From NCBI GenBank assembly GCA_014800945.1, contig JAAVFD010000023.1:1-64000 (forward strand): a DNA stretch of 64,000 nt, read 5' to 3'. The DNA comes from Barnesiella sp. (GTDB lineage Bacteria > Bacteroidota > Bacteroidia > Bacteroidales > Muribaculaceae). This document shows, piece by piece, positions 1-64,000 of this stretch (its first letter is position 1; the number at the start of each line of letters is the position of its first letter). The position numbers and the translations under genes were made by a program. Under the pieces are notes generated by a model. That model was not told where the DNA came from. It ran no database searches and was given only the letters and a program-made list of their open reading frames with translations.

Positions 1-664
1 GGGGCGTAACAGATATACCTTTCTTCCTTTTCAGACTATCAAAACTATGTGCCTAAAAATATTCCACACTCGGGTAGTTTTTTAACAATTCAACCGGGTT
101 TTGCGACTGACCCGAAAAATCAATTATGGAGTCTGTGGGGGTTATAAAACAAAGAGGGTGAACCTCACGGTCAACCCTCCTCAATCAATACAGGAATTGA
201 TTATAATTATACAGGAATTACTTATGTTGTCTTGATTAGACGATGCAAAAGTATAGTTTTATTTAACTATATGCAAGTGATCTGAGGGTTAAAATGTATA
301 AATTAACATAAGATGGGGGGGGGTAAAGGTATATTAAGTAAAAATATGTAAATAATATGTTATATTGATTAAATTTATCGCCAAACTCTGTAAATCGGTT
401 CTATTTATCTTCATTTTAGACTCATTATTTAATTCTAAATTTTTGAAGATATCAGACAAAAATAACAAGAAATATTGTAAGAGATACTGATTCAATATTT
501 AGTTTCAAAGATAATATTATCGGGTTGGATATTATTGAAGATTTTATTTGGGCGATGGAGTGTAAATAACCGGAACACAATTGTAATGTAATTGAAAAAC
601 ATTAAATTTGTAATCGTGTTTGACTTTGTCGCACCATCAACTGCTGAAACAAATACTTAAATAA
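1..664. other. Non-coding stretch upstream of tricorn-like protease
   Basis: AT-rich region without a credible gene. An imperfect stem (GAGGGT at 154-159 with ACCCTC at 174-179) may be the 3' end hairpin of a gene lying before the window. A run of nine G lies at 315-323. A possible promoter -7 element sits at 603-610. Nothing else is recognised. Confidence 0.5.
603..610 (+). promoter_or_regulatory. Candidate -7 element TAAATTTG
   Basis: Matches the Bacteroidetes TAnnTTTG element and lies 55 bases before the tricorn-like protease start. No clear -33 TTTG is paired with it, so this is weak. Confidence 0.3.
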
Positions 665-3600
665 ATGAAGAAGATATACAGCATTTTATTAGCAACGGCA
701 CTTGGAAGCGGTGCCGTGGAAGCCGTTACCCCTTTGTGGTTGCGTGACGTGAAAATATCACCGGATGGTAAGGAAATAGCTTTTACCTACAAAGGAGATA
801 TATGGAAAGTTCCGGTTCAAGGTGGCAATGCAGTGCGCCTTACATCTCAACCGAGTTATGAGAGCGAACCGGTGTGGAGTCCCGATGGAAAACAGATTGC
901 CTTTGCAAGTGACAGGGCAGGTGGTTCTGATATATATATAATGAGTAGTACCGGTGGCTCGGCAAGAAGACTCACAACAAATTCAGCCGCCGAAACACCG
1001 GAGGCAATTACGCCGGACGGCAAATATGTACTCTTCAGTGCTAATATTCAGGACCCGGCATCAAGTGCTCTCTTTCCTTATCGCTCAATGACAGAACTCT
1101 ACCGTGTACCGGTAGAGGGTGGCAGAGTAACGCAGGTTCTCGGCACTCCCGCTGTGCAGATGTCATTTTTGCCTGATGGTTCTTCGTTCATATATGAAGA
1201 TGTGAAAGGTTCTGAGGATAAATGGCGCAAGCACCACACCTCCTCAGTGACACGCGATATATGGAAATACGATGCAAAGACCGGTAAACATACCAACCTG
1301 ACAAAACGTGGAGGGGAGGACAGAAATCCGGTTGTTAGCAAAGACGGTTCTACTATTTATTTCCTCAGTGAAAGAAACGGTGATTCGTTCAACCTCTATT
1401 CAATGCCGCTAAATGATTCCGGAAAGATTACAAAACTTACCGATTTCAAGACTCACCCCGTGCGCTTTCTGTCACAAGGAAATGATGGAACATTTGCCTT
1501 TACTTACAATGGCGAGATTTATACCAAGAAAGGAGATGCAGCTCCTGTAAAGGTGAAAATTAACCTTGAATCTGATGAGGAGGAACTTCCCGTAAAACTC
1601 AATGTTTCCTCCATGCCATCTGCAACAGTAAGCCCTGACGGTAATCAGGTAGCATTTGTGAATCGCGGCGAAGTATTTGTTACATCAACAAAGCACCAGA
1701 CAACCAAGCAGATTACAAATACTCCCGAAGGTGAAAGCAATCTGGCATGGGCACCGGACAACAGAACTCTCTACTATACATCCGAACGTGACGGTCACTT
1801 CAATATTTATAAGGCTACCATAAGCCGAAAAGATGATCCCAACTTCTCAAATGCCACAGTGATTGAGGAAACTCCGGTTTTCAGCACAAAAGATTGTATA
1901 GACCGCACTTACCCGTCAATTTCACCCGATGGAAAGAAGATGACTTTTGTTCAGGATCGTACCAAACTTATGGTTATGGATCTCGATACAAAGAAAGTGC
2001 GCCAGCTGACGGACGGGTCAACAATAGCGTCACGCACCAAAGGATTCCCCTCGCAGTGGAGTCCGGACGGTAAGTGGATTCTCATTGAGGCAACCGATTT
2101 GCGCCATCAGCCTTACGGCGACATTGCAATAATAAATGTAGAGACCGGAAAGATGACCTATATAACCAAAACAGGATATTTCGATGAAAATCCCAGATGG
2201 GCAATGGATGGCAATGCAATAATATTTGCAAGCGAGAGATATGGTATGCGCAACCATGCATCGTGGGGATCGATGAATGATGTGATGATCACATTCCTCA
2301 ATCAGGATGCATACGATCGTTTCCGTCTGAACGAAGAGGACTATGCTCTGCTCAAAGAAGTGGAAAAAGCTCAGAAAAAAGATAAGGGTGACAAGAAAAC
2401 CGATGGTGAAAAGAAGGAGAAAGAATCAAAGGACATCAAGGTTGAACTCGACGGATTTGCAGACCGCACTATCAGGCTTACTCCCAACTCCTCCAACCTT
2501 GCCGATGCTTATCTTACACCGGATGGTGAAACCCTTTACTATCTCAGTGCATTTGAAAAAGGCTATGATTTGTGGAAAGTTAAACCACGTACAGGCGATG
2601 TTAAGCTTGTAAGCAAACTTTCAGGTGCAAGAGGTATTGATACTGACAAGGATGGAAATCTGTATCTTGTTGGCAGCACTGTGCGAAAGTTTGACCCCAA
2701 AACAGAGAAAACAACCAATATCAGTGCCTCTGCCAAAATGAAAGTTGATGGAGCGGCTGAACGTGAATATATGCTTCGCCATGTGTATAATGAGGAGCGT
2801 GAGCGTTTCTTCAGAAAAGATATGAACGGAGCAGACTGGACAGCATTATATAATAATTATAAGAAATTTTTGCCTCACATAAATAATAACTATGATTTTG
2901 CCGAGTTGCTCAGCGAACTTCTTGGTGAACTGAATGTAAGCCACACAGGCGGCAGATATTATGGCCCCGGTGCTTCAGATGCAACGGCATCTCTTGGCTT
3001 GCTATATGACTGGAATTTTGAAGGAGACGGGCTTAAGGTCAGCGAGGTTATTGCCGGCGGACCGTTTGACCGTGCTTCATCAAAAGTAAAAGCTGGTGCA
3101 GTTGTTAATGCTGTAAATGGAATTAAAATTGATAAGAATACTGATTACACCGAGATTTTCAATAATCTTGCAGGCAAGAAAACCCTCGTATCATTCTCAG
3201 CTCCCGGTCAGGAAAACTGGGAAGAGGTGATTCTACCTATTTCAGCAGGAACATTGAACGAGCTCCTTTATAACAGATGGGTGAAATCTCGCGAAGAAGA
3301 AGTTGACAGACTATCCGGCGGAAGGCTCGGTTATGTGCACATCCGTTCAATGGATGATGCAAGCTTTAGAAAACTTTATGCTAAAGCACTCGGTGAGTAT
3401 ATTGACCGTGACGGCATCGTAATAGATACGAGATGGAACGGTGGAGGTCGTCTGCACGAAGATATCGAGGTGATGTTCAGCGGTAAAAAATATCTGACAC
3501 AGGATGTTCACGGAGTACCAACATCCGATATGCCGTCACGCAGATGGAACAAGCCGAGCATTATGATAACCGGAGAAGCTAATTACAGCAACGCTCATGG

Positions 3601-3883
3601 CACTCCATGGGTTTACCGTCACCTCGGTCTCGGCAAGCTTGTCGGTATGCCGGTGCCCGGAACAATGAGCAGCGTAAACTGGGTTACGTTACAGGATCCG
3701 TCACTCGTATTCGGTATTCCCGTAATCGGTTTCCGTACTGAGGAGGGCAACTATCTTGAAAACACTCAGCTCGAACCGGATATTAAGGTTGCCAACGACC
3801 CGGCGGAAGTGGTTAAAGGTGTAGATGCTCAGCTTAAGGCAGCTGTAGATGAACTGATGAAGGAAGTAAAGAATAAAAAATAA
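665..3883 (+). CDS. Tricorn-like S41 family peptidase
   Basis: Predicted exported protease of 1072 residues that should trim peptides in the periplasm. A signal peptide covers about residues 1-20. A long series of PD40/WD-like beta-propeller repeats follows (recurring SPDGK-type motifs to about residue 690), with a charged Lys/Glu linker near 570-600. A PDZ domain lies near 775-860 and the C-terminal S41 (tail-specific protease) core is near 880-1040. The likely nucleophile is Ser975 in NYSNAHG, the equivalent of the tricorn catalytic serine, and TEEGNYLE near 1030 may carry the acidic partner. The order propeller-PDZ-S41 is that of tricorn core protease and its bacterial homologues. It is followed after 5 bases by the Smr protein gene, so the two are probably co-transcribed. 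Substrate unknown. Confidence 0.9.
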   Translation: MKKIYSILLATALGSGAVEAVTPLWLRDVKISPDGKEIAFTYKGDIWKVPVQGGNAVRLTSQPSYESEPVWSPDGKQIAFASDRAGGSDIYIMSSTGGSARRLTTNSAAETPEAITPDGKYVLFSANIQDPASSALFPYRSMTELYRVPVEGGRVTQVLGTPAVQMSFLPDGSSFIYEDVKGSEDKWRKHHTSSVTRDIWKYDAKTGKHTNLTKRGGEDRNPVVSKDGSTIYFLSERNGDSFNLYSMPLNDSGKITKLTDFKTHPVRFLSQGNDGTFAFTYNGEIYTKKGDAAPVKVKINLESDEEELPVKLNVSSMPSATVSPDGNQVAFVNRGEVFVTSTKHQTTKQITNTPEGESNLAWAPDNRTLYYTSERDGHFNIYKATISRKDDPNFSNATVIEETPVFSTKDCIDRTYPSISPDGKKMTFVQDRTKLMVMDLDTKKVRQLTDGSTIASRTKGFPSQWSPDGKWILIEATDLRHQPYGDIAIINVETGKMTYITKTGYFDENPRWAMDGNAIIFASERYGMRNHASWGSMNDVMITFLNQDAYDRFRLNEEDYALLKEVEKAQKKDKGDKKTDGEKKEKESKDIKVELDGFADRTIRLTPNSSNLADAYLTPDGETLYYLSAFEKGYDLWKVKPRTGDVKLVSKLSGARGIDTDKDGNLYLVGSTVRKFDPKTEKTTNISASAKMKVDGAAEREYMLRHVYNEERERFFRKDMNGADWTALYNNYKKFLPHINNNYDFAELLSELLGELNVSHTGGRYYGPGASDATASLGLLYDWNFEGDGLKVSEVIAGGPFDRASSKVKAGAVVNAVNGIKIDKNTDYTEIFNNLAGKKTLVSFSAPGQENWEEVILPISAGTLNELLYNRWVKSREEEVDRLSGGRLGYVHIRSMDDASFRKLYAKALGEYIDRDGIVIDTRWNGGGRLHEDIEVMFSGKKYLTQDVHGVPTSDMPSRRWNKPSIMITGEANYSNAHGTPWVYRHLGLGKLVGMPVPGTMSSVNWVTLQDPSLVFGIPVIGFRTEEGNYLENTQLEPDIKVANDPAEVVKGVDAQLKAAVDELMKEVKNKK

Positions 3884-3888
3884 GAATC

Positions 3889-4989
3889 ATGGCAGCATCA
3901 CTTAAAGTTGGAGATGTAGTTCGGTTTCTGAATACTACCGGAGGCGGCAAGGTTACAAAAATAGAAGGTAATCTGGCGTATGTGACCGATGAGGACGGAT
4001 TTGACACTCCGGTTCTGGTGCGGGAATGTGTAGTGGTGGATAACTCAACAGCATGGGAGCGAGCTAAAGCAAGAATAGAGCAGCCGGCTGTAAGCAGCAA
4101 GCCACAGAGCCAGCCGCAGATAAAGGATACTACACCGGTAGAACCGGAAATAGAACCGGAAGAAGTGGAAGGCGGAGATGTAATGAACCTGATTCTCGGA
4201 TATGAGGCGGATAATCTCAAGACTCTTTCAGATACCACCTATTTCGCATATCTTGTAAATGACTCCAATTACTACCTGTATTTCACATATATGAGTTCCA
4301 AGGATGATAGCAACTGGACAACCAGATATGCAGGAATCGTAGAACCGGGTATTCAGGTGCTACTTGAGGAGTTTGGCAAGGATGAAGTTGGTAATCTGGA
4401 AAAGATAGCGGTTCAGGCTATAGCTTTCAAAAAAGGTAAGGAGTTTGAGCTTCAGCAGCCTGTAAGTTTGGTTATCAAGCCGGATGTCACAAAATTTTTC
4501 AAACTGCATTGCTTCAAGCGTAACACCTATTTCGATGTGCCGGTAATCGCGTTCGATATTGTGAAAAACGGAGTGATGGCAACCAGGGAGCCTCTGGATG
4601 TGCAGAAACTTGTTGAGAGTGTTAAGCAGCCCAAGCCGGAAGATAGGAAAAAGAAATGGAAGCGCCCGGTGGTAAAGAACTCGGAGTATCTTCCCGGTGG
4701 CAACGGAATAATAGAGGTTGACCTTCATATAGATGAAATTGTTGACACAACAGCAGGACTGTCAAATGCAGATATGCTTAATCTGCAGGTTGATGAGTTC
4801 CGTAAGGTTATGGATTCCAACAAGATGAATAAAGGACAAAAAATTGTGTTTATTCACGGAAAAGGTGACGGTGTGTTGCGACAGGCTCTAATGAAGGAGC
4901 TTAATTACAGATACAAAAACACTGCGGAGGTGCAGGATGCATCATTCCGTGAGTATGGATTCGGTGCCACTCAAGTTACTATCAGATAA
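3889..4989 (+). CDS. DUF2027 / Smr domain protein
   Basis: 366 residues. The N-terminal 60 residues look like a small SH3-like barrel (KVGDVVRFLN...GGKVTKI). A Pro/Glu-rich linker near 70-95 leads to a central beta-rich domain (DUF2027, about 95-215). The C-terminus, about 275-366, is an Smr domain with the hallmark EVDLHID and FIHGKGDGVLR motifs. Smr domains are known as nucleic-acid nicking or binding modules, also found at the end of MutS2, but no MutS core is present here. The role of this Bacteroidetes family is not established. The stop overlaps the next start as TAATG, which suggests translational coupling to the flavodoxin/ferredoxin gene. Confidence 0.85.
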   Translation: MAASLKVGDVVRFLNTTGGGKVTKIEGNLAYVTDEDGFDTPVLVRECVVVDNSTAWERAKARIEQPAVSSKPQSQPQIKDTTPVEPEIEPEEVEGGDVMNLILGYEADNLKTLSDTTYFAYLVNDSNYYLYFTYMSSKDDSNWTTRYAGIVEPGIQVLLEEFGKDEVGNLEKIAVQAIAFKKGKEFELQQPVSLVIKPDVTKFFKLHCFKRNTYFDVPVIAFDIVKNGVMATREPLDVQKLVESVKQPKPEDRKKKWKRPVVKNSEYLPGGNGIIEVDLHIDEIVDTTAGLSNADMLNLQVDEFRKVMDSNKMNKGQKIVFIHGKGDGVLRQALMKELNYRYKNTAEVQDASFREYGFGATQVTIR

Positions 4990-5753
4990 TGATATTCTGG
5001 CACTCCGGAACAGGGAATACGCTCTATGTGGCTGAGAAGCTGGCGGAACTTACCGCTCAGCCACTCGGCTACATAAGCAATGCCCAGGATTATGTTGCAT
5101 CAAAAGGTGAGAAAATAATCTGGGTCTTTCCGGTGTATTCCTGGGGCATACCTCCTGTGGTGAAAAAATATATTAAGCTTGCCAAGGCTATGCCGGACAC
5201 AGAGCATTACATGGTGTGTACTTGTGGCGATGATGTTGGACTCACGCATGAGATGTGGCGTAAACTGATGCACTCGAAAGGATATAATGCCCGTGGCGCA
5301 TGGTCGGTGCAGATGCCAAACAACTATGTGGTGTTACCGGGATTTGATGTTGATACTAAGGAAGTAACGCAGGAAAAGTTGGATAAATCGGGTAAAAGAA
5401 TAGAAGAGATTGCCCATGGAATAAGGTGTGGCGCTAAAGTTGACAGTGTTGTGCGCGGAGCTTTTCCAGCAATAAAGACAAAGGTGCTTTATCCGCTTTT
5501 CGTTAAATTTCTTATGTCACCGAAACCGTTTCACTATTCCGATGCCTGCATATCATGCGGGAAATGTGCCAATACCTGTCCCACCTCAAATATAAAGATG
5601 CGCAGTAATCGCCCGGAATGGGGCAATGACTGCGCGATGTGTCTGGGTTGTTATCATGTTTGCCCGGTTCATGCTGTACAGTACGGTAGCCGCACCCGCA
5701 ATAAAGGACAGTATTTTCTTGAAACTTTCAAGCGTTGTAAAGATAACGCTTGA
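4989..5753 (+). CDS. EFR1-type flavodoxin/ferredoxin fusion protein
   Basis: 254 residues combining a short N-terminal flavodoxin-like fold (HSGTGNTLYVAEKL, an FMN phosphate-binding loop at residues 5-18) with two C-terminal 4Fe-4S motifs (CISCGKCANTCP and CAMCLGCYHVCP, about 185-235). This is the architecture of EFR1 family ferrodoxins, electron carriers of anaerobes whose partners are mostly unknown. The start overlaps the upstream stop by one base. The last 26 bases overlap, antisense, the 3' end of the acyl-CoA ligase gene on the other strand. Confidence 0.88.
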   Translation: MIFWHSGTGNTLYVAEKLAELTAQPLGYISNAQDYVASKGEKIIWVFPVYSWGIPPVVKKYIKLAKAMPDTEHYMVCTCGDDVGLTHEMWRKLMHSKGYNARGAWSVQMPNNYVVLPGFDVDTKEVTQEKLDKSGKRIEEIAHGIRCGAKVDSVVRGAFPAIKTKVLYPLFVKFLMSPKPFHYSDACISCGKCANTCPTSNIKMRSNRPEWGNDCAMCLGCYHVCPVHAVQYGSRTRNKGQYFLETFKRCKDNA

Positions 5754-7395
5754 TGCTTCTTTTAGGGGTTTTCTCAAACTCGTTGGCAATAAGCTGTATT
5801 CTGTCAATCTGCTCGTAAGGAGCAACCACCTTATTTAGTTCCTCTACAATCTTATCCATTATCTGAGGTAGCATTTTTGAGGTTACTTTCTGACGATCCA
5901 TAGCTTCATAGTCGGGATAGACAAGAGCAACAAGTCGCTTACCGCGCTCCACCACAAGGCTTTCTGCCACAAAAGGCATATTGTTCAGCTTTGCCTCTAT
6001 CTCCTCAGGATATATATTTTGTCCGTTGGCAGATAGTATCATTGTCTTGTAGCGTCCCTTTATAAAGATTGTTCCATCCTTACTGACAGTTCCCATGTCG
6101 CCGGTGTGCAGCCATCCATCTTTGTCAAGAACAGCTTCGGTGGCTTCGCGGTTTTTGTAATAGCCTTTCATTACATTTTCACCTTTAACGCAAATTTCAC
6201 CGATTGAATCCTGCTCGTTCTCGCTCACAATCTTAGCGTGCATTATTCCGGGAAGGGTTCTTCCGGCAGAGCCGGGAATGAATTTCTTCCATGGGGTATA
6301 GCTGATGAGCGGACCACATTCTGTCATGCCGTAGCCAACAGTGAACGGAAATTTTATCTTGTACAGAAATTGTTCAACCTCGGGATTGAGCGGTGCCCCA
6401 CCTATAATAACTTCCTCAAACTGACCGCCGAAAGCATCAACGAGCTTACTCTTGATTTTAGAGAAAATAGCCCTGTTGACAAGCGGTAATCTTATGAGAT
6501 TTTTCATTGTAGGAGTGGATATTTCAGGCAAAATTTGATTGCGGTAAATCTTTTCCAGCACCAGTGGAACGCACAGAATCAGATTCGGACGCACTTCTGA
6601 CATAGCCTTTATAAGAGCTTTTGGCGACGGCAGCTTACCGAATAGGGTTATATGTGTTCCAACAGCAAGTGGAACAAGCATATCAAAAGCGCAGCCGTAG
6701 GCGTGGGCGAGAGGCAGGAAAGAAAGGCATCTCGAACCTTTGTAGTGAAGATGAGACTCCATGCCGAACACTACATTTCCGCATAGATTGTTGTATGTAA
6801 GCATCACGCCTTTTGAAAATCCTGTGGTGCCTGATGTGTAATTAATTTCCGCAACTGCGTCCTTAGGCATTGAAGGATAATCGATATCTTTTTCAGTATA
6901 GCCATGGGGATAAAGTTTGGCAAATCTTCTTCTAAGTCCGGCTATTGCTTTATAGGCTTTGCCGCTGTTGTCAGGGTGCTCCGCAAGCACTCTCGCATCG
7001 TCAAGCGACATGGCTATTTTTACTTTCGGCATTTTTTCAAATTCCAGATTGTCCCAGATGCTGTCTGCCACAAATAGCAACACCGACTCGCTATGATTTA
7101 CAATATGCTGAGCGTCCTGAGGATTGAAGTCATGAAGAATAGGCACAATGGTAGCACCGTAGGTAATTGTAGCCATATATGTCACCACCCATGAGATGGT
7201 GTTTTTCCCTAAAAGGGCTATTTTATCACCCTTCTTTACTCCACATTCTTTGAAAAACAGATGGGTACGGGCTATTCTTGTAGCAAATTCTCCGTAGGTA
7301 TGGCTCTCGCCGGTAACATAGTCCGTTACAGCGGGCATATCCCAGTTATCGCGAAAACTCTTCGCATATATCTTTATGAGGTCTTCTTTAAGCAT
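5728..7395 (-). CDS. AMP-binding long-chain fatty acid-CoA ligase
   Basis: 555 residues, full length for the adenylate-forming acyl-CoA synthetase family, which activates fatty acids with ATP to acyl-AMP and then acyl-CoA. Visible core motifs are the P-loop-like YTSGTTGFSKG near residue 185, GYGMTECGP near 345, the LHTGDMG Asp motif near 430, and ILSANGQNIYPEEIE near 455. The substrate chain length cannot be read from sequence. It is convergent with the EFR1-type gene, with a 26-base overlap of the coding ends, and has no visible operon partner. Confidence 0.9.
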   Translation of the reverse strand: MLKEDLIKIYAKSFRDNWDMPAVTDYVTGESHTYGEFATRIARTHLFFKECGVKKGDKIALLGKNTISWVVTYMATITYGATIVPILHDFNPQDAQHIVNHSESVLLFVADSIWDNLEFEKMPKVKIAMSLDDARVLAEHPDNSGKAYKAIAGLRRRFAKLYPHGYTEKDIDYPSMPKDAVAEINYTSGTTGFSKGVMLTYNNLCGNVVFGMESHLHYKGSRCLSFLPLAHAYGCAFDMLVPLAVGTHITLFGKLPSPKALIKAMSEVRPNLILCVPLVLEKIYRNQILPEISTPTMKNLIRLPLVNRAIFSKIKSKLVDAFGGQFEEVIIGGAPLNPEVEQFLYKIKFPFTVGYGMTECGPLISYTPWKKFIPGSAGRTLPGIMHAKIVSENEQDSIGEICVKGENVMKGYYKNREATEAVLDKDGWLHTGDMGTVSKDGTIFIKGRYKTMILSANGQNIYPEEIEAKLNNMPFVAESLVVERGKRLVALVYPDYEAMDRQKVTSKMLPQIMDKIVEELNKVVAPYEQIDRIQLIANEFEKTPKRSIKRYLYNA

Positions 7396-7587
7396 TTACA
7401 TTACTCTTATAGTATTATCAATAAAACGCGTTTGAAAAAATAATTGTTTATTATTAGTCAATGGATGTATCTATAAAGCCAATCGTTAAAAAAAATGGAT
7501 TAAGGCGTTATTAACTAATAGGGTATTGTTCATGGGTAGGCTGTATGGGCATATACGTTAGTGAACCTCAACCTCAGATCAAGAATT

Positions 7588-7619
7588 AAACTCGGTTTTT
7601 CACATCCTAAAACCGAGTT
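7588..7619. terminator. Hairpin AACTCGGTTTT/AAAACCGAGTT
   Basis: An 11-base perfect stem with a short loop and A/T-rich ends. No annotated gene ends just before it, so it may instead insulate the divergent promoters. The terminator role is inferred. Confidence 0.5.
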
Positions 7620-7634
7620 ATTCAAATAAATTGC

Positions 7635-7642
7635 TATTTTTG
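7635..7642 (+). promoter_or_regulatory. -7 element TATTTTTG
   Basis: Fits TAnnTTTG and would give a leader of about 65 bases for the lipoprotein gene at 7715. Confidence 0.5.
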
Positions 7643-7714
7643 CACTTGCGGGTTGAACGAGCAGGCATACCCTTTAGAATAAGGTGATTTTATAATTATT
7701 AATATCTGTCGATT

Positions 7715-8176
7715 ATGAAAATTAATTCTTTCCTTTTGATTGTTTCTTTGTTGGTCGTCGGTTGTACGAATAAAGTTGATGTTCCGGCTCAGGAGGTTGA
7801 CGAAATTGTTGTTATGAAAGTTCCGGCAAGTTTGGTTCAACAATATGCATTAAGCGATACTTTCATTGATGTGGATGCAAAAGCATTTTCAGAAATTATT
7901 ACTAATCCGGATTCCCTCTCTGCTGCAAGTTCAGACGATATTGCGAAAATGAAAGCGGCACTATATAGATTTTATAAGAATGTAAGGCTTGAAGACGGCA
8001 TTTATATATGTGATATTGAAGATGGAAAATCTATAAATATTTCCGAGTCATTATTTGTTACCCTCAAGGATAATCTTCAGAAGATGAATGATGGAGTCAA
8101 AAAGGCGAGTGAAAAAGGTATTGAAGTTGTTCAGTCGAAACCGGATAGTGCATATCTGAATTCATTGCTCAATTAA
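7715..8176 (+). CDS. Small hypothetical lipoprotein
   Basis: 153 residues. The N-terminus has a short hydrophobic stretch ending in the lipobox-like VVGC (Cys17), so a lipid-anchored envelope protein is predicted. The rest is polar and mostly helical with no motif I recognise. It is a single gene with its own promoter, followed by mtaB after a palindromic spacer. Function unknown. Confidence 0.75.
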   Translation: MKINSFLLIVSLLVVGCTNKVDVPAQEVDEIVVMKVPASLVQQYALSDTFIDVDAKAFSEIITNPDSLSAASSDDIAKMKAALYRFYKNVRLEDGIYICDIEDGKSINISESLFVTLKDNLQKMNDGVKKASEKGIEVVQSKPDSAYLNSLLN

Positions 8177-8194
8177 CTACCTCAGACTAATATG

Positions 8195-8234
8195 ATAATG
8201 AGTGCGGATTTTTAATTAAATTTGCACTCATTAT
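8195..8234. repeat. 11-base inverted repeat enclosing mtaB promoter
   Basis: ATAATGAGTGC at 8195-8205 is the exact reverse complement of 8224-8234. The second arm contains the first two bases of the mtaB start codon and the -7 element TAAATTTG ends inside it. It could be an operator or the terminator of the lipoprotein gene, but no U-run follows. Confidence 0.6.
8217..8224 (+). promoter_or_regulatory. -7 element TAAATTTG
   Basis: Fits TAnnTTTG. Transcription would begin near 8230, only a few bases before the mtaB ATG at 8233, so the message may be essentially leaderless. Confidence 0.45.
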
Positions 8235-9546
8235 GCATAATAACTCCTGCAATTCAGAGCCTTTGAAGGCTTTTTACCATACATTCGGCTGCAAACTCAA
8301 TTTTGCGGAAACTTCTACAATAGCATCAATGCTTGAGGAGAAGGGGATAACACGTGTCAAGCCGGGCGAAGTTCCGGATATAGTAGTTGTCAATACTTGC
8401 TCGGTAACAGAACTTGCTGACAAGAAATGCCGCCAGACAATCAGAGCATTCTCACGCAAGTGGAAAGATGCCGCAATTGTTGTTACCGGTTGCTATGCAC
8501 AGCTGAAGCCGGATGAGGTTGCTGAGCTGCCGGGAGTGGAAATTGTTGCCGGAATTGACCGCAAGCTGAAACTGGCTGACTATGTGGAAAGTTGGCTGTC
8601 AAAGCGTGAACCGATGAGAATGCTCACACCGGCTAAGGATATTCGCGAATTCAACCCCTCATGTTCTCGAGGTGATCGCACCCGTTGGTTCCTGAAGGTA
8701 CAGGATGGCTGCGATTACTATTGCTCTTACTGCACTATACCAATGGCGCGAGGCCGAAGCCGATCCGGCTCAATAGAAAGTGTGGTGGCAAAAGCAAAGG
8801 AGACTGCTTCGCTCGGGGCTAAAGAGATTGTTATTACAGGAGTCAATATCGGAGACTTTGGCAAAGGCACATCTGAAACTTTCTTTGATCTTATAAAGGA
8901 GTTGGATAAGGTTGAGGGTATCGAACGATTCCGCATATCATCTATAGAACCGAATTTATTGACCGATGAGATAATAGAATGGGTCGCGACTTCACGGGCA
9001 TTTATGCCACATTTTCACATCCCGCTCCAGTGCGGTGATGATGAGGTGCTTAAACTGATGCGTCGTCATTACGACACGGAACTTTTCCGCCACCGAATCA
9101 ATAAAATAAAGGAGATTATGCCTGATGCCTTTATTGGTGTGGATTTGATTGTTGGTGCTCGTGGTGAAACCGAGGAGAGGTTTATTAATTCAATGAATTT
9201 TGTCAAGAGTCTTCCTATAAGTCGTCTCCATGTGTTCCCTTATTCTGAGCGCCCCGGCACAAAAGCACTTGAAATAACCCCGGTCGTTTCTCAGCAGGCT
9301 AAGCATGAAAGAGTTAAGGAAATGATGGATATTTCAGCGGCTAAACTTGCTGAATTTGCAGCGGAATATAAGGGGACTGTTCGCAAAGTGCTTGTTGAGC
9401 ATTCCAGCAAAAACGGATTTATGTGGGGATTTACTGACAATTACCTGAAAGTTAAATTGCCGGCTGACTCACGGCTTGCAAATAAAATAGTAGATGTGCG
9501 CATTGGCGGATATTCGGATGAAGAAGTTGAAGGAGAAATAATATGA
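8233..9546 (+). CDS. mtaB: tRNA t6A37 methylthiotransferase MtaB
   Basis: 437-residue radical-SAM enzyme that adds a methylthio group to t6A at position 37 of ANN-decoding tRNAs. An N-terminal UPF0004 domain (TFGCKLNFAE near residue 17, with further Cys at about 55 and 90) holds one iron-sulfur cluster. The radical-SAM motif CDYYCSYC at about residue 160 holds the SAM-binding cluster, and a short TRAM-like domain closes the C-terminus. The TFGCKLN motif separates MtaB from MiaB and RimO. The stop overlaps the start of the glycosyltransferase gene by four bases. The start lies inside an inverted repeat. Confidence 0.93.
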   Translation: MHNNSCNSEPLKAFYHTFGCKLNFAETSTIASMLEEKGITRVKPGEVPDIVVVNTCSVTELADKKCRQTIRAFSRKWKDAAIVVTGCYAQLKPDEVAELPGVEIVAGIDRKLKLADYVESWLSKREPMRMLTPAKDIREFNPSCSRGDRTRWFLKVQDGCDYYCSYCTIPMARGRSRSGSIESVVAKAKETASLGAKEIVITGVNIGDFGKGTSETFFDLIKELDKVEGIERFRISSIEPNLLTDEIIEWVATSRAFMPHFHIPLQCGDDEVLKLMRRHYDTELFRHRINKIKEIMPDAFIGVDLIVGARGETEERFINSMNFVKSLPISRLHVFPYSERPGTKALEITPVVSQQAKHERVKEMMDISAAKLAEFAAEYKGTVRKVLVEHSSKNGFMWGFTDNYLKVKLPADSRLANKIVDVRIGGYSDEEVEGEII

Positions 9547-10544
9547 GTGCAAAGGTTTCTGTCATTATATTAAATTGGAACGGAGAGAAACTCCTCAGAA
9601 GGTTTCTCCCTTCGGTAGTGAGATTCCTCCCGGAAAATGCCGAACTCGTTGTTGCGGATAACGGCAGCAGTGACACATCGAAGGAATATATAAAAAAGGA
9701 TTATCCTCAGGTAAAACTTGTGGAATTTGATAGAAACTATGGCTTCGCCGAGGGCTATAACAAAGCCATAGCCCAGATGACCACGCCATATTGTGTTTTA
9801 CTCAATTCTGATGTTGAGGCAAAAAGCGACTGGGTTACACCGTTGCTTGATTTCATGGAAAACCATCCGGAAACCGGGGCAGCGCAACCGAAGATTCTTT
9901 CGGTTGAGAATCCGGAAAAATTTGAATATGCCGGAGCGTGCGGAGGCTTTCTTGATAAGCATGGCTACCCTTACTGTCGCGGTAGAATTTTTGATACGGT
10001 AGAGGTTGACAACGGTCAATATGATTCACCGGTCAGTGTTTTCTGGGCAAGTGGAGCAGCATTGATGGTACGTACGGAAGTGTATAACCGGGCAGGGGGG
10101 CTTGATAAGGAATTTTTTGCCCACATGGAGGAGATAGACCTTTGTTGGCGCATAAGGTTACTTGGCTATGACATTGCGGTTGTTCCGCAGTCTCAGGTTT
10201 TTCACCTCGGTGGAGGTAGTCTTCCTGCAGAGAATCCTAAGAAAACATACCTCAATTTCAGAAACAATCTGCTGATGCTCCATAAAAACTCACCGGACAA
10301 TGTGCGTCGTTCCAGGTTGTTTGTCCGTCGGCTGCTTGACACTGTGGCTTGGGCTAAGTTTATTGTCACTCTTGACTTCAAAAATGCCTCGGCTATTGTT
10401 GGAGCACATCGCGATTTTGCTCAAATGCGCAAATTTTATACCGGACATCCTCAAAAAGATATACTTACTTCTTCCCCAAATAAACCGGTCAGCATCCTAT
10501 GGCAATATTTTATTCGTGGGAAAAAGAACTTTAATCGTATTTGA
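9543..10544 (+). CDS. Family 2 glycosyltransferase, rhamnosyltransferase-like
   Basis: 333 residues with a GT-A fold. The N-terminus VSVIILNWNGEKLL, the nucleotide-binding VVADNGSSD near 38, the Asp motif LLNSDVEA near 85, and a GG...F.HMEEIDLCWR acceptor/base motif near 190-202 are all present. It should transfer a sugar from a nucleotide donor to a surface glycan; donor and acceptor cannot be assigned. It overlaps mtaB by four bases and is followed by the helicase gene, so the three form an operon of unrelated functions. Confidence 0.88.
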   Translation: MSAKVSVIILNWNGEKLLRRFLPSVVRFLPENAELVVADNGSSDTSKEYIKKDYPQVKLVEFDRNYGFAEGYNKAIAQMTTPYCVLLNSDVEAKSDWVTPLLDFMENHPETGAAQPKILSVENPEKFEYAGACGGFLDKHGYPYCRGRIFDTVEVDNGQYDSPVSVFWASGAALMVRTEVYNRAGGLDKEFFAHMEEIDLCWRIRLLGYDIAVVPQSQVFHLGGGSLPAENPKKTYLNFRNNLLMLHKNSPDNVRRSRLFVRRLLDTVAWAKFIVTLDFKNASAIVGAHRDFAQMRKFYTGHPQKDILTSSPNKPVSILWQYFIRGKKNFNRI

Positions 10545-10558
10545 GGTTTTTATATTGT

Positions 10559-11869
10559 ATGAACGAAAAAGAAATACTCACTAATATATCGGAGCGTCTG
10601 GGCATAAAGACGCTTAAACCTATGCAGTTGGAAATTGCAGCTTCGCAATCCGATTTGATAAGGCTCGCAGCTCCAACCGGCTCCGGCAAGACAATAGCAT
10701 TTGTTATCAACCTTCTGAAATACATTGCCCCGCAGGGTAAAGGTGTGCAGAGTGTGATAATAGCTCCTTCACGCGAACTTGTCCTCCAGATTGCCGCTGT
10801 AGTAAAAGCTGCTGCATCGGGCTATAAGGTCGTGGCTTTTTATGGAGGGCATAAAATGGAGGATGAAAAGAAATCACTGAATCCTCTGCCGGATATTATT
10901 GTAGCCACACCGGGAAGACTCCTTGATCATATAAACCGGGGTTTTCTGTCGCTTGCCTCTGCAAAGTCGCTGGTTCTGGATGAGTACGATAAGTGTGTGG
11001 AACTTGGTTTTGAGGTGGATATGAAGCGCATAGTGAGAAAAATGACCTCATTGCGCCGAATTATTCTCACATCGGCTACTATTGCATCGCAGCTACCGGA
11101 ATATTTGCCGCAAGCCGGATGGCAGCAACTTGATTTCAGCAATGGTCTGGATATTAAGCTCCAAAAGGTTCATGTTGAAAGTCCGGCACCGGACAAGGCT
11201 CAGACTCTTATCGACCTGCTTTGTGCCATGCCTCAAAAAAAATCAATGATATTTGTAAACCACCGCGAGAGTGCAGACCGATTATACAATTTCCTTAAAA
11301 AAGCTCATATCCCGGCGGTGCTTTATCATGGTGGACTTGAGCAACACGACAGGCAGATGGCTGTCAATCTGTTTGAAAACGGTACGGTAAACCTTCTTGT
11401 GGCTACAGATCTCGCAGCAAGAGGACTCGATATTGATGGTGTTGACTCCGTAATTCATTATCATTTGCCGCCTACTGCCGAAAACTGGGTGCACAGAAAC
11501 GGTAGGACTGCAAGAAATGGAGCCGAAGGTACCGTCTATATCATAACTTCCGATGCTGATTCCATCCCCGAATATGTGGAGTGGGACAGGGACTACAATC
11601 CTCCACTTACCGATAAATGTGATCTCTCTTCAGGCATTTCAACTATTCATTTCAGTGCCGGACGCAAGGAAAAGATATCAAAAGGCGACATTGTCGGATT
11701 CCTTATTGCCAATGCCGGATTGCGGTCTGAAGAGATTGGAAAGATAAATGTGTTTGATCATGAGGCGATTGCCGCTGTCCCTTCATCAAGATTAAAGGAG
11801 ATTTTAAGCAATGTTGAAGGGCAGAAGCTTAAAAATAAGAAAATTAAAATCACTGCTGTTCGTCCATGA
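10559..11869 (+). CDS. DEAD-box RNA helicase with DEYD motif
   Basis: About 436 residues. Walker A is APTGSGKT near 37-44, and the Walker B/motif II reads DEYD rather than DEAD near 142. Motif III is SAT and motif VI is HRNGRTARNG near 319. The two RecA-like lobes are complete and a C-terminal tail of about 85 residues ends in basic Lys-rich sequence. The ATG at 10559 is chosen over an in-frame TTG at 10541 because it begins with MNEKEIL and clears the upstream stop at 10544. An RNA-unwinding role in ribosome assembly or RNA turnover is inferred from family only. Confidence 0.88.
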   Translation: MNEKEILTNISERLGIKTLKPMQLEIAASQSDLIRLAAPTGSGKTIAFVINLLKYIAPQGKGVQSVIIAPSRELVLQIAAVVKAAASGYKVVAFYGGHKMEDEKKSLNPLPDIIVATPGRLLDHINRGFLSLASAKSLVLDEYDKCVELGFEVDMKRIVRKMTSLRRIILTSATIASQLPEYLPQAGWQQLDFSNGLDIKLQKVHVESPAPDKAQTLIDLLCAMPQKKSMIFVNHRESADRLYNFLKKAHIPAVLYHGGLEQHDRQMAVNLFENGTVNLLVATDLAARGLDIDGVDSVIHYHLPPTAENWVHRNGRTARNGAEGTVYIITSDADSIPEYVEWDRDYNPPLTDKCDLSSGISTIHFSAGRKEKISKGDIVGFLIANAGLRSEEIGKINVFDHEAIAAVPSSRLKEILSNVEGQKLKNKKIKITAVRP

Positions 11870-11947
11870 GAATTATCGCACATTTTACCATTTAGTGTGC
11901 CATAGGTTAACTATGTGTTAAATAATATGCTTCTATAAAAAAAAATG

Positions 11948-11955
11948 TAATTTTG
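11948..11955 (+). promoter_or_regulatory. -7 element TAATTTTG
   Basis: Fits TAnnTTTG about 60 bases before the first gene of the kor/vor operon. Confidence 0.55.
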
Positions 11956-12014
11956 CATTAGCAAAAAGAATCACAATAATTAAGTAAACTAACAATTAAA
12001 CGGTATAAACCGAT

Positions 12015-12248
12015 ATGGCTAAAGCTAAAGGAGCTGTTGATATTAACACTGAGCGATGCAAGGGCTGCGACCTTTGCGTGGTTGCTTGCCCTGTGCAGGT
12101 TCTCGAACTACAGCCCAAAGAGGTAAATAACCGTGGTTACCATTTTGCGTTTGCTTCAAATCCTCAGGCATGCATTGGATGTGCAGCGTGTGCAACTGTC
12201 TGCCCGGACGGCTGCATTACAGTGTACCGGCTTATGGCTGAAAGGTAG
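12015..12248 (+). CDS. korD: 2-oxoacid:ferredoxin oxidoreductase delta subunit (ferredoxin)
   Basis: 77 residues with two 4Fe-4S motifs, CKGCDLCVVACP and CIGCAACATVCP, followed by the typical short tail. It should carry electrons from the TPP-containing catalytic subunits to external ferredoxin. First gene of a four-gene set (delta-alpha-beta-gamma) with 31 bases to the next start. The complex oxidatively decarboxylates 2-oxoglutarate or branched 2-oxoacids to acyl-CoA; sequence alone does not decide between KorDABC and VorDBAC. Confidence 0.9.
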   Translation: MAKAKGAVDINTERCKGCDLCVVACPVQVLELQPKEVNNRGYHFAFASNPQACIGCAACATVCPDGCITVYRLMAER

Positions 12249-12279
12249 AAGATTTTACCGCAATACCCAAAATAAAAAA

Positions 12280-13365
12280 ATGGAAGAAGTTAAACTGATG
12301 AAAGGTAATGAGGCAATCGCCCACGCTGCTGTGAGATACGGTGTGGACGGTTACTTCGGCTACCCTATAACCCCGCAGAGCGAGGTGCTTGAAACACTTG
12401 AAGCGCTTATGCCATGGGAAACTACCGGAATGGTCGTTCTTCAGGCGGAGAGTGAAGTTGCAGCTATCAACATGGTATATGGCGGTGCATCAACCGGCAA
12501 AGCGGTAATGACATCTTCATCAAGCCCCGGTGTGAGCCTAATGCAGGAGGGCTTGTCCTACATCGCTGCCGGTGAACTCCCTGCTCTTGTTGTGAATGTT
12601 ATGAGAGGAGGTCCCGGACTCGGAACTATCCATCCTTCACAGGCTGATTACTTTCAGGCTACCAAGGGAGGAGGTCATGGCGACTATCATTTTATTGTTC
12701 TCGCGCCTGCTACAGTGCAGGAAATGGCAGACTTTGTCGGACTCGGATTTGACCTTGCGTTCAAGTATCGCACTCCCGTTATGATGCTTGCCGATGGTAT
12801 TGTAGGGCAGATGATGGAAAAAGTTGTGCTGCCTCCGGCACGTCCAAGACGCACGGAGCAGGAAATTGCCGAACAGTGCCCCTGGGCTGTGACAGGACGT
12901 CCTGAATGGAGAAAGCCAAACGTGCTTACTACTCTTGAGCTTGACAGCTACAAGATGGAGGAGAACAACCACCGCTATCAGCAAACCTATGACCTGATTA
13001 AGCGGAATGAGGTTAGATACAAGGAGTACTACACTGACGATGCTGAATATCTCATGGTGGCTTTTGGGTCTATTGCCCGAATATGCCTCAAAGCTATAGA
13101 AGATGCACGTGAGCGGGGCATCAAAATCGGTCTTATCAGACCCGTTACCCTCTGGCCGTTTCCGGACGAGGTTATTTCTGAACTCAGCAAAAAAGTCAAG
13201 GGTATTCTCGTTGTTGAGCTGAATGCAGGGCAGATGATTGAGGATGTTCGCATGGCTGCCAAAGACAGAATACCGGTGTATCATTTCGGCAGACTCGGAG
13301 GCATTGTGCCCAATCCTCAGGAAGTGATTGATGCCTTTGAATCTCGCTTTCTCAAATCCAAATAA
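12280..13365 (+). CDS. korA: 2-oxoacid:ferredoxin oxidoreductase alpha subunit
   Basis: 361 residues starting MEEVKLMKGNEAIAHAA, the usual N-terminus of this subunit. It carries the pyrimidine-binding domain with GYPITPQSE near 28-36 and the AESEVAAINMVYGGA region near 53-70, and ends with a transketolase C-terminal-like domain. The open frame extends upstream to 12133 but that part overlaps korD in another frame and is not used. The gene sits between korD and korB, six bases before korB. Confidence 0.93.
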   Translation: MEEVKLMKGNEAIAHAAVRYGVDGYFGYPITPQSEVLETLEALMPWETTGMVVLQAESEVAAINMVYGGASTGKAVMTSSSSPGVSLMQEGLSYIAAGELPALVVNVMRGGPGLGTIHPSQADYFQATKGGGHGDYHFIVLAPATVQEMADFVGLGFDLAFKYRTPVMMLADGIVGQMMEKVVLPPARPRRTEQEIAEQCPWAVTGRPEWRKPNVLTTLELDSYKMEENNHRYQQTYDLIKRNEVRYKEYYTDDAEYLMVAFGSIARICLKAIEDARERGIKIGLIRPVTLWPFPDEVISELSKKVKGILVVELNAGQMIEDVRMAAKDRIPVYHFGRLGGIVPNPQEVIDAFESRFLKSK

Positions 13366-13371
13366 ATAAAG

Positions 13372-14136
13372 ATGGAGAATAACGATTATATTAAGCGTCC
13401 CGAAAACTTGGTTTATGCCAAACCGAGGCTTCTGAACGACAATAATATGCACTATTGCCCCGGATGTAGCCACGGTGTGGTTCACCGTCTTGTGGCTGAG
13501 ATTATCGAGGAAATGGGAATGGAGCATACCACCATAGGCATAGCACCTGTAGGTTGCGCTGTATTTGCTTATAATTATATTGATATTGACTGGATTGAGG
13601 CGGCTCACGGTCGTGCTCCGGCGGTTGCAACAGCAGTAAAGCGCCTGAATCCCGACCGTCTCGTTTTCACATATCAGGGCGATGGTGACCTCGCGGCTAT
13701 CGGTACGGCTGAAACCATTCATGCTGCTAACCGAGGTGAAAACATCACAATAATTTTTATCAATAACGGTATCTATGGCATGACCGGTGGACAGATGGCG
13801 CCTACCACTCTTGAAGGAATGGCTACATCTACAACACCTTATGGCAGAAGAGTGGATTTGAACGGATACCCGTTGAAAATCACAGAGATTCTCGCTCAGT
13901 TGCCGGGCACTTGCTATGTTACCCGTCAGAGTGTTCACACTCCCGCAAGTGTACGGAAAACAAAACAGGCTATCCGCAAGGCGTTTGAAAACAGTCTTGC
14001 CGGAAAAGGCACCTCTGTGGTGGAAGTTGTGAGCACTTGCAATAGCGGTTGGAAAATGTCTCCCGCAAAAGCTAACGACTGGATGGTGGAGAATATGTTC
14101 CCGGCTTATCCTCCGGGCGACCTTAAAAACGAATAA
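13372..14136 (+). CDS. korB: 2-oxoacid:ferredoxin oxidoreductase beta subunit (TPP-binding)
   Basis: 254 residues. It binds thiamine pyrophosphate through the GDGD...N motif ([11 protein letters not shown] near 100, then [13 protein letters not shown] near 128) and carries the CPGCSHG motif near residue 26, which is typical of 2-oxoglutarate/2-ketoisovalerate forms. It works with the alpha, gamma and delta subunits in cytoplasmic anaerobic 2-oxoacid oxidation. The next start is two bases after the stop. Confidence 0.93.
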
Positions 14137-14138
14137 TT

Positions 14139-14675
14139 ATGAAAGAAGAGATAATTATTGCCGGTTTCGGAGGGCAGGGTGTGCTTTCTATGGGAAAGAT
14201 ACTTGCCTATGCGGCTCTTACCGATAATCTTGAAGTCACATGGATGCCCTCATACGGTCCTGAGCAGCGAGGCGGCACTGCTAATGTAACAGTTATTCTC
14301 AGTGACAGTCAGATAAGTTCACCGGTGCTTGACACATTTGACACTGCGGTTATTCTCAATCAGCAGAGTCTTGATAAATTTGAAAGCAAGGTAAAGCCCG
14401 GAGGCACACTCATATATGATTCATACGGTATTCATCGCCCGCCTCAGCGCTCGGATATTAATATCTACCGGGTGGATGCTATGGAAGCTACCTTTGACAT
14501 GAAGAATGCCAAGACATATAATATGATTGTGCTTGGCGCGTTGCTGAAAATTCGACCCGTTGTGCCGGTGGAAAGCGTTATGGAAGGCTTGAAAAAAGTG
14601 CTGCCGGTACGTCATCATAACTTGCTTGATCTCAATAGGCAGGCTATTATGAAGGGTATGGAACTTGTGAAATAG
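14139..14675 (+). CDS. korC: 2-oxoacid:acceptor oxidoreductase gamma subunit
   Basis: 178 residues with the signature [15 protein letters not shown] at the N-terminus and [15 protein letters not shown] near 38-52, both characteristic of the gamma subunit/domain that helps bind CoA. Last gene of the operon. A separate promoter lies between it and the ferredoxin gene. Confidence 0.93.
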
Positions 14676-14722
14676 CGGCAAAAAAAAGTTTGTCGAAGTG
14701 TTGCAGGTTCACATATTATTTC

Positions 14723-14730
14723 TACTTTTG
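14723..14730 (+). promoter_or_regulatory. -7 element TACTTTTG
   Basis: Fits TAnnTTTG and lies 48 bases before the small ferredoxin gene. Confidence 0.55.
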
Positions 14731-14778
14731 CATCGTATTAATACTATATTCGTATAACTAAATTATCCAATTGCAATT

Positions 14779-14946
14779 ATGGCATACGTTATTTCTGACA
14801 AATGCGTCGCTTGCGGCACCTGTCTTCCTGTTTGTCCCGTTGAAGCTATTTCTGAAGGCGACATCTACCACATCGATCCCGATACTTGCATCGAGTGCGG
14901 TTCTTGCGCTGAAGTTTGCCCCAGCGAAGCTATCTTCCCGGGTTAA
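14779..14946 (+). CDS. Small 2[4Fe-4S] ferredoxin
   Basis: 55 residues read directly from the DNA, beginning MAYVISDKCVACGTC and ending AIFPG. Two clostridial-type motifs are complete (CVACGTCLPVCP and CIECGSCAEVCP), giving eight cysteines for two 4Fe-4S clusters. Length and layout are those of clostridial-type ferredoxins. It is a plausible electron acceptor for the adjacent oxidoreductase complex, but it has its own promoter and terminator and so can be expressed independently. Confidence 0.93.
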   Translation: MAYVISDKCVACGTCLPVCPVEAISEGDIYHIDPDTCIECGSCAEVCPSEAIFPG

Positions 14947-14971
14947 TACTGCAGGAAAATAAAATCATCAC

Positions 14972-15009
14972 AGAGGTTATGCTCCACTTGTGGGTATAAC
15001 CTCTTTTTT
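14972..15009 (+). terminator. Intrinsic terminator after ferredoxin
   Basis: The stem AGAGGTTAT/ATAACCTCT is followed by a T-run, 26 bases after the ferredoxin stop. Confidence 0.85.
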
Positions 15010-15011
15010 AT

Positions 15012-15019
15012 TATCTTTG
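15012..15019 (+). promoter_or_regulatory. -7 element TATCTTTG
   Basis: Fits TAnnTTTG and lies 27 bases before the fucosidase start, directly behind the ferredoxin terminator. Confidence 0.55.
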
Positions 15020-15046
15020 TGGGTACAATACTAATCATCTGTATCC

Positions 15047-17221
15047 ATGAATAAATTTTATGTCTCGGTAATCGGATTGCTATGCGCAATGCCGGCTTTG
15101 GCGCAGCAGGACACTATTCCGTTTGCAAACACCATCAAGATAAATCCGGAGGACACGCCGGAAGTTATAATCGCTAAGGCGGCTCATGTAATTCCATCAC
15201 GCAATCAGCTGGAGGGTATTGACCGTGAGTTTATTGCGTTCGTTCATTTCGGACCGAACACTTTCAGCAAAATGGAGTGGGGCACAGGCTTTGAGGATCC
15301 GGCTCTTTTTAACCCCACGGGGCTGGATACCGACCAGTGGGTCAAGGCTATGAAAGACGCCGGCATGAAAATGATTATCCTCACGGTTAAGCACCATGAC
15401 GGCTATGTGCTCTGGCAGAGCAGATACACCCGGCACGGCATTATGTCGTCACCCTTTATGAATGGTCAGGGCGATATTCTCAAATCTCTCTCTGAGTCAG
15501 CGCATAAGTACGGCATGAAGCTGGGCGTTTACCTGTCGCCGGCAGATTTGTACCAGATAGAAAATAAGGATGGTCTTTACGGCAACCTCAGTGCAAAATC
15601 ACAGCGCACGATTCCGCGGCCGGTAGAGTGCAGACCATTTGAAAACAAAACCACATTTGAATTTGTGGTGGACGACTACAACGAGTATTTTCTCAACCAG
15701 TTGTTTGAAATTCTTACCGAGTACGGCCCCATTGACGAAGTATGGTTTGACGGGGCTCATCCGAAGCGCAAAGGTGGACAGACCTATGACTATGCCTCCT
15801 GGAAGAAACTCATCCACACTGTTGCTCCCAATGCAGTGGTGTTTGGTCGCGAGGATGTGAGATGGTGCGGAAACGAAGCGGGAAATACCAGAGATACCGA
15901 ATGGAATATTGTCCCTTATATGGCAGACCCTGATACTATGGGCAAGTTCGGTGACCTTACCGCGCAGGATCTTGGCTCCCGCCTCAGGCTTATGGACGCC
16001 AAATACCTTCATTATCAGTATCCGGAAACCGACACATCTATTAGGGAGGGATGGTTTTACAGAGACAATAATACACAGCGTGTCCGCAGCGCCGATGAGG
16101 TCTATGATATTTATGAGCGTGCTGTCGGAGGCAATTCTGTACTCCTTCTCAATATTCCCCCCGCTCAGAACGGTGAGCTTGATTCTATTGATGTAAGCGT
16201 TTTGAAGGAGGTTGGCAGACGAATTAGAGCTACTTATGATGCAGATCTGTTTGCAGGAGCAAAGATTGAGTCGGCAATTAATCCCGGTGACGGATTCCCT
16301 GTTTACACAGTCACTCTACCTCAGGCTGTTACGGTGAACAGGGTTGTACTCAAGGAACCGATAGACAAGAGTGGGGAGAGAGTGGAGGAACACACTCTTG
16401 AAGCTAAGATAAACGGTGAGTGGCAGCCTATTGCTAAAGCAACCAATATCGGGCACAAGCGCATTCTCCGTTTTCCCGACATCACTGCAAGTGAGTTCAG
16501 AATCAGGATAGGGGCATCGCGACTACACCCGGAACTGTCTGTTATTTCAGGACATTATTACAAAGCCGGGGCACCTCAGCTTGAAAGCAACCGTAATGCC
16601 GACGGCATAGTTAGAATAAACCATAAGAGCTCTGAATTCAACTGGCATAGAGCACCCAAATCGGTATCTGCGGCAATGTTCAATCCATATAAGGTGCACT
16701 ATACCCTTGATGGTTCTAATCCCGATGCCGCAAGCCCGGTGTTCCCGGACTCGATGCTTGTTGAAGGAAAGACACTCAAAGCTGTGGCTATACTTGAAGA
16801 TGGCACTGCCGGAGCGGTTATGGAAGATAAAATAGGTTATGCCAAGGGCCGTTTCCGCTCAACGGCAAAAGGTGATGAAGCCTTTGACAACAAAGTGGGT
16901 ACTGCATGGATTGCTTCTGACACCGAACAGGCACTCGTTATTAATCTCGGTTCCAAACTACCGGTAGGAGCTATTGTTTACACACCGATACCTTCTGCTA
17001 AGGGAGCTGTTTCAAAGGCTCGGATTGAAGTGAGCAATAACGGTAAAAAATTCAGCAAAGTTGCTGAATGGAATCTCGGCAACCTCACTAATGATCCAAC
17101 TCCACGCTTATTTGTTCTGCCTAAGGAAGTAAAAACCAAATACATAAGGATTGTGCCGGTAGCTACAGCAGATTCAAACCCGGCTGTAATCTCAGAAATA
17201 GACATCCTACCCTCCCTCTGA
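15047..17221 (+). CDS. GH29 alpha-L-fucosidase with C-terminal beta domains
   Basis: 724 residues. The signal peptide spans about 1-19 (PALAQ cleavage). The GH29 barrel covers about 30-395. FGPNTFSKMEWGTG near 65-78 lies in the substrate pocket, and the likely nucleophile is the Asp of VWFDGAHP near 235. A chitobiase-like domain with YTLDGSNPD near 560 and an F5/8-type discoidin domain near 600-720 follow, and probably bind carbohydrate. It should release L-fucose from host or dietary glycans in the periplasm or at the surface. It is a single gene without SusC/D neighbours, so it is not part of a classical utilisation locus here. Confidence 0.9.
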   Translation: MNKFYVSVIGLLCAMPALAQQDTIPFANTIKINPEDTPEVIIAKAAHVIPSRNQLEGIDREFIAFVHFGPNTFSKMEWGTGFEDPALFNPTGLDTDQWVKAMKDAGMKMIILTVKHHDGYVLWQSRYTRHGIMSSPFMNGQGDILKSLSESAHKYGMKLGVYLSPADLYQIENKDGLYGNLSAKSQRTIPRPVECRPFENKTTFEFVVDDYNEYFLNQLFEILTEYGPIDEVWFDGAHPKRKGGQTYDYASWKKLIHTVAPNAVVFGREDVRWCGNEAGNTRDTEWNIVPYMADPDTMGKFGDLTAQDLGSRLRLMDAKYLHYQYPETDTSIREGWFYRDNNTQRVRSADEVYDIYERAVGGNSVLLLNIPPAQNGELDSIDVSVLKEVGRRIRATYDADLFAGAKIESAINPGDGFPVYTVTLPQAVTVNRVVLKEPIDKSGERVEEHTLEAKINGEWQPIAKATNIGHKRILRFPDITASEFRIRIGASRLHPELSVISGHYYKAGAPQLESNRNADGIVRINHKSSEFNWHRAPKSVSAAMFNPYKVHYTLDGSNPDAASPVFPDSMLVEGKTLKAVAILEDGTAGAVMEDKIGYAKGRFRSTAKGDEAFDNKVGTAWIASDTEQALVINLGSKLPVGAIVYTPIPSAKGAVSKARIEVSNNGKKFSKVAEWNLGNLTNDPTPRLFVLPKEVKTKYIRIVPVATADSNPAVISEIDILPSL

Positions 17222-17286
17222 CCCCTTTTCCTCGGCGGCAGAGCCGTGAAGGTAAGAGTGAAATGATGCGCATCGGAGATGCGCTC

Positions 17287-17343
17287 GTTGTTGAAAACCC
17301 CATACGATGACGCATAGCGTCGAGTATGGGGTTTTCAACAACC
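17287..17343. repeat. Long perfect hairpin
   Basis: GTTGTTGAAAACCCCATAC pairs over 19 bases with the strand ending at 17343. An inner GACGC/GCGTC stem extends it. It could terminate the fucosidase transcript, but it lacks a U-run and looks more like a repeat-derived structure. Confidence 0.75.
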
Positions 17344-17382
17344 GAGGCTAATAGAAGCCATGTCCGATGATGCCTCGTAGGT

Positions 17383-17472
17383 AAGCCCTCCGGGCTTGTA
17401 AATTAGACGCGCCGGTAGAGCGCGTCCCTCTCCGATTCCTCGGAATTTTCCGAATCCTCCGATTTTTCCGAC
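17383..17472. repeat. 90-base interspersed repeat, copy 1
   Basis: Aligns without gaps to 21901-21990, with six differences by eye. It begins with the near-palindromic AAGCCCTCCGGGCTTG, contains a GACGCGC/GCGCGTC stem, and ends in TCCGA-rich sequence. The stem changes between copies keep pairing through G-U pairs. Confidence 0.85.
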
Positions 17473-17524
17473 AATGGCGCTCTCCGGCGCACATTCCTGG
17501 TCTTTTGAATCTAATGGTGAAGTT

Positions 17525-17541
17525 CAAGCCCGGAGGGCTTG
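17525..17541. repeat. Inverted partner of repeat end
   Basis: CAAGCCCGGAGGGCTTG is the reverse complement of the first bases of the repeat at 17383-17398. The two arms bracket about 160 bases. Confidence 0.65.
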
Positions 17542-17593
17542 AACTCCTATTTCATTCCCAGACAGATTTTTGTCTGATTATCTAAAAAATACC

Positions 17594-17601
17594 TATCTTT
17601 G
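17594..17601 (+). promoter_or_regulatory. Promoter of RNA copy A
   Basis: TATCTTTG -7 element with a TTTG -33 element at 17569-17572, 21 bases apart. Transcription should start near 17607. Confidence 0.65.
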
Positions 17602-17606
17602 CATTG

Positions 17607-17900
17607 TCCTTATCCACCTCACGCCGTAAAGGGAGGGGTGGCAGGAGGATAACATAATAAAAAGCGTTATTGGCGCTTGGTTTCTGACTATCTGAAACTT
17701 CGCAACTTTCAAATTCCTGTCAGGCGACCTTGCAACGATGATGCTCATGGGTGTGAATAATACCACTGTGTCATGCTGCGCGAGCTGGGTGGCGTCATTG
17801 GTTGTCATACGGCGTGAGGTCTCGTTGCTCGTTCCGACAGGTAAGGTAATGCGAAGACCTCGATTCGTGGAGCGGGCAACAATCGGCTTCACGCTTCTGC
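17607..17900 (+). ncRNA. Structured RNA family, copy A
   Basis: Member of the four-copy structured RNA family seen in this window. A 5' hairpin pairs CCACC (from 17614) with GGTGG (to 17641). The closing long-range helix pairs AAGCGT 17662-17667 with ACGCTT 17891-17896. A first internal hairpin pairs CTGAC with GTCAG. A later hairpin has stem GAGGTCT 17816-17822 with AGACCTC 17855-17861. Its loop strand GCTCGTTCC 17827-17835 can pair with GGAGCGGGC 17869-17877 as a pseudoknot. Sequence is strongly diverged from B and C but the order of elements is kept. It ends about 85 bases before the start of an unknown protein gene. Function unknown. Confidence 0.7.
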
Positions 17901-17984
17901 GTTTATACCGGCAGTTTTTGCATTGATATCTCTCAGGAAGTCAGGAGGTAATAGTATGATAAACCAATAATTATTTATTAAATC

Positions 17985-19013
17985 ATGGCACATAAAAATG
18001 ACTTTCTGTTCAGAGATGAATATGAGTATTGGCTTGAATCTGTTGCAGGAATTAAGCCTGGAGATTCTTTAGCCTGTTATGTGAGGCAGGATAAATTTGA
18101 AGGTATGGATATACCGGTGTTCGAAATTGCCGCTAACTTCATGCTAAAGGGTGAACCTATTTACGCATATTCAGCACTTGAAATGTGGGAAGAAACTGTG
18201 AAACAGTCCGGTGATAAAAATTTACCATCCTATTTCGCTCGTATTTATGAGTTTTTTCTGAGAAATGAATCTGTGCTTATGAAATCAGAGAAAGCACAGA
18301 CTCTTTCAGAGTTACAATTATCTGAAGCCCGTAGAAAATTGAACAAAAGGAAGATATTCGCGCAAATTGACGGAATGGATTCTCTGATAAATGCTTTGGG
18401 AGAGGATAATTTCGTGAAATTAGTGGTGGAATCATCATTTTTCTTTGAGCCAATGATGGTTAAGGCCCAATTTAATGATTTAGTGAGAATTTATAATAAT
18501 GGTGGTGAACTTTATGCACGGAAGTCATCATATTATCATCCAGGTTCCCGCCCTAATTTGAAAATTATAGAGGATTCTAATGGCAATTCTCAAGTTTACA
18601 AGACTATAAAAGAACTATTTGGATTTGAACTCAATAAGACCATAGATAAAAAGTCAATTCTTAATAATATTGTGTCTCACGTTTGGGGCAACGCTACCGA
18701 TCCGCGATATTTCACTGCCTTGTGGAATGTACTGCTTATACCTGCTTGGGCAAACCATCTGATGGACAAACCTACCATAGATGGCGACATTTCATCCAAG
18801 CTACAATCGACAATAAAGGATATATGTATCAAATTGTATGGACTCGATGAATTCAATTGGGCTAAAATAGCTTTACAAGGTAATAAACCGAAAGCTAATT
18901 GCAATAAAGATATACTTAAAGGCAAATATGATATTCGTGTGATAAACCATATATGTAAGGAAGATTCGTATGCAAAATTCGGAAAGATTGAAATAAAAAC
19001 AATTCAGATTTAA
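17985..19013 (+). CDS. Unknown protein downstream of RNA copy A
   Basis: 342 residues with no signal peptide and no membrane segment. I do not recognise the family. The N-terminal half is helical (about residues 40-130). Near residue 230 is a conserved-looking stretch SHVWGNATDPRYF...LWN..LIP...N, which resembles from memory an HNH-like fold motif, but this is only an impression. The base composition is more AT-rich than neighbouring core genes, and codon use looks unlike theirs, which suggests an acquired gene. It is the cargo gene of RNA copy A and is 25 bases upstream of a BspA-like gene. Confidence 0.7.
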   Translation: MAHKNDFLFRDEYEYWLESVAGIKPGDSLACYVRQDKFEGMDIPVFEIAANFMLKGEPIYAYSALEMWEETVKQSGDKNLPSYFARIYEFFLRNESVLMKSEKAQTLSELQLSEARRKLNKRKIFAQIDGMDSLINALGEDNFVKLVVESSFFFEPMMVKAQFNDLVRIYNNGGELYARKSSYYHPGSRPNLKIIEDSNGNSQVYKTIKELFGFELNKTIDKKSILNNIVSHVWGNATDPRYFTALWNVLLIPAWANHLMDKPTIDGDISSKLQSTIKDICIKLYGLDEFNWAKIALQGNKPKANCNKDILKGKYDIRVINHICKEDSYAKFGKIEIKTIQI

Positions 19014-19038
19014 CAATTAAATTGAAAGATAATATAAA

Positions 19039-21696
19039 ATGTGTAATACTATCAATATTCTAAAGCGAGTTATTCTAGTACTTCTTGCCATATCGTTTCC
19101 CGGATATCTATCAGCTCGTGACTTCACTTACACCTACGAAGGACAGACATTAACCTACACAGTCCTCAACGAAGAAGCCAAAACCTGCGAAACCAAAGCC
19201 GGAGCTTCCTCCTCTTTGGGATTAGTCATAGGCAATAATGTTTCAGGTGAGTTATCAATTCCCGAAATAGCGGAAGATGAATCCGGAAATAAATATACTG
19301 TAACAAAAATAGGCAAGAGAAGCTTTTGGAAGTGTACAGAATTAACTGGTAGCTTGATAATTCCGGAATCAGTGACAACTATCGGAGATGAAGCATTCCA
19401 ATATTGCAGTGGTTTCACCGGAGATTTGATAATTGGTAATTCAGTGATAACAATTGGATATAGTGCTTTCGAAAACTGCAGCTTTACAGGTGACTTGACA
19501 ATTCCCAATTCAGTAACTAAAATAGGATTTTATGCCTTTAGGAACTGCCGCTTTACAGGTGACTTAACAATTGGTAACTCTGTAGTTTCTATTGAAGGTT
19601 CAACATTCTCTAGTAGCGGCTTCAAGGGAAATCTGATACTTGGTAACTGCGTGACTACAATTGGACAGGACGCTTTTGGTTTTTGCAAATTCAGTAGCGT
19701 GACAATTCCTGAATCATTAATAACAATAGATACTAATGCTTTCTATAACAGTAGAGCAAGTAAGGTATATATAACATCATTGGAGTCGTGGTGTAACATT
19801 GATTTTAAGAGCAATGAGTCGAATCCCGCATATCTTAGTGAATTATACTTAAATGGCGAGTTAATCAGAGATCTTGTAATCCCCGAATCTATTACAAAAA
19901 TAAAGAATTATACATTTGATAGTTTCAGTGGCATTAGAGGAAACTTGACTATTCCGGAAACGGTTACAGAAATAGGGACGGACGCATTTACCAGTTGTGG
20001 CTTTACCGGTAGCTTGACCATACCAGCATCAGTCACGACTATAGGAGATGATGCATTTTATAACTGTGATAAACTTACCGGTAGTCTAACAATTCCCAAT
20101 TCTGTTACTAAGATTGGAAACAGTTCATTTAGATATTGCTTTGGATTTGATAGATTGATATTGGGAGAATCAGTAAAGACTCTTGGTTATGAACCTTTTG
20201 ATCAATGTAATTTTTCTGAAATTATTTCACTTAATCCTATACCTCCTATAAGTAGTGACTATGGGAACAGAGTGTTTGATGATTCTAATTACAGGGCTAA
20301 ATTAAGTGTACCAAACGGAAGTGAACAAGCATATAAAGAATCTCCGGTGTGGAGTGGATTCTTTAATACAGAAGTTGTAGTATCAGGAATATCTCTCAAT
20401 ATTGAAGAGGCTGAGATTGAAGAAGAATCGACTATGCAACTAATAGCAACTGTTGAGCCGGAAGATGCCACAGATAAGAAAGTGACTTGGAGCGGCTCGG
20501 ATGAGACAGTTGCAACCGTTGATGCAACCGGCTTGGTTACAGCTATCAAGGCTGGCACTGCCACGATAACAGCCACTACATCTAACGGTCTTACAGCTTC
20601 CTGCACTGTGACTGTTGTGCCTCAGACCGGCACCATTGACGGCATAGACTACGAGATTGTGATTGGCGGAGGTGAGGATGGCAAGGATATTGTGAAAGTA
20701 ACCGGTGGTAAAACCGATCCGGACGGCACTCTGAGAATTCCTGACGAAATTGAGATAGACGGTAAGAGATATCCTGTAACAGAGATTGGTGACGGAGTTT
20801 TCAAAAACCGTACTGATATCAGTAAACTCATAATTCCGGCTGCTGTCGGCACTGTCGGCAACGAGGCTTTCGCCGGCTGCACGAATCTCGTTGAAGTCGA
20901 GGCTGAGGACGGTGATAAACTGCTTGATTGCGGTACTGATGCTTTCAAGGACGCTCCGATAACTATACTATATCTCGGCAGAGACACATCAGGATTACCG
21001 TTCACCGGTAAGGATTCCCTCACGGATCTAACTTTCGGTGACAAGGTAACTACAATCGGAGCAGGCGACTTTACCGGCTGCGGATCCATAAAGAATATTA
21101 CCGTACTTGCTACTGTTCCTCCAACTCTGCACGACAACGGCTTTGAGCAGGTTGTGTATAAGAATGTCTCTCTGCGCGTTCCTGATACCAGTGCAGACGA
21201 TTACAGAAAAGCCGACGGCTGGAAGAATTTCTTTGATATTCTTGGAATTAACGAAATCCGCCCGATAGACATTGAGATGGAACTTGCGGATGTAGAGCTT
21301 ACCGAAGGGGAATCAACAACACTCAAAGCTATAATCACTCCCGAAAATGCCACTGACAAGAGCGTGAAATGGAGCAGTTCGGATGAAACTGTTGCGAGCG
21401 TGGATGCAAGCGGTTTGGTTACAGCAATTAAGGTTGGCACTGCCACCATCACCGCCACTACATCTAACGGTCTGACCGCGTCCTGCACTGTGACTGTGAA
21501 AGCTAAATCAGCCGGCATCGATGGCATTGAAAGTGAAACAGTGAGTGCGGTGCGAGTTGAGGGTGGAAATATTATCGCTCCGGAGGGTAGCGAGGTATTT
21601 GACCTCAGCGGAAGGAGAGTGTCGGCTACCAGTCTCCGCCCCGGCATCTACATCGTCCGCATTCCCGGCGGCAAAGCCGTGAAGATACGTCTCTAA
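19039..21696 (+). CDS. BspA-like leucine-rich repeat surface protein with Big_2 domains
   Basis: 885 residues. An N-terminal hydrophobic signal segment covers about 8-27. Many BspA-type LRR_5 repeats (recurring LTIPNSVTKIG and AF..C motifs) cover about 60-440 and again about 535-720. Two bacterial Ig-like (Big_2) domains with ATVDATGLVTAIKAGTATI-type sequence lie near 455-530 and 745-825. The C-terminus has FDLSGRRV...GIYIVRI, as in type IX-secretion sorting domains. Surface exposure is likely, with ligand unknown. A terminator hairpin follows at 21717. Confidence 0.85.
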   Translation: MCNTINILKRVILVLLAISFPGYLSARDFTYTYEGQTLTYTVLNEEAKTCETKAGASSSLGLVIGNNVSGELSIPEIAEDESGNKYTVTKIGKRSFWKCTELTGSLIIPESVTTIGDEAFQYCSGFTGDLIIGNSVITIGYSAFENCSFTGDLTIPNSVTKIGFYAFRNCRFTGDLTIGNSVVSIEGSTFSSSGFKGNLILGNCVTTIGQDAFGFCKFSSVTIPESLITIDTNAFYNSRASKVYITSLESWCNIDFKSNESNPAYLSELYLNGELIRDLVIPESITKIKNYTFDSFSGIRGNLTIPETVTEIGTDAFTSCGFTGSLTIPASVTTIGDDAFYNCDKLTGSLTIPNSVTKIGNSSFRYCFGFDRLILGESVKTLGYEPFDQCNFSEIISLNPIPPISSDYGNRVFDDSNYRAKLSVPNGSEQAYKESPVWSGFFNTEVVVSGISLNIEEAEIEEESTMQLIATVEPEDATDKKVTWSGSDETVATVDATGLVTAIKAGTATITATTSNGLTASCTVTVVPQTGTIDGIDYEIVIGGGEDGKDIVKVTGGKTDPDGTLRIPDEIEIDGKRYPVTEIGDGVFKNRTDISKLIIPAAVGTVGNEAFAGCTNLVEVEAEDGDKLLDCGTDAFKDAPITILYLGRDTSGLPFTGKDSLTDLTFGDKVTTIGAGDFTGCGSIKNITVLATVPPTLHDNGFEQVVYKNVSLRVPDTSADDYRKADGWKNFFDILGINEIRPIDIEMELADVELTEGESTTLKAIITPENATDKSVKWSSSDETVASVDASGLVTAIKVGTATITATTSNGLTASCTVTVKAKSAGIDGIESETVSAVRVEGGNIIAPEGSEVFDLSGRRVSATSLRPGIYIVRIPGGKAVKIRL

Positions 21697-21716
21697 AATT
21701 TACGTTATCTATTCCC

Positions 21717-21753
21717 CAAAATGGGCGACCCGAGTTCGGTCGCCCATTTTTTT
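21717..21753 (+). terminator. Intrinsic terminator after BspA-like gene
   Basis: The stem AAAATGGGCGACC/GGTCGCCCATTTT is followed by T's, about 20 bases after the stop codon. Confidence 0.9.
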
Positions 21754-21900
21754 CGTTAAACAACGTAAGCCCTAAAGTCCTTAAAGACTTTAATGACCTT
21801 AATGCCCACATAGGAGGGGTGCAGTCCAACACCTCCGGTGTTGGGGGCTTGGGCAGGGCTCCGTACCGGGCACGTAAACGTACCCGGCTAACAAAATCAG

Positions 21901-21990
21901 AAGCCCTCCGGGCTTGCAAATCAGACGTGCCGGCAGAGCGTGTCCCTCTCCGATTCCTCGGAATTTTCCGAATCCTCCGATTATTCCGAC
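21901..21990. repeat. 90-base interspersed repeat, copy 2
   Basis: Ungapped match to 17383-17472 with six differences by eye. Same orientation as copy 1. Confidence 0.85.
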
Positions 21991-22080
21991 TCGCTCCTAC
22001 GGAGCTGATGCAAGGCGGACAGGATATCGGAATTTTTCCGAATCCTCCGATTCTTCCGACGGATTATCGGAGGACAAATG

Positions 22081-22126
22081 AAAAATAGCCTCGCAGGCAA
22101 GCGGTCACGCTCCTGCGAGGCTATTT
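22081..22126 (-). terminator. Terminator hairpin of HtrA-type gene
   Basis: AAATAGCCTCGCAGG pairs perfectly with CCTGCGAGGCTATTT around a 14-base loop just beyond the 3' end of the protease gene. It could act in both directions. Confidence 0.85.
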
Positions 22127-22144
22127 AACTATTGCGAGTGTTTT

Positions 22145-23662
22145 TTATTCAGAGATATCTACGGCATAGTACATTTTTTTGCCTGTCGGGTAGATACCGG
22201 TGATAAACATTACTTTGTCATATTCTTCATCGCTCTTGATAATGGAGTTATATACTTTTTCCACATCTTCGGCAGTGTTAACTCTCATGTTGTTGATGTC
22301 AAGAATTATGAATCCGTCTTTGATTCCGGCATCTTTGAAGGGACCGTCCTTTAGCCCTGCTACCTGAACTCCGTAAGAAATTTTGAGCTCTTTTTTGGTC
22401 TCATCGCTCAGTTTTTTGAACGCGCATCCGAGATTGGCAACGGTTGATGCCTGGACGATGCGGGTGCTACCCTGATTGTTATACAGTGTAGCTTCTGTGG
22501 TAAAGGTCTTGTTGTTTCTTACATAGGTAATCTTGACCTTATCACCCGGGCGGAACTGACTCATGGCTTCCATCAACTGGGCACCATTGTGAGTTTCCTT
22601 GCCGTTCAGAGCAATAATAACATCGCCCGGCTCAATTCCCGCTTCTTTAGCCGCTCCACGATCAACTACCTCGCCAACGAGCAATCCATCATTAACAGCG
22701 GTGATATTTTTCTCTTTTTTCAGTTCCGGAGTAAGTTCGGTGTAAGATACTCCGAGGAATGCTCTCTGAACAGCTCCATACTGCTTTATGTCGGTCATTA
22801 TTTTTGTGACGATAGAGGTGGGAATTGCAAAAGAGTATCCTGCGTAGTTTCCTGTCTGAGAGTATATTGCGGTGTTGATGCCGATAAGCTCTCCACGCAG
22901 GTTTACAAGTGCGCCTCCCGAATTGCCCGGGTTTACAGCGGCATCGGTCTGAATATAGGATTCGATGCCCATGCGTCGGCTGCTGGTAGCCTGTGAGATA
23001 GAACGCGCTTTGGCACTCACAATTCCTGCAGTGACAGTGGATGTGAAACCGAATGGATTGCCAACCGCGAGAACCCATTCTCCAACTTTGAGCGCATCGC
23101 TGTCGCCAAACGGTATGACAGGCAGGTCTTTAGCCTCGATTTTGATGAGAGCGAGGTCGGTAGATGGATCGGCTCCGATAACGGTAGCATTGAATGTGCG
23201 GTTGTCGTTTAGCGTTATTTCAAGCTTCTCGGCTCCTTCAATCACATGATTATTGGTTACGATATATCCGTCAGCCGAAATGATTACACCGCTGCCGAGT
23301 CCCATAGGCTGCTGCTTCTGCTCCTGCTGACGCTGAGGCTGCTGTCTGCCAGGGCTACCGAAAAAGAAATCGAAGAAGGGGTCGGAAAATCCCTGCGAAG
23401 CGCGTGGAGTAGCGAAACTTTTAATGCTGACCACACCATTGATTGTGCTTTCAGCTGCTTGAGTGAAATCAGTGTCAAGCGCAGGGTGTGAGGCAACCTT
23501 AAATGCAGCTCCGGGCTGCAGAGATGAATCAGAGGAAGAGGGGAGAACGGTAGGATTGTCAGCATTACGGGAAGATGCGATTTTTGAGATTGCAAAGCCG
23601 GTTGCAGTGAAAACCAATGCAATGGCGCCCGCAAGCAATAATGGTTGGAATGATTTCTTCAT
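22145..23662 (-). CDS. Do/HtrA family periplasmic serine protease
   Basis: 505 residues. An N-terminal membrane/signal segment lies near 10-28. The trypsin-like domain has the triad His in TNNHVIEGA near 138, Asp in STDLALIK near 169, and Ser in GNSGGAL near 247. Two PDZ domains follow near 285-385 and 410-495. It should degrade or chaperone misfolded envelope proteins. A Gln/Pro-rich stretch near 110-120 is the usual flexible L-loop region. The gene stands alone with its own promoter. Confidence 0.93.
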   Translation of the reverse strand: MKKSFQPLLLAGAIALVFTATGFAISKIASSRNADNPTVLPSSSDSSLQPGAAFKVASHPALDTDFTQAAESTINGVVSIKSFATPRASQGFSDPFFDFFFGSPGRQQPQRQQEQKQQPMGLGSGVIISADGYIVTNNHVIEGAEKLEITLNDNRTFNATVIGADPSTDLALIKIEAKDLPVIPFGDSDALKVGEWVLAVGNPFGFTSTVTAGIVSAKARSISQATSSRRMGIESYIQTDAAVNPGNSGGALVNLRGELIGINTAIYSQTGNYAGYSFAIPTSIVTKIMTDIKQYGAVQRAFLGVSYTELTPELKKEKNITAVNDGLLVGEVVDRGAAKEAGIEPGDVIIALNGKETHNGAQLMEAMSQFRPGDKVKITYVRNNKTFTTEATLYNNQGSTRIVQASTVANLGCAFKKLSDETKKELKISYGVQVAGLKDGPFKDAGIKDGFIILDINNMRVNTAEDVEKVYNSIIKSDEEYDKVMFITGIYPTGKKMYYAVDISE

Positions 23663-23712
23663 ATATTAATAGTTTGAAATTTCAAAATGTGATATTTCCG
23701 ATAGGTTTGTGG

Positions 23713-23720
23713 CAAATATA
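23713..23720 (-). promoter_or_regulatory. -7 element TATATTTG
   Basis: Reads TATATTTG on the minus strand, about 50 bases before the protease start. Confidence 0.5.
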
Positions 23721-23932
23721 ATGCAAGAAACAGTTATCAGTCAGAATGTGTGTAATAAAAAAAGGTAAATTAAACCGATTTAATATTGGTGTGGTGTAGT
23801 TTAAGTAAAATTTACGGTATAAATGTGAAAATGTGGTATATGATTGGCTTGCGAATGTCAAAAATGCAGTAAAAAGGGTGAAATAGTGACAGAATTACCG
23901 CTATCAGTAGAAAAAAGTAACGGAATATATTG

Positions 23933-23940
23933 TAAATTTG
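23933..23940 (+). promoter_or_regulatory. -7 element TAAATTTG
   Basis: Lies 25 bases before the NlpC/P60 lipoprotein start. Confidence 0.5.
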
Positions 23941-23964
23941 TAGCATGACTTAATTAAGTACATC

Positions 23965-24852
23965 ATGAGCGGAAAAGTACTAATTTTTGCAGTAACGGCA
24001 TTGAGTCTTTTGGTTACGTCCTGCCATTCAAGCCGCAAAGGAGTGTCCACGGTGAATAAAACAACTAAAAGCGTGGCGGTTTCGTCCAAAAAGATAATAT
24101 CCGGACCGGAGCCGGCAACAGCCCTTGCCGATCCAACAAAAAAATTGCTCAATGAGGCAAACGGCTGGCTGGGAACACCGTATAAATACGGAGGCAACAC
24201 AAAAAGTGGTGTTGATTGCAGCGGAATGGTGTGCATGGTGTTTAATAATGCGCTGTCAATCAAGTTGCCGCGCACTTCAGCTCAGCAAGGGGAATGGTGT
24301 ACTAAAATCAATAAGTCGGATTTGAAGCCGGGAGACCTTTTGTTTTTCTCAACCACTTCCGGGAGCAAAAAGATTTCTCATGTGGGCATGTATATAGGTG
24401 ACGGAAATATGATTCATGCGTCAACAAGCAAAGGAGTGATAGTGTCATCGCTTAGTGAGGCTTATTATGTCCGCACTTACCATTCATGCGGACGAGTTGC
24501 ACAGTATTACGCAATGATTTCAGATAAGAAAGGTAATAGCAGCTCCAAACCAAAGGCAGAAACAAAGCCCAAGGAGAGTAATAAGAAGACTGAAACACCA
24601 CCGACGAAAAAAACAGAGACAAGAACCGATGTGCTTCTTGCCGGAGGAAAAAAGTTGCCAGTATCCAGACCGGAGGTGAAAAAAGTAGTTGCCACAGCGG
24701 TTAAAGAAGTTGTTAACCAAAGCAGTGCAAAACTTGTAGCAGCTACCCCGGGTGAGTCAACCAGGGCAGCCCTTGAAAAGCATCGTCGCAAGGTAATGGA
24801 AGAGGTAGTAGAGGAGAAGATAGATTCCATTGTGGCTGATTTTTTTGACTGA
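23965..24852 (+). CDS. NlpC/P60 family cell-wall peptidase lipoprotein
   Basis: 295 residues. A lipobox LLVTSC near residue 20 anchors it to the envelope. The C40 domain (about 50-175) contains the catalytic Cys in GVDCSGMV near 91 and the His in ISHVGMYIGDG near 138, so it should cut peptide stems of peptidoglycan. A Lys/Pro/Thr-rich tail of about 110 residues, ending in acidic helix, is unusually long and may bind wall or partner proteins. The stop overlaps the MetA start (TGATG). Confidence 0.88.
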   Translation: MSGKVLIFAVTALSLLVTSCHSSRKGVSTVNKTTKSVAVSSKKIISGPEPATALADPTKKLLNEANGWLGTPYKYGGNTKSGVDCSGMVCMVFNNALSIKLPRTSAQQGEWCTKINKSDLKPGDLLFFSTTSGSKKISHVGMYIGDGNMIHASTSKGVIVSSLSEAYYVRTYHSCGRVAQYYAMISDKKGNSSSKPKAETKPKESNKKTETPPTKKTETRTDVLLAGGKKLPVSRPEVKKVVATAVKEVVNQSSAKLVAATPGESTRAALEKHRRKVMEEVVEEKIDSIVADFFD

Positions 24853-25757
24853 TGGGTGTAAAGGTTCAAAAGGGATTACCGGCGATTACCGCTCTTGAGG
24901 GTGAGGGAGTGGCAACAGGAATAGTACATGGCGATTCGAAACCTTTGAGAATTGCTGTACTGAATCTTATGCCAATAAAGATAACCACAGAGACAGATTT
25001 AATAAGACTTTTAAGTTCATCTACTCTATCGGTTGAGATAACCCTGTTTGAGCCGGCAAGCCATACGTCCAAAACCACTCCTGCAGAACACTTGAAACGG
25101 TTTTACAGAAAGTTTGAGCAATTCGGTGAGAATACCTTTGACGGTATGATTATTACCGGTGCTCCACTGGAGAGAGTTGATTTTGAGGATGTAGATTATT
25201 GGGAGGAACTAAAGTGTATAATGGATTGCGCGCGCAAACATGTGCGCTCAACATTGTATATCTGTTGGGCTGCATTTGCCGGGCTATATTACCGTTACGG
25301 AATAACGAAACAGCTGTATGACAGTAAGATTTCAGGTGTATTCGCTCACAGGCTCGATAATACGGAATCAAAAATAGTGAATGGGTTTGATGATGAATTC
25401 TATGTGCCCCACAGCCGCTTTATCGGATTTGACCGGAAAGAGATAGAGGATAACGTAAATTTAGAGATTATATCTTCAAGCGATGAAGCCGGAGTATATA
25501 TAATAGGTGAGAGGAATGGTAATGATTTCTATATAACCGGTCACTCCGAGTATGCACCTCTAACTTTAGACAGTGAGTACAAAAGGGATATAGGTAAAGG
25601 GATGAATCCCCAGATTCCTAAAAATTATTATCCGGAAGATAATTCTGAGCTTTCTCCTAAAGTGAAATGGAGAGCTCATTCACGGCTACTGTTTAATAAT
25701 TGGCTGAATTATTATGTGGCAGACAAGGCTGTTTGCGGCATAGAGCCTGTCAATTGA
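24852..25757 (+). CDS. metA: Homoserine O-acyltransferase MetA, probably acetyl-CoA type
   Basis: 301 residues, full length for MetA, which activates homoserine for methionine synthesis. The catalytic Cys is in YICWAA near 140, and the His-x-Glu pair is in TGHSEYAP near 235. The substrate loop reads GAPLERVDF. In characterised MetA proteins a Glu at this position (111 by E. coli numbering) favours acetyl-CoA whereas Gly favours succinyl-CoA, so homoserine O-acetyltransferase activity is inferred. Coupled by a one-base overlap to the NlpC/P60 gene. It converges on the pseudouridine synthase gene, with an eight-base overlap of coding ends. Confidence 0.92.
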   Translation: MGVKVQKGLPAITALEGEGVATGIVHGDSKPLRIAVLNLMPIKITTETDLIRLLSSSTLSVEITLFEPASHTSKTTPAEHLKRFYRKFEQFGENTFDGMIITGAPLERVDFEDVDYWEELKCIMDCARKHVRSTLYICWAAFAGLYYRYGITKQLYDSKISGVFAHRLDNTESKIVNGFDDEFYVPHSRFIGFDRKEIEDNVNLEIISSSDEAGVYIIGERNGNDFYITGHSEYAPLTLDSEYKRDIGKGMNPQIPKNYYPEDNSELSPKVKWRAHSRLLFNNWLNYYVADKAVCGIEPVN

Positions 25758-26427
25758 CCTTCTGCTCAAGTTCGTGCCACAATTTTTCATCCGGCACCGG
25801 TGCTGTAATATCAATTTCTTTTCCGCTGACCGGATGGATAAATCTTATTCTGCGAGCCATAAGTGAAATACCTCCGTCCGGATTGCTTCTTTTAGCGCCA
25901 TATTTGAGGTCGCCTTTAATGGGGCATCCGATATAAGCGAGCTGTACTCTAATCTGGTGCTTACGACCTGTTTCGAGGTTTACTTCAAGAAGATTATAGT
26001 TAGTGCCTTGCGCTATAAGGGTGTATGACAATGCGGCTTGTTTTGAATCGGGCACAGGATTGGGGTAGAAATAGCTTTTGTTGGTCTTCTCGATGGATTT
26101 AATGTATCCCTGAAGCCGAGCCTGCGGTTCTTCCGGCATTCCGGAAGTAATAGCCCAATATGTTTTCTGTACCTCTCCTTTGCGGAACATTTCATTCATC
26201 CTGGTTAGTGCCTTGGAAGTTTTTGCGAAAACCACAAGTCCGCTTACCGGTCGGTCGAGCCGATGAATGACTCCACAAAAAACATTTCCCGGTTTGGCAT
26301 ATTTGTCCTTGATGTACTGCCTGACTATATCCACAAGAGGTGTATCACCGGTTTTGTCTCCCTGCACTATCTCGCCAACGGCTTTGTTGACAATGATAAT
26401 GTGATTATCCTCGTAGAGAACCTCCAT
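25750..26427 (-). CDS. RluA-family RNA pseudouridine synthase
   Basis: 225 residues, a compact RluA-type enzyme without an S4 domain. The catalytic Asp is in VIHRLDRPVSGLVVFAK near 57, and the conserved GRKHQIRVQLA motif lies near 165. It converts a specific uridine in rRNA or tRNA to pseudouridine; the target is not deducible. It lies 10 bases after the end of the minus-strand BspA-like gene and is probably transcribed with it. Confidence 0.88.
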   Translation of the reverse strand: MEVLYEDNHIIIVNKAVGEIVQGDKTGDTPLVDIVRQYIKDKYAKPGNVFCGVIHRLDRPVSGLVVFAKTSKALTRMNEMFRKGEVQKTYWAITSGMPEEPQARLQGYIKSIEKTNKSYFYPNPVPDSKQAALSYTLIAQGTNYNLLEVNLETGRKHQIRVQLAYIGCPIKGDLKYGAKRSNPDGGISLMARRIRFIHPVSGKEIDITAPVPDEKLWHELEQKVN

Positions 26428-26437
26428 AGCAGGATTG

Positions 26438-28954
26438 TTAAATTTTTAGCTTGGCAGAGTGTGCTCCAACACGAACAATATAAATGCCTTTGCGAAGAGA
26501 GCCGGTTGTCACGACTCCGCTTGACGGAGCGGCTGTTCTGAACACACATGTACCATTAAGGTCAAAGATATTGACGATCTGAGATGGTATGAGTCCTGAA
26601 ATTGTTATTGACGACTCATGGATTTCGGTAGTAAACTTATCTGATGAAATACCGTCAATCGCATCATAATCATAATCATTGTCTGGGTCGTCTCCATAAT
26701 CGTTTTCGCGTCTCAGAACAACAATATTGGCTCCACCCCATATTTCAGGATTTGCAGTAGCTTTAGCAAGGACGTAAGTATTTCCGGGTTTAACACCGGT
26801 AACAGTGCCATCTTGAGTTACGGTGGCAATTGTTTCATCATCTACAGTCCAAGTGACATCCTGAAGTGCGCCAGAAGGGAATACCGCAGCAACAAGCTGA
26901 TTGCTTTCTCCAAGGAAAAGAGTGAATCCGGTATAGTTCAGAGATACCCTTTTCGGGTCAGCATAATCCACGTTCACGGTGCAAGTAGCTCTGACAGAAC
27001 CTGCGATGCCTGTAATCGTTGTTGTGCCTACTCCAACACCCTTAACGTTGCCATATTCATCTACAGTAGCCACAGATTCATCGTTACTGATCCAATTAGC
27101 TTTGTGTGCGGCAGTAGCGGGCATAACAGTGAACTGAATCTGACGAATGTCATCAACTTTCAAGTCTATAGCAGTGGTTTCTATAGTTAAAGACGCCGGT
27201 TCAGAATAATCTACAAATAACTCTTTTGTGCCAACAATGTGTTTGCTGTCAGTAGTCATGGCAGATAATACAACTTTTCCAATATTGTGGCAGGTGACAA
27301 CCACAGTGTTGCCAATCTGCTCAACAGTTGCAATGGAATCGGGGCTTGAAAGCCACTGAACATCCTGTGATGCATAAGGATATGGGTTGACTCTGTAGCT
27401 GATATTCTCATTTTCGGCAATTCTGAGTGTGTCAGGACAAATGATCTCAATAGAAGTAGGCAATGCCCAGCAAACTTCAATAAACTGAGTAGAGAAAATA
27501 TTCTCGTTAATTTCAGATGTCGCCCTGATTTCCGCTCTTCCAACTTTTAGCGGCGTAATAACTCCGTTTTCACTTACTGTTGCTATATCCGGTGTCATTG
27601 AGCTCCAGCTGAATTTCTGTGCTGCACCTTCGGGGAGCACCTTTGCAGTAAGCGGGAGGGTTGAACCGAGAGAGATTGTGTCGCTTCTAACGGGATTATT
27701 GCCGTTAATAAATATACTTATTCCGGTAGGATCCGAGTAACCTACAACGATCTCTACACTTTTTGTATAGGTAATATAGTCATATTCAAAAGAAGCAGTA
27801 ATAGTTGTATTACCAATACCTTTGCCGGTAATATATCCGTTATTATTAATTGTAGCGACATCCGGATTAGAGCTGACCCAATTCGGAATATAGTTATGCT
27901 TGGATGCATTGGGTCCCTTGAATTCCTGTCCCAGCAGTCTTGCCCTGATATTTATAGATTGACGCAAATCCAATGGGATGATATTCGGTAATATATCCCC
28001 ACTTAGATTCTCATTGCTCGGATTATAATAAGTTAAAGTTATGTCGATTGGTTCCAATGACTCAATCTTATTTTCCGAGCCCTCAATATTGTCCGCACTC
28101 TTGCTCCATTCACTACTCTCGTAAGCTGAAATCATGTCATTATCAACATATATTGTCGCACCAGAAACGAAAGGAGCATCAAGATTAATAAGTTTAGGTG
28201 ATTTAATAATTACTTCATTGATATTTTTGCAACCGGAAAAGACTCCACGATTAAGTGTCGCAAGTTTTCCACCATCAAATATGATGCGCTTTAAATCGGT
28301 ACAGTCCGCGAAAGCGTTTGAACCGATAGACTCAATATTTTGGGGAAAATTTACAGTAGTAAGTTTTGTGCAACCTTTGAAGGCATTAGCTCCGATAGAA
28401 GTAACTTGCGGTCCTATTATCTGTGCATCAGTCTCGGTTTTAGTGCTATTAAGATTGTAAAATGAGGTCAAGGATGTGCATCCCTCGAATGCCCCCTCCG
28501 GTATAACTGAGAGTGATTTACCCGGATTACGAATTGACCGTAACTTAGCGCAATTATGAAAACAATATTTGCCTATAACCACAACTGATTGAGGAATACT
28601 GAGATCAAGGAAAGTGGCCCCTTCAAAAGCATATTCACCGATACGGTAAATCTTCGAGCCTATAATTAAGGTGTTGATTTTTGCATCGCGAAAAGCGCCA
28701 TTTTCAATTTCCTCAACCTCATAACTATTTCCGTCATAATTAACTACTCCGGGGATGGTTAAGTATAAAGAGGGCCTTCCATTTATTTCCGGAAATTTAA
28801 AACCATCTCTGAATCCGACTACGCTAACTGTATTTTCCCCCGTAATTCTATATGTGAGAGTGTCGGTGCTAAAAAATGTTTGGGCAGCAGCTGTAGCGTG
28901 GCAGATGATATATGCCGCTACAACCAGTATATATTTCAAAATTTTATTTCTCAT
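26438..28954 (-). CDS. BspA-like LRR protein with multiple Big_2 domains
   Basis: 838 residues. The signal peptide spans about 1-24. BspA-type LRR_5 repeats cover about 85-280. At least five bacterial Ig-like (Big_2) units follow, each with a V/IATV...G.V/ITG...G.TTI pattern, spanning about 295-735. The C-terminal 80 residues with VNIFDLNGTCVF and GIYIVRVG look like a type IX-secretion sorting domain. Compared with the other BspA-like protein in the window, this one has fewer LRRs and more Ig units. A surface adhesin or binding role is inferred. Confidence 0.85.
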   Translation of the reverse strand: MRNKILKYILVVAAYIICHATAAAQTFFSTDTLTYRITGENTVSVVGFRDGFKFPEINGRPSLYLTIPGVVNYDGNSYEVEEIENGAFRDAKINTLIIGSKIYRIGEYAFEGATFLDLSIPQSVVVIGKYCFHNCAKLRSIRNPGKSLSVIPEGAFEGCTSLTSFYNLNSTKTETDAQIIGPQVTSIGANAFKGCTKLTTVNFPQNIESIGSNAFADCTDLKRIIFDGGKLATLNRGVFSGCKNINEVIIKSPKLINLDAPFVSGATIYVDNDMISAYESSEWSKSADNIEGSENKIESLEPIDITLTYYNPSNENLSGDILPNIIPLDLRQSINIRARLLGQEFKGPNASKHNYIPNWVSSNPDVATINNNGYITGKGIGNTTITASFEYDYITYTKSVEIVVGYSDPTGISIFINGNNPVRSDTISLGSTLPLTAKVLPEGAAQKFSWSSMTPDIATVSENGVITPLKVGRAEIRATSEINENIFSTQFIEVCWALPTSIEIICPDTLRIAENENISYRVNPYPYASQDVQWLSSPDSIATVEQIGNTVVVTCHNIGKVVLSAMTTDSKHIVGTKELFVDYSEPASLTIETTAIDLKVDDIRQIQFTVMPATAAHKANWISNDESVATVDEYGNVKGVGVGTTTITGIAGSVRATCTVNVDYADPKRVSLNYTGFTLFLGESNQLVAAVFPSGALQDVTWTVDDETIATVTQDGTVTGVKPGNTYVLAKATANPEIWGGANIVVLRRENDYGDDPDNDYDYDAIDGISSDKFTTEIHESSITISGLIPSQIVNIFDLNGTCVFRTAAPSSGVVTTGSLRKGIYIVRVGAHSAKLKI

Positions 28955-28980
28955 TCCTGCTGTTTGTAGGATTTAATTTG

Positions 28981-28988
28981 CAAAAATA
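28981..28988 (-). promoter_or_regulatory. -7 element TATTTTTG
   Basis: Minus-strand match to TAnnTTTG, 26 bases before the BspA-like gene start. Confidence 0.5.
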
Positions 28989-29145
28989 TATAATTATGAT
29001 AAAATGTCAAAATTAAGAAGGAGCTAATTCATTATAAAAGTGGTTAATAATGTTAATTTCATGTTTGTTCCAAGTGATTTATAAACTAAAGAGACTGTGC
29101 GTTTTGACACAGTCTCTTCAATATATGGTAATATGGTTGGTTATA

Positions 29146-31194
29146 TCAGAGTAGAGATACCGAGCGGGTAATGAATTCAGATAATTCAGAGCCTTTAAGT
29201 AGTCCGTTAGCAAGCAGAGCGAGGTCAATGGTCTGTTTGATAAGCGGTTCTGTTTCTCCAAACGCCTTAATTTCTTTTTCTGATTCGTGACGGTTGTGAG
29301 TAACAGTCTCTTCCAGGTTCTTAATCTGATTATTATCTTCATCAGACAGTTTACCATCTTTAGCTCCAGAGCGGATTGCCGATATCTTATCATTGTTTTC
29401 CTTGATAATAGCATTCAGAGGAACAATTTTTGGCATAAGAGAAGTATCGGCACTCTCAATGATTTTCTTGATTGCCGGTTGCTCTGTATTGACAATAAGA
29501 TTGTAGCTGTCCGGCAGCTCGCTGTAGAAGCTCATGCCGGGTTGCATAGCCGCCATCTCTTTCATACGTCTCATATACTCGCTCTGAGTAATTAGAACCG
29601 GATTAGCCTCCGGGGAAAGCGCTTCAAAAGAGACAATAAACTCAGCTTTGTCAACCTTAGGCAGCTGACTGCGGAAGAGTGAAGCGAGCATCTCACGCTT
29701 GTCGCTCGGCATTTCAACTGTCTTTCTGTCGGATGACGGGATTAGATTGTCAATGATGTCAGAATCCACTCTCACAAATCTTGACTTTTCAAGTTTGGTT
29801 TCAAGGAGACCGATAAAGTGTGAGTCAAGCTGACCATCCATCAGCAGAACATCATATCCTCTATCCGTAGCGGTCTTGATATATGAGTATTGCGCAACGG
29901 GGTCTGTGGTGTAAAGGTACACAATATTGCCATCTTTGTCGGTCTGGGCAGATTCAATAAGTGTTCTGTACTGTTCAAGAGTGAAGTATTTGCCTTCGGT
30001 GTCCTTGAGTAATACGAATTTCATAGCAGCATCGCAGAACTTCTCGTCTGTGAGCATACCGTATTCAATGAAGATACGGATGTCATCCCATTTTTTCTCA
30101 AAGTCTTCACGGTCATTCTTGAAAATTTCTTCAAGACGTGATGCCACCTTCTTTGTGATGTATCCGGAAATCTTCTTAACTGCGGTGTCGCTTTGCAGGT
30201 AAGATCTTGAAACATTCAGAGGAATATCGGGTGAGTCGATTACTCCCTGAAGCAGCATCATGAATTCAGGAACCACTCCTTCAACGGAGTCAGTTACATA
30301 TACCTGGTTGCAGTAAAGCTGGATTCGATTTTTAGTAACCTCGAAATTGTTTTTGATTTTCGGGAAGAACAGTATGCCTGTGAGATTGAACGGATAATCG
30401 ACATTGAGGTGAATCCAGAACAAAGGATCCTCCTGCCCCGGGTAAAGCTCGTGGTAGAAATTGCGATAATCCTCATCGGTGAGTTCTGCGGGTTTCTTAG
30501 TCCAAGCAGGCTCGGTGTTGTTTATTACTTTAGGCTTATCGGTGTCAACCATCTTATTGTCTTTCCATTCCTGCTCAAAGCCGCTTATGACAGGGACAGG
30601 AAGGAAGCGGCAGTATTTTTTAAGCAGAGAGTCAATTTCGCTTTGCTCAAGGAATTTCTTACTCTCATCGTCGATATAGAGAATAATATCAGTACCTCTT
30701 TCTGCCTTTTCAATGGTATCCATAGAATATTCCGGTGAGCCGTCACATTCCCATTTTACAGCTACTGCTCCATCTTTATAAGACAAGGATCGTATTTCCA
30801 CCTTTTTTGCAACCATAAAGGCAGAGTAGAAACCAAGTCCGAAATGACCGATAATAGCATTTGCATTGTCTTTGTATTTTTCGAGGAATTCCTCGGCTCC
30901 AGAGAAAGCAATCTGATTGATATACTTTTCAATGTCTTCAGCGGTCATACCGATACCGTGGTCGCTGACAGTGAGTGTACCGGCAGCAGGATCTACGGTT
31001 ACTTTGACGTTCATTTCACCAAGTTCACCCTTGTACTCTCCGAAAGATGAAAGTGTCTTAAGTTTTTGTGTGGCATCGATAGCGTTGCTGACGAGCTCGC
31101 GAAGGAAAATCTCCTGATCGCTGTAAAGAAATTTTTTAATGACGGGGAAAATATTTTCAGTCGTTACCCCAATAGAACCTTTTTTTGTACTCAT
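29146..31194 (-). CDS. htpG: Hsp90 chaperone HtpG
   Basis: 682 residues. The N-terminal ATPase domain carries LVSNAIDAT near 35, DHGIGMT near 78 and GHFGLGFYSAFM near 115. The middle domain (about 235-500) and C-terminal dimerisation domain are present. It is somewhat longer than the E. coli protein (624), as in other Bacteroidetes. It is a cytosolic ATP-dependent chaperone. It follows the ClpC gene on the same strand with a terminator hairpin between, so expression may be separate although both are stress functions. Confidence 0.95.
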   Translation of the reverse strand: MSTKKGSIGVTTENIFPVIKKFLYSDQEIFLRELVSNAIDATQKLKTLSSFGEYKGELGEMNVKVTVDPAAGTLTVSDHGIGMTAEDIEKYINQIAFSGAEEFLEKYKDNANAIIGHFGLGFYSAFMVAKKVEIRSLSYKDGAVAVKWECDGSPEYSMDTIEKAERGTDIILYIDDESKKFLEQSEIDSLLKKYCRFLPVPVISGFEQEWKDNKMVDTDKPKVINNTEPAWTKKPAELTDEDYRNFYHELYPGQEDPLFWIHLNVDYPFNLTGILFFPKIKNNFEVTKNRIQLYCNQVYVTDSVEGVVPEFMMLLQGVIDSPDIPLNVSRSYLQSDTAVKKISGYITKKVASRLEEIFKNDREDFEKKWDDIRIFIEYGMLTDEKFCDAAMKFVLLKDTEGKYFTLEQYRTLIESAQTDKDGNIVYLYTTDPVAQYSYIKTATDRGYDVLLMDGQLDSHFIGLLETKLEKSRFVRVDSDIIDNLIPSSDRKTVEMPSDKREMLASLFRSQLPKVDKAEFIVSFEALSPEANPVLITQSEYMRRMKEMAAMQPGMSFYSELPDSYNLIVNTEQPAIKKIIESADTSLMPKIVPLNAIIKENNDKISAIRSGAKDGKLSDEDNNQIKNLEETVTHNRHESEKEIKAFGETEPLIKQTIDLALLANGLLKGSELSEFITRSVSLL

Positions 31195-31230
31195 ATAATT
31201 AATGTTTTACTTTTATATAACAATTGAGCA

Positions 31231-31265
31231 AAAAAAATGCCACATTAAAAATGTGACATTTTTTG
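31231..31265 (-). terminator. Terminator hairpin between clpC and htpG
   Basis: AAAAAATGNCACATT-type stem pairs with AATGTGACATTTTTT around an AAAA loop, just after the clpC stop. The A/T flanks allow action in either direction. Confidence 0.75.
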
Positions 31266-31305
31266 AGTTCGGTGTGAAAAATATGCTGACAGTATGTCAG
31301 TAGTG

Positions 31306-33840
31306 TCATTGCTTGTCTTTGACCCGGGTTATGATTTTCTTTTCCTCTGCATCAAAGTCCACTTCAATGGAGTCTCCGGGTTTTAAGTCCCCGGAAATGA
31401 TGAATTCGGCAAGTTCGTCCTCGAGGTATTTTTGAATAGCTCTTTTAAGCGGTCGGGCTCCGAATTGAATATCATATCCTCTTTCTGCAATGAAGTCTTT
31501 AGCCGCATTGCTGATAGAAAGTGAATATCCCAGAGAATCAATTCGCTTGTAGAATCCTGCAAGTTCAATGTCAATAATCTTGTAGATAGAATCTTTTTCA
31601 AGCTGATCAAACATCACGATATCGTCAATTCTGTTGAGGAATTCAGGAGAGAAGGCTTTGTTCAGAGCTTTCTGGAGAACTCCATGGGTAAACTCCTTGT
31701 CAACGGTGCGGGTAGTGAATCCGACTCCGGAACCAAAATCTTTGAGTTGACGGGTACCGATATTGGATGTCATAATGATGATGGTGTTCTTGAAATCGAC
31801 TTTTCTTCCGAGGCTGTCGGTGAGTCGTCCTTCATCCATAACCTGAAGAAGGAGGTTGAATACATCCGGATGAGCTTTTTCAATCTCATCAAGAAGCACA
31901 ACAGAGTAGGGGCGGCGACGAACTTTTTCTGTCAGTTGTCCACCTTCCTCGTAGCCCACGTATCCCGGAGGCGCTCCAACAAGACGGCTCACAGTGAATT
32001 TTTCCATGTATTCACTCATGTCAATCCTGATAAGGGTGTCAGCGGAGTCAAACAGGTATTCCGCGAGTTTCTTGGCAAGATGAGTTTTACCTACTCCTGT
32101 TGGTCCCAGGAACATAAATGTGCCGATAGGTTTATTCGGATCTTTGAGTCCAATTCTATTGCGCTGAATAGCCTTGACAATTTTCTCGATAGCAGTGTCC
32201 TGCCCGATAATGCTGCCTTTCAAAGTCGGCGTCATTTCTTTCAGTCTCTTTCCTTCAGCTTCTGCTATTCTCTGAACAGGGACGCCAGTCATCATGGCAA
32301 CAACTTCCGCAACTTTCTCCTCATCAACAGTAACGCGATTGGCAGAAAGCTGCTGCTCCCAATTTTTCTTAGCCTCGTCAAGTTCACGACGCAACTGCTG
32401 CTCCTTGTCCCTGAAAGCGGCAGCACTTTCAAAATTCTGTGCCTGAGCAGCCTGCAGTTTGCTCTGTCCTGTTTCCTCAATCGATTTTTCAAGATTCTCA
32501 ATCTCTTTCGGTACAGTGATATTGGAGATGTGAGCTCGAGAACCCGCTTCGTCAAGAGCGTCAATAGCCTTGTCCGGGAAATTTCTGTCAGTCATATATC
32601 TCTCGGTCAGGTTGACGCACGCTTTCAGAGCATCCTCGGTATAGCTCACGTTGTGGTGTGATTCATACTTCTCCTTAATATTATGGAGTATGCTCAGGGT
32701 TTCTTCCGGAGAGGTCTGCTCTACCATCACTTTCTGGAAGCGTCGTTCAAGTGCTCCGTCTTTCTCAATGTTTTTTCTGTACTCATCAAGAGTAGTTGCC
32801 CCTATGCACTGAATCTCGCCCCTTGCAAGCGCGGGTTTGAGCATGTTTGCAGCATCCATTGAGCCAGCGCTGTTTCCGGCACCGACAATGGTGTGCAACT
32901 CGTCAATGAATAGAATTACATCTTTATTTTTGGACAGTTCATTAAGAATAGCTTTGATTCTCTCTTCAAACTGTCCACGATATTTGGTGCCTGCCACCAG
33001 TGATGCCATGTCAAGGGATACAACTCTTTTGTCAAACAAGACCCTTGAAACTTTGCGCTGTACAATTCTAAGAGCAAGCCCTTCGACAATAGCTGATTTT
33101 CCAACTCCGGGCTCACCGATAAGCACGGGGTTATTTTTTTTGCGTCTGCTTAAAATTTGTGCAAGGCGTTCAATTTCAGTTTCTCTACCTACAACCGGGT
33201 CTAGCCGGTTTTCCTCGGCAGCCTTAGTCATATCAATGCCGAATTTATCAAGCACGGGAGTGTCGCCACCACGTTTGCTTCCGGTAGTAGGGTTTGCTTG
33301 CTGCTTGCCTTTGTCAGAATCAAAAGGAAGCTCCTCTTCGTCCTCATCTTCATCACCGAATGCAGCTCCCATTCTGGGTGAATCAGCAACATTGGTCAGG
33401 AGACGGAATAGTGAGTCATAGGTAACCCCGGCTTTTGCGAAATCAGTCATGAAGGGCAGTTCAATTATTTCAGGGTTGTGAAATAGTGCGAGCAGAAGGT
33501 GCTCTGAATCAACGAGATCGCTTCTGAGCATTCTCGCTTCAAGCACACTCAGCTTAATGAGTCTGTTAGATAAATCGCTGACTCTTACACTTCCGTCAAT
33601 AGAGCCGGCTTCTTTTTCCAATGCAGACTCATAGAGATATTTATCAAGATTCTGCTGAAGCTCGTATGCAGAAGTTCCGTTAGCGGCCCTTTCAATGAGC
33701 TTGAAACTCTTGCCGTCCACATTGCTGAGCAGTGACATTAGCAAGTGCTCCGGCTGGATCACGTATCCATTGTGACGCACAGCTTGTTGAGTGCTGTCAG
33801 CGAGAATCTGTTTCAGTTCAGGTGAAAAATTTGTATCCAT
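31306..33840 (-). CDS. clpC: Clp protease ATP-binding subunit ClpC
   Basis: 844 residues. An N-terminal Clp repeat domain covers about 1-145. The first AAA+ module has GEPGVGKS near 245, and the second has GPTGVGKT near 575. A short UVR-like coiled middle segment near 450-490 (KLQAAQAQNFESAA) replaces the long ClpB propeller, which favours ClpC over ClpB. It should unfold substrates for a ClpP peptidase encoded elsewhere. The acidic, Gln-rich stretch near 165-195 between N-domain and AAA1 is a variable linker. Confidence 0.92.
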   Translation of the reverse strand: MDTNFSPELKQILADSTQQAVRHNGYVIQPEHLLMSLLSNVDGKSFKLIERAANGTSAYELQQNLDKYLYESALEKEAGSIDGSVRVSDLSNRLIKLSVLEARMLRSDLVDSEHLLLALFHNPEIIELPFMTDFAKAGVTYDSLFRLLTNVADSPRMGAAFGDEDEDEEELPFDSDKGKQQANPTTGSKRGGDTPVLDKFGIDMTKAAEENRLDPVVGRETEIERLAQILSRRKKNNPVLIGEPGVGKSAIVEGLALRIVQRKVSRVLFDKRVVSLDMASLVAGTKYRGQFEERIKAILNELSKNKDVILFIDELHTIVGAGNSAGSMDAANMLKPALARGEIQCIGATTLDEYRKNIEKDGALERRFQKVMVEQTSPEETLSILHNIKEKYESHHNVSYTEDALKACVNLTERYMTDRNFPDKAIDALDEAGSRAHISNITVPKEIENLEKSIEETGQSKLQAAQAQNFESAAAFRDKEQQLRRELDEAKKNWEQQLSANRVTVDEEKVAEVVAMMTGVPVQRIAEAEGKRLKEMTPTLKGSIIGQDTAIEKIVKAIQRNRIGLKDPNKPIGTFMFLGPTGVGKTHLAKKLAEYLFDSADTLIRIDMSEYMEKFTVSRLVGAPPGYVGYEEGGQLTEKVRRRPYSVVLLDEIEKAHPDVFNLLLQVMDEGRLTDSLGRKVDFKNTIIIMTSNIGTRQLKDFGSGVGFTTRTVDKEFTHGVLQKALNKAFSPEFLNRIDDIVMFDQLEKDSIYKIIDIELAGFYKRIDSLGYSLSISNAAKDFIAERGYDIQFGARPLKRAIQKYLEDELAEFIISGDLKPGDSIEVDFDAEEKKIITRVKDKQ

Positions 33841-33942
33841 CAGTACTTTGTGCGGTGCTTTGTTAATTAAATAAATGTGTATGACAATTAAATTGTGTCA
33901 ACACAAACTATAGCAATAATTGTGCCAAACTTAAAAATCAGA

Positions 33943-33950
33943 CAAATATA
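33943..33950 (-). promoter_or_regulatory. -7 element TATATTTG
   Basis: Minus-strand TAnnTTTG match about 100 bases before the clpC start. Confidence 0.45.
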
Positions 33951-34015
33951 TAACGCTATAGCAATAAAAAATATTTCTTACACATCAAAATTACAACATT
34001 TTCTAAAAAAAACAT

Positions 34016-34023
34016 TACCTTTG
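34016..34023 (+). promoter_or_regulatory. -7 element TACCTTTG
   Basis: Fits TAnnTTTG and gives a leader of about 85 bases for gyrA. Confidence 0.5.
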
Positions 34024-34114
34024 TATGATATTTAACAGAGTGTAGATTGTGAAACGGTAATAAAGTGTGCCGTTTTGCATGGAAAGCTCAAGAATATAAA
34101 GATTGTTTTTCAAC

Positions 34115-36688
34115 ATGTTAGACGCTGAAGATAGAATAGAAAGAATCGACATTGAAAATGAGATGAAATCGGCTTATATCGACTACTCTATGTCGGTTAT
34201 CGTCTCACGTGCCCTCCCGGATGTTCGTGACGGTCTAAAACCGGTTCACAGAAGGGTGCTTTACGGCATGAATGAGATGGGTAATACATCCGATCATCCT
34301 TTCAAGAAGTCGGCAAACTGCGTGGGTGACGTGATGGGTAAATATCACCCTCACGGTGATTCATCTATATATGGAACGGTAGTACGTCTCGCTCAGCCGT
34401 GGGCAATGAGATATACTCTTGTTGACGGTCACGGAAACTTCGGTTCTGTAGATGGTGACGGTGCTGCGGCTATGCGTTATACTGAGGTGCGCCTTAAAAA
34501 GATAGGTGAGGATATGCTCACTGATATAAAGAGCGACACAGTAGATTTCCAGCCCAACTACGACAATACCCGTATGGAGCCGGTTGTTCTTCCAAACCGA
34601 TTCCCTAATCTACTCGTAAATGGAGCAAGCGGTATTGCTGTAGGTATGGCAACCAATATCCCGCCTCACAACCTCACGGAGAGTATCAATGCGTCTATCG
34701 CTTTGATTGATAATCCGGAAATATCAATACCGGAATTGATGGAGTACATCAAGGCTCCGGATTTTCCCACCGGTGGCATAATATATGGTTATAAAGGTGT
34801 TAAGGATGCTTTTGAAACCGGCAGGGGTAGAATCGTTATCCGCGCAAAAGCCGAGATAGAGCAGGAGGGTAATCATGAAAATATTGTGGTTACCGAGATA
34901 CCCTATAATGTAAATAAAGCGTTGCTCGTTCAATATATCGCAGATCTCGTCAATGAAAAGAAACTCGACGGAATAGCTGATATCAATGACTTGAGTAACT
35001 ACAAAGGCATGAAGATTGTAATCAAGGTGAAAACCGATGCAAATGCCAATGTTGTGCTCAATAAACTGTACAAGATGACTCAGATGCAGTCCTCTTTCAG
35101 TGTAAATAACGTGGCGCTCGTAAACGGTAGGCCGAGAACCCTTAATCTAAAGGAGATACTCAAGGCATTTGTTGACCACAGGCATGATGTGGTTATCCGC
35201 CGTACAAACTTTGAACTTGCAAGAGCACGTGAGAGAGCCCATATACTCGAAGGGTTGATTATTGCGTCTCAGAACATAGATGAAGTAATAGCTATTATCC
35301 GTGGCAGCGAGAATACCGATGATGCCAAGCTTAAGTTATCTGAGAAATTCGGTTTGTCAGACGCTCAGACTTCAGCAATTGTGGAGATGCGTCTCAAACA
35401 GCTCACCGGTCTTGAGCAGGATAAACTCCGCAATAACTATGATGAGCTTATGGCGGAGATTCATCGTTTGGAAGAAATTCTCAACAATGACACCGTTTGC
35501 TGGAATGTCATCAAGGACGAGCTCGTTGAGGTAAGAGATAAATACGGTGACGAGCGTATGACCTCGATTGACTATACCGCAGGTGAGTTCAATGCTGAGG
35601 ATTTCTATGCTGATGATGATATGATTATCACAATCAGTCACTTCGGATATATCAAACGTACACCTCTGTCCGAATTCAGAGCTCAGAACCGTGGAGGCGT
35701 CGGTGCTCGCGGCAGCAATACAAGAGATGAGGACTTTATCGAGCATATTTACCCTGCCTCTATGCACAATTATATGCTCTTCTTTACCAATAAAGGCCGT
35801 TGCTACTGGCTCAAGGTTTATGAGATACCCGAAGGCGCCAAGAACAGTAAGGGCAGAGCAATCCAGAATCTGCTTAATATCGAAAGCGATGATGCTGTTA
35901 ATGCCTTTATCAGAGTAAAAGGTCTTGATGACAAGGAGTTTGTGACTTCACATAACCTCGTGTTCTGTACAAAGAACGGTGTTATTAAGAAAACAAGTCT
36001 CGAAGCATATTCCCGCCCGAGAGCAAACGGTGTCAATGCTATTATCATTAGAGAAGGTGATCAGTTGATATCTGTTGAACTTACAGATGGAAACTCAGAA
36101 ATAATAATGGCAAACCGCAATGGACGAGCTATCCGATTCCACGAAAGCAAAGTGCGTGAAATGGGTAGAATGAGTACCGGCGTGCGTGGTATGACACTTG
36201 ATGATGAGTCAGATTGTGTAGTTGGAATGATTTGTATGTCTCCCGAAACCACCAATAATGTCATGGTTATCTCTGAAAACGGATTTGGAAAGAGATCACT
36301 GCTTGACGATTACCGTATAACCAACCGAGGCGGTAAGGGTGTAAAGACTCTCAATGTTACAGATAAGACCGGAAAACTTGTTGCTATCAAGAGCGTTAAC
36401 GATGAAAATGACCTTGTGATAATAAACAAGAGCGGTATTACACTCCGAATCCGTGTTGCCGATATCCGTGTTCAGGGTAGAGCCACCCAGGGTGTTCGTC
36501 TGATAAACCTTGATAAGCGTGGCGACACCATAGCATCTGTTTGCTGTGTGGACACCGATCCGGAAGAGGAAGCGGATAAAGAGTTGCTCGAACTTCAGGA
36601 AGAGGTAGTAGAAACTGCTGTTGATGAAATGGTGGATGAACTGACTGAAGAGCCTGAAGAGGAAACCAACGATGATTCAGAAGAATAA
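34115..36688 (+). CDS. gyrA: DNA gyrase subunit A
   Basis: 857 residues from [12 protein letters not shown]. The ATG at 34115 is preferred to an in-frame TTG at 34103. The catalytic tyrosine is in AMRYTEVRL near residue 122. The quinolone-determining region reads [12 protein letters not shown], so Ser83 (E. coli numbering) is kept while the Asp87 position is Gly. The C-terminal beta-pinwheel contains the GyrA-box-like ITNRGGKG near 735. The acidic tail of about 45 residues is usual. With GyrB it introduces negative supercoils. Confidence 0.96.
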
Positions 36689-36727
36689 ATAATTACCTTA
36701 ATAAATAATTCACTAACCTAAAAAATT

Positions 36728-37969
36728 ATGAAAAAGTTTAGCCTTTTAGGTATTTGTCTCTTGGGAGCATTTGCCATTTCGGCTCAGACAAATGTAGTGA
36801 AAGAGGTCGAGCAGGCACTTAAAGCAAGCAAGCCCGACTACTCAGCCGCAATTAATAAAATTAAACCGGCTCTCACTGATGAAGCCACGAAAAACGATCC
36901 TCTCGCTTGGAAACTTGCCGGTCAGGCAGGCGTTGGACTGTATGACGAATTGTTCCTGAAAGAGCAACTCGACACAGCAGAATTGAAAAAAGATGAAAAA
37001 TTGGCTGCCGGACACGGATTGCTTGATTGCTATAACTATTATCTTACCGCGATACCTCTTGACCGGCATCCTGATAAGAAAGGTGTTATGAAGCCCGGTA
37101 AGCTTACCAAGGGAATGATTAAAACCATGAATGAGAACTATAGCCAGCTTCAGACCGCAGCAATATTCCTGTTCCAGGCAAGTGACAACCAAGGGGCATA
37201 TGATACATGGGAAATGTTCTTGACATTGCCCACAAACCCATTACTTGGCAAAGATGCCCCTAAAGCATACCCGGATACTGTTGTTGGGCAGATTATGTAT
37301 TATCAGATGCTCGCATCCTTGATTGAAAATAATCAGGAAAGCAACGAGCGTGCGCTTGCAAAATTTAAGCCCACTTTGACTACCGGCTATGAAAATCCGG
37401 AAGTATATATTTATGGTCTTGAGGCTGCCCGTCGTCTTAACGACAGCATTTCTATGGTGGAAATAGCTCAGCTCGGTTATGATAAATACGGAACTTCAAA
37501 CATCACATTCATCGGTGAACTTATCAACGACGGATTAAACCGCAATGATTATGTTTCAAGTGAGAAATTGGTGAGAGAAGCTATTGCTGCAACACCGGAT
37601 ACAAATGTAGTTATCAAAGGACAGCTTTATGATATTCTCGGTGTAGTGTATGAGCGTCAGAACAACGATGAGGGTGCTATTGAAAATTTCAAGAAAGCAA
37701 TTGAAATCAATCCCGAAAACGGAAAAGGCTATTATGATGTAGCGAGAATTATCTACAATCAGGCTGTAAGACTTGATGATACCGCAAAGGATGAGGCTGA
37801 AAGTAATAAACTGGTAACTCCCAAACTGCTTGAGGCTGCTGATTATTTTGTGAAAGCCTATGAGCTGGACAAAGACAATCTTACAGATATACCCAACATT
37901 CTCTATCGCCTGTACTATCGTTTAGGAGATGGTTATCAGGATAAGGCCGAGGAATGGCAAGATAAGTAA
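36728..37969 (+). CDS. Tetratricopeptide repeat protein
   Basis: 413 residues with a signal peptide (about 1-19, AISAQ cleavage). TPR units are recognisable near 285-330 (YDILGVVYERQNNDEGAIENFKKAIEINP) and more weakly before. It is probably a periplasmic scaffold protein; partner unknown. It follows gyrA after 39 bases and ends before a strong terminator, so it may share the gyrA transcript. Confidence 0.82.
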   Translation: MKKFSLLGICLLGAFAISAQTNVVKEVEQALKASKPDYSAAINKIKPALTDEATKNDPLAWKLAGQAGVGLYDELFLKEQLDTAELKKDEKLAAGHGLLDCYNYYLTAIPLDRHPDKKGVMKPGKLTKGMIKTMNENYSQLQTAAIFLFQASDNQGAYDTWEMFLTLPTNPLLGKDAPKAYPDTVVGQIMYYQMLASLIENNQESNERALAKFKPTLTTGYENPEVYIYGLEAARRLNDSISMVEIAQLGYDKYGTSNITFIGELINDGLNRNDYVSSEKLVREAIAATPDTNVVIKGQLYDILGVVYERQNNDEGAIENFKKAIEINPENGKGYYDVARIIYNQAVRLDDTAKDEAESNKLVTPKLLEAADYFVKAYELDKDNLTDIPNILYRLYYRLGDGYQDKAEEWQDK

Positions 37970-37995
37970 GAATTAATTTTACTCACTCATTTATT

Positions 37996-38047
37996 AGGGT
38001 AGTGCCGACAGAAGGAATTAACCTTCCGGCATTACCCTGATTTTTTT
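37996..38047 (+). terminator. Intrinsic terminator after TPR gene
   Basis: AGGGTAGTGCCG pairs with CGGCATTACCCT (one G-U) and a run of T's follows. Confidence 0.85.
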
Positions 38048-38068
38048 GTCCTACATCTGCTTTTTTAC

Positions 38069-38076
38069 TAATTTTG
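38069..38076 (+). promoter_or_regulatory. -7 element TAATTTTG
   Basis: Fits TAnnTTTG, 19 bases before the DUF1599 gene start. Confidence 0.5.
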
Positions 38077-38094
38077 CATCAAATAATTATATAT

Positions 38095-38643
38095 ATGGCT
38101 GTATCTGACACTAATTCCCAATTTGAGGAAGCAATGGCTATGTGCCGTGATATTTTTGAAAAAAAACTCAAGGATTACGGTGCATCGTGGAGAATTCTAA
38201 GACCGGAATCCATAACCGACCAGATTTTTATCAAGGCTAAGCGGATACGCTCCCTTGAGACCAAGCATTGCGCGATGGTGGATGAAGGAATTCTTCCGGA
38301 ATTTCTTGCTATTGTGAACTACGGGCTTATTGGCGTGATTCAGTTGGAAAAAGGAGCATCTGACACAGTTGATATCACCCCTGAAGAAGCACTTGCCCTT
38401 TACGACTCCGTAGCCGAAAAAGCAACACTCCTTATGAAGGCTAAAAACCACGACTATGATGAAGCGTGGAGAGGTATGAGAATTAATTCATACACTGACT
38501 TTATACTGACTAAAATTCAGCGGACAAAGCAAATTGAGGACAACTGTGGTCAGACCTGTGTTTCTGAAGGCATAGACGCAAATTATCTTGATATGGTGAA
38601 TTATGCTGTTTTTGGCATCATAAAACTTACTGAAAAGCAATGA
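38095..38643 (+). CDS. DUF1599 protein with internal duplication
   Basis: 182 residues from MAVSDTNSQ; the ATG at 38095 is chosen because the open frame upstream would overlap the promoter. The protein is two copies of one motif: residues near 15-55 (KLKDYGASWRILRPESITDQIFIKAKRI) and near 120-160 (KNHDYDEAWRGMRINSYTDFILTKIQR). This is the DUF1599 arrangement, and its function is not known. It overlaps the DoxX-family gene as ATGA. Confidence 0.85.
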   Translation: MAVSDTNSQFEEAMAMCRDIFEKKLKDYGASWRILRPESITDQIFIKAKRIRSLETKHCAMVDEGILPEFLAIVNYGLIGVIQLEKGASDTVDITPEEALALYDSVAEKATLLMKAKNHDYDEAWRGMRINSYTDFILTKIQRTKQIEDNCGQTCVSEGIDANYLDMVNYAVFGIIKLTEKQ

Positions 38644-39920
38644 CTGTTGAATCAGATAAATCCCACATGTCAGGACGAGCAAAAGCGCTGGTCTGGATTC
38701 TCAGAATCTGTATCGGAGCCGTCTTTGTTATTTCAGGCTTTGCAAAAGCTGATGATATCTACGGATTTATTTTTAAAATAGAGGAGTACCTTGATGTTTG
38801 GAATCTATCCTATCCTCGTTCCTTGATATTTGTAGGGGCAACAGCTCTCAGCGTGATGGAATTTCTGCTCGGGCTCATGCTGATGTTAGGCTGTTACAGA
38901 CGCACTGTTGTTTGGCTCTTGCTTTTGATGATGGTGGCAATGACACCGCTCACCGCATATATTTACTTTGTCGATCCGGTACCTGATTGTGGCTGTTTTG
39001 GCGATTTTATCGTCTTGTCAAATGGCGCGACATTCCTTAAAAATATATTAATCACCATCGGTCTGGTATATCTGCTTTTGAAGAACCGAATGGTGGATGG
39101 ACTTTTTGGAGCATACATTCAGTGGCTCGTCACAGCCATAAGTGCCGCATATATTCTTACCATAGGCATGATTGGCTATTTTATGCAACCCCTTATGGAT
39201 TTTCGTTCATTTCCTGTAGGGAGCACCCTGCTTACTGAGGAAAACGATTCCGAAGAAAGCGACTTTGAGTTCATCTACGAAAAAAATGGTGAAAAAAAGG
39301 TGTTTTCCGTAACAGAACTGCCTGATTCATCTTGGACTTTTGTTGAACGAAAGCAGATAGGTCAGGTTGCGAAAGATAAAACAGAACTTGTGATTTTTAA
39401 TGAAGGGGAGAATATTACAAGCGAAGTATTGGCATCTCAAGGAGACCAGTTGTTGATTCTTATTCCGGAATATAGCAGGGCTGATGTGTCAAACACTTAT
39501 CTTTTGAACCTTCTTGACAATTACATCAAGTCGCAGGGTGGAAGCATGATGACTTTGGTTACGGCAGATGCCCAGGATATAGAAGAATGGAAAGACTTGT
39601 CTATGGCTGACTATCCTGTTTATTATGCAGAGCCTACCACACTAAAGGAAATGGCGCGTGGTATTATGCCTGCGGTATATCTTAAAGATGGCAGAATTGT
39701 ATGGAAGCGCACTTTGCCATCTATCGACTCAGATAAGTTTGAGCAGGCAGAGGATACACCGGGTTTGATGGATTCTCTTGCGTTTGATGGTCCAAGATAT
39801 GCTAAATACTTAACTTTTGCCCTCTTTGTAATTCTTATGATGATTTTCATGCTCGACAGAAGCGGAAGGTTGCTGGCATGGAGCATTAAGATTAGAAAAA
39901 AGGCTCAGAGTCTGAAATAA
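38640..39920 (+). CDS. BT_3928-type DoxX-family membrane protein
   Basis: 426 residues. Four transmembrane segments in the first 150 residues form a DoxX/MauE-like unit, with DCGCFGDF near 117 as a conserved Cys pair. A fifth segment near 175 leads to a periplasmic thioredoxin-like region (about 200-385) lacking an obvious CXXC. A last segment lies near 395-412. MauE/DoxX proteins act in redox or disulfide chemistry; a comparable role here is inferred. Translationally coupled to DUF1599. Confidence 0.78.
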   Translation: MTVESDKSHMSGRAKALVWILRICIGAVFVISGFAKADDIYGFIFKIEEYLDVWNLSYPRSLIFVGATALSVMEFLLGLMLMLGCYRRTVVWLLLLMMVAMTPLTAYIYFVDPVPDCGCFGDFIVLSNGATFLKNILITIGLVYLLLKNRMVDGLFGAYIQWLVTAISAAYILTIGMIGYFMQPLMDFRSFPVGSTLLTEENDSEESDFEFIYEKNGEKKVFSVTELPDSSWTFVERKQIGQVAKDKTELVIFNEGENITSEVLASQGDQLLILIPEYSRADVSNTYLLNLLDNYIKSQGGSMMTLVTADAQDIEEWKDLSMADYPVYYAEPTTLKEMARGIMPAVYLKDGRIVWKRTLPSIDSDKFEQAEDTPGLMDSLAFDGPRYAKYLTFALFVILMMIFMLDRSGRLLAWSIKIRKKAQSLK

Positions 39921-39924
39921 TTGC

Positions 39925-39932
39925 TATCTTTG
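39925..39932 (+). promoter_or_regulatory. -7 element TATCTTTG
   Basis: Fits TAnnTTTG, 55 bases before tpiA. Confidence 0.55.
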
Positions 39933-39987
39933 CAGAGTATCTGATTTTTTTGATTAGTAATTTCTAATTTTCAAATATAACAAGATT

Positions 39988-40746
39988 ATGAGAAAGAATA
40001 TTGTTGCCGGAAACTGGAAGATGAACACCACTCTTCAGGAGGGTGTAGGTCTCGCAAAGGATGTTAATGAAGCTCTTGGCAAAGTTAAAGCAAATTGTGA
40101 TGTGATAATCTGTGTACCTTTCACCCATCTTGCATCAGTTAATGCGGTTATAAATCCCGCTAAACTTGGTCTTGGTGCTGAAAACTGCGCAGACCACAAG
40201 AGTGGTGCATATACCGGTGAGGTAAGTGCTTCTATGGTAGCTTCTACCGGTGCAAACTATGTAATCCTCGGTCACTCTGAGCGCCGTCAGTATTATGGTG
40301 AGACAGCTGAAACTCTTAAGGAGAAAGTTGCACTTGCACTTGAAAACAATCTCACACCTATTTTCTGTATCGGTGAGGTTCTTGAGCAGCGTGAGAATGG
40401 TACATATCTTGACGTTGTTAAAGCACAGATAGAAGATGCTCTTTTCAACCTCTCAGCAGAGGATTTCTCAAAACTCATCCTCGCTTACGAACCTGTTTGG
40501 GCCATCGGTACAGGAAAAACTGCTACTGACGATCAGGCACAGGAGATGCACGCTTTCATCCGTGGCGTCATTGCCGGTAAGTACGGTAAGGAAGTAGCTG
40601 ACAACACCTCTATTCTTTACGGTGGCAGCTGTAAGCCCTCAAATGCTCGCGCATTGTTCGCTAAACCCGATGTTGACGGTGGTCTTATCGGTGGAGCATC
40701 TCTTGAAGCAGAAAGCTTCATGGGCATAGTTGAGGCATTCAACTAA
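39988..40746 (+). CDS. tpiA: Triose-phosphate isomerase
   Basis: 252 residues, normal length. The N-terminal GNWKMN contains the active-site Lys, LGHSERR near 98 the His electrophile, and [10 protein letters not shown] near 170 the catalytic Glu. Phosphate-binding GGS and GGASL motifs are present near the end. It interconverts dihydroxyacetone phosphate and glyceraldehyde 3-phosphate in glycolysis. Single gene with its own promoter and terminator. Confidence 0.97.
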
Positions 40747-40773
40747 TCTTCTTCCGAATTACTCGAATTTTAT

Positions 40774-40815
40774 ATAGACTGCAAAAATATTTTCTTATTT
40801 TTGCAGTCTATTTTT
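40774..40815 (+). terminator. Intrinsic terminator after tpiA
   Basis: TAGACTGCAAAAAT pairs with ATTTTTGCAGTCTA and is followed by T's. Confidence 0.88.
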
Positions 40816-40852
40816 ATGAACTGACTTTTCAAAAGTTATTGAAATCAACAAT

Positions 40853-41329
40853 ATGAAAAAATATTTTCTTCTGATCGCTTTATTCGCCTATATCAACGTT
40901 TACGCTCAATCCGTAAATAATGGTAATATTGTGAATCACATCACAGAAAGTGGAATCAACACTATTTCACAACCGGAGGCACTGAAAAAGCTACTGAAAA
41001 AGACATCGGTAACAGTGACCAGTGACAATCAGGAAACAAGTACAGAAGAAAATACAGTGTCAAAGGACAAGAATGCAGGATACCGTGTTCAGGTCTTTTC
41101 AGATAACCGTCCGGCAGCCAAAGGAGAAGCAAGAGCCAAAGGGAGAAATATATCTGAAAGATTTCCTAATTATAAAACATACGTAAAATACACATCGCCA
41201 TACTGGAGACTTAGAGTCGGAGACTTTCGCACACGAAGAGAAGCTGAAGATGCCGCAGAGGCTATCAAGGCAGCTTTCCCTTCTTACAGCCGTGAAGTGC
41301 TGGTTGTAGCCGATAGAATATCTCTTTAA
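40853..41329 (+). CDS. SPOR domain protein
   Basis: 158 residues with a signal peptide (about 1-18). A polar linker is followed by a C-terminal SPOR domain (about 80-155, GYRVQVFSDNRPAAKGEARAKG start, YWRLRVGDFRTRREAE end). SPOR domains bind denuded peptidoglycan, typically at the division septum. It lies three bases before folE and is probably co-transcribed. Confidence 0.85.
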   Translation: MKKYFLLIALFAYINVYAQSVNNGNIVNHITESGINTISQPEALKKLLKKTSVTVTSDNQETSTEENTVSKDKNAGYRVQVFSDNRPAAKGEARAKGRNISERFPNYKTYVKYTSPYWRLRVGDFRTRREAEDAAEAIKAAFPSYSREVLVVADRISL

Positions 41330-41332
41330 GGT

Positions 41333-41935
41333 GTGAAAAAAACAGATTTAGGAATGGACTTGGAATATCCTAACGAAACTATTGAAGCTATTGCCGGGCA
41401 TATTGAGGAAATTTTAAGATTGCTCGGAGAAGATCCGCAGCGGGAGGGATTGCTTAAAACACCTGTGCGTGCGGCAAAAGCATTATATTTTGCCACATCA
41501 GGTTATAAGTCAAATCCGGAAGAAGTTGTTGGAGATGCACTTTTTACAGCACCGTCCGATGGGCAGGTTATTATCAAAGATATAGAGTTCTACTCCTTTT
41601 GTGAACACCACATATTGCCTTTTTTCGGCAGAGTGTCTGTAGGATATGTTCCCGGAAGTAAAATCCTTGGGCTTAGCAAGGTAGCGCGAATAGTAAATCT
41701 TTATGCACGTCGCTTGCAGACTCAGGAGCGCTTTACACGTCAGGTTTGTGATGCCATAGCTGAATCAGGAGGTGCAAAAGGAGTGATTGTGATATGTAAC
41801 GGTCAACACATGTGCATGAAAATGAGGGGAGTGGAGAAGCAGGATTCTTCAACCACCACAGTCGCAACTTCCGGTTGCTATGAAGAAAGTACTCAATTGC
41901 GTGCCGAATTCATCTCCTCACTCGCGTATAAATAG
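41333..41935 (+). CDS. folE: GTP cyclohydrolase I
   Basis: 200 residues with a GTG start. Zinc ligands are in SFCEHHILPF near 91 and CNGQHMCM near 162. RGVEKQDSSTTTVATSG near 170 is the signature C-terminal motif. It converts GTP to dihydroneopterin triphosphate, the first step of folate synthesis. A later ATG at 41354 (MDLEYPN) is an alternative start. Confidence 0.95.
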   Translation: MKKTDLGMDLEYPNETIEAIAGHIEEILRLLGEDPQREGLLKTPVRAAKALYFATSGYKSNPEEVVGDALFTAPSDGQVIIKDIEFYSFCEHHILPFFGRVSVGYVPGSKILGLSKVARIVNLYARRLQTQERFTRQVCDAIAESGGAKGVIVICNGQHMCMKMRGVEKQDSSTTTVATSGCYEESTQLRAEFISSLAYK

Positions 41936-41969
41936 AAGGATATTGAATTAAGAGCCTTAGTTAAAAAAT

Positions 41970-42010
41970 ACACCCCAAAAGTTTGACAAAACTTTTGAGG
42001 TGCATTTTTT
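41970..42010. terminator. Bidirectional terminator between folE and DUF5606 gene
   Basis: CACCCCAAAAGTTT pairs with AAAACTTTTGAGGTG, with T's on the folE side. It lies between two convergent genes. Confidence 0.85.
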
Positions 42011-42034
42011 ATGGCACTAAGCCTTGATAATAGA

Positions 42035-42463
42035 TTATTCCTCTCCCTTTACTTCCTCTGAAACTTCTTCTTCCTTTGGCTGATATTCAGTGATACCGGC
42101 GGCAAGGAGGGTATTATACCAGTTGAGTACCTTCTTGATGTCATTTGTGTAAACGCGGTCACTGTCAAAATCGGGAACCGCTTCACCAAACCATGAACGA
42201 ACTGCTGCATCATCGGCAAAACCCTTCACATCAATTGCTTTGCCTTCAGCTTTGGCTTTTACTGCATCAAGAACTTCCGCAAGGGGACGGTCTTCTTCAG
42301 TTGTGTATATGGAAATGTCTCCGAGTGACACCACTTTATCATGAGCATAAGCGGGAGTTCTTTTACCGGTTGAAAGAGACTCCACAATGAGCATATTTTT
42401 GCCCTGGCTGACAAGCTTGAATAATCCTGGCTTACCGGCGATTGAAAGTATTGTTCTTATCAT
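42035..42463 (-). CDS. DUF5606 family protein
   Basis: 142 residues that match a small protein widespread in Bacteroidetes: N-terminal SIAGKPGLFKLVSQGKNMLIVE with a small beta-barrel character, a central helical part, and an acidic Glu-rich tail. The molecular function is unknown. Divergent from the YIP1 gene, with back-to-back -7 elements between them. Confidence 0.8.
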   Translation of the reverse strand: MIRTILSIAGKPGLFKLVSQGKNMLIVESLSTGKRTPAYAHDKVVSLGDISIYTTEEDRPLAEVLDAVKAKAEGKAIDVKGFADDAAVRSWFGEAVPDFDSDRVYTNDIKKVLNWYNTLLAAGITEYQPKEEEVSEEVKGEE

Positions 42464-42503
42464 ATATTTATTTATAATGAATGATTTACTTAGTTTGCGG
42501 TCA

Positions 42504-42511
42504 CAAAATTA
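42504..42511 (-). promoter_or_regulatory. -7 element TAATTTTG
   Basis: Minus-strand TAnnTTTG, about 40 bases before the DUF5606 gene. Confidence 0.5.
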
Positions 42512-42532
42512 ATAAAATTCGGTAAATCTGAG

Positions 42533-42540
42533 TAACTTTG
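42533..42540 (+). promoter_or_regulatory. -7 element TAACTTTG
   Basis: Fits TAnnTTTG, 23 bases before the YIP1 gene. Confidence 0.5.
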
Positions 42541-42562
42541 CATTTTATTCACATAAATATAG

Positions 42563-43108
42563 ATGGCTATTTATTTCAAACTTCTGTTTCAGCTCATATT
42601 ATCACCATATCAGGGGTGGAAAGATGTATCGCACGAGGGAGTGCCGGTTAACAAATTGCTCTCTTCAGGTTTTTATCCGTTGATTGCCGTTAGTGCATTG
42701 ACAATCTTCCTGCAGGGATTATATCATCCGGGGTTTACTCTCGTTAATCTTGTGGAGAAGTGTATTGTTGTTTTTGTACAGTACTTTATCTCTTTCTTTA
42801 TTGCAAGATTTATCTTTACCTCATTTATTCATCGTTACGTGGTCTCAGAGATTAGTGAAAAGCGCAACGATTCTTTCATTATTTTTTCACTATCTCTGCT
42901 TGCACTTGCCACTCTTACAGAAAATTGCATCCCTATCTATATGCCCATTCGAGAATTCTTCGCTATTTATGTAGCGATTATCATGTGGCGTGGCACCAGA
43001 TATATGGCGGTGAGAAACGACAAGGTGGAGAGATTCATGATTATGAGCATATTATCCATCCTTGTGCCACCCTTTATCATCGGTTTTCTTTTCAATGCTG
43101 TTGTTTAA
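42563..43108 (+). CDS. YIP1-family membrane protein
   Basis: 181 residues with about five hydrophobic segments (near 33-55, 65-90, 105-125, 128-145 and 157-178). Pattern and length fit YIP1-like integral membrane proteins of Bacteroidetes, whose function is unknown. It lies 34 bases upstream of smpB and may share its transcript. Confidence 0.75.
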   Translation: MAIYFKLLFQLILSPYQGWKDVSHEGVPVNKLLSSGFYPLIAVSALTIFLQGLYHPGFTLVNLVEKCIVVFVQYFISFFIARFIFTSFIHRYVVSEISEKRNDSFIIFSLSLLALATLTENCIPIYMPIREFFAIYVAIIMWRGTRYMAVRNDKVERFMIMSILSILVPPFIIGFLFNAVV

Positions 43109-43142
43109 GAAAAAAGGCGCTTAATCTGAAACTATTAGAATT

Positions 43143-43604
43143 ATGAAACTTAAAGGATCTGACATAAATATCAAGAATCGCCGAGCAAGGTTTGATTATG
43201 AAATTTCCGATACATTTACAGCTGGTCTTGTCCTTACGGGTACAGAAATAAAATCACTCAGACAAGGTAAGGGTTCGCTTACCGATAGCTTCTGTTATGT
43301 TAATAATGGCGAGGTGTGGGTGAAAAATATGTATATAGCAGAGTACTTTTATGGCTCATACAATAATCATTCTGCAAGGCGCGACCGAAAATTACTGCTT
43401 AATAAAAAAGAAATAGCTAAAATTGCAAAAAGCGGTAAGGAAGCCGGTTACACTATTGTGCCGCTAAAAGTCTTTATAAACGAGCGTGGACTTGCAAAGA
43501 TGCTGATTGGAATAGGTCGTGGCAAAAAAGAGTATGACAAGCGACAGAGCATCAAAGACCGTGATGATAAAAGAGCAATTGCCCGTATTTTTAGGAAACA
43601 ATAA
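43143..43604 (+). CDS. smpB: SsrA-binding protein SmpB
   Basis: 153 residues. The OB-fold core has [13 protein letters not shown] and [20 protein letters not shown] at the start, and the C-terminal basic tail ends [13 protein letters not shown]. SmpB delivers tmRNA to stalled ribosomes. tmRNA itself was not seen in this window. Confidence 0.96.
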
Positions 43605-43753
43605 TCAGACTGCACTTTTATTGTCGCTGATAATAAAGTTGTAAACATCAAAGGAAGTTATTAAATTTGCGAGGGAATGTGGTTAATACTATATGTAAGC
43701 CACTCTCTTTTATTTAACGCAGAGCAGAAAATATTTTTATTATAACCTTAACC

Positions 43754-45604
43754 ATGGCAGAAAAAAAAGAAAAATTATTTGACCAGTTTCCACCGGTATC
43801 TACTGCTGAGTGGAAAGCCAAAGTAGAGGCGGACCTTAAAGGTGCCCCCTTTGACAAAAAATTGGTCTGGCGCACTAATGAGGGCTTTGATGTACAGCCC
43901 ATGTATCGTGCGGAAGATATCGAAGGTTTAGCTACCACTGAATCAATTCCGGGAGAATATCCCTATGTGCGTGGCACAAAATCGGATAATGATTGGCTCA
44001 CTCGTCAGGAAATCCCCGCCGAAGATGCAAAGGCAGCAAATGTTAAAGCAAAAGAAATACTGACTAAAGGTGTCACCTCCATCGGTTTTACCGGCTGTGG
44101 CTCTGATTATGCCGCTGTGAATGCACTTCTTGACGGCATTGACATCACGACTGTTGAAGTTAACTTCCGTTGTTGTCCCCGCCATGCAGAAGAACTCGCA
44201 GAAGCATTGGTTAAATACATCAAAGAGAAGAAAGCTGAGGCTTCTTTCCGCGGAGCTATTGATTTTAATCCATTCCGCAAACCACTCAAACATGGCAAAC
44301 CATTCCCCGGTGATATAGCTGCTATAGCAAAAAATCTTGTTAGCACAACCGCAGCTGTTCCGGGCCTCAAGGTGCTTGCTGTTGACAGCGTTATGCTTAG
44401 CGATGCAGGCGCTTATATTTTCCAGGAACTCGGATACGCTCTTGCATGGGGCGCAGAATGGATGAATCTGCTCACTGAGGCTGGAGTAAGTGCTGATGAG
44501 GTAGCGTCAAAAATCAAGTTCAACATGGGTATTTCAAGCAACTACTTCATGGAACTTGCAAAATTCCGCGCTGCTCGTATGCTCTGGGCTCAGATAGCAC
44601 ATCAGTTCGGTGCAAGCAAAGAGGCGTCAAAAATGGCGGTTCATGCTATTACCTCACGTTACAATCAGACTATCTACGATGCACATGTAAACCTGCTCCG
44701 TAGTCAGACCGAGTGTATGAGTGCCGCTCTTGCCGGCGTTGATTCTATCACAGTCACACCGTTTGACACTCCTTATGAAAACCCCGATGATTTCTCTGAA
44801 AGAATAGCTCGCAATCAGCAGTTCCTTCTCAAAGAAGAGAGCCATCTTGACAAAGTTGTTGACCCCGCAGGTGGTAGCTACTATGTTGAAACTCTCACCG
44901 TATCTATAGCTGCTGAAGCATGGAAGCTATTCCTTGACATAGAAGATAAAGGCGGATTCCTTGCTTGTGTTAACAACGGAACTGTTCAGAAAACCGTTCG
45001 TGAGACTTCTGAAAAGCGTCACACCGATGTTGCTCGCCGCAAAGAAATTTTGCTTGGCACCAATCAGTACCCCAATATCAACGAAACTGCAGCTCAGAAA
45101 ATCGCAAAAACTTCTTGTGGATGCGGATGTAACCACGGTGCAGAAGATAACAATGAGGAAAATTCACTCCCGACAGCTCGTGCCGCAAGCGATTTTGAAA
45201 CACTCCGTCTCGCAACAGAGGCTGCTTCAAATCGTCCCAAGGTATTCATGCTTACTATCGGTAATCTCGCTATGCGTCTTGCTCGTGCTCAGTTTAGCAC
45301 AAACTTCTTTGGTTGCGCCGGTTATGAGATTATTGATAATCTTGGCTTTGATACAGTTGAGCAGGGTGTTGATGCCGCACTTGAAAAAGGTGCTGATGTT
45401 GTTGTTCTCTGTTCAAGCGATGACGAATATGCTGAGCTTGCTCCAGCCGCTTACAAATATCTTGACGGCAGAGCCGAATTTGTTGTAGCAGGAGCACCTG
45501 CTTGCTCGGAAGACCTCAAGGCAATTGGCATCACCAACTTTGTGAATGTTAGAAGCAATGTGCTTGACACTTTGCGCGCTTTCAATGCTAAATTGCTCAA
45601 ATAA
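43754..45604 (+). CDS. mutA: Methylmalonyl-CoA mutase small subunit
   Basis: 616 residues. It has the mutase TIM-barrel fold and a degenerate C-terminal B12-like domain without the DXHXXG motif, as expected for the non-catalytic subunit. A short Cys-rich linker, SCGCGCNHG near residue 457, joins the two halves, an unusual detail. It pairs with MutB, 29 bases downstream, for succinyl-CoA to methylmalonyl-CoA conversion in the propionate pathway. Confidence 0.94.
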   Translation: MAEKKEKLFDQFPPVSTAEWKAKVEADLKGAPFDKKLVWRTNEGFDVQPMYRAEDIEGLATTESIPGEYPYVRGTKSDNDWLTRQEIPAEDAKAANVKAKEILTKGVTSIGFTGCGSDYAAVNALLDGIDITTVEVNFRCCPRHAEELAEALVKYIKEKKAEASFRGAIDFNPFRKPLKHGKPFPGDIAAIAKNLVSTTAAVPGLKVLAVDSVMLSDAGAYIFQELGYALAWGAEWMNLLTEAGVSADEVASKIKFNMGISSNYFMELAKFRAARMLWAQIAHQFGASKEASKMAVHAITSRYNQTIYDAHVNLLRSQTECMSAALAGVDSITVTPFDTPYENPDDFSERIARNQQFLLKEESHLDKVVDPAGGSYYVETLTVSIAAEAWKLFLDIEDKGGFLACVNNGTVQKTVRETSEKRHTDVARRKEILLGTNQYPNINETAAQKIAKTSCGCGCNHGAEDNNEENSLPTARAASDFETLRLATEAASNRPKVFMLTIGNLAMRLARAQFSTNFFGCAGYEIIDNLGFDTVEQGVDAALEKGADVVVLCSSDDEYAELAPAAYKYLDGRAEFVVAGAPACSEDLKAIGITNFVNVRSNVLDTLRAFNAKLLK

Positions 45605-45633
45605 TTTACTCACCCTCATAATATGATATATCA

Positions 45634-47763
45634 ATGAGACCCGATTTTAAAGAAATAGATATTACTAAGGACGCATTCGCAACCAAAGCAGGTGCGCCTC
45701 AGAAGGGTGAAGAATGGCTCACCCCGGAACTTATTCCGGTTAAACCGGTATATACTAAGGACGATCTTGAAGGACTTGAACACCTTAATTATGTTTCAGG
45801 TATTCCTCCATTCCTCCGGGGTCCGTATAGTGCCATGTATCCTCTTCGTCCCTGGACAATCCGCCAGTATGCCGGTTTCTCTACCGCTGCCGAGAGTAAT
45901 GCTTTCTACCGCCGCAATCTTGCTGCCGGTCAGAAAGGTCTTTCTGTAGCGTTTGACCTTGCTACACACCGCGGTTATGATGCCGACCATGAAAGAGTTG
46001 TAGGTGACGTAGGTAAGGCAGGTGTGTCTATCTGCTCACTTGACGACATGAAGGTGCTCTTCGACGGTATTCCTCTCAATAAAATGTCCGTGTCCATGAC
46101 CATGAACGGTGCGGTTCTACCCGTACTCGCATTCTACATCAACGCTGGTCTTGAACAAGGTGCCAAACTGGACGAAATGGCTGGCACTATTCAGAATGAT
46201 ATTCTTAAGGAATTCATGGTGCGTAACACATATATTTACCCGCCGGAATTCTCTATGCGAATCATCGCGGATATCTTTGAATACACCTCCCAGAATATGC
46301 CCAAATTCAATAGCATCTCTATCTCCGGCTATCACATGCAGGAGGCGGGTGCTACTTGTGATATTGAGCTTGCTTATACTCTTGCCGACGGTCTTGAATA
46401 TCTCCGCGCAGGTGTTAACGCCGGCATGGATATCGACTCTTTTGCTCCACGTCTCTCATTCTTCTGGGCAATCGGCATGAATTTCTTCATGGAAATTGCC
46501 AAGATGCGTGCGGCTCGTATGCTTTGGGCGAAGATTGTAAAACAGTTCAACCCCAAGAACCCGAAATCGCTTGCTCTGCGCACTCACTCTCAGACCTCAG
46601 GTTGGAGTCTTACCGAGCAGGATCCCTTTAACAACGTCGGTAGAACTTGTATCGAGGCTATGGGCGCAGCTCTCGGTCATACCCAGTCGCTCCACACTAA
46701 CGCCCTTGATGAAGCTATAGCACTCCCCACTGACTTCTCTGCACGTATTGCACGCAATACTCAGATTTACATTCAGGAGGAAACTATGGTGACAAAACAG
46801 GTTGACCCATGGGCAGGTTCTTACTATGTTGAAGCACTCACAAATGAGATTGCTCACCGCGCTTGGGCTCACATTCAGGAAATTGAAAAACTTGGTGGTA
46901 TGGCTAAGGCTATTGAAACCGGTCTTCCAAAACTCCGTATTGAAGAGGCGGCTGCACGCACTCAGGCTCGTATTGACTCCGGTCGTCAGACAATCGTTGG
47001 TATCAACAAATATCGTCTTGACCATGAGGATCCCATTGACATCCTGGAAATTGACAATACAGAAGTTCGCAAGGAACAGATTGAGCGTCTTAAGGATGTT
47101 AAGGCTCACAGAGATGAGGCTAAAGTTAAGGAAGCGCTTGCTGCAATCACCGAATGTGTCCGCACCAAGAAAGGCAATCTCCTTGACCTCGCCGTTAAAG
47201 CAGCCGGTCTCCGTGCAACCCTCGGTGAAATAAGCGATGCTTGTGAAGATGTGGTAGGAAGATATAAAGCAGTAATCAGAACTATTTCAGGCGTGTACTC
47301 AAACGAAACCAAACAGGATCCTGACTTTGTTAAAGCTCAGAAGATGTGTGAAGAATTTGCTAAACGTGAAGGTCGTCAGCCCCGTATCATGATTGCCAAG
47401 ATGGGTCAGGACGGACACGATCGTGGTGCTAAAGTGGTTGCTACCGGTTATGCCGACTGCGGATTTGACGTAGATATGGGACCACTCTTCCAGACACCCG
47501 CTGAAGCTGCCCGTCAGGCGGTTGAGAATGACGTCCACATTCTTGGTGTAAGCTCTCTTGCTGCCGGTCACAAGACTCTTGTGCCTCAGGTTATTGAAGA
47601 ACTCAAGAAACTCGGCAGAGAGGACATACTCGTCACAGCCGGTGGTGTGATTCCCGCTCAGGACTATGACTTCCTCTACAAAGCGGGTGTTGCTGCGATT
47701 TTCGGACCCGGTACCAGAATCCCGGAAAGCGCAATCAAGATGCTTGAACTGCTCGAAGACTAA
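45634..47763 (+). CDS. mutB: Methylmalonyl-CoA mutase large subunit
   Basis: 709 residues. The substrate barrel has [11 protein letters not shown] near 72 and [10 protein letters not shown] near 228. The B12-binding domain (about 575-705) carries GQDGHDRG near 590, with the cobalt-ligand His, followed by the Ser/Gly-rich VSSLAAGH near 635. This is the catalytic adenosylcobalamin subunit. A rho-independent terminator follows the gene. Confidence 0.96.
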
Positions 47764-47784
47764 TCAATTAGTCACATAACATGA

Positions 47785-47820
47785 AAAAGGCTCCGGACGC
47801 TAACACGCCCGGAGCTTTTT
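47785..47820 (+). terminator. Intrinsic terminator after mutB
   Basis: AAAGGCTCCGG pairs with CCGGAGCTTT, followed by T's. It separates mutB from RNA copy B. Confidence 0.9.
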
Positions 47821-47854
47821 AGTGTAAAAATTTGCGTGACGCTATGAAAATTTC

Positions 47855-47862
47855 TACTTTTG
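47855..47862 (+). promoter_or_regulatory. Promoter of RNA copy B
   Basis: TACTTTTG -7 element with a TTTG -33 element at 47831-47834, 20 bases apart. Transcription should start near 47868. Confidence 0.65.
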
Positions 47863-47867
47863 CTGGT

Positions 47868-48194
47868 GCAGACCGCCATGAAGCCTCGGTCCGGGGATTG
47901 AGGGCGGGATGAGAAAACATAATTGAAAGCGTTTATCCGCGCTGATTCTTGACAACCTGGAATGTCTCGCAAACTTTCATAATAAAGTCAAGGATTGAGC
48001 AACGGTAGATGCCCGTGGATATGTAAAATATCGGCAACTCTTGGTATGGACATGTTAATCTTGTCTGCCGGAGTCTGTCATATATTGCATATATAGGCGT
48101 GGGCTTCTGCGTTGCCGTCCGACTTTATTAGGGCAATGCGAGAAGCCTCAGGTTGTAGGACGGTAATAGATACAGATTCCTACGCTTTTTTTTT
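47868..48194 (+). ncRNA. Structured RNA family, copy B
   Basis: A 5' hairpin pairs CCGCC 47873-47877 with GGCGG 47903-47907. The closing helix pairs GAAAGCGT 47925-47932 with ACGCTTTT 48182-48189 and runs into a T-tract, like an intrinsic terminator. Inside are a TTCTTGAC/GTCAAGGA hairpin, a GACATG-type hairpin near 48047, and an outer GAGTCTGT 48071-48078/ACAGATTC 48172-48179 helix. That helix encloses a hairpin with stem GGCTTCTGCGTTGCC (from 48102)/GGCAATGCGAGAAGCC. The strand CCGTCC 48115-48120 at its loop edge can pair with GGACGG 48158-48163 (pseudoknot). A conserved 45-base tail separates it from the glycosyltransferase start. Nearly identical to copy C. Confidence 0.8.
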
Positions 48195-48202
48195 ATAACA
48201 AA

Positions 48203-48226
48203 CCGCCAACGAGGGGAAGACTGCGG
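48203..48226 (+). promoter_or_regulatory. Small tail hairpin with GAGGGG loop
   Basis: CCGC 48203-48206 pairs with GCGG 48223-48226 and exposes GAGGGG in the loop, 24 bases before the start codon. The same arrangement occurs in copies C and D. It may mask or present a purine-rich ribosome contact site. Confidence 0.45.
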
Positions 48227-48239
48227 CACTTTTTTACCA

Positions 48240-49256
48240 ATGTCAGTTACTAATCCGGAAGTTTCGATAATTGTACCGGTTTATAAGGTTGAGAGATATT
48301 TAAATGAATGTCTTGATTCAATAATAAATCAGACTTTCACTGATTGGGAATGTATTCTTATTGATGATGGGTCTCCTGACAATAGTGGTAAAATTTGTGA
48401 TGAATACGCCTCTAAAGATACCCGATTTCAAGTGATTCATCGTAATAATGGTGGGTTGTCAGCAGCTCGTAACACCGGGCTATCAGTTTCCAGAGGAAGA
48501 TTTATAAGTTTTATTGATTCGGATGATATAGTTCATCCTGAATTTTTAAGCAACTTGTATAATTTAATAACATCGTATAAGACGGATATGGCACAAGTTT
48601 CATATGAATCAATGTTTTCAACATTTACAAGGAAGAAACATTTGGTTGATGAGATTACAGTGCTTAATCGTTCTGAGGTTATGTCCCGTTTATTAACCGG
48701 TAAATCAATGCCTAATTATCTTTGTATAAAACTGTTCAAAAAAGACATAATAGATTCACCGCTTCCCGAAAATATGGCTTTTGAAGATATTTTTGTGATG
48801 GGACAGTGGGTTAAGAATATTCATAAAATGGTATTGTCACCGGAAATACTTTACACATATCGTCGTCGTGGGAGCAGTATAGTTAATACAAATTTTGCAA
48901 AGAACAGACTCGATTTTATAAAAGCAACATTCAGTGTTGCTGAAACTTTAAGGACAATTGAACCGGAGATTTTGATGCCCGAATTAATTGATAGGTATCT
49001 ATGGAAAGGCATGGTAGCTTCCGGGAAAAAGATTGCACGTTATGAACCAAATAGAGAGATTAGAAATAGTGCCATAAATAAAGTTTCTGCTATAGGACGT
49101 AATGTGGGAGTACCTCAGCTAAAGACATTAGGACTAAAAATTTGGTTTAGAGCAAGTCTTTTAACTCATCATCCAAGAGTGTTTTCTATGCTTATGCGAT
49201 TCCTTAATAAAATAGATATTCATGCTCGTTACACAAGAAATCAGCAATTTCATTGA
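48240..49256 (+). CDS. Family 2 glycosyltransferase, cargo of RNA copy B
   Basis: 338 residues. The GT-A domain has VSIIVPVYKVERYL at the N-terminus, ECILIDDGSPDNSG near 37, NNGGLSAARNTGL near 70, and the DXD-like SFIDSDD near 90. It should add a sugar to a surface polysaccharide. It stands alone, without other capsule genes, is more AT-rich than the flanking mutB and MFS genes, and begins 45 bases after the U-tract of RNA copy B. This context suggests an acquired cassette. Confidence 0.88.
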   Translation: MSVTNPEVSIIVPVYKVERYLNECLDSIINQTFTDWECILIDDGSPDNSGKICDEYASKDTRFQVIHRNNGGLSAARNTGLSVSRGRFISFIDSDDIVHPEFLSNLYNLITSYKTDMAQVSYESMFSTFTRKKHLVDEITVLNRSEVMSRLLTGKSMPNYLCIKLFKKDIIDSPLPENMAFEDIFVMGQWVKNIHKMVLSPEILYTYRRRGSSIVNTNFAKNRLDFIKATFSVAETLRTIEPEILMPELIDRYLWKGMVASGKKIARYEPNREIRNSAINKVSAIGRNVGVPQLKTLGLKIWFRASLLTHHPRVFSMLMRFLNKIDIHARYTRNQQFH

Positions 49257-49328
49257 GTATAACTGCTCGAAGACTAACCAAAGTTTTTATCTATTGTCTT
49301 ATCTGACCAGATAAGTAAATAATTAATG

Positions 49329-49373
49329 AAAAAGCCTCGCTTATGAGCATTATTGCTCCAGCGGGGCTTTTAT
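49329..49373. terminator. Hairpin terminator downstream of glycosyltransferase
   Basis: AAAAGCCTCGC pairs with GCGGGGCTTTT across a loop with its own GAGCA/TGCTC stem. It lies between convergent genes. Confidence 0.8.
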
Positions 49374-49432
49374 TTTGGTCTTTAGAGACTCTAATGCCTC
49401 TAACTACTCGAAATTCATTGTTGAACCGGCTC

Positions 49433-49783
49433 TTAGTCTTTGAGTTTATCGGCAAGATTGTGGGCTGCGTCAGCTCCCTTTTCGAGGAGGTCTGATGCCA
49501 TGCCTTTGAGTTTGTCTGTAAAGTTTCCGACTTTTTCACTTGCCTGCTCCTTGATGTCGGCAAACTTGTCGCTTGCCTGACCCATAATGTCGTTAAGCTT
49601 GTCCTGAGCGGCTGCTACCTGAGCGGCTGCCTGCTCTTTAGTTGCTTCAAAAGCACTTTTGGCTGCTGCGGTTGTTTCGTTAGCTTGCGCCTTTGCGGCT
49701 GCTAATCCTTCCTGAGCTGCGAGTTTCGCTGCTTCAACACTTACCTGTGCGGCTTCCTGAGCCACTTTCTTAGAGTCTTCCAT
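49433..49783 (-). CDS. Ala-rich amphipathic helical protein
   Basis: 116 residues from MEDSKKVAQEAAQ; the ATG at 49783 is preferred to a longer frame because the composition becomes regular there. Almost entirely Ala, Lys, Glu and Gln in 11-residue-like amphipathic periods (AAKAAFEATKEQAAAQ type), as in LEA-like or apolipoprotein-like stress proteins. It has no signal peptide, membrane segment or Cys. Function unknown; a protective or membrane-surface role is only suggested by composition. Confidence 0.72.
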   Translation of the reverse strand: MEDSKKVAQEAAQVSVEAAKLAAQEGLAAAKAQANETTAAAKSAFEATKEQAAAQVAAAQDKLNDIMGQASDKFADIKEQASEKVGNFTDKLKGMASDLLEKGADAAHNLADKLKD

Positions 49784-49877
49784 ATTCAATAGTTGTTTTG
49801 TGGTTGATAATTTAACAGTCAAACGCAATAATCGCCTCTATTGTTGACTAATCTACACAGATTTATATGATTTTATG

Positions 49878-49885
49878 TACCTTTG
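49878..49885 (+). promoter_or_regulatory. -7 element TACCTTTG
   Basis: Fits TAnnTTTG, 41 bases before the MFS gene. Confidence 0.55.
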
Positions 49886-49925
49886 CATAATAATTCATAT
49901 TCATTTACAAAAATCATTTTAAGTA

Positions 49926-51389
49926 ATGGCAGAAGAAATAAAAAATAACAGCGCGACTGAAGCGGTGGCGCAACTGCTCAACGATAAGGCTTGGGCACGC
50001 TGGCTTGCACTGGTGCTCATAGCATCGATGATGTTTTTCGCATATATGTTTGTAGATGTGATGTCACCGCTACAGAGTTTGCTCGAAAAGGCTCCTCTCG
50101 GATGGTCGGCAAGTGCTTTCGGCAATTATGCAGGGGCGGAATATATGCTCAATGTATTCGGATTCCTTATTGTAGCAGGAATCATTCTTGATAAAATGGG
50201 CATCCGTTTCACCGGAGTGCTTTCTGCTTCGGTAATGGTTATCGGTGCGGTGATTAAACTCTATGCAGTCAGCAGTTGGTTTGCCGGTTCTGCTTTCGAT
50301 TTATGGCTCAGCTCATGGTGGACTGCTATGCCGGGCAGTGCGAAGCTCGCGGCATTCGGCTTCATGATTTTTGGCTGTGGATGCGAAATGGCGGGTATTA
50401 CTGTCAGCAAGGCTATTGCCAAATGGTTTGAAGGTAAGGAAATGGCTCTCGCAATGGGAATTGAAATGGCTATAGCACGTCTCGGTGTATTCGCCGTACT
50501 TTCTATTTCACCTCGTCTTTCAGAGTGGTGGGGGGCAAACGACCCTTCTGTAGTTCCTCCGGTAGCCTTCTGTACCGCTCTTCTGTTTATCGGTCTTATA
50601 AATTATACCGTATTCACTTTCATGGACATACAGCTGGACAAACAGACCGGCGCGGATAAGAAATCAGAAGGTGGAGAAGAGGAATTCAAGGTAAGCGATG
50701 TGAGCAACCTGCTCAAGAGCAAACTTTTCTGGATTATTGCTCTTCTCTGCGTGCTTTACTACTCGGCAATCTTCCCGTTCCAGCGCTTCGGCACCAATAT
50801 GCTTCAGTGCAATCTCCATATATCAGATGTAGCTGCAGCTGATATTCTCCGCTGGTTCCCGATTGGTGCGCTTATTCTAACACCTCCGTTAGGTTTCTTC
50901 CTTGACAAGGTAGGTAAAGGTGCTACAATGCTTATTATCGGTTCAATTCTTCTCATCTGCTGTCACCTTGTATTCGCGCTCGTATTACCATCTGTGCCGA
51001 GTACCGGTCTTGCTCTTGCAACTATCATAGTTCTCGGTGTATCTTTCTCACTTGTTCCGGCAGCTCTATGGCCTTCAGTGCCCAAGGTAATGGACGCCCG
51101 CTATCTCGGTAGCGCATACTCATTGATTTTCTGGGTACAGAACATAGGTCTATTCGGAGTGCCTATTCTCTTCGGCAAAATCCTTGAAGCTTCAAATGTC
51201 GGAGTGGAACCGATGGATTACAACTACACCAATCCGATGCTCATGTTTGCCGGATTCGGAGTTGCAGCGCTCTTCTTCGCTCTCTGGCTCAAGATTCTCA
51301 ATGGAAAGCATAATTATGGTCTTGAAAAACCCAATATCAAGAGCTCTGCTGAAACAGAGGAAGCAGAATCCATGACTATCGACATGTAA
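49926..51389 (+). CDS. MFS transporter
   Basis: 487 residues with about 12 transmembrane segments. The loop between segments 2 and 3 reads GIILDKMGIRFTG, close to the MFS motif A, and a second such loop GFFLDKVGKGAT lies near 325. A cytoplasmic central loop near 238-255 is charged. Substrate not deducible. It looks like a core gene in composition, with its own promoter and terminator. Confidence 0.85.
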   Translation: MAEEIKNNSATEAVAQLLNDKAWARWLALVLIASMMFFAYMFVDVMSPLQSLLEKAPLGWSASAFGNYAGAEYMLNVFGFLIVAGIILDKMGIRFTGVLSASVMVIGAVIKLYAVSSWFAGSAFDLWLSSWWTAMPGSAKLAAFGFMIFGCGCEMAGITVSKAIAKWFEGKEMALAMGIEMAIARLGVFAVLSISPRLSEWWGANDPSVVPPVAFCTALLFIGLINYTVFTFMDIQLDKQTGADKKSEGGEEEFKVSDVSNLLKSKLFWIIALLCVLYYSAIFPFQRFGTNMLQCNLHISDVAAADILRWFPIGALILTPPLGFFLDKVGKGATMLIIGSILLICCHLVFALVLPSVPSTGLALATIIVLGVSFSLVPAALWPSVPKVMDARYLGSAYSLIFWVQNIGLFGVPILFGKILEASNVGVEPMDYNYTNPMLMFAGFGVAALFFALWLKILNGKHNYGLEKPNIKSSAETEEAESMTIDM

Positions 51390-51415
51390 ATCATTTTGTC
51401 AGATCAAATATCAAA

Positions 51416-51450
51416 AATCGGGGGCTAATCATGAGATTAGCCCCCGATTG
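51416..51450. terminator. Terminator between MFS and ion channel genes
   Basis: AATCGGGGGCTAATC pairs perfectly with GATTAGCCCCCGATT around ATGA. It serves the MFS gene and, in the other direction, possibly the minus-strand operon. Confidence 0.9.
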
Positions 51451-51474
51451 TTTGTTTATAAATAATAAATAGCG

Positions 51475-52293
51475 TTAAGATGACTTTAATTTGTCTTTTT
51501 GTTCAGATAATTCCGCCATGGCAACCTGATAATTATTTATTACAGCTCCTGTAACTAAATTCAACAGTAAAAATACAGCAATGCAAAACCAAGAGACAAA
51601 ATAACAGGTGATTGCAGTAGGATGAACATTAATTATTCCTAAATCTGATGCAGTGATGAGATTATATCTTAAATCTGTCCAATCTTCTGCTGTCAGAGCT
51701 CTGAAAAGCGTGAATATCCCTTCGCCTATGTTTCCAAAAGGATCTGGAGAATTAGTAGGTGTTGGAGGAGCTACAGCCGTGAGTATTTCAATTTTCTCTG
51801 CCGATACAGGCAATCTGAACAGCGTAACACCGGCAACAGCATATAAATAGGCAAATATTAAGAATAACAAGCAATTATATATCATTGATTTTACACTTTT
51901 CGCGAGTACTGTTACAATCAGCTTGATTTCCATACTTGCACGAAGAAGCCTTAAGATTCTGAATGTCCTCATTATTCTTATCATTGTTATTGCCGATGCG
52001 TTTGTGGCAATAGATGGTGGAATCCATCCAATAATAACCAATGACAGATCAAATATATTCCAGCCATCCTTTAAGAAGTCCCTTATACTATTTGCGGCTA
52101 TAAATCTGATAACTATTTCAAACGAAAACACCCACAATATGAAGTGCTGAATATTATCAACAATAGTATTGTGCAAGGATGTTTGAACACCAATCAGTAC
52201 TGAGTTTATAATAATTATTGCCGTAATTACTATATCAAATATTTTAGACTGGCAGATTTTAATTGATGTATGTTTTAGGTCGTTAGTTAGCAT
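51475..52293 (-). CDS. Voltage-gated-type ion channel
   Basis: 272 residues with a single six-segment (S1-S6) ion transport unit. S4 is clear: MIRIMRTFRILRLLRAS near 105-121, with Arg every third residue. The pore helix and filter read TLFRALTAEDWTDL near 200, which resembles Na+/Ca2+-type filters (TxEDW). S6 and a short coiled tail follow. It should form a homotetrameric cation channel. Last gene of the minus-strand accessory operon, 79 bases after the preceding gene. Confidence 0.88.
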   Translation of the reverse strand: MLTNDLKHTSIKICQSKIFDIVITAIIIINSVLIGVQTSLHNTIVDNIQHFILWVFSFEIVIRFIAANSIRDFLKDGWNIFDLSLVIIGWIPPSIATNASAITMIRIMRTFRILRLLRASMEIKLIVTVLAKSVKSMIYNCLLFLIFAYLYAVAGVTLFRLPVSAEKIEILTAVAPPTPTNSPDPFGNIGEGIFTLFRALTAEDWTDLRYNLITASDLGIINVHPTAITCYFVSWFCIAVFLLLNLVTGAVINNYQVAMAELSEQKDKLKSS

Positions 52294-52372
52294 ACATTAG
52301 CGGTAAATTACAGTAAGAGAGGGTGAAAAATATTCACCCTCTGCTACTCTTATTTTTATAAATGAAATGAAA

Positions 52373-52906
52373 TTATGAGAATATAGGTGCAAAAGATGCA
52401 AATCCAATAAATGTATATAAATATGCTTCGACAAATCTCATATATCCAATAGATAGATCCGTTTCAAATAATTCTTTAGCACTCGAGTTCAAAACAAATA
52501 ACTTGCTATACATTTCGTCGGCATTTTGAAATCCATACACACCAAATATTGATCCAATAAAAACGCTTATTCCTATACATATCCAAAGATAGGTTTTCAT
52601 TCCTGAATGCAATGTTATTATTGAATCAAATTCACCTAATAAAAGAAGCAAGGGGGAAACTAGTATTAGCGTATAACAAACTAAAGTACCCTTCCCAATT
52701 TCTTGTGCTGCTTCAAAAGCCAGACCTGAAAATATGGCTATAGAAATTCCATACGCACTGAATTCTGCTGCTGCATCAGGATTAAATTTCAGAGATATCA
52801 TACCTGCTATATAACAAATTACTACCGTAGGTATGAATCCCCAAATTTTCATATTTGCAATCATCCACGTCTTAAATCCAGATTCTTCAATATTATAAAT
52901 TGACAT
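52373..52906 (-). CDS. Unknown membrane protein
   Basis: 177 residues with four or five hydrophobic segments (near 21-42, 50-68, 75-92, 105-125 and 158-175). I do not recognise the family. The N-terminus is soluble, beginning MSIYNIEESGFKTW. It sits third in the operon, 25 bases after the CXXCXGXG protein gene. Confidence 0.7.
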   Translation of the reverse strand: MSIYNIEESGFKTWMIANMKIWGFIPTVVICYIAGMISLKFNPDAAAEFSAYGISIAIFSGLAFEAAQEIGKGTLVCYTLILVSPLLLLLGEFDSIITLHSGMKTYLWICIGISVFIGSIFGVYGFQNADEMYSKLFVLNSSAKELFETDLSIGYMRFVEAYLYTFIGFASFAPIFS

Positions 52907-52931
52907 TGCTAAATTTTTTTAGTTAAACCTA

Positions 52932-54122
52932 TTATATTTTCTTTTTGTATTTTTTTGATAATTCTTCAATAAATGAAATAGTCGGAACAAAACCTAAATC
53001 CATGTGAAATTTATCACTAGTGATATAAAATTCACACGCATTATCGTTATATGTTATGGTAATCTTCTTTACCAATCCTTCAGGAATTTTTTTAATTTCA
53101 ATTGCAAATCCTACAAGATACTGATTCTTTTCTTTGACAAATGAACTCTTAATAATATCCTTTAAATAATCGGTAAGATACTTGTCGTCACAATCATCAC
53201 ATTCTAACTTACTAACTGTTTCAGGTTTAGAAAAATAGATTATGGAGTCCTGATTCTGGATTTTTTCAGGATAAGTAATACTGATTCGATCATTATTGTT
53301 GAATATAATTGAAGAGTCATTTTCAATTTGATATGACTCATAGAGTTTATTTACCGTTGCTGCAGATTTAGCTCCATCCTTTTTCCCTGTACCATCGCAT
53401 GCATCGCAAGGAAATGATTTTTGGCCTCCGCAATTTTCACAAATTTCAATTCCGCTTCCTTGGCATACAGGACACTGAGTTCTACGTTCCGAATAGCTAT
53501 TACGTTCATGAAGTGTACCGTCAACCCAATAGGTATCTTTACTTACAATTTCGCGATGAGTTTGTGGATTTAAGCCGGTTCCACCACAGCATGAACATGT
53601 AACTGAGCCTTTTCCGTTACACGAACTACATATTTTAATGCCAGTGCCCTTGCAATGTTTACACAATGGTACATTTCCTTTTGACCTAACCTTGATTATT
53701 CTAGGGTCAGAATCTTGTGGTGTAAGTTCACGACCTTCTAAATAAGCTCCTAAATAATCCTCAGTTAATAGAACCACTACTTCTTCATTCGTAATTTGAA
53801 AAGGTAGTTTTTCCGGCTCTAAATCAAATTCCGGTTGGTCACAATCTGTGATCACTTCACTGTTTATTTCTCTTTTGGCGTATATTTTATAACAAGAAAT
53901 ATAATATCCTTCTAAATTCTCAATTGTTGCATTATATTCAGAAAGATGCTTAAACCATCGCTTCTGGCCTGAGTCTAAATCCTCCAATTTTTTTGTCCAT
54001 AATGATATTTCACGCAATATGGACTTGATGTTAGCATTTATGTTAAGCGATAATTCATAATAATCAGTATCTGATAAAACTTCTTTTGGATCAACATCCA
54101 ATATTTGAGTATTTATTTTCAT
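52932..54122 (-). CDS. CXXCXGXG zinc-finger protein (DnaJ-type)
   Basis: 396 residues from MKINTQILD; the ATG at 54122 overlaps the upstream stop as ATGA and is preferred to a longer frame. Residues about 175-250 hold DnaJ-type zinc clusters: CKHCKGTGIKICSSCNGKG, CSCCGGTGL, CPVCQGSGIEICENCGGQ and CDACDGTGK. No J domain is present. The C-terminal part is beta-rich and unrecognised. Such a module usually binds unfolded or partner protein. A further Cys-pair, CDDCDDKY, lies near 330. Confidence 0.75.
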   Translation of the reverse strand: MKINTQILDVDPKEVLSDTDYYELSLNINANIKSILREISLWTKKLEDLDSGQKRWFKHLSEYNATIENLEGYYISCYKIYAKREINSEVITDCDQPEFDLEPEKLPFQITNEEVVVLLTEDYLGAYLEGRELTPQDSDPRIIKVRSKGNVPLCKHCKGTGIKICSSCNGKGSVTCSCCGGTGLNPQTHREIVSKDTYWVDGTLHERNSYSERRTQCPVCQGSGIEICENCGGQKSFPCDACDGTGKKDGAKSAATVNKLYESYQIENDSSIIFNNNDRISITYPEKIQNQDSIIYFSKPETVSKLECDDCDDKYLTDYLKDIIKSSFVKEKNQYLVGFAIEIKKIPEGLVKKITITYNDNACEFYITSDKFHMDLGFVPTISFIEELSKKYKKKI

Positions 54123-54739
54123 AATTCTGTAGATATTACTTTGTTCCACCAATCCCATGAGTAGCCTGCGGAGGGGTGGTACACCCACAGTACTCTTGCT
54201 TCTTTGCCATTTGAAAGGCGATAATATCCGTTTTTGACTTTGTAACCTTCAATCACAAGTTCCTCACCGTCTCTCCATCGTTCTCCGCCGGGCATATTAT
54301 CATACATACGGGTTACGCCCCAAACTATGATTAAATCGGGTTGAAGTTCATCAATTACTTCAAAGAATGCATCGGCTGAATCACGAAAATCAACCCAATC
54401 AGGCTGTATCCTTGATTGATCCGCGGATTTTTGAACATAGTTGTAGAAAGCTACGGAGTTCCAAATGTTTCTACTCTCTTCCAGGTTCGTATCATGTCCA
54501 ACCAAAGATTTTTCAAACTTATGAAATGTACCGGTCCAGCTGTCTGTTTCACCTGACATTATCACATCCATGCAATGTGTGGTGGTAAAATCAGCGCACT
54601 CATCTACATTCCCGATATTCCCACACTTGTCACACCCTCCACAAATGTGAGCTTCCCCCAAAACAAGAATCTTCTTATCAAAGATTCCACCTGAATGGTA
54701 TTTATCTCCGATCCAGGGTTTGAAAAATACTTTTCCCAT
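54119..54739 (-). CDS. UDG-like superfamily protein, first cargo gene of RNA copy C
   Basis: 206 residues from MGKVFFKPW. The ATG at 54739 follows the conserved RNA tail; the longer open frame to 54844 runs into RNA copy C and is rejected. KKILVLGEAHICGGC near the N-terminus and LIIVWGVTRMYDN near 140, with a Trp-rich C-terminus (YHPSAGYSWDWWN), resemble the uracil-DNA-glycosylase-like fold, but the catalytic motif is not clearly identifiable. A CGGCDKCGN cysteine cluster could bind metal. It overlaps the next gene by four bases. Confidence 0.65.
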   Translation of the reverse strand: MGKVFFKPWIGDKYHSGGIFDKKILVLGEAHICGGCDKCGNIGNVDECADFTTTHCMDVIMSGETDSWTGTFHKFEKSLVGHDTNLEESRNIWNSVAFYNYVQKSADQSRIQPDWVDFRDSADAFFEVIDELQPDLIIVWGVTRMYDNMPGGERWRDGEELVIEGYKVKNGYYRLSNGKEARVLWVYHPSAGYSWDWWNKVISTEL

Positions 54740-54752
54740 TATAATTAAGATG

Positions 54753-54776
54753 CCGCGGTCTTCCCCTCGTTGGCGG
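54753..54776 (-). promoter_or_regulatory. Small tail hairpin with GAGGGG loop
   Basis: On the minus strand CCGC (54776-54773) pairs with GCGG (54756-54753) around GAGGGG, just before the start of the UDG-like gene. It is the same arrangement as in copy B. Confidence 0.45.
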
Positions 54777-54783
54777 TTTGTTA

Positions 54784-55141
54784 TAAAACAAAAAGCGTAG
54801 GAATCTGTATCTGTTACCGTCCTTCTGTTAGAGGCTTCTCGCATTGCCTATTGGAGTTGGACGGCAACGCAGAAGCCCACGCCTGTATATGCAATAATAT
54901 GACAGATTCATGCAGACATGATTAACATGTCCATGCCAAGAATTGCCGATATATTTTACATATCCACGGGCATCTACCGTTGCTCAATCCTTGACTCCAA
55001 TGAAATTTTGCGAGAATTTCTAACAATCAAGAATCAGCGCGGATAAACGCTTTCTATAAATGTCACATCCCACCCTCTGTCCCCGAACAGGGAACTGATT
55101 CAGATGAATCTTACCCAACTGGCGTGGACAGTGATGTTCTG
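54784..55141 (-). ncRNA. Structured RNA family, copy C
   Basis: Inverted near-copy of copy B. The 45-base block 54951-54995 is the exact reverse complement of 47987-48031. The closing helix pairs 55054-55047 (GAAAGCGT) with 54798-54791 (ACGCTTTT). An internal hairpin reads GACATG-TTAAT-CATGTC, repaired to a perfect stem compared with copy B. The outer helix GAATCTGT/ACAGATTC is perfect here, against one G-U in B. The loop strand CCGTCC (54864-54859) pairs with GGACGG (54822-54817). It precedes the four-gene minus-strand operon. Confidence 0.8.
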
Positions 55142-55147
55142 CGTCAA

Positions 55148-55155
55148 CAAAGATA
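55148..55155 (-). promoter_or_regulatory. Promoter of RNA copy C
   Basis: TATCTTTG on the minus strand; start expected near 55141. No clear -33 element. Confidence 0.6.
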
Positions 55156-55479
55156 GTAATAAAAATTAAAATATTCTGTTCTACAATTGTTTTTTTGCAA
55201 GAACTTTAATGTGTAAAAAATGAAGGTTAGATGTTTGTACTAATATCAAAATAGTATTGTGAACGCCTGGAATGGTTTAAACCTAAATTCGAGAACTGTC
55301 TCCGCTTTTTTGATGTGTGATGATTAGGGAATGGGAAAGTTCTAAATAAATCTTAAAACTATTTTTTGATTTTTCTTGTTAGTAAAACAGATGAGAGAGA
55401 TTTGACTCTGTAAAGCAATTATTATTAAACAACACTGTTTGTGAGCCGATTTCCCTTGCTTATCACAAACTGCACTAAC
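55156..55479. other. Intergenic region before fimbria-type locus
   Basis: AT-rich, divergent between RNA copy C and the DUF3575 gene. No gene, clear promoter match or inverted repeat pair flanking a promoter was found. Confidence 0.5.
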
Positions 55480-56733
55480 ATGAAACACTTCTTACTTCTT
55501 ATTTCACTGCTGCTGGTTGTATCCATTGAAGGGTATGCATTTGAAGTCCGGGATTCCGCTTCAATTCATTTCCGTCAGGGTAGGTCGGTAATTGAACCGA
55601 AACTGTATGGCAACAGCGAGGTGCTCGACAGTTTAATCGGTGCCTTTAACGCAGATTCCGCAAATGCCACTTCCAGGAGGCTTAAAAAGATTATTTTTGT
55701 GGGGACAGCTTCCCCTGAAGGTTCTGTAACTATTAACAGACGGCTCTCTCAGAAGCGCGCTGATAATTTGTTCAACTATCTATCGCATAGGGTTCAGATG
55801 CCTGATTCTGTGACAGGCTTTGAATGGGAAGGCAGAGACTGGAAGGGTCTTTATGAAATGGTTGAAGCAGATCAAAACGTGCCTTGCCGGGAGGAGGTTC
55901 TTCAGCTGATAGAAGAAGTATATAAAGATGTTACCGCTCACGGTGATAATGCTTCAAACCTTGCCAGGATTCAGAGATTCAAGGGCGGAGTGCCTTATGC
56001 ATATATGTATTCTAATCTGTTCCCCGCTCTTCGTGCATCAAAAATATACACTTATTATGATATGCCGTCCCTGCTGAAAGGTATAGGCGGGTATGCTTGC
56101 TTCATTCCGGAGGATATATCATTTGATGGCGTAACTCCTATTGCTTTCACAAGAAAGGAGCGTAAGCCGTTTTATATGTCACTAAGTACAAATATGCTGT
56201 ATGACGCTCTCGCTGTGCCGAATATCGGGGCAGAATTCTACATAGGAAAGAACTGGTCGATAGCAGGTAACTGGATGTATGGATGGTGGGATAAAGATTC
56301 CAGCCACAAATACTGGAGAGCCTACGGTGGCTATCTTGCTGTAAGGAAGTGGTTTGGTAAGGCTGCTGATGAAAAGCCCCTTACAGGAAACCATATCGGG
56401 CTTTATGCCGGGGTTGTAACTTACGACTTTGAATTCGGAGGTACCGGTTATATGGGGGGATTACCCGGAAGAACTCTCTGGGATCGCTGCAACGCAATGG
56501 TTGGAGTAGAGTACGGCTACTCTTTGCCTGTAAGCAAGCACTTTAATATTGATTTTACCATTGGTGTAGGTTACCTCGGTGGTAAATATATAAAATATGT
56601 TCCCGATCATGATTTTTATGTGTGGAAAGACACCAAACATCTTAACTGGTTCGGTCCTACAAAAGCTGAGATTTCGCTTGTATGGCTTTTGGGACATGAC
56701 AATTATAACCGCAGGAAAGGAGGTATGAAATGA
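55480..56733 (+). CDS. DUF3575 / OmpA-like outer-membrane protein
   Basis: 417 residues from MKHFLLLISLL (ATG at 55480 chosen because the signal peptide begins there; a GTG at 55441 is the alternative). After the signal peptide (to about 19), residues 20-190 look OmpA-like (SIHFRQGRSVIEP, FVGTASPEGS..NRRLSQKRADNL). The C-terminal DUF3575 region (about 240-415) is a beta-barrel-like tail with many aromatic strands. Such proteins precede fimbrillin genes in Bacteroides and are probably accessory envelope components. Overlaps the next gene by four bases. Confidence 0.82.
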   Translation: MKHFLLLISLLLVVSIEGYAFEVRDSASIHFRQGRSVIEPKLYGNSEVLDSLIGAFNADSANATSRRLKKIIFVGTASPEGSVTINRRLSQKRADNLFNYLSHRVQMPDSVTGFEWEGRDWKGLYEMVEADQNVPCREEVLQLIEEVYKDVTAHGDNASNLARIQRFKGGVPYAYMYSNLFPALRASKIYTYYDMPSLLKGIGGYACFIPEDISFDGVTPIAFTRKERKPFYMSLSTNMLYDALAVPNIGAEFYIGKNWSIAGNWMYGWWDKDSSHKYWRAYGGYLAVRKWFGKAADEKPLTGNHIGLYAGVVTYDFEFGGTGYMGGLPGRTLWDRCNAMVGVEYGYSLPVSKHFNIDFTIGVGYLGGKYIKYVPDHDFYVWKDTKHLNWFGPTKAEISLVWLLGHDNYNRRKGGMK

Positions 56734-57686
56734 AAACTATTAAACTTAAAGGAGTCCTTGCAGTAATGGCTTTAGTGGTTTCACTCTCGTCCTGCAGGCA
56801 TAAAGAGCTTTATGATGAAGAAATCAGCTACCAGGATATTGAGGTAGTGTTTGACTGGCGCAACGCTCCCGATGCCAATCCTGCCTCAATGGTGTTGTAC
56901 CTTTATGAGCAAAAAGGCGGCACTCCTCTGAGATATGTCTTTTCGGGCAGAAACGGAGGTAAGATAAGACTTCCGTACGGTACTTATAACTCAATAACCA
57001 TGAATGGTGATGATACTGATTGGGCATACGACAATAATATCAATGATATAGACAATTTCACGACTGTTACTCACGAGGTTCATCCGAGTATAACAAGCAG
57101 CACATATTCGGCACATGTATCAAGAGCAGATGAGTCGAAGATTGTGGAGAATCCGAAAATGCTCTGGAGTGACAGAGTTGACGGTTTTACCCTTTCATCA
57201 GCAGACTACAATACGAGAAAAGTGCTTACGCTGTATCCTGAAGAGGCTGTTTGTCACTACACAGTGACTGTACTTGATGTAGAAAACATCGACAGTGTGT
57301 CAGGCACAAAAATCGAGGGAATACTTTCGGGTTTGGCTGAAGGATTCAAGCACGGTCAACAGGCAAACGGTGGCGAGAGTGTAATTATGCCGCTTGAACT
57401 GAATGTTGATGTTGCTGATGACAAACTTTCCGGACAGTTCCTGACATTCGGTGAGGAGACTCATGAGCAGCACAAAGATATTCTTTCGCTTTATCTAAAT
57501 CTTGCAGACGGGTCACGATGGTACTCTGATTTTGATGTAACCGATCAGGTGCATAACGCTAAGGATCCACATCACGTTGACATAGTGATACGCGGAATCA
57601 AGCTTCCCGTAGGTGAGGGTAGTCCCGGTGGTTTTACCGCTGATGTGAGTCCCTGGCAGCGGGTTGACATCTATTTGCCCATGTAA
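56730..57686 (+). CDS. DUF5119 fimbria-associated lipoprotein
   Basis: 318 residues. Lipobox VVSLSSC near 22 gives a lipid anchor. The rest is beta-rich and fits DUF5119 / Mfa2-FimB-like anchor proteins that cap or tether fimbriae. Lies between the OmpA-like protein and the fimbrillin. There is a 48-base gap to the fimbrillin gene. Confidence 0.78.
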   Translation: MKTIKLKGVLAVMALVVSLSSCRHKELYDEEISYQDIEVVFDWRNAPDANPASMVLYLYEQKGGTPLRYVFSGRNGGKIRLPYGTYNSITMNGDDTDWAYDNNINDIDNFTTVTHEVHPSITSSTYSAHVSRADESKIVENPKMLWSDRVDGFTLSSADYNTRKVLTLYPEEAVCHYTVTVLDVENIDSVSGTKIEGILSGLAEGFKHGQQANGGESVIMPLELNVDVADDKLSGQFLTFGEETHEQHKDILSLYLNLADGSRWYSDFDVTDQVHNAKDPHHVDIVIRGIKLPVGEGSPGGFTADVSPWQRVDIYLPM

Positions 57687-57734
57687 TGTGTTATAATAAT
57701 AAATGGATTGAAAATATACTAAAACTATAAAACA

Positions 57735-58805
57735 ATGAAAAAGTTGTATTTCTTAATGCTTGGCGCACTTGCTGTTTCAATGGCAGCTTGTTCTGATGAA
57801 GAACCATCATTGCGCAAAACGGATGGTGAAGCCATTGATTTCCGTCCCGGATTCAGCGGTTCAAGAGCCACCGAGACCACAAATGCAAACCTCAAGTCAA
57901 TCACTGTAACAGCGATTGACTCAGTGGGCGGAGCAAACTATTTTACAGATCTGACCTTTAATAAAGGCAGTGACGGATTCTTTACTTCATCACCGGTGTA
58001 TTTCTGGCCGGGTGATGACAGGAGTCTTACATTCTACGCCTACTATCCAACAATGGATGAGCTTAATGCCGACATAACTATTGATGCCTCAACCAAAGAA
58101 ATGACCGGTTTTGTGGTAGCTGACAGCATTAAGGATCAGGTGGATTTTGTAACTGCTGTAGCCAAAGGTAATAAATCGTCTAATGAGGCAAGTGGTGTAG
58201 AATTGACTTTCAAGCACCAGCTGTCACAGATTGAGCTACAGGCAAGATCAGATTCAAAAGCTTATAAGACTGAGGTAGCCGGTATGAGAATCGGACGAGT
58301 GGAATATATGGCATCATCTTTTGACTTCGCCACATCTAAGTGGACTCTTGATGAGTGGCATGACACTTTTGTATATTCATCAAGCTGTACACCTGTGGTT
58401 TTAGGGTCAGACCCTGTTTCTATTATGGGTGATGCCGGCAATGCGATGCTTTTGCCTCAGACTCTCTATCCGTGGAATCCTGTAGGAGACCCTGATAATG
58501 CAGCCCGTGAGCGCTATCTTGGTGCTCTTGTGAGAGTTACTACTGTTGACGGTGATGTGGTATTTCCGTTGCCAGGCTCAAACAAGACTTACGACTGGGT
58601 TGCATTACCATTGTCAGGTACATGGGAAGCAGGCAAGCACTATGTTTACACTCTTGATTTCACAAAAGGTGCCGGTTATATAGACCCTGATGGTCCTAAT
58701 CCCGGTAAGCCTGTAATTCAGGGTGAGATTAAGCTTGATGTAGATGTCAGCGATTGGGTTAACGACTCAAAAGATGTGTCAATGGAAGCAACGCTCCATA
58801 AATAA
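57735..58805 (+). CDS. Fimbrillin family lipoprotein
   Basis: 356 residues. Lipobox SMAACS near 15-20. It has the pattern of Bacteroidales fimbrillins: IDFRPGFSGSRAT after the anchor, FYAYYP near 95, FKHQLSQIELQA near 158, and the C-terminal YVYTLDFTKG and DVDVSDWVND strands. It is predicted to polymerise, after proteolytic removal of the N-terminus, into type V-like pili. Final gene of the locus, followed by a strong terminator. Confidence 0.85.
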   Translation: MKKLYFLMLGALAVSMAACSDEEPSLRKTDGEAIDFRPGFSGSRATETTNANLKSITVTAIDSVGGANYFTDLTFNKGSDGFFTSSPVYFWPGDDRSLTFYAYYPTMDELNADITIDASTKEMTGFVVADSIKDQVDFVTAVAKGNKSSNEASGVELTFKHQLSQIELQARSDSKAYKTEVAGMRIGRVEYMASSFDFATSKWTLDEWHDTFVYSSSCTPVVLGSDPVSIMGDAGNAMLLPQTLYPWNPVGDPDNAARERYLGALVRVTTVDGDVVFPLPGSNKTYDWVALPLSGTWEAGKHYVYTLDFTKGAGYIDPDGPNPGKPVIQGEIKLDVDVSDWVNDSKDVSMEATLHK

Positions 58806-58820
58806 ATCTAACTCATATTC

Positions 58821-58870
58821 AAATAATTAAAGCGGATGAAACCAATCGGTTTCATCCGCTTTAATTATTT
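58821..58870 (+). terminator. Strong hairpin terminator after fimbrillin
   Basis: AATAATTAAAGCGGATGAAA and onward pairs perfectly over more than 20 bases with 58849-58870 around a three-base loop. Confidence 0.9.
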
Positions 58871-58907
58871 GTTGCTGTCCTTTGGAAAACTTCATACTGA
58901 TTTTTAC

Positions 58908-58915
58908 TATATTTG
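58908..58915 (+). promoter_or_regulatory. Promoter of RNA copy D
   Basis: TATATTTG -7 element with a TTTG at 58881-58884 as a possible -33 element (spacing 23). Start expected near 58921. Confidence 0.6.
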
Positions 58916-58920
58916 CAGAC

Positions 58921-59166
58921 GGTTAGATATTATTTTATCTATCCGGACATATTTGAAAAGCGTTTTTGCTTTATCCTTCATTCCGAAATCGCCAATTTTC
59001 ATTTGATAGAGGAGAAAGCAGTCAGAACGCTCATGCTTGTCGCATATCCGCTCCCCGACAAGGGGCATCGATAGTCGATAAGGCGTGGGAGCGGACTGTT
59101 TATTCTATCAAGGCGTTTGGCGATGCCGGGAATGAAATATTCAGTAGAATCGTCCCGCGCTTTTCC
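58921..59166 (+). ncRNA. Structured RNA family, copy D
   Basis: The closing helix pairs GAAAAGCG 58955-58962 with CGCTTTT 59158-59164. A hairpin TGCTTTATCC/GGAGAAAGCA is possible near the start. Strands of that hairpin's loop can alternatively pair far downstream: TTCATTCC 58977-58984 with GGAATGAA 59129-59136, ATCGCCA 58988-58994 with TGGCGAT 59118-59124, and TTGATAG 59003-59009 with CTATCAA 59105-59111. The apical hairpin has stem CTTGTCG 59036-59042/CGACAAG 59056-59062, and its loop CCGCTCCC 59048-59055 pairs perfectly with GGGAGCGG 59087-59094. The most diverged copy in sequence, but it keeps the pseudoknot. Confidence 0.75.
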
Positions 59167-59191
59167 TATATCATAAAAATTTACCAATACG

Positions 59192-59214
59192 AAGCTGAGA
59201 GGGGCGTGCAGCTT
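59192..59214 (+). promoter_or_regulatory. Small tail hairpin with GAGGGG loop
   Basis: AAGCTG 59192-59197 pairs with CAGCTT 59209-59214 around GAGGGG, 26 bases before the next start codon. The stem sequence differs from that of B and C, but the loop is the same. Confidence 0.45.
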
Positions 59215-59240
59215 GATGGAATTATAATAATAGTTTTATT

Positions 59241-59462
59241 ATGGGTGCTGGAGATTTTCTGGGTTTGTACATAGGTGTAATTTTACTAGCTATGATTATT
59301 GCAGTTATATTCTGGATAGTAGTTTCACTTATATTTCGTTCTTATGTCATGTGGTATTTTAAAATCAATAAACGATTAAGACAACAAGAAGAAATGTACC
59401 GCATGCTGAGTGAAAAATTATCAAAAGTAATATCTTTATTATATTCTCGTCAAGCAGATTGA
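59241..59462 (+). CDS. Small membrane protein, first cargo gene of RNA copy D
   Basis: 73 residues with one strong transmembrane segment (about 8-32, LYIGVILLAMIIAVIFW) and a positively charged amphipathic tail with EEMYRML..KLSKVISLLY. Family not recognised. It is 33 bases upstream of the deiminase-like gene. Confidence 0.65.
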   Translation: MGAGDFLGLYIGVILLAMIIAVIFWIVVSLIFRSYVMWYFKINKRLRQQEEMYRMLSEKLSKVISLLYSRQAD

Positions 59463-59495
59463 TTTCAGGAACATTAATTTAATAAATTATATATT

Positions 59496-60752
59496 ATGAA
59501 TGCAGAGTCAGTTATTGGAATAATTTCAGGTTTAATAGGAATAGGAGGAGCTATTTTTGCGGGATATGAAATTATCAAGAAAAAGCCTATGACAAAGTTG
59601 ATGAATGAATTGGCAGATAAAAATACGTCTGTTACGCGGCAGCATAAAATATTATCATTGATGGACAAGAAATTGATGATGTATGGACAGAGTATTTCAT
59701 CGAAGTTTATAAATGAATTTCATTCCAATGGTCGATCCAAACTGGCTATATTCTATGATATATGCAATGAAAATGATATAGAACCGACTCCTGAAATATG
59801 TAACTTGTTCCTCGGATATGATGAAAAGAAGTTTAGAAATGATTGGACAGCCAATCATCTGAATAAAGCAGTAGAAGTATCTGATTCGTTGCCACAATCT
59901 AAGGCTGATGCAACGGCTGGAGCAAACGTCGTGTATATGTCAGCATTATTAGCAGCAAGATATCCTGCAAGTTGTAAGCGACTGACCGATATATTGAATA
60001 AGCATAATATTCCGTTTGCTTTTCTCAATGGCACAAAAGATATATGGTGCAGAGACTATATGCCGGTGCAGACCCCGGGTGGAAAACTTATTCAGTTTAA
60101 GTATGACCCATCTTATCTGAGGAATTCTAAATATATTGACTCCCGGTCTGATGTAAGACACGTTGATAAGGAAAACAATATATCCCCATTTTTCTCAGAC
60201 ATTAATCTTGACGGAGGAAATGTAGTAATGTATGGTAATAAAGCAATTATTACCGACAGGATTTTCTCAGAGAATCCTAATTGGGAGAGAGAGCGGTTAG
60301 TGTCTGAATTATCCCGCCTTCTTGAATGTGAGATAATAATTATTCCATCATATAAACCTGAATATGATTTCACCGGTCATGCAGATGGAATGATACGTTT
60401 TGCAGACAGTGATACAGTGCTTGTAAACGATCTTGAGCAGGATTTGAAATATATGAAGGAAGCTATTAAAAAGGCTCTTGAAGCGGCAAATCTTAAATAT
60501 GTTAACTTCCCATGGTTTGAGTATAAAGTCAAAGGAAATACAGATCATGCCATAGGTATTTATTTGAACTATCTTGAGGTGGAGAATCTGATTATTATGC
60601 CGGTATTTGGAGTTGAGGGCAATAGAGATGCAGAGGCTCTCGCCAAACTACAAGAGGTATTTCCTGATAAAATCATCGAAACAATAGACTTTAATGATGT
60701 AGCTCTTGCCGGTGGAATACTGAATTGTGTTACCTGGGTAATAAAAAAGTGA
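59496..60752 (+). CDS. Membrane-anchored agmatine/peptidylarginine deiminase-like protein
   Basis: 418 residues. A hydrophobic segment spans about 5-24, then an unfamiliar domain of about 100 residues. From about 145 the protein is a guanidino-group-modifying enzyme of the agmatine deiminase / Porphyromonas peptidylarginine deiminase type. Visible motifs are KDIWCRDYMPV near 186 (substrate Asp), NLDGGNVV near 238, FTGHADGMIRF near 292 (His and Asp of the active site) and GGILNCVTW near the C-terminus with the presumed nucleophile Cys. All catalytic positions seem intact. The membrane anchor and extra N-terminal domain are not usual for agmatine deiminases. Flanked on both sides by small membrane protein genes. 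Confidence 0.8.
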   Translation: MNAESVIGIISGLIGIGGAIFAGYEIIKKKPMTKLMNELADKNTSVTRQHKILSLMDKKLMMYGQSISSKFINEFHSNGRSKLAIFYDICNENDIEPTPEICNLFLGYDEKKFRNDWTANHLNKAVEVSDSLPQSKADATAGANVVYMSALLAARYPASCKRLTDILNKHNIPFAFLNGTKDIWCRDYMPVQTPGGKLIQFKYDPSYLRNSKYIDSRSDVRHVDKENNISPFFSDINLDGGNVVMYGNKAIITDRIFSENPNWERERLVSELSRLLECEIIIIPSYKPEYDFTGHADGMIRFADSDTVLVNDLEQDLKYMKEAIKKALEAANLKYVNFPWFEYKVKGNTDHAIGIYLNYLEVENLIIMPVFGVEGNRDAEALAKLQEVFPDKIIETIDFNDVALAGGILNCVTWVIKK

Positions 60753-60758
60753 ACGCAG

Positions 60759-61232
60759 ATGTCGGAAGATAATACAATACGCACGCTGTCGGATAAATAT
60801 AGAGTCGGCGGCGAATTTAACGATAGGCTTAGACAAATCTCATTAAGTAAAATTGATGAAAAAAGGTATGCTCCAAGACATAAATCACGTTTTGGTCTAA
60901 TCGTATGTGTTGTTATCGTTGCAAGTATATTGATATTGGCGGCTTTGAAAAATCCGTCAAACCATGAAGCTAAGAGTGAAATTAAATCTCTTATTAAAGA
61001 AAAAATTAACGAATCATCCGCTGATACTGATTTCATGTCCAGCTTAGCAATGATTTTTGTTCAGTCAATGCTTGATAATTGGCTTCAGATAAAGGTTTCG
61101 AGCTATATATTCTTCTCTACTTTCAATGTGACGGTTAATGCTCATGAAGAAAAAATATCAATATTGTCGGGTATTATTATCTTTGGGGAAATAATACCAT
61201 TGCAATCTGAGTTGGTTAAAACCGATAATTAG
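60759..61232 (+). CDS. Small membrane protein, last gene of RNA copy D cassette
   Basis: 157 residues with one strong transmembrane segment near 45-62 (FGLIVCVVIVASILILA) and a second moderately hydrophobic region near 110-140. The N-terminal 40 residues are charged and probably cytoplasmic. No known family recognised. Six bases after the deiminase-like gene, so co-transcription is likely. Confidence 0.65.
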   Translation: MSEDNTIRTLSDKYRVGGEFNDRLRQISLSKIDEKRYAPRHKSRFGLIVCVVIVASILILAALKNPSNHEAKSEIKSLIKEKINESSADTDFMSSLAMIFVQSMLDNWLQIKVSSYIFFSTFNVTVNAHEEKISILSGIIIFGEIIPLQSELVKTDN

Positions 61233-61257
61233 AAGGTGGGTGTAGAAAAGTTTATGT

Positions 61258-62013
61258 TCAGATTGGTTCCATGTTTGCTTCAAGGCGCTGGCGCACAACT
61301 TCGTAGATAGTTATTCCGGCAGCAACCGATACATTTAGAGAGCCGATGTTGCCGAACATGGGAATTGAAACAAATGTGTCGCTAAGCCTCAGAATCTCAG
61401 GCGATATTCCGGTGTCTTCCGCTCCGAGAACAAGTGCCACCGGTACAGTATAATCGGTCAGGGTGTAGTTGATATCGGCTTTTTCTGTAACTGCTACAAT
61501 TTTATATCCACTGGCTTTCAATTGCTTAACAGCGGAAAGTGTGCTTGACTCGCGGCAAATGGGTATGTGGTGAAGAGCTCCGGCTGAGGTTTTTACAGCA
61601 TCGGCATTGACACTCACACTGTTATGTGTGGGTATAACTATAGCATCTACTCCCGCACACTCACAGGTGCGTGCTATTGCTCCGAAATTTCTCACGTCTG
61701 TAAGACCGTCGAGAACAACAATAAATGGTAGTGCTCCGGCTTCGTATAGTTCAGGAATGACTCTGTCAAGCGAATCGTAAGTAACGGCAGATAAAAGAGC
61801 AACTACTCCCTGATGGTTTTTACGGGTAATTTTGTTAATGCGCTCTACGGGAACTCGTTTGCTAACAATACGATGCTCGCGCATAAGGTCAAAAAGTTCG
61901 CCGGCAAGTTCACCTGACAGGTCTTTTTTTATATATATGCGGTCAATATCTTTACCAGCTTGAATGGCTTCCATAACGGCACGGATACCGAAAATATAAT
62001 CTTCGTTCATCAT
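61258..62013 (-). CDS. rlmB: 23S rRNA 2'-O-methyltransferase RlmB
   Basis: 251 residues of the SpoU/TrmH type. A substrate-binding domain at the N-terminus (EDYIFGIRAVMEAI) is followed by a trefoil-knot methyltransferase domain with LDGLTDVRNFGAIART near 102, LGAEDTGIS near 195 and GSLNVSVAAGI near 222. Methylation of G2251 in 23S rRNA is inferred from family. It follows recN by 11 bases on the same strand. Confidence 0.9.
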   Translation of the reverse strand: MMNEDYIFGIRAVMEAIQAGKDIDRIYIKKDLSGELAGELFDLMREHRIVSKRVPVERINKITRKNHQGVVALLSAVTYDSLDRVIPELYEAGALPFIVVLDGLTDVRNFGAIARTCECAGVDAIVIPTHNSVSVNADAVKTSAGALHHIPICRESSTLSAVKQLKASGYKIVAVTEKADINYTLTDYTVPVALVLGAEDTGISPEILRLSDTFVSIPMFGNIGSLNVSVAAGITIYEVVRQRLEANMEPI

Positions 62014-62024
62014 GACAATTTACA

Positions 62025-63686
62025 TTAACTATTTTTAATAAGTGATTCGGCTGTTGCTCTTGCCGTCGGATCATCTGTTTTTCCACTTAGCATCAGGGCA
62101 ATCTCGCCTATGCGCTCTTCGTGTGACAGCGGCGATACTCTTGTGTGGGTAGAGTGTTCGTCATCTTCCTTATATACTTTGAAGTGGGATGCTCCTCGTG
62201 CGGCAACCTGAGGTAGGTGTGTGATGGTTATCACCTGAATCTTATCGCCCATCTGCTGCATCATGGCACCAATCCTTGCGGCAACGTCGCCACTCACTCC
62301 GGTATCAATTTCGTCAAAAATGATTGTGGGCAAACTCATTTTGCCGGCAATAATGGTTTTGAGGCATAGCATAAGGCGTGAAATTTCACCACCAGAAGCG
62401 GCTCCTGCCACCGGCAAAAGCGGCTGATTTTTGTTGAAAGCAAACCGGTACTCAACTTTATCCATACCAGTGGCTGAAATTTCAGCCGGCTCTACGGCAA
62501 TCTGCACCTGCAGGTTTTTCATGCCGAGCGGTATTGCAAGTTCAGTGAGATTCCCGGCAAGTGCCAGGGCAGCCTCTTTTCTTGCCGTTGATATTTCAGC
62601 AGCAGTTTCTTTAGCTAAGGCAAGTGCTCTTCTGGCTTCTTTTTCAAGCTCAGATATAGTTGATTCACTGTTGTCAAGAGCCTCAAGACGGCTGCGGAGT
62701 TTTTCGCGAAGTTCGATAAGCTCTTCAACAGAAGAAACTTTGTGTTTCTGTTCCAGAGAATATATCTCATTAAGCCTTGATTCAATGCTGTCCAGTTCCG
62801 CAGGATCAGCAGCGAGGTTACGGTCAATAGCCGAGAGTGTTTCAGCAATGTCGCTCAGTTCTATGGATGCGGCTTCGAGGCGTTCCGGAATCCTATCCTT
62901 TTCATCAAGCAGAGAGTCAATGCCTTCGCAAGCATCTGAGGCTTCGGATATCAGCGAAAGCACATTTCGCGGTGAGTCGGTCAATGCCTGGAGAGCATCG
63001 TTGAGGTAGCTTTTCAGCTCAGTAAGATTAGACATCACATCGCGCTCTTTCTCAAGACTTTCCTGCTCACCGGGCTCTAGTTTCATCTCGTCAAGCTGTT
63101 CAAGCTGATAACGTGTAAAGTCTTCGTCATTTCTGGTACGTTCAATCCTTACTTTAGCAACCTTAAGTTTTTTAAGGGCTTCTCTAAATGCGGTGAACCT
63201 CAGAGTGTATAGTTTTATCCGCTCCTCGTTTCCGGCAAGATTATCCAGCACTTTGAGCTGGAAATCAGGGTGGGCAAGCAGTTGATTCTGATGCTGAGAG
63301 TGGATGTCAATCAACTGGAGTGAAACAGCTTCAAGTTTGTTGAGAGGCACAGGGGAGTCGTTGACGAACGCTCTTGATCTGCCAGCCGGAGAAAGCTCCC
63401 TGCGAAGAATGCAGCGTGTGTCATCCCACTCAATATCGTTGGCTTCACAATAAGATTTTAGTGCGGGATAGTAGTTAACTGAGAAAACCGCCTCGATAAT
63501 AGTCTTTTTGTCCGGTTGCCTTATTGATTTCATGTCGGCTCGAGCTCCCAAAAGCAGTGAGAGCGCTCCGAGCATGATTGACTTACCGGCACCGGTCTCA
63601 CCCGTAATAATATTGAGCCCCGGCTTGAAAGATATGTCAATAGTGTCAATAAGAGCGTAGTTTGATATATGTAGTGATTCCAGCAT
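62025..63686 (-). CDS. recN: DNA repair ATPase RecN
   Basis: 553 residues, SMC-like. The Walker A motif GETGAGKS lies near 30-37, a long coiled coil covers about 150-385, the signature SGGEISRLML is near 430, and Walker B IIFDEIDTGVSG near 455. It acts in double-strand break repair. It lies seven bases after the DUF4835 gene and 11 before rlmB, a common Bacteroidetes arrangement. Confidence 0.95.
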   Translation of the reverse strand: MLESLHISNYALIDTIDISFKPGLNIITGETGAGKSIMLGALSLLLGARADMKSIRQPDKKTIIEAVFSVNYYPALKSYCEANDIEWDDTRCILRRELSPAGRSRAFVNDSPVPLNKLEAVSLQLIDIHSQHQNQLLAHPDFQLKVLDNLAGNEERIKLYTLRFTAFREALKKLKVAKVRIERTRNDEDFTRYQLEQLDEMKLEPGEQESLEKERDVMSNLTELKSYLNDALQALTDSPRNVLSLISEASDACEGIDSLLDEKDRIPERLEAASIELSDIAETLSAIDRNLAADPAELDSIESRLNEIYSLEQKHKVSSVEELIELREKLRSRLEALDNSESTISELEKEARRALALAKETAAEISTARKEAALALAGNLTELAIPLGMKNLQVQIAVEPAEISATGMDKVEYRFAFNKNQPLLPVAGAASGGEISRLMLCLKTIIAGKMSLPTIIFDEIDTGVSGDVAARIGAMMQQMGDKIQVITITHLPQVAARGASHFKVYKEDDEHSTHTRVSPLSHEERIGEIALMLSGKTDDPTARATAESLIKNS

Positions 63687-63693
63687 ATCGGTT

Positions 63694-64000
63694 CTATTCT
63701 TTAATAGATTCTATTCTTTTTGCTTCCGTAGGGTATATTTCAATCAGCATATTGTACACTGATTTGCGTTCATCGGCAGGTCCCTTTGAGTAGATGTTTG
63801 ACAGTTCGTCAAGTTTGGTATCTCTGAAAAGGGTGATAACCGGTGACATAGGTGCCGCTGAAGCAACAGATTGCAGGGCTTTGAGTGATTCTGTTATGGC
63901 TGCTCTGCCTTTGTCAGGGCTGACAGACATTATGTCAAGACCTTTACGGTGGTAGTCGTAGTAAATGTTTCTTATGGCTGAAGAATTGCCTTCGGTGATA
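63694..64000 (-). CDS. DUF4835 (PorD-like) protein, C-terminal part, cut by window edge
   Basis: Only about 102 C-terminal residues lie in the window; the frame stays open to base 64000. Visible sequence includes NIYYDYHRKGLDIMS and ends in AKRIESIKE. In position (directly before recN) and sequence this fits DUF4835, a family including PorD of the type IX secretion system. The start lies beyond the window. Confidence 0.75.
   Translation of the reverse strand, partial: ITEGNSSAIRNIYYDYHRKGLDIMSVSPDKGRAAITESLKALQSVASAAPMSPVITLFRDTKLDELSNIYSKGPADERKSVYNMLIEIYPTEAKRIESIKE

Follow-up and report, generated by a model that had tools for sequence, protein, structure and literature searches.

The RNA leaders designated copies A, B, C and D in the window (the whole 64,000-nt stretch of Barnesiella DNA analysed here) are confirmed, at the level of sequence and predicted fold, as members of one superfamily that has more copies than first noted. 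These leaders are probably cis-acting 5'UTR RNAs of Bacteroidales, about 350 nt long, in which a cross-paired junction would gate read-through or ribosome access.

A preliminary description of this DNA had presented the copies as a four-member family with a common order of elements and widely different sequences. The main-type covariance model, built from 91 copies that include B and C and exclude A and D, recovers A (E 8e-23), B and C in the window, the next row having an E-value of only 2.8. Copy D was missed by this model in the window search, and a profile HMM matched it marginally, in two segments (E 0.053 and 0.87) at the right place and in the right order. The D subfamily has the same helix order as the main type and its own covariation, which upholds the relatedness of the four copies and their common layout. 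The divergence of sequence holds for A and D and fails for B and C, since leaders B (47922-48228) and C (54751-55057) are inverted copies that are 86% identical over most of their length. The family itself is real but far larger than four: 15 matches were obtained in the genome of origin at E<=1, two of which are opposite-strand echoes attributable to the quasi-palindromic core, leaving 13 main-type loci (the weakest at E 6.5e-8) in addition to D.

The occurrence of many homologs in Bacteroidales, as had been anticipated, is borne out by several searches that each count the genome of origin. BLAST with one copy found matches in 66 of 148 relatives at E<=1e-3, relatives of copy D were detected by BLAST in 44 of the 148, and the model matched at least 61 of 393 genomes sampled from the order (E<=1e-5), a lower bound in that five candidates were scored per genome. 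In a phylum-wide sample of 296 genomes, the genome of origin was the sole match, with none in the 295 others. Ten genomes picked as already positive, with 150 candidates scored, yielded 4 to 23 model rows each, a few of which could be echoes from the opposite strand. At least 116 stretches of named genomes contain the 19-mer GCGTGGGCTTCTGCGTTGC; among 80 of these, we take two to be clostridial, one to be unassigned and the others to belong to Bacteroidales. All 117 loci with the 19-mer, including a single viral one, match the RNA profile at E<=1e-3. Leader-bearing isolates include Phocaeicola oris, Paraprevotella clara, Duncaniella muris, Hallella mizrahii and Xylanibacter rodentium.

The family had gone unrecognised in the preliminary description, and comparison with Rfam 15 agrees: no family reached its gathering score on the leader RNA, either in the window or at 18 further loci. 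A permissive scan of the window returned four chance-level matches (E 2.8-8.4), and the only matches at the 18 further loci were two tRNAs and two DUF805b elements, all away from the leaders. These DUF805b cis-regulatory RNAs (RF02914) lie at L175 4793-4827 (-) and L199 7370-7404 (+), loci that also carry leaders. A description of the leader RNA was not found in a literature search by title and abstract opening that covered the best-ranked matches and few subscription papers.

Table 1. Positions of the leader copies, their structural elements and the adjoining genes in the window.
Feature	Position	Strand	Basis or remark
Copy A promoter -7 element, TATCTTTG	17594..17601	+	sequence reading; family statistic
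Copy A leader RNA region	17602..17984	+	up to start codon 17985; covariance-model match 17677-17882, E 8e-23
Copy A P1 span	17661..17897	+	strands 17661-17666/17892-17897; sequence reading
Copy A SL1	17684-17723	+	V1 17689-17693, V2 17712-17718; sequence reading
Copy A SL2 segments	V3 about 17839-17845, V4 17862-17866	+	sequence reading
Copy A PK3	17885-17890 (GGCTTC) with 17937-17942 (GAAGTC)	+	matched-partner test
Copy A downstream gene	17985..19013	+	342 aa, no Pfam match
BspA-type LRR protein gene	19039-21696		second behind leader A
Copy B promoter -7 element, TACTTTTG	47855..47862	+	sequence reading
Copy B leader RNA region	47863..48239	+	up to start codon 48240; covariance-model match 47942-48169, E 1e-60 (model member)
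Copy B P1	47926-47931/48183-48188	+	
Copy B S1a	47948-47953/47987-47992	+	
Copy B V1:V4	47954-47958 with 48150-48154	+	
Copy B V2:V3	47980-47986 with 48124-48130	+	
Copy B kissing loops	47965-47971/48137-48143	+	
Copy B S2a	48111-48120/48158-48167	+	
Copy B hairpin H3	48203..48228	+	start-codon-proximal; 3' end 11 nt before ATG
Copy B downstream gene	48240..49256	+	family 2 glycosyltransferase
Copy C promoter, TATCTTTG	55155-55148	-	sequence reading
Copy C leader RNA region	54740..55147	-	covariance-model match 55037-54811, E 9e-59 (model member)
Copy C P1	55053-55048/54797-54792	-	
Copy C V1 and V4	V1 55025-55021; V4 54830-54826	-	
Copy C downstream gene	54119..54739	-	206 aa (MGKVFFKPWIG...), no Pfam match
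Copy D promoter -7 element, TATATTTG	58908..58915	+	sequence reading
Copy D leader RNA region	58916..59240	+	D subfamily
Copy D P1	58957-58962/59158-59163	+	
Copy D S1a	58968-58978/59009-59019	+	
Copy D V1:V4	58979-58984 with 59129-59134	+	
Copy D V2:V3	59003-59009 with 59104-59111	+	
Copy D kissing loops	58988-58995/59117-59124	+	
Copy D PK3	59151-59156 with 59201-59206	+	
Copy D downstream ORF	59241..59462	+	small, membrane-like, 73 aa, no Pfam match
Agmatine/peptidyl-arginine deiminase-like gene (PF04371)	59496-60752		second behind leader D

The alignments support a layout that would comprise, in order, a 5' hairpin, the P1 5' strand AAAGCG, a hairpin SL1, a middle hairpin whose tip is variable, a hairpin SL2, the P1 3' strand CGCUUU, a U-rich stretch, a hairpin H3 and the start codon. 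Each of the hairpins SL1 and SL2 consists of a basal stem, two variable segments and an apical stem-loop, with the basal stems S1a (CUUGAC:GUCAAG) and S2a (GUUGCCGUCC:GGACGGUAAC). The two hairpins are additionally paired with each other: V1 of SL1 with V4 of SL2, V2 with V3, and the apical loops through UCUCGCA:UGCGAGA. This cross-pairing, together with the pseudoknot PK3 described below, extends the earlier account, which had noted the AAAGCG/CGCUUU closing helix and a large pseudoknotted RNA. The closing helix was located in all four copies, with one end pair mismatched in A, and the pseudoknotted character is substantiated by covariation above controls in both types. Main-type covariation reached 0.309 (91 copies), compared with 0.139+-0.003 for shuffled and at most 0.076 for slid alignments, and the D type, which differs from the main type in the letters of most stems, reached 0.271 (40 distinct copies), compared with 0.128+-0.006 and at most 0.138, respectively; these controls are generous, since the structure was read from the same sequences and the shuffles ignore relatedness. 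Both the covariance-model and the Rfam checks favour a family without a counterpart in Rfam.

The variable helices carry the strongest signal. The eleven highest pairs by corrected mutual information are all V pairs (0.8-1.6 bits, 95-99% standard pairs). Among 165 distinct copies with 84 different V1 words, V1:V4 is paired at five of five positions in 155, at four in 4 and at three or fewer in 6, and three shuffles of partners gave 5 to 8 fully paired copies. In the D alignment, V1:V4 is paired in 95% of cells, V2:V3 in 57.5% and S1b in 69%, the two low values being in part due to misalignment. Even the diverged L250 and L251 of the genome of origin have S1a, V1:V4, V2:V3 and P1 rewritten yet paired, as judged by eye. 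Alternating helices within and between SL1 and SL2 are supported in one alignment of 91 copies. With these pairings, S1a, V1:V4, S2a and V2:V3 are predicted to meet in a four-way junction that leaves few bases unpaired, and we infer that all of them form at once. Junction, apical stems and kissing loops taken together would resemble a paranemic crossover.

The single-sequence folds of B, D and A exceed all of their own shuffles in stability (z of -4.6, -5.8 and -4.5, respectively), and the best such fold of copy A is one without P1. V1:V4 of copy A is weak, with 3 bp by eye. An internal loop with GGCGUG is present in A, B and D, and entropy is low across most of the core.

A competing pairing has been considered for S2a, whose strand s3 is also able to pair with s2 (GGAUUGAGCAACG) instead of s4, producing a rod; s2 and s4 are alike in sequence. 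RNAalifold, which cannot draw pseudoknots, favours the long nested rod, and the rod helix covaries (0.211, compared with 0.147+-0.007 shuffled), whereas S2a alone lies barely above its control in the same alignment (0.210, compared with 0.198+-0.005), a result owed in part to misalignment of diverged copies in this region. In a test independent of the alignment, which sampled 130 of 179 stem sets, S2a was better matched than the rod (z -13.9 versus -4.8, with -11.5 for S1a) and more stable (-19.1 versus -14.6 kcal/mol), and S1a, S2a and the rod each fitted their own partner over shuffled ones (0 of 2000 shuffles each). Since the rod covaries and is chosen by RNAalifold and the S2a signal is weak in that alignment, the junction could be one of two states; it is taken here as the main one, with the rod as a possible switch partner or folding intermediate.

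The preliminary description had placed a TAnnTTTG promoter ahead of all four copies, and each was found there by reading. Across the family, 182 of 203 leaders have TAnnTTTG in the 150 nt that precede the core, compared with 16 of 203 for a control window 300-450 nt upstream. At the other end, P1 is short and A/U-rich, encloses about 250 nt and is directly followed by the U-rich stretch, with an average of 6.5 T among the first eight bases after its CGC, about the first three of which pair in P1; P1 is a weak candidate for an intrinsic-terminator stem. PK3 links the two sides of this stretch: AGAUUCC, immediately internal to the P1 3' strand, is complementary to the H3 loop (GGAAUCU) on the far side. 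The best-helix score of own PK3 partners was 15.0 in the D type, compared with 12.1+-0.4 for shuffled partners (39 of 41 copies covered), and 12.6 in the main type, compared with 11.3+-0.2 (87 of 92 copies), reached in 0 of 2000 shuffles in both cases and with about five rows of visibly misplaced segments kept. Since H3 and PK3, which lie beyond the U-rich stretch, fit their own core, selection appears to act on the longer transcript.

A same-strand ORF of at least 50 aa starts within 130 nt in 200 of 226 testable leaders among 260 distinct ones, by raw count, and the argument is one of narrow spacing: the distance from P1 to the ORF has a median of 61 nt, with quartiles of 56 and 77. The remaining 26 have no such ORF in reach. 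Similar figures came from separate counts, with an ORF behind 78 of 92 copies at a median of 60 and medians of 61 for 98 rows and 53 for 40 D-type rows.

The downstream genes are diverse, in line with the earlier observation that they have nothing in common beyond an accessory look. The 213 downstream proteins form 116 BLAST clusters, of which 79 are single, and the largest (28 proteins) comprises BspA-type LRR proteins. Pfam searches of 146 of the 186 representatives identified 66 families overall, with LRR_5 in 21. An exported-type N-terminus was called in 94 of 129 downstream proteins and in 340 of 805 other nearby ORFs by a crude hydrophobicity rule, some of the control ORFs possibly being spurious. 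Judged by these sequence features, the leaders precede unrelated genes, often of putative envelope or secreted proteins, in gut Bacteroidales.

Several features of the window bear on the surroundings of the copies. Direct repeats of 90 nt (93% identical; 17383-17472 and 21901-21990) flank copy A and its two genes, and because of them this unit could be open to gain or loss by recombination. The inverted leaders B and C flank 48240-54739, and inversion of the segment between them could occur. For copy C, ATG 54739 is the preferred start codon over ATG 54844 within the RNA; the latter opens a 241-aa frame, and a coding reading of it was rejected as accidental because the linkers differ by indels among copies. 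Homologs of the 206-aa protein of copy C were found behind leaders in other genomes. A perfect 24-bp inverted repeat resembling a terminator (58820-58871) lies directly upstream of the copy D promoter. PADLOC returned no match for 10 genes of the window.

As far as the sequences of close copies indicate, the V helices evolve faster than the rest of the leader, mostly with compensation. In L086 and L092, which reside in one genome, 12 of 27 V positions differ compared with 6 of 404 elsewhere (Fisher P 4e-12), and pairing is kept. Similar V change is seen, in part, in L115/L357 and L073/L077, each pair also within one genome; for L073/L077, a leader swap is possible, since the upstream part and the variable hairpin differ too. 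All-or-none replacement of V was considered and rejected, as intermediates exist (3 of 5 and 3 of 7 in L086/L092), and saltation is accordingly not claimed.

Conservation of V was compared with that of the flanks in 63 leader pairs whose identity outside V is 90% or more, with flanks of at most 1.5 kb, shorter at contig ends. V showed 0-2 changes in six of seven pairs that are homologous on both flanks, compared with 0 of 45 that are homologous on neither, a comparison confounded by divergence in that the syntenic pairs are mostly the closer ones; the six pairs represent four leader groups, three of the pairs being formed by L203/L208/L297 and another, L326/L327, lying within one genome, and the 45 come from 25 leaders. 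Eleven one-flank pairs, one with V unchanged and L086/L092 among them, stand outside this test. In this small and confounded sample, close syntenic copies mostly keep V, and copies with unrelated flanks do not. In G011, the leaders of L326/L327 and of L071/L325 share about 97% identity in each pair, so that two strains in this bin are possible. The odd syntenic pair is L003/L013: L003, from the genome of origin, has SL1 and SL2 of different codes and looks like a recombinant. Mismatched at both V helices beside its matched relative L013, it is a natural candidate for a broken code. L139/L233 (two genomes; upstream 88% and gene 87% identical), in which V1:V4 is kept and V2:V3 replaced, and L118/L344, which have one core and V in common within one genome despite unrelated flanks, stand against a simple rule linking V to synteny, whereas L093/L104, with V kept at 72% gene identity, are in its favour. 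Three palindromic repeats around GGACATGATGTATCATGTC occur with 68-nt spacing at L015 (-) 1320-1483; this palindrome recurs as the variable tip in some leaders (L003 type), which gives the impression that the RNA has captured a REP-like repeat.

Avoidance of cross-pairing between leaders of one genome was not found among ordered pairs of 146 copies in 48 genomes, from which gapped copies and those below four of five V1:V4 pairs were excluded: full V1:V4 pairing occurred in 26 of 734 pairs within genomes and 597 of 20436 between them, with label shuffles giving P of 0.82, 0.17 and 0.49. This result argues against distinct codes being selected for in general, in a test that is low in power because random codes are already distinct.

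In the mechanism proposed for a cis-acting leader, the RNA would be transcribed together with the downstream gene, and the V helices would let SL1 recognise SL2 of its own transcript, a recognition presumably private to that transcript. Folding of the core may respond to a signal, possibly at the GGCGUG internal loop, and would decide whether P1, PK3 and H3 form, whose state in turn would set read-through past P1 and/or ribosome access to the start site. Reuse before many unrelated, often exported proteins implies that the leader would respond to some general cue and not to a metabolite of one pathway. The layout is like that of riboswitches, among which the leader is not counted here. Beyond this, it is only tentatively suggested that the leader is a natural paranemic-crossover RNA in which V1:V4 and V2:V3 form a copy-specific self-recognition code, rewritten as a rule after duplication. 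A rival with a somewhat better claim, plausible even if the balance tips against it, sees a metabolite riboswitch or protein-binding attenuator with a broad regulon and V helices that are neutral spacers. Such a regulator would account for several copies per genome before unrelated genes, for the spread over the order and for the internal-loop motif common to A, B and D. Neutral spacers poorly explain the concentration of changes in V of L086/L092, which strong constraint on the rest of the leader may nevertheless explain.

The preliminary description had left two readings side by side, a cis-acting leader and an independent RNA travelling with cargo; narrow spacing and a pseudoknot reaching the start region suit the former, and the latter fits less well. 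An independent RNA of about 280 nt, ended by P1 and the U-rich stretch and acting in trans as a scaffold or sponge, with the gene expressed by partial read-through, is considered unlikely: the U-rich stretch directly after P1, the low entropy over most of the core and the several copies per genome speak for it, yet H3 and PK3 beyond that stretch fit their own core and the spacing to the start codon is narrow. Travel with cargo is likewise not upheld, as one query leader had no match in plasmid and phage records, the viral collection held the 19-mer in one contig only (L238 1-14678), and most testable leaders lead into an ORF. On L238, the gene behind the leader encodes an EF-Tu-like GTPase and its neighbours include HerA-like and AAA ATPases; the contig is not clearly phage. 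Somewhat less probable again is a portable IRES-like module that recruits the 30S subunit without a Shine-Dalgarno sequence; reuse before 116 protein clusters and a pseudoknot reaching the start region accord with it, but a regulator would look the same. A mobile DNA element or gene cassette, with the quasi-palindrome as a recombination or transposition site and the RNA incidental, is very improbable. The core does match its own reverse strand, L118/L344 pair one core with unrelated flanks, and direct repeats surround copy A, but a promoter, a pseudoknot fitted to its own core by the start codons and a narrow spacing are hard to reconcile with a DNA site, and the plasmid and phage search with one query leader likewise speaks against it.

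Second-messenger riboswitches of the c-di-GMP-I type are found in many copies per genome before unrelated genes, a placement also seen for the leader; unlike them, the leader has no Rfam match and has cross-paired hairpins and copy-specific helices. Paranemic crossover (PX) motifs, in which two hairpins exchange pairing at alternating segments, are known as nanotechnology designs, and SL1 and SL2 would exchange pairing in the same manner; a natural example was not found in a narrow literature search of titles. Among previously described RNAs, an excerpt of Weinberg 2010 (PMC2864571) names Bacteroidales-1 (RF01693), Bacteroides-1 (RF01694) and others as structured RNAs of Bacteroidales or Bacteroides, and the Rfam models of these two stay below gathering score on the leader RNA in the window and at the 18 further loci. 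The FopS sRNAs of B. thetaiotaomicron are described in the excerpted source as a multi-copy family with sigma-ABfr promoters, trans-acting and made up of a single-stranded 5' stretch and a terminator hairpin (PMC11697453). On that account, the leader is likewise a multi-copy Bacteroidales RNA but differs in being long, knotted and adjoined to a gene. The ornate RNAs GOLLD, ROOL and OLE form homo-oligomers according to the part of the source consulted (PMC12286853). The leader would similarly be a large ornate RNA, the covarying contact being read here as lying within one transcript that continues into the gene.

No Rfam family matches the leader. In its proposed fold, two hairpins are cross-paired by helices that are hypervariable yet complementary, and its evolution combines a near-invariant core with changing helices. 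Gut Bacteroidales are prominent in the intestinal flora, and, to our knowledge, few cis-regulatory RNAs are known in these bacteria. An RNA module that extends from promoter to start codon before about a hundred unrelated, often exported protein families would suggest that the cell surface is under shared control at the post-transcriptional level. If the self-recognition code were true, each mRNA would fold with itself and not with sister leaders, and gut Bacteroidales would possess a genome-wide set of orthogonal cis-pairing codes over exported accessory proteins.
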